Shown piece by piece: positions 1-64,000 of a stretch of DNA of 64,000 nucleotides. How positions within the stretch are numbered: the first letter of the stretch is position 1; the number at the start of each line of letters is the position of its first letter. Origin of the DNA: Carposina sasakii. Lineage: Eukaryota > Arthropoda > Insecta > Lepidoptera > Carposinidae. Where the stretch lies: assembly GCA_014607495.2 (NCBI GenBank), contig CP053169.1:7192001-7256000 (forward strand). Direction: 5' to 3'. Under the pieces are notes generated by a model, which was not told the origin of the DNA, ran no database searches, and saw nothing but the letters and a program-made list of their open reading frames with translations. The position numbers and the translations under genes are program-made.

Positions 1-267
1 TGGGGTTCACAATTTTTTTTTATACTATACCTATTGTTCTGATTGCAAAACCCGCGTTACAAGATACAACTTACCTAATATTACATGACACAAACGCGTA
101 GCAGGAATAGGTAGGTAATCTGTTAGACTATTGTATAGGCAAATTAGAATAGAAATACAATTATGAATAAGTATCTTAATAAAATGTAAATATGTATATA
201 GACTGCCTATGTAATCTTCATGGGTGGGAGTGCACTGCACCAGCGCTCTTTAGGACAAGCCGACACT
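1..267 (-). mobile_element. hAT-like non-autonomous element, cut by the window edge
   Basis: The reverse complement of this stretch matches the outer parts of the element at 12381-13484, from the CACTCCCACCCATG region through to the run preceding GTGAACCCC. It lacks the roughly 750-bp insert that the other copy carries, so it shows the shorter ancestral form. The inner end near 267 has a decayed TIR (GACAAGCCGACACTG against GACGAGCCGCCTCTG). The outer end lies left of the window. Non-coding. Confidence 0.7.
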
Positions 268-546
268 GCCCACTACACCCCCTATAGTTTCTTGATCTAA
301 TGTTAATGATATTTTTGTCTCTAAGTAATTTTGTGTAACATTGGTTATGGACGAGCGAGGCCGCCTGACACAGGTATGCATACTTACTAGGGAGTCTAAA
401 CCTTGTTGGTAAAAGATACATTTAGATAGAACGATTATTTTTATTATTTCTTAACTTTAGGCGAATCACTCATCGATCACTGTTAACTGACAAAAAAAGA
501 TAGCCGATACGGTGACTGACCTTTCATACCTTTAAACATGTCGTAG

Positions 547-17403
<16,857 letters not shown>

Positions 17404-17973
17404 ATAAGTAGCCAAATTATACCGAAAGAACTATCAGCAAGCCTAGCATTATCTGCTATGATAAACCGATTTTTTGACATTATCCTGTCAAAATACGAAA
17501 AATATAGCCGCCTTGTTGAATTTTGTATAGAGACGATACGATATCGTACGATACGATATCCACGATGCGTTGTCATGCTATGGGGTTGATGTCAGCCCGT
17601 TATCTGTGGACTAAGCACGAACGTAATCTTCACATTATCAAATGGGCCCCCGCATTGCCTACCACAAGCAATGCGATAGCAAAACTTGTACAATACTCGC
17701 TGATTCGTTGTAAAATTCGTACTACATGACGTCAATCTCGTAGGAATTTGACATTTTAACGCGAATATTGTACACGCTGTGGCATTGCTTACATGCGTAA
17801 GTAGCCTACGGATCGATAGCATTACGGAGCGTAAAAGTTTGTGTTTGTTCTACTGCCTGGTTGGTTGGAAAATGACATGTATTCGACTAGTTTTCAGTTT
17901 CAAGAAACATTGGTCTGAACAAAATGTCTGAAATTAAGAATGTTTCGAAGTTTAAGCATCGCCGTGCGCGAGA

Positions 17974-17979
17974 AATAAA
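17974..17979 (+). terminator. Candidate SETD1 polyadenylation signal
   Basis: First AATAAA found downstream of the SETD1 stop, about 570 bases on. Further AATAAA motifs near 19113 and 19311 are alternatives, so the 3' UTR may be up to 1.9 kb. Confidence 0.35.
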
Positions 17980-18254
17980 TTATTATTGATTAATGCCCTT
18001 GTTATGATGTCAAGCCAGACGGATTATGCAAAGTTTTGTTTATTACCCGATAATGTTAAAATACGTCTGGAAACGTTTTACAGATATGGAATTCTCGAAC
18101 ATTCTTATTTGGAATAATATGCACTTTTATTTCAATGGAGAATAAAAAAATGTCGCTTACAATTTGAATGATATTAAAATTCTTTAAATTATGCATTATT
18201 TATTTATGTATCCGTAAACAAGAATATTCTTCCTAAAATATTTTTTAAATAGTA

Positions 18255-18513
18255 CAGGGTGTAACAAAAGGGGTATGTTAAGCGAAAAGCTATGAAAATA
18301 GCCCACTAAAAGGAACCTACTCACAAAATTTCAGACTCGAAATCACATGTTTATTTGTCCAGATAATATGGAGAATTCCTATACAACTCCGGTATGTTCA
18401 TACAATCTTAATTTGAAATGTGATTTCGAGTCTCAAATTTTGGAAATAGGTTCTTTATAGTGTAAAGTATTTACATAGCTTTTCGATTAACATACCCTTT
18501 CTGTTACACCCTG
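18255..18513. mobile_element. Tc1/mariner-type MITE, full-length copy
   Basis: Termini CAGGGTGTAAC and GTTACACCCTG are flanked by TA on both sides (18253-18254, 18514-18515), the target preference of Tc1/mariner elements. The inner arms (AGCTATGAAAATAGCCCAC and its relative) are also inverted. Fragments of the family lie at about 26014-26042, 47088-47260 and 55185-55405. Confidence 0.8.
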
Positions 18514-18515
18514 TA

Positions 18516-20560
18516 GAGCTGAGCTCAACAAACCGTGTTTCTAAAGCCGAAATTTAAAGACGAAAGTAGTATTCTTTCTATTCTATGTAAGACAAGTATT
18601 GACTCAAATAAGATTCTGAAATTGCACATGACAAAGTGAAGTCGAGAACACTTACATTTTGTCACGTTCAGCGTAAATTACGCCGCGTAAATATATTACC
18701 GTATGTACAGTCACATGTAATAAAATTTTTACATTGTTGTTGGCCTTTAAATCTAATATTTGTGTATATGTCGAAGTCATATTTAATGCTTATGATTGTA
18801 CTATACACGAAGGCGTAGTTTATACTGCTTCACTTTTCTGCTGATTTACGATTCGAGTTTTTATTTGGTACGTGACGTTTGACTATGTTTCGTCTTTGAA
18901 TCTCTGCCTCAAACCATAGGATAGGTTTTTCAAGTGATTTTGAACTGCCTCGTGAAACTGTAGTCCTTTTGTAATGTAATATAATGTGTGACGGTGTGAT
19001 GTGAACATGTATTACCGATTCCCAGTGTATGTAATGTTATGTTTCCTGTATTATAATAGTTGCTATGACTGAGCGATTTGTAAATTAATATATGTTTGTA
19101 AATTTGTTTTGTGAATAAAGATCTCTGCTGTTTATCAGATTTATGTAGTACACTTTTCAAGTACAGTATGTTATGTTTTCGGTAGTTTCTGTCCATGGCG
19201 CATTCTTAAATGCTGGATTGAAATGAATTAGATAATCGGTAACGAATAGGTATTTAGTAATTCGTTAAAACATTTTTCACAATATTATATAACTTATGGT
19301 TAAGATTGTAAATAAATGATACAGAAAAGTTTGGGCTGTTTTTTTTTCTTAACTAATTAGGTATAGTTCTTTAGAAGTCCAAAAATTGACAGCCGAAAAA
19401 TTAGAGGTTGTTAAGAGATAAGCAAAAGAAAAAACCCTACACAAAATTTGGAAATCGCAAAGGTTTAGTTTTCGAGATTGTGTGGACATATTCCTAAACT
19501 AGGAAACGCCCGCGACTCCGTCCGCGTGGACTGCAAAAAAAAAAAAAAATGTCGAAATTATCCGGGATAAAAGCCTATATGTTAAGTGGGACCAGTCACA
19601 TTATATTCCTAAAAACTGCATTGAAATCGGTCCAGCCGTTTCAGAGATTAGCGTGTACACAAACATCGATCCGTTACATTTTTATTATACATATGTATAG
19701 ATATATAGATTGCTCAGGACTTCATACAATTCGGCAAATAGGGTAGTTGATAGTTTTTTTATTTGTATTTATATCGAAAGATCATAAAATAAAATAAACA
19801 TTTGCGAAAGAAAAACTTCGCTATCATGAATACTTTCCGGGATATAACGATTTCAAAATCACAATCTTAGACTTGCCAAAAAACGCTCCATACAAACAGC
19901 TACCACGACGTGACGTCACTCTTTCAGTAACTTATATGCGCGTGAAAGAAATTTTGTTCTACTATATGCTACTCGTATATTAAATATTACGTTTACAAAT
20001 ATGGTCACAGAACAAAAGTTGCTGTAAATGATGTAGGTGGACATGTGATTTTGTAATTTTCAATTAATTTCACATTTAAAAAATGGATTTGCCCACTTAA
20101 CTTTGAAAGCTTATTACTACCTCATTTGGACACATAATCAAATTGTAATTTTACAGATAGGTATGGTTTTGATAATTTATTCTGATAAGCATAAAATGTT
20201 ATTAAGATTCAACCATAGGAAACTACCCCATCGTTTACTTAAATTACATTCATTTACATCCTGTATTAAAAGAAGTCGCGTGTTACAGAAAGTGCACAAG
20301 TAGGTATAGATATACATTATTTTCTTACGTCAATATCTTCCTCAATTTTTAGCATAATAGATATTTAAGCATGTTGTGGCAAATTCAATTTAGCGTGACA
20401 AACCGAAAGGTTGTCGTATACCTACCGTTTATTATTTATATTTAACACATTAAATGCCGAGAGCAATATAGGAATAAACTATACCTCTATATCTAACCAG
20501 AACTGTAAGCACGGGTATGGAAAGTCTTAGAATTGCAGAGACGATGCACACAAGGTCAAC
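18516..20560. other. Intergenic DNA, no gene seen; one dispersed repeat copy
   Basis: AT-rich sequence with only short frames. 19508-19715 is a copy of the repeat starting GCCCGCGACTCCGTCCGCGT that recurs at 27041, 39905, 51571, 53037 (minus) and 60774 (minus). 19840-20100 resembles 54770-54842 (AAAAGTTGC, TTTTCAATTAATTTC), another dispersed fragment. Confidence 0.6.
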
Positions 20561-20579
20561 TCACCGATTTTTTACGTAA

Positions 20580-20895
20580 AAAATACAAGCGTTTTCCCCC
20601 CGAAGGGTAGAAAACGTATATTTTGGGTCTAGCCAAGGCTTGACCCTTCGGAGATAACGTCTGGTTAACTCTTCGTGACTATGTGTGCTTTCGATCCCAT
20701 TTCACAGCCCGCGCTCGCCGCTCTCCTGAAGGAGGAGGGGCGGGGAGCGCGGGCACGCTGCGACCGGCGGTGCGAAGGCGCTCTCGTTAGTACCTGCTCC
20801 GAAGATGGCCGGCAAGAGCTTGCTCGGGTCAAGCCTTGGCTAGACCCAAAATATACGTTTTCTACCCTTCGGGAGAAAACGCTTGTATTTTAAGT
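20580..20895. repeat. Inverted repeat around a GC-rich core at the DIRS element terminus
   Basis: About 75 bp containing TACAAGCGTTTTCCCCC, GAAGGGTAGAAAACGTATAT and TTGGGTCTAGCCAAGGCTTG is repeated in reverse at 20825-20893. It flanks a GC-rich core (20705-20790). The motif CTAGCC(N)GGCTTGACCCTTCGG occurs at each junction. This may be part of the inverted terminus or internal complementary region used in DIRS replication. Confidence 0.6.
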
Positions 20896-21324
20896 CTAGC
20901 CGTCGGCTTGACCCTTCGGAGATATGTTTGATTTCTGCCGGGCAAGAAGCAGCGTACTGTGAAACGGGAAGTAATGTAATAATACCTCTTGGCTTGAAAA
21001 AAGATATAAAATAAACACCCAGTACATACTCAGAAACAATATTTTTTATTAAAAAGAAATGTGAATTTTTAAAAAAATTATGACAAACTTAAAGTAGAAA
21101 ATCAACACTAACCTGTTACTTTGCGTATTAAACATAATATATTATGTATATGTATGTATGATTCACATAATGAGATCAATAAATTAAGCCAATAATAACA
21201 GCATTCGAAAACTACGCAATAAAACATAATTGTTCTTAAATTTACAAATTATTGTTATAAAATTCCCTATTTTAAAGGGGTAACACAGATTGAACATTAC
21301 CAACCAAATCTGAAGAGGTACGAT

Positions 21325-21528
21325 TTATTTATATAAAATAGAATTTGAAAAAGAAAAAGTGCTCTCACTTCTCCAATTACCTCTCGACAAAACTTCATCT
21401 ATAGAAAGATTTTGAAAATTCTTTGATGCCACAGCTAACCTAACGCTTCCCGGAGAAGCATCTATTCCTAATACTTTAAAGACGGAACCTATCCATCCCG
21501 CAATTATATATCTTATGGCTGCTTTCAC
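21325..21528 (-). pseudogene. Tyrosine recombinase C-terminal fragment (DIRS)
   Basis: The 67-residue frame with IAGWIGSVFKVLGIDAS, GSVRLAVASKNF, LSIDEVLSRGNWRSESTF matches the carboxy end of DIRS recombinases (box pattern HSTR...AGW...TFxxFY). The catalytic His of HSTR appears as Gly and the terminal Tyr region reads FSFSNS, so it is probably inactive. Confidence 0.6.
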
Positions 21529-22279
21529 TGGGCCTCTAGTAGAAATAAATAAAGAAGATAAATTTATCCCTGCTCTACCTACGAAACTCAGTGATCGGGA
21601 TTAAAGTCTTTAACCACAGAACTGGGTTTAAAGTTATAATAGAACCCGTAGACAAATGCTAGCCCGATTGTCGGTTTGTTGAAGAGTCTGTCTTGGAACC
21701 ATATCGTGGCCAAAGTGTAATTTTGTTATCGTGAACTTCCATATCATACAGTCCAATATGTAAGAGAGTTAAGTCGTGTAGCCTACGGCCTGATGCTAAT
21801 AGGAGTAATAAAACCACATGACGGGATACCTGATAAAGATTATTTTCCTGAGGAGGGTAACATTAAAAGTTCGCTAGAGTAAGAATTAGCAAAAGTGTAT
21901 ACAACAGACTTATGTAACTGAATGGTTTGTGATGCAAAACCGTGAACACGGTAAATATATCATAAAAACCGGGCTAAATCGGATGATTTTGGATTGTTTC
22001 TAGCCACGTCGTTGTTGGAGGTCCTACTACACCAACGAGACCAAGCCGCTTTAGGATTAGGATTTCAATGGTGGAATGGAATTTCAGAGGTTGATTTTCT
22101 CCATGAGTTATATATATAATCCCAATTAGCTGATCCCTACCCCCTGATGACCCACCTACCTTCCAGGCCTCCAAATGTATGGGGGAGCCAAGGCTCTGTT
22201 CTTTAGGTCGGCTCTCCAAAAGACTGCTCCAACGAGGAACTATTAAAATGTAAAACCCCTGGGCCGTGTTCCAGTGTGA

Positions 22280-22480
22280 AAGTACTTTCGGGATTAAAGC
22301 TGGCGGAGGACAGACATTCCCGGCTGAACGTATTTACAAACCATGCCTGAGGATCTCTTGCATCTAGAGATACATAGTTTGGTATTACTGCTGAACTCGC
22401 CGACGCGAACAGGTCTATGCATGGCTTGCCCCATTTCTGAAAAATCTTTTGAAGAATTCCCGGGGACAGCGTCTATCACG
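22280..22480 (-). pseudogene. DIRS post-RNase H segment fragment
   Basis: On the minus strand one frame reads FQKWGKPCIDLFAS, followed by PNYVSLDARDPQAW and FVNTF. This is the (K/F)xGxPxxDLFAS...P(Q)AW signature that follows RNase H in DIRS and related pol proteins. It is not in frame with the RNase H fragment at 22595. Confidence 0.7.
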
Positions 22481-22594
22481 TGGGAAGGTTCTTCCTACGT
22501 GATAAGCGATCGGCCTCGACATTGTAACGACCAGGTAGATGAAAGGTTACTGGTTTGATTTGTGACTGAAGACACATCATTAATAGATCGGAGG

Positions 22595-22879
22595 TTAATT
22601 TGATAAGACATGATGACTTGGTTCATTTATGTACGCTACTACTGAACGATTGTTCGATTGGACTACGACAACATGACCTTTCAGAAGTTGTTGATAACTT
22701 TTGACTCCCTGAAATACTGCAAAAATCTCCTTCACATTAGAGTGCCACTTCGACTGACTTTTGTTCCATACTCCCGATAATTTTATTCCGTTCACCGATA
22801 CCCCCCATCCTGACCCCGAGGCATCGGATACGATGTAAATCTTTGGGTCATCGATTATTATTGGAAAAGTTTTGTTCAA
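22595..22879 (-). pseudogene. RNase H fragment of DIRS pol
   Basis: Residues YIVSDASGSGWGVSVNG, GVWNKSQSKWHSNVKE, KGHVVVVQSNNRSVVAYIN match the RNase H domain of DIRS elements (DAS...GWG, W(N)xE/S..WHxNxxE, D/SNxxVVAYI). One catalytic Asp reads Ser (QSNN). Confidence 0.75.
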
Positions 22880-22900
22880 ATTCCTTAACCACCAACCTAG

Positions 22901-22989
22901 ATAGATAGATAAAATTCTTTATTGTACTACAGCAAAAAACACATGTACAAGGGCGAGCTTAATGCCTTGCAAGGCATTCTCTACCAGCT
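22901..22989 (-). mobile_element. Truncated LINE/SINE 3' end inserted in the DIRS pol region
   Basis: Flanked by the 7-base duplication AACCTAG (22894-22900 and 22990-22996). On the minus strand it ends with an AATAAAGAATTTTATC signal and a TATC simple-repeat tail, the form of a target-primed retroelement 3' end. It splits the DIRS reading frame between RT and RNase H, so it arrived after the DIRS element. Confidence 0.75.
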
Positions 22990-22992
22990 AAC

Positions 22993-23514
22993 CTAGGTCT
23001 TAAAGGTACTTGCTTGGGGACAGAATATAACTGGCTTGGACGATCTTCTGGGAATCGGTTTGATGCCCTCTGTAAGCTTCTGCAATGTATTAGACCGAGA
23101 GGAACTACAAAGGCTGCGAAAACTAGACGACTGTGGAGAGATTTGGCCCGAAGCCAGCTCCATTCTTCCTTTCTGATGATCACTTGAATGTCGTTTCAAA
23201 TACGGCCCTTCTTGTCCGCATTCAAAAACTTTACGTTCTGAGATGGATTCAAAATTATCCCGAGATACTCTTCTGAACGGTGCGGAGTCAGAACCGTTTT
23301 TTTTTTCCAATTTATTTGTCGACCTAGATCTAAGAGAAAATCTATTCACAAGGTGAAGAATTTTTTCCATTTTCTTTATTAATAATTTTAGAAAATCTAT
23401 TGTTTGCCTGGCAAGAGTCTCCGGGCATTGGTGAGCTAGAAAGAAGTCGTCTAACAGCCAATTTCTATAACTGATCTTGAGAGATTTCTTGCATATCTCA
23501 GATTTAATCTTCAA
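22993..23514 (-). pseudogene. Reverse transcriptase fragment of DIRS pol
   Basis: The frame includes NWLLDDFFLAHQCPETLARQ, matching the catalytic (Y)xDD block and the following helix of DIRS reverse transcriptases (LDDFLL...SPE). After about residue 75 the frame no longer reads like RT, so a frameshift is likely. Non-functional. Confidence 0.65.
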
Positions 23515-24034
23515 TTGTTTTCATACAAAATTTCAAATTAGGAATAGAAAAATCCGATATTCTCTTTGTTCTCTCGTGTTAAAATTGGCCGTAAATACAC
23601 CACGACCCTGATGCTCTTTTCTCTTAGTTTGCTTGCCACCCAGTTGGTAAGACGAGAGAAAATTAAAGGAGCTATCGACAGTCCAAAAGGAAGAGCAGTT
23701 AATTTATTTATTATTCTTTAAATATTCTAGGACTTAAAATTAGGTACAACGTCCCACAAAACTGCTTGCACCGTTTGACTGTGGGATCCGTGATTAATAT
23801 TAAATACTATGTACTAGAGTGCGTTTCACCGTATAGCTCCCATGGAAGATGGCGCCCGTTACTATGTGCATGACCGCATTCTTTGTATTATGATCTACCG
23901 CTTTTTTTTTTTTTTTTTTTTATTTCTTTTTTATATTTCTAATTGCACAGCTGAGCCGTGAATTGTAATTGCGATATTCTTCGGGCTAATTATGAGCGCT
24001 CTTCAAAAATCGAAGTTTAGGACTTGCAATTTTA

Positions 24035-24265
24035 TCATTTGATAAAATCTTTCTGAGACTGCAGTTGCTTCTTGATCAAAGCCTTCACTAATATCAATGT
24101 TGAAATGGCGAAATGCAACTTGCTCAAAATTGCAAAGTCGATCTTCCTACCAATAAGGTCTTCTTTTGATAAGTCACAAACATTCCATTCATCCCATCCA
24201 TCTGGGAAAAGGATATAAATCGCTTCCACAATTCTTTCAAGAAACAGCCTGTCTGTCTCGTCCAA
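24035..24265 (-). pseudogene. Possible gag-like remnant of the DIRS element
   Basis: A 76-residue frame (MDETDRLFLERIVEAIYILF start) lies upstream of RT on the same strand, where gag is expected. No recognised motif; the assignment rests on position only. Confidence 0.35.
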
Positions 24266-24465
24266 GGATTTTAACTAGCGAGTGGAGAGATCCGCTATAG
24301 TGATCATATTCTTGCTAAGGCCATCTGAATGATCAACGGAAACTTCAGTGAGTATGAGATGCAACAGGAGTCAAAGACACGGAAATGCCTGTGGCTCAGT
24401 CGGGTCAGACGTGATTCCAATAAAGTAAAGACTCATGCCCAAATTTAATACGACATATGTAGAAG

Positions 24466-24715
24466 TACGATACGACTAGAAGAATTTGTTATGCCGTGTC
24501 AAGGAATTCGATAAGACTTGTCACGAAGTTTCATGCGACGCGTCATGAGTTTCATACGACGCGTCATGAAGTTTGATACGACTCATCGTGAAGTTTCATA
24601 CGACGCATCATTAAGTTTGATACGACGCGTCATGAAGTTTCATACGACGTGTATGGAATTCTGATACGTCGTGTCAAGGATTTTGATACGCCGATTGGCA
24701 AAAATCCATACGACT
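24466..24715. repeat. Minisatellite of about 28 bp with palindromic GACGCGTC core
   Basis: Roughly nine imperfect units alternate TTTCATACGACGCGTCATGA and TTTGATACGACTCATCGTGA types. The core GACGCGTC is its own reverse complement. The array lies between the gag-like remnant and the right end of the DIRS-like element, in what would be its 5' untranslated part. Confidence 0.75.
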
Positions 24716-25690
24716 TTAAAAGTCGACACGACAGGTGTCTGTCTGGAGTAACAGGACATGTCTCGCATCGTTTTAGAAACAGTATGCGTTTTGACACAGA
24801 AAAACCTCTGCCCGGGGGGCGTTATTGAGGTAAATTATAAATGAATTTGGTCATTGCAAATTCAACCAAGGTTATTAAGTACTATAAGTACATAGCTCTA
24901 GTAAAACGAATGTTCGTTACTTGAGTCAAATCGCTGGAAATAAAGGAAATTAACACAAAACCCTAAGAAAGATTAAGTTAACAGCATTAACTACGAAAAA
25001 AAAAAAAAAATTCTTAATTAACAAGATTCTTAACTATCGCGGCTGTTTACACAGACAATAAGGTATCCGCGAATATAAAACTGGATAACTAAATTACCTA
25101 TTTATTTTTACTGGGAATTTTAAAGCCAAGAAATATTGAATTACCTTAAAATACGTACGCTCGATCGAACAGTCTCACTGTTGTTGCGTATCACTTAAAC
25201 ACACATAACACACGCAAGGTTAAACAGCGTACTGACGAGAGCGCCTTCGCACCGCCGCCGGTCGCAGCGTGCCCGCGCTCCCCGCCCCTCCTCCTTCAGG
25301 AGAGCGGCGAGCGCGGGCTGTGAAATGGGATCGAAAGCACACATAGTCACGAAGAGTTAACCAGACGTTATCTCCGAAGGGTCAAGCCGACGGCTAGACT
25401 TAAAATATAAAAATCTACCACTTCACAGTATGGTGCATGTGGTTACACTTTTCGTAATAATAATTTATTTTTCATATAGACATAATTTAACATGGTAAAA
25501 AATCGTACTTATGTATTAAGTATTACTTATATTAAGTACTCACTCATTACTTAGCGTAAACAATAGCGACTGATGTAGGTATAAACCTGTATTTTAGATC
25601 ACTTCATCAAACTACTGGCACTTTTTCAGGGTTCTTGGAGGTATTACCTATATCTAGTAGGTAGGTACCTACAAATGAATAAACACTTAT

Positions 25691-26350
25691 AGCCTACGAA
25701 GACAACGGAGTTTTCTCCGCGGGGGAGAAAACTACCCCGAGGATTTACCCCAGACCATTCGCGGACTCAACGCACAGCACACGGTGTGCGATCATTTCAT
25801 AGAGGAGAATAACTATAGAGGAATAAAGAGCCAACTCGGTTATTTTCTGTCGCTCACTTACGTTATTTTAAGCTCCATCTCTTTTCTGGGTACCGAAATG
25901 ATTTATGGATATATTAAAGAAAATAGATACGTATCTACACATTAGCTGTACTACTAACTAAATAAACGCGATGAGATAAATAAAAAACTCATTTAAATTA
26001 TTTATGCTTACTACTTAACATACCCTTTCTGTTACACCCTGTGTAGGTAGGTAGCAACGGAAATATCAAAGTTTCGGAACCCAGAATAGAGATGGTACTT
26101 CAAACGACGTAAGTGAGGTGACACAAAATAACCGAGTTGGCTCCCTAATCACGCGAGTTCTATTTTTTTTCGAGGAATCTCGCGACTTTTGTCCGCTCTG
26201 CTCCCTGCATGTCCACGGTTAATCGGCGGACTTAAGTATATACTTTAATCCGGCGTTTGTGTTGCTAGATACATTTGTAAGCGTTCTATTTTATTGGCGG
26301 AGCGTGCTTTTTTCTCCCCCGCGGAAGAAAGTACGTCGCATGCGTAGGCT
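25691..26350. mobile_element. MITE with AGCCTACG ends and GC-rich subterminal palindrome
   Basis: Ends AGCCTACG and CGTAGGCT are inverted; near both lies CTCCGCGGGGGAG or its variant CTCCCCCGCGGAAG. A second, inner pair of arms (AGCCAACTCGGTTATTTTCT and its complement at about 26085-26145) gives strong hairpin potential. A fragment of the CAGGGTGTAAC MITE (about 26014-26042) is nested inside. No coding frame. Confidence 0.7.
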
Positions 26351-26555
26351 ATTAATAGAATCATAGCAATGACAGTGTTAATTGCATCAAGGTATAATTT
26401 GAAAGAAAAATATTGTATTGATGCCTAATTACTCGCAAATTATTGACATATCAAATATACTGAAACATCTGTTACTATACTAGAGTGTATTTAATACAAA
26501 GTTCCTAATGGTGTTAACACAGTTGAATCTTGACTTCACGGAGAAAACTAGCAAG

Positions 26556-29500
26556 ATGTTCAAACTAACGTTATTGAGTCTCGCACTGTTGTCTCTTCAT
26601 TTCGTAAGTACCTACATAAGCTACATAGATTCTCTTTAAATTATCTACACCAATAATTATTTTAAAGTTTTTTTTGTATACCTACCTACTTAGGTACATA
26701 CTTACTTACTTATTAAATTAACTTATTTGATTATAGGCATTATATGACTGTGCGAGCGTTGAAGCTGTAGTAAAACGTAAGTATACCTGCTACCTAATTT
26801 ATAAATACATCTACTAGCGGCCGCCCACGGCTTCGCCCGCGTGAGAGTGCGAAGCCGGGGCGGGTCCCTAGTTATACATCATAAACTTTTCTTGTGAATC
26901 ACTGTATCTATTTAAAAAAACCGCATCAAAATCCGTTCCTTAGTTTGAAAGATCTAAGCATACATAGGGACAAGGAGCAGAAAGCGACTTTGTTTTATAA
27001 TATGTAGTGATATTTCAAGAATTTAGTAAATTTATTCAAAACTAGTGGACGCCCGCGACTCCGTCCGCGTAGACTACAGAAAAAACCAAATGTCGAAATT
27101 ATTCGGGATAAAAAGTAGCCTATATGTTAAGTGGGACCTGTCACAATATATTCCTGAAAACTGCATCGAAATCGGTTCAGCCTTTTCTGAGATTAGCGTG
27201 CACAAACGCACAGATAAACAGACAAAAAATCCAAAAATCATTGTTTTGGGTTCTATTGTGTTGATAAAGGTCTCCTATAATATTTTTTCTCATATATCTT
27301 CCATGTACAGACAGCGATTCGTTACATTTTTATTATATGTATAGATCAGTTTAAGACAAAAAATCTTAGATGAAAACTAAATAGCGGAAGATAGGGCACG
27401 TCCTTAAAATCGTCAACTAGAAATTAGGCATGCTACACAACTACATGCACGAACACACACAGCTGTAATTGTATTTAACGTTGTACACTACTGAGCGATA
27501 GAGACAAACCTATTTATTTCGACAGTAGCGCGAGCGAGACAAGCACGTTTCAATAGAGCATCATCGGAATAATTTCGGGTTGAGTCGTATCAGCTCGTGT
27601 CCCAGACAATAACTATGGTAAGAAGCTACTGCAAAAACGAAACACAGCGGGCGCATTCGCACACGCACGGCACGTGTTTGCTTGTTTAACTTGTCGCACA
27701 TAGATGTAACATATATTTTTATCTCGCTCTGCAAAATGGCGATCAAAACAATAAGTGAATTTACAATTATTAACCTAAGAATTTAAAGTTTTCGTGTACT
27801 TATGCGTGAAAAGTGATTCTATGTGATTTGTTTTTTTTTTGAGTGATTAGTACAACGCACAAAAGCATATGAAGGCATTTTGATAACTCTTACCCCGCTT
27901 AAAATAAAAAAAGAATTTCTTCCGTCACACGAGCGCACTATTGCTACTCTCAGCTGCAAATGAGTAAAATCAGGCGACGTTGGCCTAATTTAAGCGGTCC
28001 ATGCGCTGGAGACGAGTCACTATCTTCTATTTTGTTTTCATCTAAGCAAAAAATAGATGAAAATGAAAACTAACTACAAATAAAAAATTCTGTTCAAATT
28101 TCACTCGGGTGAATTTTTTTTCATATCTTAATAATATTTATAACTACAAATAAGTACAAAACGTGGCAATAATGCAGGCAGAATTCGCGGTTAGCATAGT
28201 TATGCAAATGGTGTATGTATGTAGTAATTAATCACTATTTTCTATACACTCACAGATGACGTCCATGACGTCGAACACGGTGCGAAAAAGGAAGTTAATT
28301 TAGATAAGCACGCGGTAAAGGGTAAGTTCAGATATAGGTATGGGGTACCATAGTATATATATTTTATACGAAATCTGTATGTAATTGAATATTTAAAAAA
28401 AATAATTGCGGCTTATTCGCAAAAACAATTAAAATCACTATTTCTCCATGCATATTTTCTTCTGTTCAACACCGACCATAAGATATAATAGAGGAACTCA
28501 TTTTTCTTACAGTGGTGGAACATGTTGCTAAAGCAGATGCATCCGATGGAGCTCATGCAGCCCATGTAGATGTGAATTGTGAGTACTTACCTACATGGAT
28601 ATAGCATAGATGAATTTATTACATTCACATACAGCATATCGTATATAATAAATAAATATTCACACACTACACAACACATTAACCTAGTCCCACATTAAGA
28701 TCCCTAAGGCCTTGTGTCGTGGGTACTAAGCAACATGTACCTACTATAGATATTTAATTTTATGTAACATCTAAGGTAGAGGAACCAATGTTGGACAGTG
28801 CGCCATTAATGGACATTTCTTTCTTCCACTGCCTAAAATAATCAAATACAAACATTTTTTTAAAACTAGCAACATTATTATCACGTGACAAGTCCTACAG
28901 GCGCCATATTTATGATTTGACAAGTTATAGGCCATTTTGTTTGTTTACAGTAAGAGTGCAATTAACTGGCCGCAATATTTATTTGAATTAATCAATAATT
29001 ATTATAAGAATCGGGACGCAAGTGAGTTCAGTAATTACCTATTTCTGAAACTGTTATACATATATTATTGAACATCTGTTTATTTCGTGTTATAAAGTAA
29101 ATTTAAGAATTGTAATATAACCTCAAACATTAGAAAAGGGATAGATTTTTTGACATTTGAAGGCATGTTTATATCTGGATACACTAGCATGTCACTAACC
29201 AGTCATGGACATTTTGTCCATAACTGGATTTTTGAATGAACTCTTTAATTTTGTATTCTAACGACTACGATAGTGATACTATATCTTGTGTTTTTTTAAT
29301 ATTTGTGTAATTACAGTATTTTCCAGTCATGGACAACCATGTCCATTACTGGCTGTCCATGACTGGAGCTGAGAAATTGTACGGTTTGTCTACTTTCTTA
29401 ATATCCCTCGGAAATCATCGTAAACCGAATAAAAATTGAACCGAAATTCTATGTCCATAAATTCTTAGATTTATCGTGAATCAGAATTTCATTTTAGAAC

Positions 29501-32500
29501 TAAGTGCTTTATTGTTGTTTTTCAAACAACTATGAAGTACTGAGATCTGAATTCAAATATAGATTCAAGATAAATCTAAGACTTCATGGATAAGGATTTT
29601 GCGTTTGTTTTTATCCAGTTTACGAAGATTGCCCATAGGATATTAAGAAACAAATTAAACTGTTCCTGATAAGATATCTGAAAACTTCATTAAAATCCGT
29701 TGGGTAGTTTAAAAGATCTAACTAAGCGAACAGACAGCAGGAGCGACTTTATTTTAAACTATCTCCAACGGATTTTAGTGCAGTTTTCAGCTATGGATAG
29801 AGTGATTCAAGAGAAAGCTTTATACGGACGGTTTAATTAGTAGTTAGTAACGTGTACGAAGTAGCGGGCAACCGCTAAATAAAAAAAATTACTCATTGGT
29901 TTTCGTAACTCTGTTGCTTTAGATATGGCTCCAAAGAAAAATTATACTCAGGAAGCAATGGGAAAAGCCATCGAAGAAGTCAGGCAGGGAGAAAAGGTTG
30001 CAGTCGCTGCGAAAAAGCATGGTGTCCCAAGAATTACTTTACATAACAAAATTACTGGGAAGAGTCCAGAAGAGTGTAATATGGGCCCAGATACTATTCT
30101 TACAAAAGCTGAAGAAACGATTCTTGTAAATTGGATATTTTATATGGCGGACAACCATTTTCCCATTACAAAAGATCAGCTTCTTGATAGCGTTCAAAAA
30201 ATCGTCATGGAAAAGAACCTGGGGCCTTCATGTCCTTTTACCAATAATCGGCCAGGAAAGAAATGGTATAGCTCGTTCTTAAAACGACACCCGGATATTG
30301 CATTACGCACTGCTCAAAATCTAACAAAAGCAAGAGGAGATGTCACAGAAAAAGAACTTAATGAGTGGTTTTCAACAAATACTGATTATTTAAAAAATAG
30401 AGGATTATACGACGAAATAATAAACGACCCTCGACGTGTTTTTAATACAGATGAGAGTGCGTTTTTCCTACAACCAAAACCTGGACGGGTACTAGTACGA
30501 AAAGGGGAGAAAAATGTTTATAAAAATTCTGGTGACGAAAAAGAAAATTTAACCGTGTTAATAACCGCAAATGCCGCGGGAGAATTGGCCCCACCGATGA
30601 TTGTGTTCCCGTATGAAAGATTGCCAGTAGTAATTGCAAATAGTGTCCCAAAAGGGTGGGCCATCGGTAGGTCCGAAACTGGTTGGATGTGCGCTAGAAC
30701 CTTCTTTGAATATATGTGCAATGTTTTTAACCCGTGGTTGGTTGAAAATAATTTACCCAAACCAATAGTGTTTTTTCTTGATGGACACAGATCGCATATG
30801 ACTATGCACTTATCTGATTTCTGCAAGGACAACGGAATAGAAATTATAGCTCTTTATCCCAATTCGACTCATTTGCTCCAACCTATGGATGTCGCTGTAT
30901 TTAGACCTTTAAAAACCTTCTGGAAAGACCAAGTTACCACATGGAAAAGTGAAAATCAGGGAAAACGCCTAAGGAAAGAAAATTTTGCTTCAAAATCAGC
31001 TGCTTTGGTAAAAGTATCTGCAGGAGCGATCAAAAATGGATTCCGCAAGAGCGGCCTGTACCCGTTTGGACCAGATTATGTGGATATGTTCAAAATTAGT
31101 GCACAGAATCGTGCTGAACCAGCTGAATCTAGAGTGATCGAAAAGTCGCAGTTTATGAAAAAACTGGAATCAGAAATTAAAAGTATATTCTCACATGAAA
31201 AACTGACTTTGTTTAATCGACTGTATTACATGCCGAGAGCTGATGTTAATAATTTATTACCAAATGAGGATCAATCTTTGTACATAATCTGGGCTAAAAA
31301 TAAGAATGTTTTGGAAACGGGAGCCAATGAACAACAGAATACTCTAGAACAATATACACAAACACATGCCACTCAACATCAGATAATACAAGAGGAAATA
31401 AGGCTAGAACATAATAAACAAGTAGGAAATACAGAAGTAGCGACTAGACAAAGACTGAGCATACAGGGACAGATCATACTAGATCAGAATATATCACCAC
31501 CAAATGCACAAGAAGATAATTTACTAGAACAGAATACAGAAAACCCTAATGCACAAGGACAGATTATACAAAGACAGTTCACGATAGAACAGAATACAGA
31601 AGGACTAAGACACACTGAAAACGAAGAGGAACAGAATGTGCATGTACATAACACGACAAAACATAATACACAAGAACATAATGCACAAGGACAGCACATA
31701 GAAATAATTAATCATCTGATTGGACAAGCAAACAAGGAGCAACCATTTTTAACCGTATATTCTACACCAAGTAAATTGGTTAATACAAGTTTGCCTTCAA
31801 CTTCAACATCATTTCCAAAAGATTTAGTTATCCCGTCACCTTTCAAACGTGCCTTATTCTGGCCCGAACATGAAACAAAAAAGCGACGTACCAAAGAGCG
31901 TTTACCATCAGCTATAACTAGCGACACCTGGAGAGAATACATGAAGAAAAAAGAAAATGAAAAGAAAAAAAAGCAAGAAGAAAAAGAAAAACGAATGAAA
32001 GAAAGAAAAGACAAGAAAATGCTAAAGGAAAAGATGATTCTAGAAAAGAAAAATCAAAAACTTAAAAAAACGAAAAACCCAAAGATCTTAATAAGCCAGC
32101 AGGATACGTCTTCAGACGAAGACATGGAAGTTCAGTATGCTGAGAGTGGTGACTCCGAGTATGATGAAAGTGAAAAATCTGATTCTGAAAATGAACCTTT
32201 AAGTAACATGAGATCCAACAAAAAAACATTCCGTACACAAGAAATCAAAGATAAAAAGAGGGGTACCATTGGGTCCTACGTTATTGTAAAGTATGAGGGA
32301 GAATATTTTCCAGGTAAAATAGAAAAAACAGAAGAAGATTTATCTGAAATAAGTACAATGGTATTATCTGCAGGAAACTCTTTTAGATGGCCAGATAAGC
32401 CAGATAAAATATGGTATAGAGCAGAAGACGTTATAGAGAAAATTAATGACCCTTTGCTTCTCAATAAGCGAGGGTTCTATAAAATTATAGAAATGGAAAA

Positions 32501-34494
32501 ATATTTACCTGACATTTACAACATTTAGGACAGGAAGTTGATCGTTATTTATTTATACGTGACAGTGCAAACTTAAGTTCTTACTTAATATTTATGATAC
32601 CGAAATAAATAATTTAAAAATATGAATACTTATTTTACTCCTCTCTTAATATTTGGAACGCCTAGTGTCCATAACTAGGTCCAATACTGGATGTCCATGA
32701 CTGGAAGCTGTCCAAGATTGGATGTCCAAAAGTGGGTTCTACTCTGTTCATTACTGGTGTTCGTTAATGGCCCTATATTTTTTTATTTATTTCTAAAGGC
32801 TATAGAGATAGCGTAAATTATCAATACATAAACTCAAAGGTAACGGTTTTTTAATAATTTACAAGCAAAATTTCATCCATGTAAATGATAACCTACACAC
32901 AAATGTATAAAACATAAAAAGTTGTTCTTAAACTGTCCATTATTGGTCCCGTTACCTTATATAACCTGTGACATGCAATAAATGAATCTAATCTAAAAAA
33001 CATCCTTGACTCGGAAACAAACATCGATATTCATCATATCAATGTTTGCACCTACCGGGATTCGAACCCAGGACCTATGGCGTCGCAGACAGGGTCACTA
33101 CCTACTAGCTAGACCAATCGGCCGTCAAAGTGATAGTCACGAATTACATAAATTTAAACACCTATCAGTCTATTACAGTCCACTGCTGGACGTAGGCCTC
33201 CCCCAGCACACGCCACTACGCTAAAAAGCTAAATGCTATAAACATATCCTAATGTGGATAGAAACATCGATATTCAGCATGATCTATGGAAATTTATAAA
33301 CAATTTAATAATGTTATTATATTACCAATGTTATTATATAAACAAGGGATTTCGAAACCAGGATTTTTTAAAATCATTTTCTTCATAATATTTATAAATA
33401 AAATATGGTTTAACTTAACATAAACATCACGTCCAGATTTTGCGCCCGTCCTTTTCTCAACTTTTTGGCCAACTGCGGCAAAGCCAGAAGGTTAATGTAT
33501 TTTAACAGTGTGACAGCCTAGCCTAATGGTTAAAACGTGCGCCTTTCAGTCGGGAGGCGTGGGTTCGATCCCAGTCACGGGCCTGTACCACTGAATTTAT
33601 TTCATTTACTGATTTTCCAAAATTGTCATTTAACTACATCCTAGGAGGGTTAGCGTCAAGCAAACAAACCCCAAATCATTGGTAGTATGAGTTTCCGCCG
33701 CTGCGAGATTGCGCCGATCCCATTAATAATAAGATAAGGAAGATGATGTGCATGTTTGTTCTTTCAGCTGTAAAAGATGTAGCCGAGCATGACATAAACG
33801 GAGTAAAAGAAGAAGTCCATATAGGAGAAGACAAAGTAAAAAGTAAGTTAATTATTAACTACAATTACTTCATTACGTAGTTATAACAAATACGTTGTTT
33901 GGAATTCTGCTTTATAAATTCATGGGGAGAGTTTATATGTAGGTACATACCTAGATACACAAATGATGCGCCCGGCCCCCGTATGATGAATTTGGTGAGA
34001 GCGAGATGTCTCACTATTAAACGTCAAATTCACAGAGCTATTAATAACTAGATAAACTAAGTGTATGTCCTTTTTGTGTAAAAAATAGACTTAACGAGTT
34101 AGAATAGACACTCGTTCTCGAGCCAGGATTGAATGAATTATACACCAAGTAGAAACACTTGCCTTGTCTAGTTATTACCTACTGTTCTAGTTATTATTTA
34201 CTACTCTGTGGATTTGACGTTTAAAAGTGAGACATCTCGCTCTCACCAAATTCATCATACAGGTGCTGGTTTAAACAACTACCTACAGTGAAACTTATAT
34301 CATCTATGTACAATGAGGGCGTTCATACTGGTACAGAGGCAATACACTAAATTAGAAAGTAACTTTCTACGTACTACCTTTGTGCCAAGTTCAATCTAAT
34401 TATAATTTAGTAATTCTCAATAAATAACCATACATATTTTTTGTTTTCAGCCGCTTATAATACTGCTGAACAAGTAGTTAGCGACGGAATATAA
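26556..34494 (+). CDS. Small secreted His/Val/Lys/Asp-rich protein, six exons, function unknown
   Basis: Exons 26556-26603, 26737-26776, 28256-28321, 28513-28578, 33768-33842 and 34451-34494 have AG/GT borders and join in one frame of 112 residues plus TAA. The start at 26556 gives a clear signal peptide (MFKLTLLSLALLSLHFALYD, then CASVEA); an in-frame ATG at 26508 would spoil it. The mature part is hydrophilic. The three middle exons (66, 66 and 75 bases, all phase 1 at both ends) each encode a related 22-25-residue block with V-x-x-V-E/A-H ... V ... D/H patterns, suggesting exon duplication. There is only one Cys. It lies between SETD1 and PI4KA and hosts a 4.2-kb pogo transposon in its fourth intron. 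I do not recognise the family; amphipathic helices or metal binding by His are guesses. Confidence 0.75.
26815..27010 (+). repeat. Dispersed retroelement fragment
   Basis: CTAGCGGCCGCCCACGGCTT, GTGCGAAGCCGGGGCGGGTC and TCAAAATCCGTTCC resemble a fragment at 14104-14180 (GTGCGAAGCCGGGCGTGTCC). Non-coding, in the second intron of the small gene. Confidence 0.5.
27041..27345 (+). mobile_element. Dispersed 300-bp repeat, copy 2 of 6
   Basis: Starts CTAGTGGACGCCCGCGACTC, passes GTAGCCTATATGTTAAGTGG and TCGAAATCGGTTCAGCC, and ends CATTTTTATTATATGTATAG. Other copies: 19508-19715, 39905-40228, 51571-51785 (diverged), 53037-53335 (minus) and 60774-61096 (minus). Sharp shared borders and no inverted ends suggest a SINE or LINE tail; the exact class is unclear. 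Confidence 0.7.
29180..29375. promoter_or_regulatory. Left subterminal cluster of GTCCATNACTGG motifs
   Basis: Several copies of CCAGTCATGGAC, GTCCATAACTGG, GTCCATTACTGG and GTCCATGACTGG occur in both orientations. They match the cluster at 32664-32775, and the TIRs contain the related ATGGACAGT. Such symmetric clusters usually are transposase binding sites, here probably for the psq/HTH domains of the element. Confidence 0.65.
29925..32528 (+). CDS. Pogo-superfamily transposase, 867 residues
   Basis: An N-terminal pipsqueak-type helix-turn-helix (about residues 5-48: YTQEAMGKAIEEVRQGEKVA, then HGVPRITLHNKI) is followed by a CENP-B/Tc5-like second DNA-binding part (W-x-x-x-F-L-K-R-H-P near 114-123). 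The DDE_1 catalytic core has D176 (FNTDESAF), D286 (FFLDGHRSHM) and D322 (LQPMDVAVF), a DD35D spacing. The tail is unusual: a Gln/Asn-rich stretch with repeated EQNT/AQEHN-like words (about 460-620), a Lys/Glu-rich coiled region (about 675-725), an acidic Ser-rich patch and a final module with IGSYVIVKYEGEYFPGKI and KIWYRAEDV. All catalytic residues are present and there are no stops, so it may be active. No intron. Confidence 0.93.
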   Translation: MAPKKNYTQEAMGKAIEEVRQGEKVAVAAKKHGVPRITLHNKITGKSPEECNMGPDTILTKAEETILVNWIFYMADNHFPITKDQLLDSVQKIVMEKNLGPSCPFTNNRPGKKWYSSFLKRHPDIALRTAQNLTKARGDVTEKELNEWFSTNTDYLKNRGLYDEIINDPRRVFNTDESAFFLQPKPGRVLVRKGEKNVYKNSGDEKENLTVLITANAAGELAPPMIVFPYERLPVVIANSVPKGWAIGRSETGWMCARTFFEYMCNVFNPWLVENNLPKPIVFFLDGHRSHMTMHLSDFCKDNGIEIIALYPNSTHLLQPMDVAVFRPLKTFWKDQVTTWKSENQGKRLRKENFASKSAALVKVSAGAIKNGFRKSGLYPFGPDYVDMFKISAQNRAEPAESRVIEKSQFMKKLESEIKSIFSHEKLTLFNRLYYMPRADVNNLLPNEDQSLYIIWAKNKNVLETGANEQQNTLEQYTQTHATQHQIIQEEIRLEHNKQVGNTEVATRQRLSIQGQIILDQNISPPNAQEDNLLEQNTENPNAQGQIIQRQFTIEQNTEGLRHTENEEEQNVHVHNTTKHNTQEHNAQGQHIEIINHLIGQANKEQPFLTVYSTPSKLVNTSLPSTSTSFPKDLVIPSPFKRALFWPEHETKKRRTKERLPSAITSDTWREYMKKKENEKKKKQEEKEKRMKERKDKKMLKEKMILEKKNQKLKKTKNPKILISQQDTSSDEDMEVQYAESGDSEYDESEKSDSENEPLSNMRSNKKTFRTQEIKDKKRGTIGSYVIVKYEGEYFPGKIEKTEEDLSEISTMVLSAGNSFRWPDKPDKIWYRAEDVIEKINDPLLLNKRGFYKIIEMEKYLPDIYNI
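32664..32775. promoter_or_regulatory. Right subterminal cluster of TCCATNACTGG motifs
   Basis: GTCCATAACTAGG, TCCAATACTGG, TCCATGACTGG, TCCAAGATTGG, TCCAAAAGTGGG, TTCATTACTGG and TTCGTTAATGG are spaced over about 110 bases directly after the transposase gene. They mirror the left cluster at 29180-29375. Confidence 0.65.
32990..33225 (-). mobile_element. tRNA-headed SINE (minus) followed by repeat fragment
   Basis: On the minus strand a tRNA-like piece ends in GGTCCTGGGTTCGAATCCCG (B box). The same piece occurs at about 51480-51560. It adjoins a fragment with CACTGCTGGACGTAGGCCTC (33178-33215), shared with 800, 40800 and 49260. It lies just right of the pogo element. Confidence 0.6.
33516..33745 (+). 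mobile_element. tRNA-headed SINE (copy 2)
   Basis: Head with an A-box-like CCTAATGGTTAAAACGTGCG and a B box GGGTTCGATCCCAGTCACGG, then GCCTGTACCACTGAATTTAT as in the copy at 14890. The region to 33745 continues with GCGTCAAGCAAACAAACCCC, related to 61225. It ends close to the splice acceptor of the small gene's fifth exon (33768). Confidence 0.7.
33981..34260. mobile_element. MITE, TATGATGAATTT family (copy 2)
   Basis: Same inverted arms as at 12795-13077 and 40845-41100 (GAGATGTCTCACTATTAAAC; the right arm ends AAATTCATCATAC). In the last intron of the small gene. Confidence 0.8.
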
Positions 34495-37400
34495 TCACGA
34501 GGAACGCAGTTCTACCGACTATGCTTGTACTTGTATGCTTGTCATTGACGAGAGTTTATGTTATTTAATTACTGTATAATAATTTATGCAAACTTGTTTA
34601 ATATTAGACTTAATTAGCACAATTTTGCATTTTTCTTGCGACAAACCATGTCCGTGCTACTATTACATGATATTACAAACGTGATATTACAAAAAAATTA
34701 AACATTGTTAAGCTAAACTTTTCCAAATTTTTCCATAACTTTTACTGTCAAATATCATTTATAAACAGTGCACATTCAGTGCCGGCGATTTGCGCGTATT
34801 TGCGTCTAGGCTTTCTAGAGGTGCCGCTGACGCTCATTTGCGTCCTGACACTAGACGTTGACCTATGTAGGCATCCTTTAGAAAACCTGCTGGCAGCGAA
34901 TGTCTTCTTAACTTTGTAATAACTCCGCATATGTTTTGTCTTCCCTTTCCCTGTCGGAATGACAGAAAATGTCCCCAATTTCTATATAACTAGTAGTAGT
35001 AATAGTAGGTAGTTATCGTTTCCAGAGTCAGCTTACAGTACCGGAAATATTGCTATCCGGTGGTTGTGACGCGAAAGAAAGTCGATTTGAGAGTGCATTC
35101 AACTCATAGAGGACTCATTCCCTATAGTAATGAGGGTTACTAACATGGAGATACCAAATCCCTGGTTACTAACGACTTTTTAATTTATTTAAAAAAAAGC
35201 AAAGGAATCTTAATTCTATAGAGTTAGATCCAATTTTTAGTTTTGTAATGGATGAAAATGACGAATGGGAACTTTAGCTTAAATTGTAGCGACATCAGTC
35301 TGCCTGTAACAAAAATTTATATATGAACGAAGTATGTAATTGAAGTAAAAAATACTATAAACACAATACGTCAGTTTCCAGTTTTTAATTCAGACCAGTG
35401 GATCGGACCATCCAGCAATTCGCCCGTTTCTCGGAGGCCAATCGACGCTAATTCACGTTAATAATGTGTCAAATCGCTAGTAAATATAATTTTTACTATG
35501 CTAAGGCTAAGAAGACGGCGGGGCGGTCTTTTTGAACGCGAGACAATAAAGAAAGAGTCGAAGTTAAAAGGTCTGCCATGTACGTTGGTAGCATTCGTTC
35601 GCAGTCAAATTGACCCGAGCCTCCCCGTCCTGCTCAATGCTAAAATGCTCAAATAACAAAACAAACATTATCACCTTACCAGATTTTATTCAATCAACAA
35701 CAATATAATAACCACAGGAATGTAAAATGTAATAAACATTACTTTAAACCAACACAATGTCGCAATTAGTGATCATGCTTTACGTGAATTAGTAATGGAT
35801 AATGCAAACATATTGTTACGAATAATACAGAATTCCCGATACAGTGTAATTGGTTTATAGCCATACTATATACTTCCATAACAAAATCGGCCCAAATCCA
35901 CCATTAATAAACATACCACATGCCAATTTTTAACACAAGTTCAAGAGCCCAACATTATTTTTGGCACAAATATTTAAGGATCTTGTACATCTCAACTATA
36001 CCCTCAAAATTGCTCTGAAGTGGCACCATGTAGTTCTATCGGCCTTTGGTGCTCTGCCTACCCCGTAAGGGATAAAGGCGTGATTATATGTATGTATGTA
36101 TATTTAAGGATGTCTGAGAAAAGAAAAACATCCACTTGTCTATGAGAGGTTTCGACAAAGTTCATAGTTTCGTAGCGACACGATATCAAAATCATCATAT
36201 TTAACTTAAGGTGGTTTCCACAATAGCACTTGATAATAAATATTAAATTATTTTCTACCACTTATGCTTTCAAATTGTTACTTTGTCTATTAGTGATTTA
36301 ACATAATGCTGTCGGTAAAGTTAAATTTGGTTCATCTGTATCATACTATCGAAATAAAAGCATAACTATTATAGCAAGATTGTCTACATAGTGAAGGCGA
36401 GACGACATAGCAGTTTAGAGTGTCATCTCGTTTCCTCGATGTAAACAACTTTTATGAATTCTTACTATGCAGATCTCAAAACTTGTAATACACATTTCTA
36501 TTTGGATTTAATTATAGAAATGAGTGAAAATCATTTAAATAAACTTTATAGAAGTCACAGAGTTTTAATTAGTATAATATCTTAAACGTCATTCAATTTT
36601 TTTTACCAATAAGTGTATACAGGATTAATTTTAAAACATCAATAACCTCGCAGGACTAGATAGCTAAAATCATAAACAATAACATTTGTTCTAAGAGTTG
36701 TGTACAGACTTAAGAACATTCAGAGGTAATATTAAATTCACCCGTAGATTAAATAAATAAATATTGTTGTTTATGATAGTAGCTACCTAGTCATTGATGT
36801 GTAAAAACTAACTCTGTATTTATACAACATTTTTGTTCTTATTAGGATATGGCCCCAAAAGCCTACTTAGAATATAACATAGGAAGTGTTGGTGCTATCA
36901 AAATTAACAATTGGACTTAACTTAAACTTACTATTTATATTTTCTAATATGCCACCCGCTCCCCCCAGCCTCCACTGAATATTTAAAAAAATAATTACTT
37001 GATCCATAACTGTATTATAATTTGGTAAATTTAACAAACTTTAGGATAGTTAACACAAACAAAACATATTTACAAATATATTTTCTTCAATTTACAATAC
37101 CTACATACACCTACAGTAAATAATTTTGTTAATAATATCAACATCATAATAGAATTATATAATTTCATTAACGCATTCCAAATAGTAATATCAAGAGCGA
37201 GAAATGTTAAGAAATTACTTGCACAATTATTCGATGATAAAACTTTTACTTACATTGACTCGACAACTAATAGAACAGAAAGAGAGATTTAAATTTTTTT
37301 TACCGTATTAAACTACAGCTATCTCACTCTATTCAAAAGTAAGTCTATTCAAGTAAGCCAGATAAAAATCACTACAAACATGGATTTAATGGAACGTTAA

Positions 37401-37950
37401 CATATAATACAGGTTATCTACAAATATTTTCTACTGACACGCACTTGATAATACTAAATTTGCTTCAACATACACAATGTCAATATTTTTGATACCATTT
37501 GAAAATTGTGAAATAAATAGGCGGAATTGAATAATAAACATATTTTAACATAGAATAGGGTTAATGGTTAGTAGAAATATGAATAGTTATTGAATTGATA
37601 AAGGTATAAATAGTCGGAACGAAATCTCAAAATATTGACATTATTTGACATACTCCATAGGCAGATTATTGTGGTAACTAAGAACACAGCTTTGCTTGCG
37701 GTACGGAAATGATTGCTATTATTTGCATCTATGTTACACCATTTTTAGGGCAGCTTATATTTTATATCTCATGGAATGACAGAACAATATTCAAGTGTTT
37801 ATCCATGTCGTTTTGACATAATAGAATATGTATAGGTATATGACTCACGTCACATTATACCAGGGACGAGTTAGTCATATCTCAAAAATGCATTATATCA
37901 AGCTTTTCCGAATATGAAGCTATATAACATAGCTATAAATGCACATGTCT
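34495..37950. other. Intergenic DNA between convergent genes, no gene seen
   Basis: AT-rich with only short frames. 34771-34860 is a relative of the small TIR element at 10482. 35985-36100 is a dispersed repeat (CATCTCAACTATACCCTC, CCGTAAGGGATAAAGGCGTG) shared with 62915-63035. 35510-35650 is locally GC-richer without a reading frame. It may include 3' UTR of either neighbour. Confidence 0.6.
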
Positions 37951-38792
37951 ATGTCGTGGCCATATCGTAGAATTGATCATTTCATGAAATGGTCGAGCAT
38001 TTCATGAAATGGTCGCATTTCATGAAAAGTTCAACTGTCTATTGGCCACATCATGATATGGTTTGGGCAGATCGATGATTAAAAATCGTTTCTCGATATG
38101 GGCAACTAAACGCCCGATCATTTCATGAAGTGGTCAAGATTATTGATCATATCGTAAAATAGTTACATGAATCACCGGTAGAGGCGCTGCGCGCGTTTTA
38201 TTTATGTGTGAAGATGGCGGATTTTTCTTTTTAGGTTATAAAACAAATTAAAGAGAGTAGGGTGACTATGCAGAAGAAGTTCACGGATAGTGTGTTATAT
38301 TGTATAATGTATATTAGATTGATTAATGGTGGTTTATAATAATATTGTTAAACAAAAACCTTAGATTACGATAGGTTAGGTTAGGTTAGACTATGACAAA
38401 TGACGCACGAGCCGAGCGAGCGGAGCGAGCGTGCCCAGGCAGCGTCCGGCGATGTGCCAGATGCGAATCGCTTTTGTAAAGTCTTTTATGTTTTTAAATA
38501 TTATATTGTGAAAATATCACATAAATAATAGCAAAAAAAATCATACCATCATACCTTATGGTATACTTATATATGGTGTACGGTATATATTATTTATATA
38601 AGCTCTTACCACATTCGGATTTTATGGACACCCTGTTAATACGATTTGGCCAAACGTGGATGACAAAATCGTGAAATGTAGACGATTTAACGATCTGGTC
38701 AAATTGAATTGGCCACTTCATGAAATGCGACCACTTCATGAAATGCTCGACCATTTCATGAAATGATCAATTTAACAATATGGCCACGACAT
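37951..38792. mobile_element. TIR element with palindromic CATTTCATGAAATG motifs
   Basis: The termini ATGTCGTGGCCATATCGTAG and its counterpart CAATATGGCCACGACAT (38776-38792) are inverted. Both ends carry two or three copies of the self-complementary motif CATTTCATGAAATG or a variant. The 840-bp element has no transposase frame. The repeated palindromes are likely protein-binding sites for the enzyme that mobilises it. Confidence 0.75.
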
Positions 38793-38902
38793 CTATACTA
38801 TACGCCAACCCTCGTGGCACACGCAGTCATAAAAGTTATATGATAGCGCGTGCCATGACAGTAGGCGTATAGTATAGTGTCGAATTTAATAACACCAATA
38901 TT

Positions 38903-38908
38903 TTTATT
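38903..38908 (-). terminator. Candidate PI4KA polyadenylation signal
   Basis: AATAAA on the minus strand, about 730 bases downstream of the PI4KA stop codon. Other AATAAA motifs further on (for example near 35690) are possible, so the 3' end is not fixed by sequence alone. Confidence 0.3.
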
Positions 38909-39633
38909 TTGGAGTGAATATGACAAGTCCCACCCCGATACAATTTAACGTGATTCACCTTAAAAATATTAGTAGTATTTACGTATACCATAACTACATT
39001 AACATTCCGTTAAAATTTCACGACAATCAGCATACTTAGCTTACTATTGCAAATATTATTCATTATTATTCAAATTCCAGTCAAAATAAGTACAAACCGA
39101 TATATCAAGCTCCTCCTAAGATAGTTGATTTAAAATGAATTACTGCTCATGTATGGAACTAGATTTCACTAGGGATGGTCTTACCTAATATCTCCTTCAC
39201 CATTTCTTCTTAACCTAACTCTTCCCTTAGGTAAATGCAGAATCAAGACAAATTTCCAATTCAGTAAATTTTGAAATACAATGTGTTACTGGATTAACAT
39301 AAAAACTGAAATATGTATAACCAAAAAGTTAAGTATGCATTTATATAAATTATGATGAAATATTGTAAATGGTACAATATCTATATTCTAAAGACTATTG
39401 AATATTAGCCGTTAATATATGATATGTTAATCCAGAAACACATATATTTTACTAATATAATATTTCATTTTAGAGATCCATGAATGCATGTTATTAGTAA
39501 TGACTAATAACAAAAAAAACCCATACATAATTCACTGTCAAATCTCCCCCCACCCAATTTGGGTGCCCATAAGTTATAGCCTTACTTACTCTTTGAAAAG
39601 AACTACATCTATATTAAACAACACCGAAACAAT

Positions 39634-62708
<23,075 letters not shown>

Positions 62709-64000
62709 CTGTAGAGATTATAGGGTTATAATATTCTTATATACTTTTACATAATGAAGGTTGTTTTTGATTGAAAGTTAGTTGCAAAATCTCTATTTGT
62801 ATAGATATAGCTAGACCACGCTAAGTTTGCAAATTAATTAAATACTTAGCAACTTCATAAACTATTTTCATTCACTAGCAAGTTGTCATTTTTGACACAA
62901 TAACCGAACTTCTACATCTCAACTATACCCTCAAAATTGGTCAGAAGTGGCACTATGTTGTCCTATCGGCCCTTGGTGCTCTGCCTAGCTGCCTACCCGG
63001 TAAGGGATAAAGGCGTGATTATATGTATATATGTAAGTTGATAACAATTAATATTAAAATTGTGTGAATTTAATAAAACCATGGTTAAATTATCATTATG
63101 TAAATAATACTGTAATATGTAGGGGAAACTTAGAATATTGTAATTTATAAATACAAACCCAAAAAGCACATTCTATAAAAACGTCAATAAAAATACAGAA
63201 TAAACAATTAGCTACAACCATATTTATAAATACACAACGCACACTACTTTCCTGCTAGGAAGCACACCAACTGTCCAAAATAATCTATCAAATACAGTCT
63301 GCTAATAACCAACAACGTCCAATATAACAAACTCAATAAAGTACAGCATGGCTTTTATACAAACCTGTTAATGATGCTATATCTTTTTAAGCCGCGTCAT
63401 ACATTGGGTTACTGGTCCTACAGTCTTCAATAATGTATACTATACCGTACAATAAAAAATACCGTTAGACTCATTAATTTCATTTCTAACTCTTTGAACA
63501 CACGACTTACTGTAAGACTGTTAATCAGGGACCACCTTCTGACAGTAGACAATTTAACGCGCTTGATTTTAATTTAATTTTTTATTCGATATATTATAAC
63601 CAACCGAAAGATAATGCGTTGAATTGTAAGGTTTACGATTTCTCGACAGTTTAGTAGAAAAGAAATAGATTACAAATATAATCTTACGGTGTTTAAAATT
63701 TTAAGGTAAGAAATATAACACATCAAGTGTGTGTCAAGGACAGACATTTACTATTCCATTCAATTTGTAGCCAAGTTTGGAACTAAGTCAAAACCCAATG
63801 TGTGGCGCGAGCATAACATTATGATAAAAATTAACATCGCCTATTCGGCCTAATAAATTATTTATTTTATAGAAACACATTAAAACAAACTGTCTAAGGT
63901 GGATCTTAAAATTAAATAACTGGGTTCACTTATACGTCAAAACAAGAAAAAACATAACAAATACAAATAGAAAACATAGACAAATAAAAAACATTGAAAT
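62709..64000 (-). other. PI4KA intron running off the window, no exon seen
   Basis: AT-rich and without a splice-bounded frame matching PI4KA. 62915-63035 is a dispersed repeat (CATCTCAACTATACCCTC ... GGGATAAAGGCGTGATTATA) shared with 35985-36100. The exon at 62435-62708 opens in phase 2, so at least one more coding exon lies beyond 64000. Confidence 0.7.

What the first reader, a model, noticed from the sequence alone, without database searches (positions are those of the whole stretch)
1..64000. Repeated amplification of exon ends with 5' splice sites across the locus
Four arrays with different unit lengths (93, 68/48, 20, 109 bp) and unrelated sequences all include one exon end and its donor, in two genes on opposite strands. 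None includes a splice acceptor. Three single decayed copies in SETD1 introns fit the same process. If tandem arrays arose at random within introns, four of 42 SETD1 and PI4KA exons being hit at the donor and none at the acceptor is surprising. A mechanism acting at donors (nick or break tied to transcription, R-loops, or templating by pre-mRNA) or selection favouring donor redundancy are possible explanations. As far as I know this pattern is not a described feature class.
Basis: inference. Interest (0 to 1): 0.88.

Follow-up and report, generated by a model that had tools for sequence, protein, structure and literature searches.

The report
Tandem arrays of moth exon ends
In a moth or butterfly genome the ends of some GC-rich exons, with their splice donor, have been copied in tandem into the next intron, while the same was hardly ever seen at exon starts, probably because copies behind the first donor do no harm.

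Summary
SETD1 and PI4KA carry four tandem arrays (93, 68/48, 20 and 109 bp units), each beginning inside an exon and running over its splice donor; none covers a real acceptor. The pattern goes beyond the window. In seven genes (260 exons), same-strand exon copies spanning the donor occur at 7 exons, copies spanning the acceptor at 0; three of the seven lie outside the window, all in one DNAH3-like dynein gene. Genome-wide, the donor word GCAGGTGAG recurs 25-55 bp apart 66 times at 10 places (reversed control 1), CAGGTAAGT 10 times at 9 places (control 0), but the acceptor word TTTGCAGGT only 3 times (control 3). Flanks could be read at 2 of the 10 places; both look like exon ends, one in a LIM domain. 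Hits concentrate at GC-rich exon ends: 6 of 22 donors with at least 60% GC, 1 of 233 others (split chosen after looking). In PI4KA only the first donor of each array keeps an open frame. I favour ordinary tandem duplication of GC-rich exon sequence, kept where extra copies fall behind the first donor, over a donor-directed mechanism or selection for spare donors. No annotation-based genome-wide count or RNA was available.

The parts
1091..1748 (+). A1: 7 copies of a 93-bp unit: the last 87 bp of SETD1 exon 1056-1177 plus the first six intron bases GTATTA; the six extra donors are in frame
   Evidence: TRF; exon model; copies; frames
1056..1177 (+). SETD1 exon whose end and donor (1177|1178) are amplified
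   Evidence: spliced alignment to P0131 and P0122; the five fetched orthologous proteins carry one copy
1761..1786 (+). A1 outlying partial copy including the donor
   Evidence: (26 bp, 100%)
44819..45979 (-). A2: 68/48-bp array, 18 donor words, copies of the end of PI4KA exon 46069-45947 with its donor
   Evidence: TRF; exon model
42082..42165 (-). A2 continued beyond the mariner-like insertion (19th donor word at 42113)
   Evidence: sequence
42166..44818 (.). mariner-like element inserted in array A2, 2653 bp, terminal inverted repeats identical over the first 100 bp, TA target duplication
   Evidence: transposase-like ORF 43184-44269 (family by eye)
50630..50950 (-). A3: 16 copies of a 20-bp unit starting at the end of PI4KA exon 51120-50941; 8 of 16 keep GT
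   Evidence: TRF
58839..59271 (-). A4: 4 copies of a 109-bp unit of the end of PI4KA exon 59374-59183 with donor; unit ends share CCTAGACAA
   Evidence: TRF
11073..11098 (+). decayed copy of the end and donor of SETD1 exon 10600-10750
   Evidence: shuffle test
15900..15939 (+). decayed copy of the end of SETD1 exon 11231-11360, 4.5 kb downstream
16103..16136 (+). second decayed copy of the end of SETD1 exon 11231-11360

Best explanation
These are minisatellites founded on exon ends. GC-rich exon sequence in this AT-rich genome is prone to local tandem duplication. A duplication whose unit runs from the exon across its donor puts all extra copies, each with its own donor, into the intron behind the original donor. 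If the first donor goes on being used, the mRNA does not change, so such duplications survive, expand (to 19 copies in A2) and decay. A duplication across an acceptor puts copied exon and intron sequence in front of or into the exon, usually changing the mRNA, and is removed; in-frame duplications within an exon survive only in tolerant regions. Shown: the arrays, the donor bias in the samples, the GC association, and that only the first donor is productive in PI4KA. Inferred: that the first donor is used in the animal, that duplication arises by slippage or repair between short direct repeats, and that purging explains the lack at acceptors.
For: Among 260 exons of seven genes, same-strand exon copies spanning the donor occur at 7 exons and spanning the acceptor at 0. 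GC-rich exon ends: 6 of 22 donors against 1 of 233 (Fisher about 1e-6); outside the window 3 of 13 against 0 of 202; GC-rich exon starts 0 of 30. The 60 bp just upstream of the array are also GC-rich (58-82%) for 5 of 6 arrays, so GC is not only a by-product. Introns near acceptors are poor in local duplications (0 of 255 at -50, 1 of 255 at -100) while introns near donors are not (5 of 253 at +50 and at +100; these five include the donor arrays themselves). Last partial copies repeat the start of the unit by 7, 9 and 16 bp in A1, A4 and the L031 array, as slippage between short repeats would leave. In PI4KA 0 of 28 extra donors tested keep an open native frame. Genome-wide donor words: 66 matches at 10 places against 1, and 10 at 9 places against 0; acceptor word 3 against 3. 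The two flanks read look like exon ends. Human parallel: an 8-bp donor duplication in OCT1 gives only 0.3-0.6% alternative transcript in liver (PMC8137991, abstract).
Against: No RNA evidence of which donor is used. In the same OCT1 abstract, minigenes gave 38-52% alternative splicing, and classical in-vitro work with duplicated donors favoured the downstream one (recalled), so neutrality of donor copies is not given. Outside the window all three hits lie in one gene, and its last 10 kb (L031) was fetched because the gene already had hits; 3 to 0 alone gives p = 0.25. The GC cut was chosen after seeing the data. A2 sits in an exon end of 49% GC. Two SETD1 copies lie 4.5 kb away, which tandem duplication does not explain. 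One exon-internal copy lies 406 bp upstream of its exon in DNAH3, and one weakly supported DNAH3 exon has inverted copies over its donor. Three of the 10 GCAGGTGAG places have AT-richer units.
Confidence: 0.55

Rival explanations
1. A mutational mechanism acts at donors: transcription-linked breaks, R-loops at GC-rich exon ends, or repair templated by nascent pre-mRNA, so duplications start there more often than elsewhere.
For: Two donor words are strongly over-represented in local pairs genome-wide. Hand count: 5 donor-covering arrays against about 0.7 expected for random founding units (searches give the expectation). Two SETD1 copies are non-tandem. GC-rich exons are where R-loops would form (recalled).
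Against: Scripts alone counted 2 donor arrays against 0.7 (P 0.16). Outside the window the excess is small (1 of 8 arrays scoring 100 or more, against 0.26 by my hand tally). By the cruder measures donors do not stand out: 9 of 244 donors (two at wrongly placed borders) against 49 of 900 random positions, and 3 of 253 donors against 3-5 of 253 positions 50-300 bp into the intron; these measures count every copy of an array. Depletion at acceptors suffices for the asymmetry.
Confidence: 0.2
2. The arrays are ordinary minisatellites whose core motif happens to look like a donor (GCAGGTGAG resembles the human minisatellite core, recalled), so enrichment of donor words does not reflect exons.
For: Some of the 10 places have units that do not look coding to the eye (C19, C20, C31). 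A scrambled word GTGCAGGAG also gives 11 matches, though all at one place, and its reversed control 8 at places not shown.
Against: The window arrays, two DNAH3 arrays and both flanks read sit at modelled or open exon ends. Units differ in sequence. The AT-richer donor word CAGGTAAGT is enriched too (its letters were not shown, so tandem structure was not seen). GGGCAGGAG itself could not be tested.
Confidence: 0.12
3. Selection favours spare donors or the isoforms they make.
For: A1 copies are in frame and open, so downstream donors would add 31 residues each. In other species an extra copy appears in predicted proteins, e.g. Spodoptera frugiperda PI4KA isoform X1 but not the other isoforms aligned.
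Against: 8 of 16 A3 copies lost GT; 0 of 28 extra PI4KA donors keep an open native frame; 2 of 9 DNAH3 copies carry a weakened donor.
Confidence: 0.06
4. Ascertainment or assembly artefact: the window was picked for its arrays, and genome-wide there is nothing special.
For: 4 of 40 donors in the window against 3 of 215 outside, all three in one gene.
Against: Copies differ by substitutions and spacing, and a mariner-like element is inserted in A2, so they look like real DNA; reads were not available. Genome-wide donor-word pairs are far above control.
Confidence: 0.07

Closest known systems
Internal tandem repeats at exon-intron boundaries in human segmental duplications (De Grassi and Ciccarelli 2009, PMC2812944; passages read)
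   Same: Minisatellite expansion at exon-intron borders that changes exon or intron extent and can create alternative splicing.
   Different: There: recently duplicated human paralogues, and no donor/acceptor split (neither word occurs in the held text). Here: conserved moth genes, donor side only in the sample, linked to exon GC.
[quoted passage not shown] 2016, PMC4974935, abstract read; AGGT model)
   Same: Tandem duplication across a splice junction supplies ready-made splice sites.
   Different: Here the arrays lie behind an existing donor and lengthen the intron. The potato case crosses the boundary of intron 1 and exon 2, an acceptor side.
Repair-mediated duplications (Pace et al. 2009, PMC2671141, abstract and passages read)
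   Same: Short local copies of exons and splice sites placed nearby, a model for the two non-tandem SETD1 copies.
OCT1 8-bp donor duplication (PMC8137991, abstract and two passages read)
   Same: A duplicated donor with the normal one mainly used in liver.
   Different: A single 8-bp duplication in humans, not an array.

Membership tests
Minisatellite (tandem array, unit roughly 10-100 bp) | head-to-tail copies of a 10-100 bp unit | tested here: met
   the 109-bp A4 is slightly longer
Minisatellite (tandem array, unit roughly 10-100 bp) | copy number varies between individuals | not testable with these tools
   one assembly only
Boundary tandem repeat (De Grassi and Ciccarelli type) | array spans an exon-intron border | tested here: met
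Boundary tandem repeat (De Grassi and Ciccarelli type) | transcripts show alternative retention of repeats | not testable with these tools
   no RNA; predicted proteins of other species only
[quoted passage not shown]
   no extra intron is needed to fit the orthologous proteins, but gene structures of orthologues were not available
Dispersed repeat carrying a donor | unit found at unrelated places in the genome | tested here: not met
   A1 only: two matches, both in or beside the array; searches for A2-A4 did not complete

The most novel reading that the evidence does not exclude
Exon ends are recurrent founding sites of minisatellites across this genome and across Lepidoptera, produced by a process tied to the donor itself (transcription, R-loops or RNA-templated repair at GC-rich exon ends), so that introns grow from their 5' ends by copying exon sequence. 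GCAGGTGAG is only one of many donor words, so ten places for one word and one spacing range would mean hundreds of loci.
Probability: 0.2. Interest if true: 0.85.

Novelty: new variant of a known kind. Interest (0 to 1): 0.6.

Why it matters
It names a directional route by which introns lengthen and minisatellites arise, at the 5' splice site and from exon sequence. It also supplies natural experiments on splice-site choice: in A2, 19 near-identical donors in a row, of which only the first can make the protein. It may mislead gene prediction in moths, because extra copies are sometimes annotated as coding. With RNA and several genomes the donor/acceptor bias can be tested directly.

Tried and rejected
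Donor hotspot against random positions: one search suggested donors are no richer than random positions, but it counts every copy of every array, so I also estimated founding units. Both automatic runs mis-handled arrays (A1 or the DNAH3 array filtered out, A2 and A3 cut at the border); the figure of 5 is a hand count and the outside-window expectation of 0.26 hand arithmetic. In one search one donor and the single acceptor hit (1 of 244) fell on a DNAH5 N-terminal exon without support, and one DNAH3 donor was misplaced; these were dropped. Exons with BLOSUM sum below 40, under 40 bp or under 20% identity were dropped. The DNAH3 exon with the array (3151-3344 of L023) fell below that cut and was put back by hand because its protein matches DNAH3; the L031 exon was added by hand too (Pfam found nothing in its translation). 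One search kept same-strand copies outside exons within 6 kb; two DHC12 rows with 4 exonic bases at an acceptor were not counted, and 10 minus-strand hits were set aside, among them inverted copies over the donor of one weakly supported DNAH3 exon. The Fisher table has 233 where 232 is right. In one search the DNAH3 donor positions were one base off, so I make no frame claim for that array.

The protein comparison used 57 PI4KA, 26 SETD1, 11 DNAH5 and 13 beta-dynein sequences out of 120 listed per search. Exon-internal repeats in Maniola, Danaus and Papilio (the last starts near an exon start but holds no intron-like residues) were counted for neither side. Repeats in non-moth proteins found (Timema, Diaphorina, Laodelphax, Lutzomyia) were not classified. 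PDB search of the 48-residue C15 exon found nothing.

Literature: the listings of searches showed no report of donor-only exon-end arrays in insects; the library lacks most subscription papers. Recalled, not from calls: AG scanning, in-vitro preference for downstream duplicated donors, the human minisatellite core, R-loop biology.

Full report
The window is C22:7192001-7256000 of an unnamed 399 Mb, 31-contig assembly. Its PI4KA matches Lepidoptera best, the top hits at 83-85% identity. I aligned orthologous proteins to the DNA with a spliced aligner of my own and obtained a PI4KA model of 37 exons (minus strand) and SETD1 (plus strand); 42 of their exons lie in the window.

The four arrays are as described. 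A1 (1091-1748) repeats 93 bp seven times, from within SETD1 exon 1056-1177 through CAG|GTATTA. A2 (44819-45979, minus) repeats the last 33 bases of PI4KA exon 46069-45947 with its donor, mostly in 68- and 48-bp units, 18 times, and a nineteenth copy lies beyond a mariner-like element inserted in the array (2653 bp, inverted repeats identical over the first 100 bp, TA duplication). A3 (20 bp, 16 copies) and A4 (109 bp, 4 copies) start at the ends of exons 51120-50941 and 59374-59183. Unit ends share short repeats (CTGTCGT in A1, CCTAGACAA in A4).

What would extra donors do? In A1 all six extra full copies are in frame and open, each adding 31 residues. In PI4KA none of 28 extra donors tested (18 in A2, 7 consensus-like ones in A3, 3 in A4) keeps an open native frame, so PI4KA can be made only from the first donor.

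To test the pattern outside the window I fetched the flanks and parts of five dynein heavy-chain loci (354 kb with the window) and annotated them with dynein proteins. A scan of 260 exons for same-strand copies of exon sequence in introns within 6 kb gave seven exons with copies spanning the donor, none spanning the acceptor, two with an internal exon fragment 16 and 18 bp behind the donor, one with a fragment 406 bp upstream, and the distant SETD1 copies. The three donor cases outside the window are all in one gene, whose joined exons match human DNAH3 best in the PDB: a nine-copy 43/48-bp array at C10:13686344, a two-copy 112-bp duplication at C10:13676479, and a decayed copy at C10:13691819. 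No donor-spanning same-strand copy was counted in DNAH5, beta dynein or the two other dyneins.

The hits follow GC content. Of 22 donors whose last 100 exonic bases are at least 60% GC, six have a donor-spanning copy; of 233 others, one (A2). Outside the window it is 3 of 13 against 0 of 202. Of 30 equally GC-rich exon starts, none. I found this after seeing the cases, and the last 10 kb were chosen because DNAH3 already had cases.

Proteins of other moths and butterflies give a second view. Spodoptera frugiperda PI4KA X1, one of two Choristoneura PI4KA models and Cydia strobilella SETD1 contain a second copy of an exon end separated by what looks like translated intron start, as expected if the annotation used a downstream donor. 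No acceptor-type case was found among the 107 sequences compared. Maniola, Danaus and Papilio have exon-internal repeats in one PI4KA exon. Independent cases thus stand at 6 donor to 0 acceptor (two-sided 0.03), three of them from one gene.

The genome-wide test I could make is indirect. The pair GCAGGTGAG N25-55 GCAGGTGAG matches 66 times at 10 places, its reversed control once. CAGGTAAGT pairs match 10 times at 9 places against 0. The acceptor word TTTGCAGGT matches 3 times against 3, and a scrambled word 11 times, all at one place, against 8 for its reverse. Chance pairs from base composition would be 0.04-1.1 per word. The tool calls its counts lower bounds. I could read the flank of only 2 of the 10 places. 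One is the end of a LIM-domain exon with 43-bp units. The other is an open frame between an acceptor-like site and CTGCTGCAG|GTGAG, with no PDB relative. Seven of ten units are at least 66% GC.

My reading is that local tandem duplication strikes GC-rich exon sequence, and that what survives is what leaves the mRNA unchanged, namely duplications across the donor. Depletion of duplications just upstream of acceptors, but not just downstream of donors (the latter counts include the arrays themselves), fits. A donor-directed mechanism remains possible. Selection for spare donors does not fit the decay of A3 donors (8 of 16 keep GT) or the frames. Closest precedents are boundary tandem repeats in human duplicated genes (PMC2812944), tandem-duplication intron gain (PMC4974935) and repair-mediated local copies (PMC2671141).

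Noticed in passing
window 42166-44818: Mariner-like element with inverted repeats identical over the first 100 bp and a TA duplication, inserted inside array A2; the array is older than the insertion.
   Followed up: partly
window 29883-32528: Long open frame of 881 residues, between the two genes, that looks like a pogo/Tigger-type transposase (by eye only).
   Followed up: no
C15:4353776 (not fetched): A dynein heavy-chain match in an open frame of 3896 residues, apparently without introns.
   Followed up: no
window 682-792: TCATCA-type repeat starting 5 bp behind the SETD1 donor at 676.
   Followed up: no
window 10760-11060: Reverse-transcriptase-like fragment lying between the SETD1 donor at 10750 and its decayed copy (by eye only).
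   Followed up: no
C15:10971867-10971910: Three copies of a roughly 17-bp unit with an acceptor-like TTTTTGCAG|GTACCCC, the only tandem among the three matches of the one acceptor word answered; whether it is an exon start is unknown.
   Followed up: no
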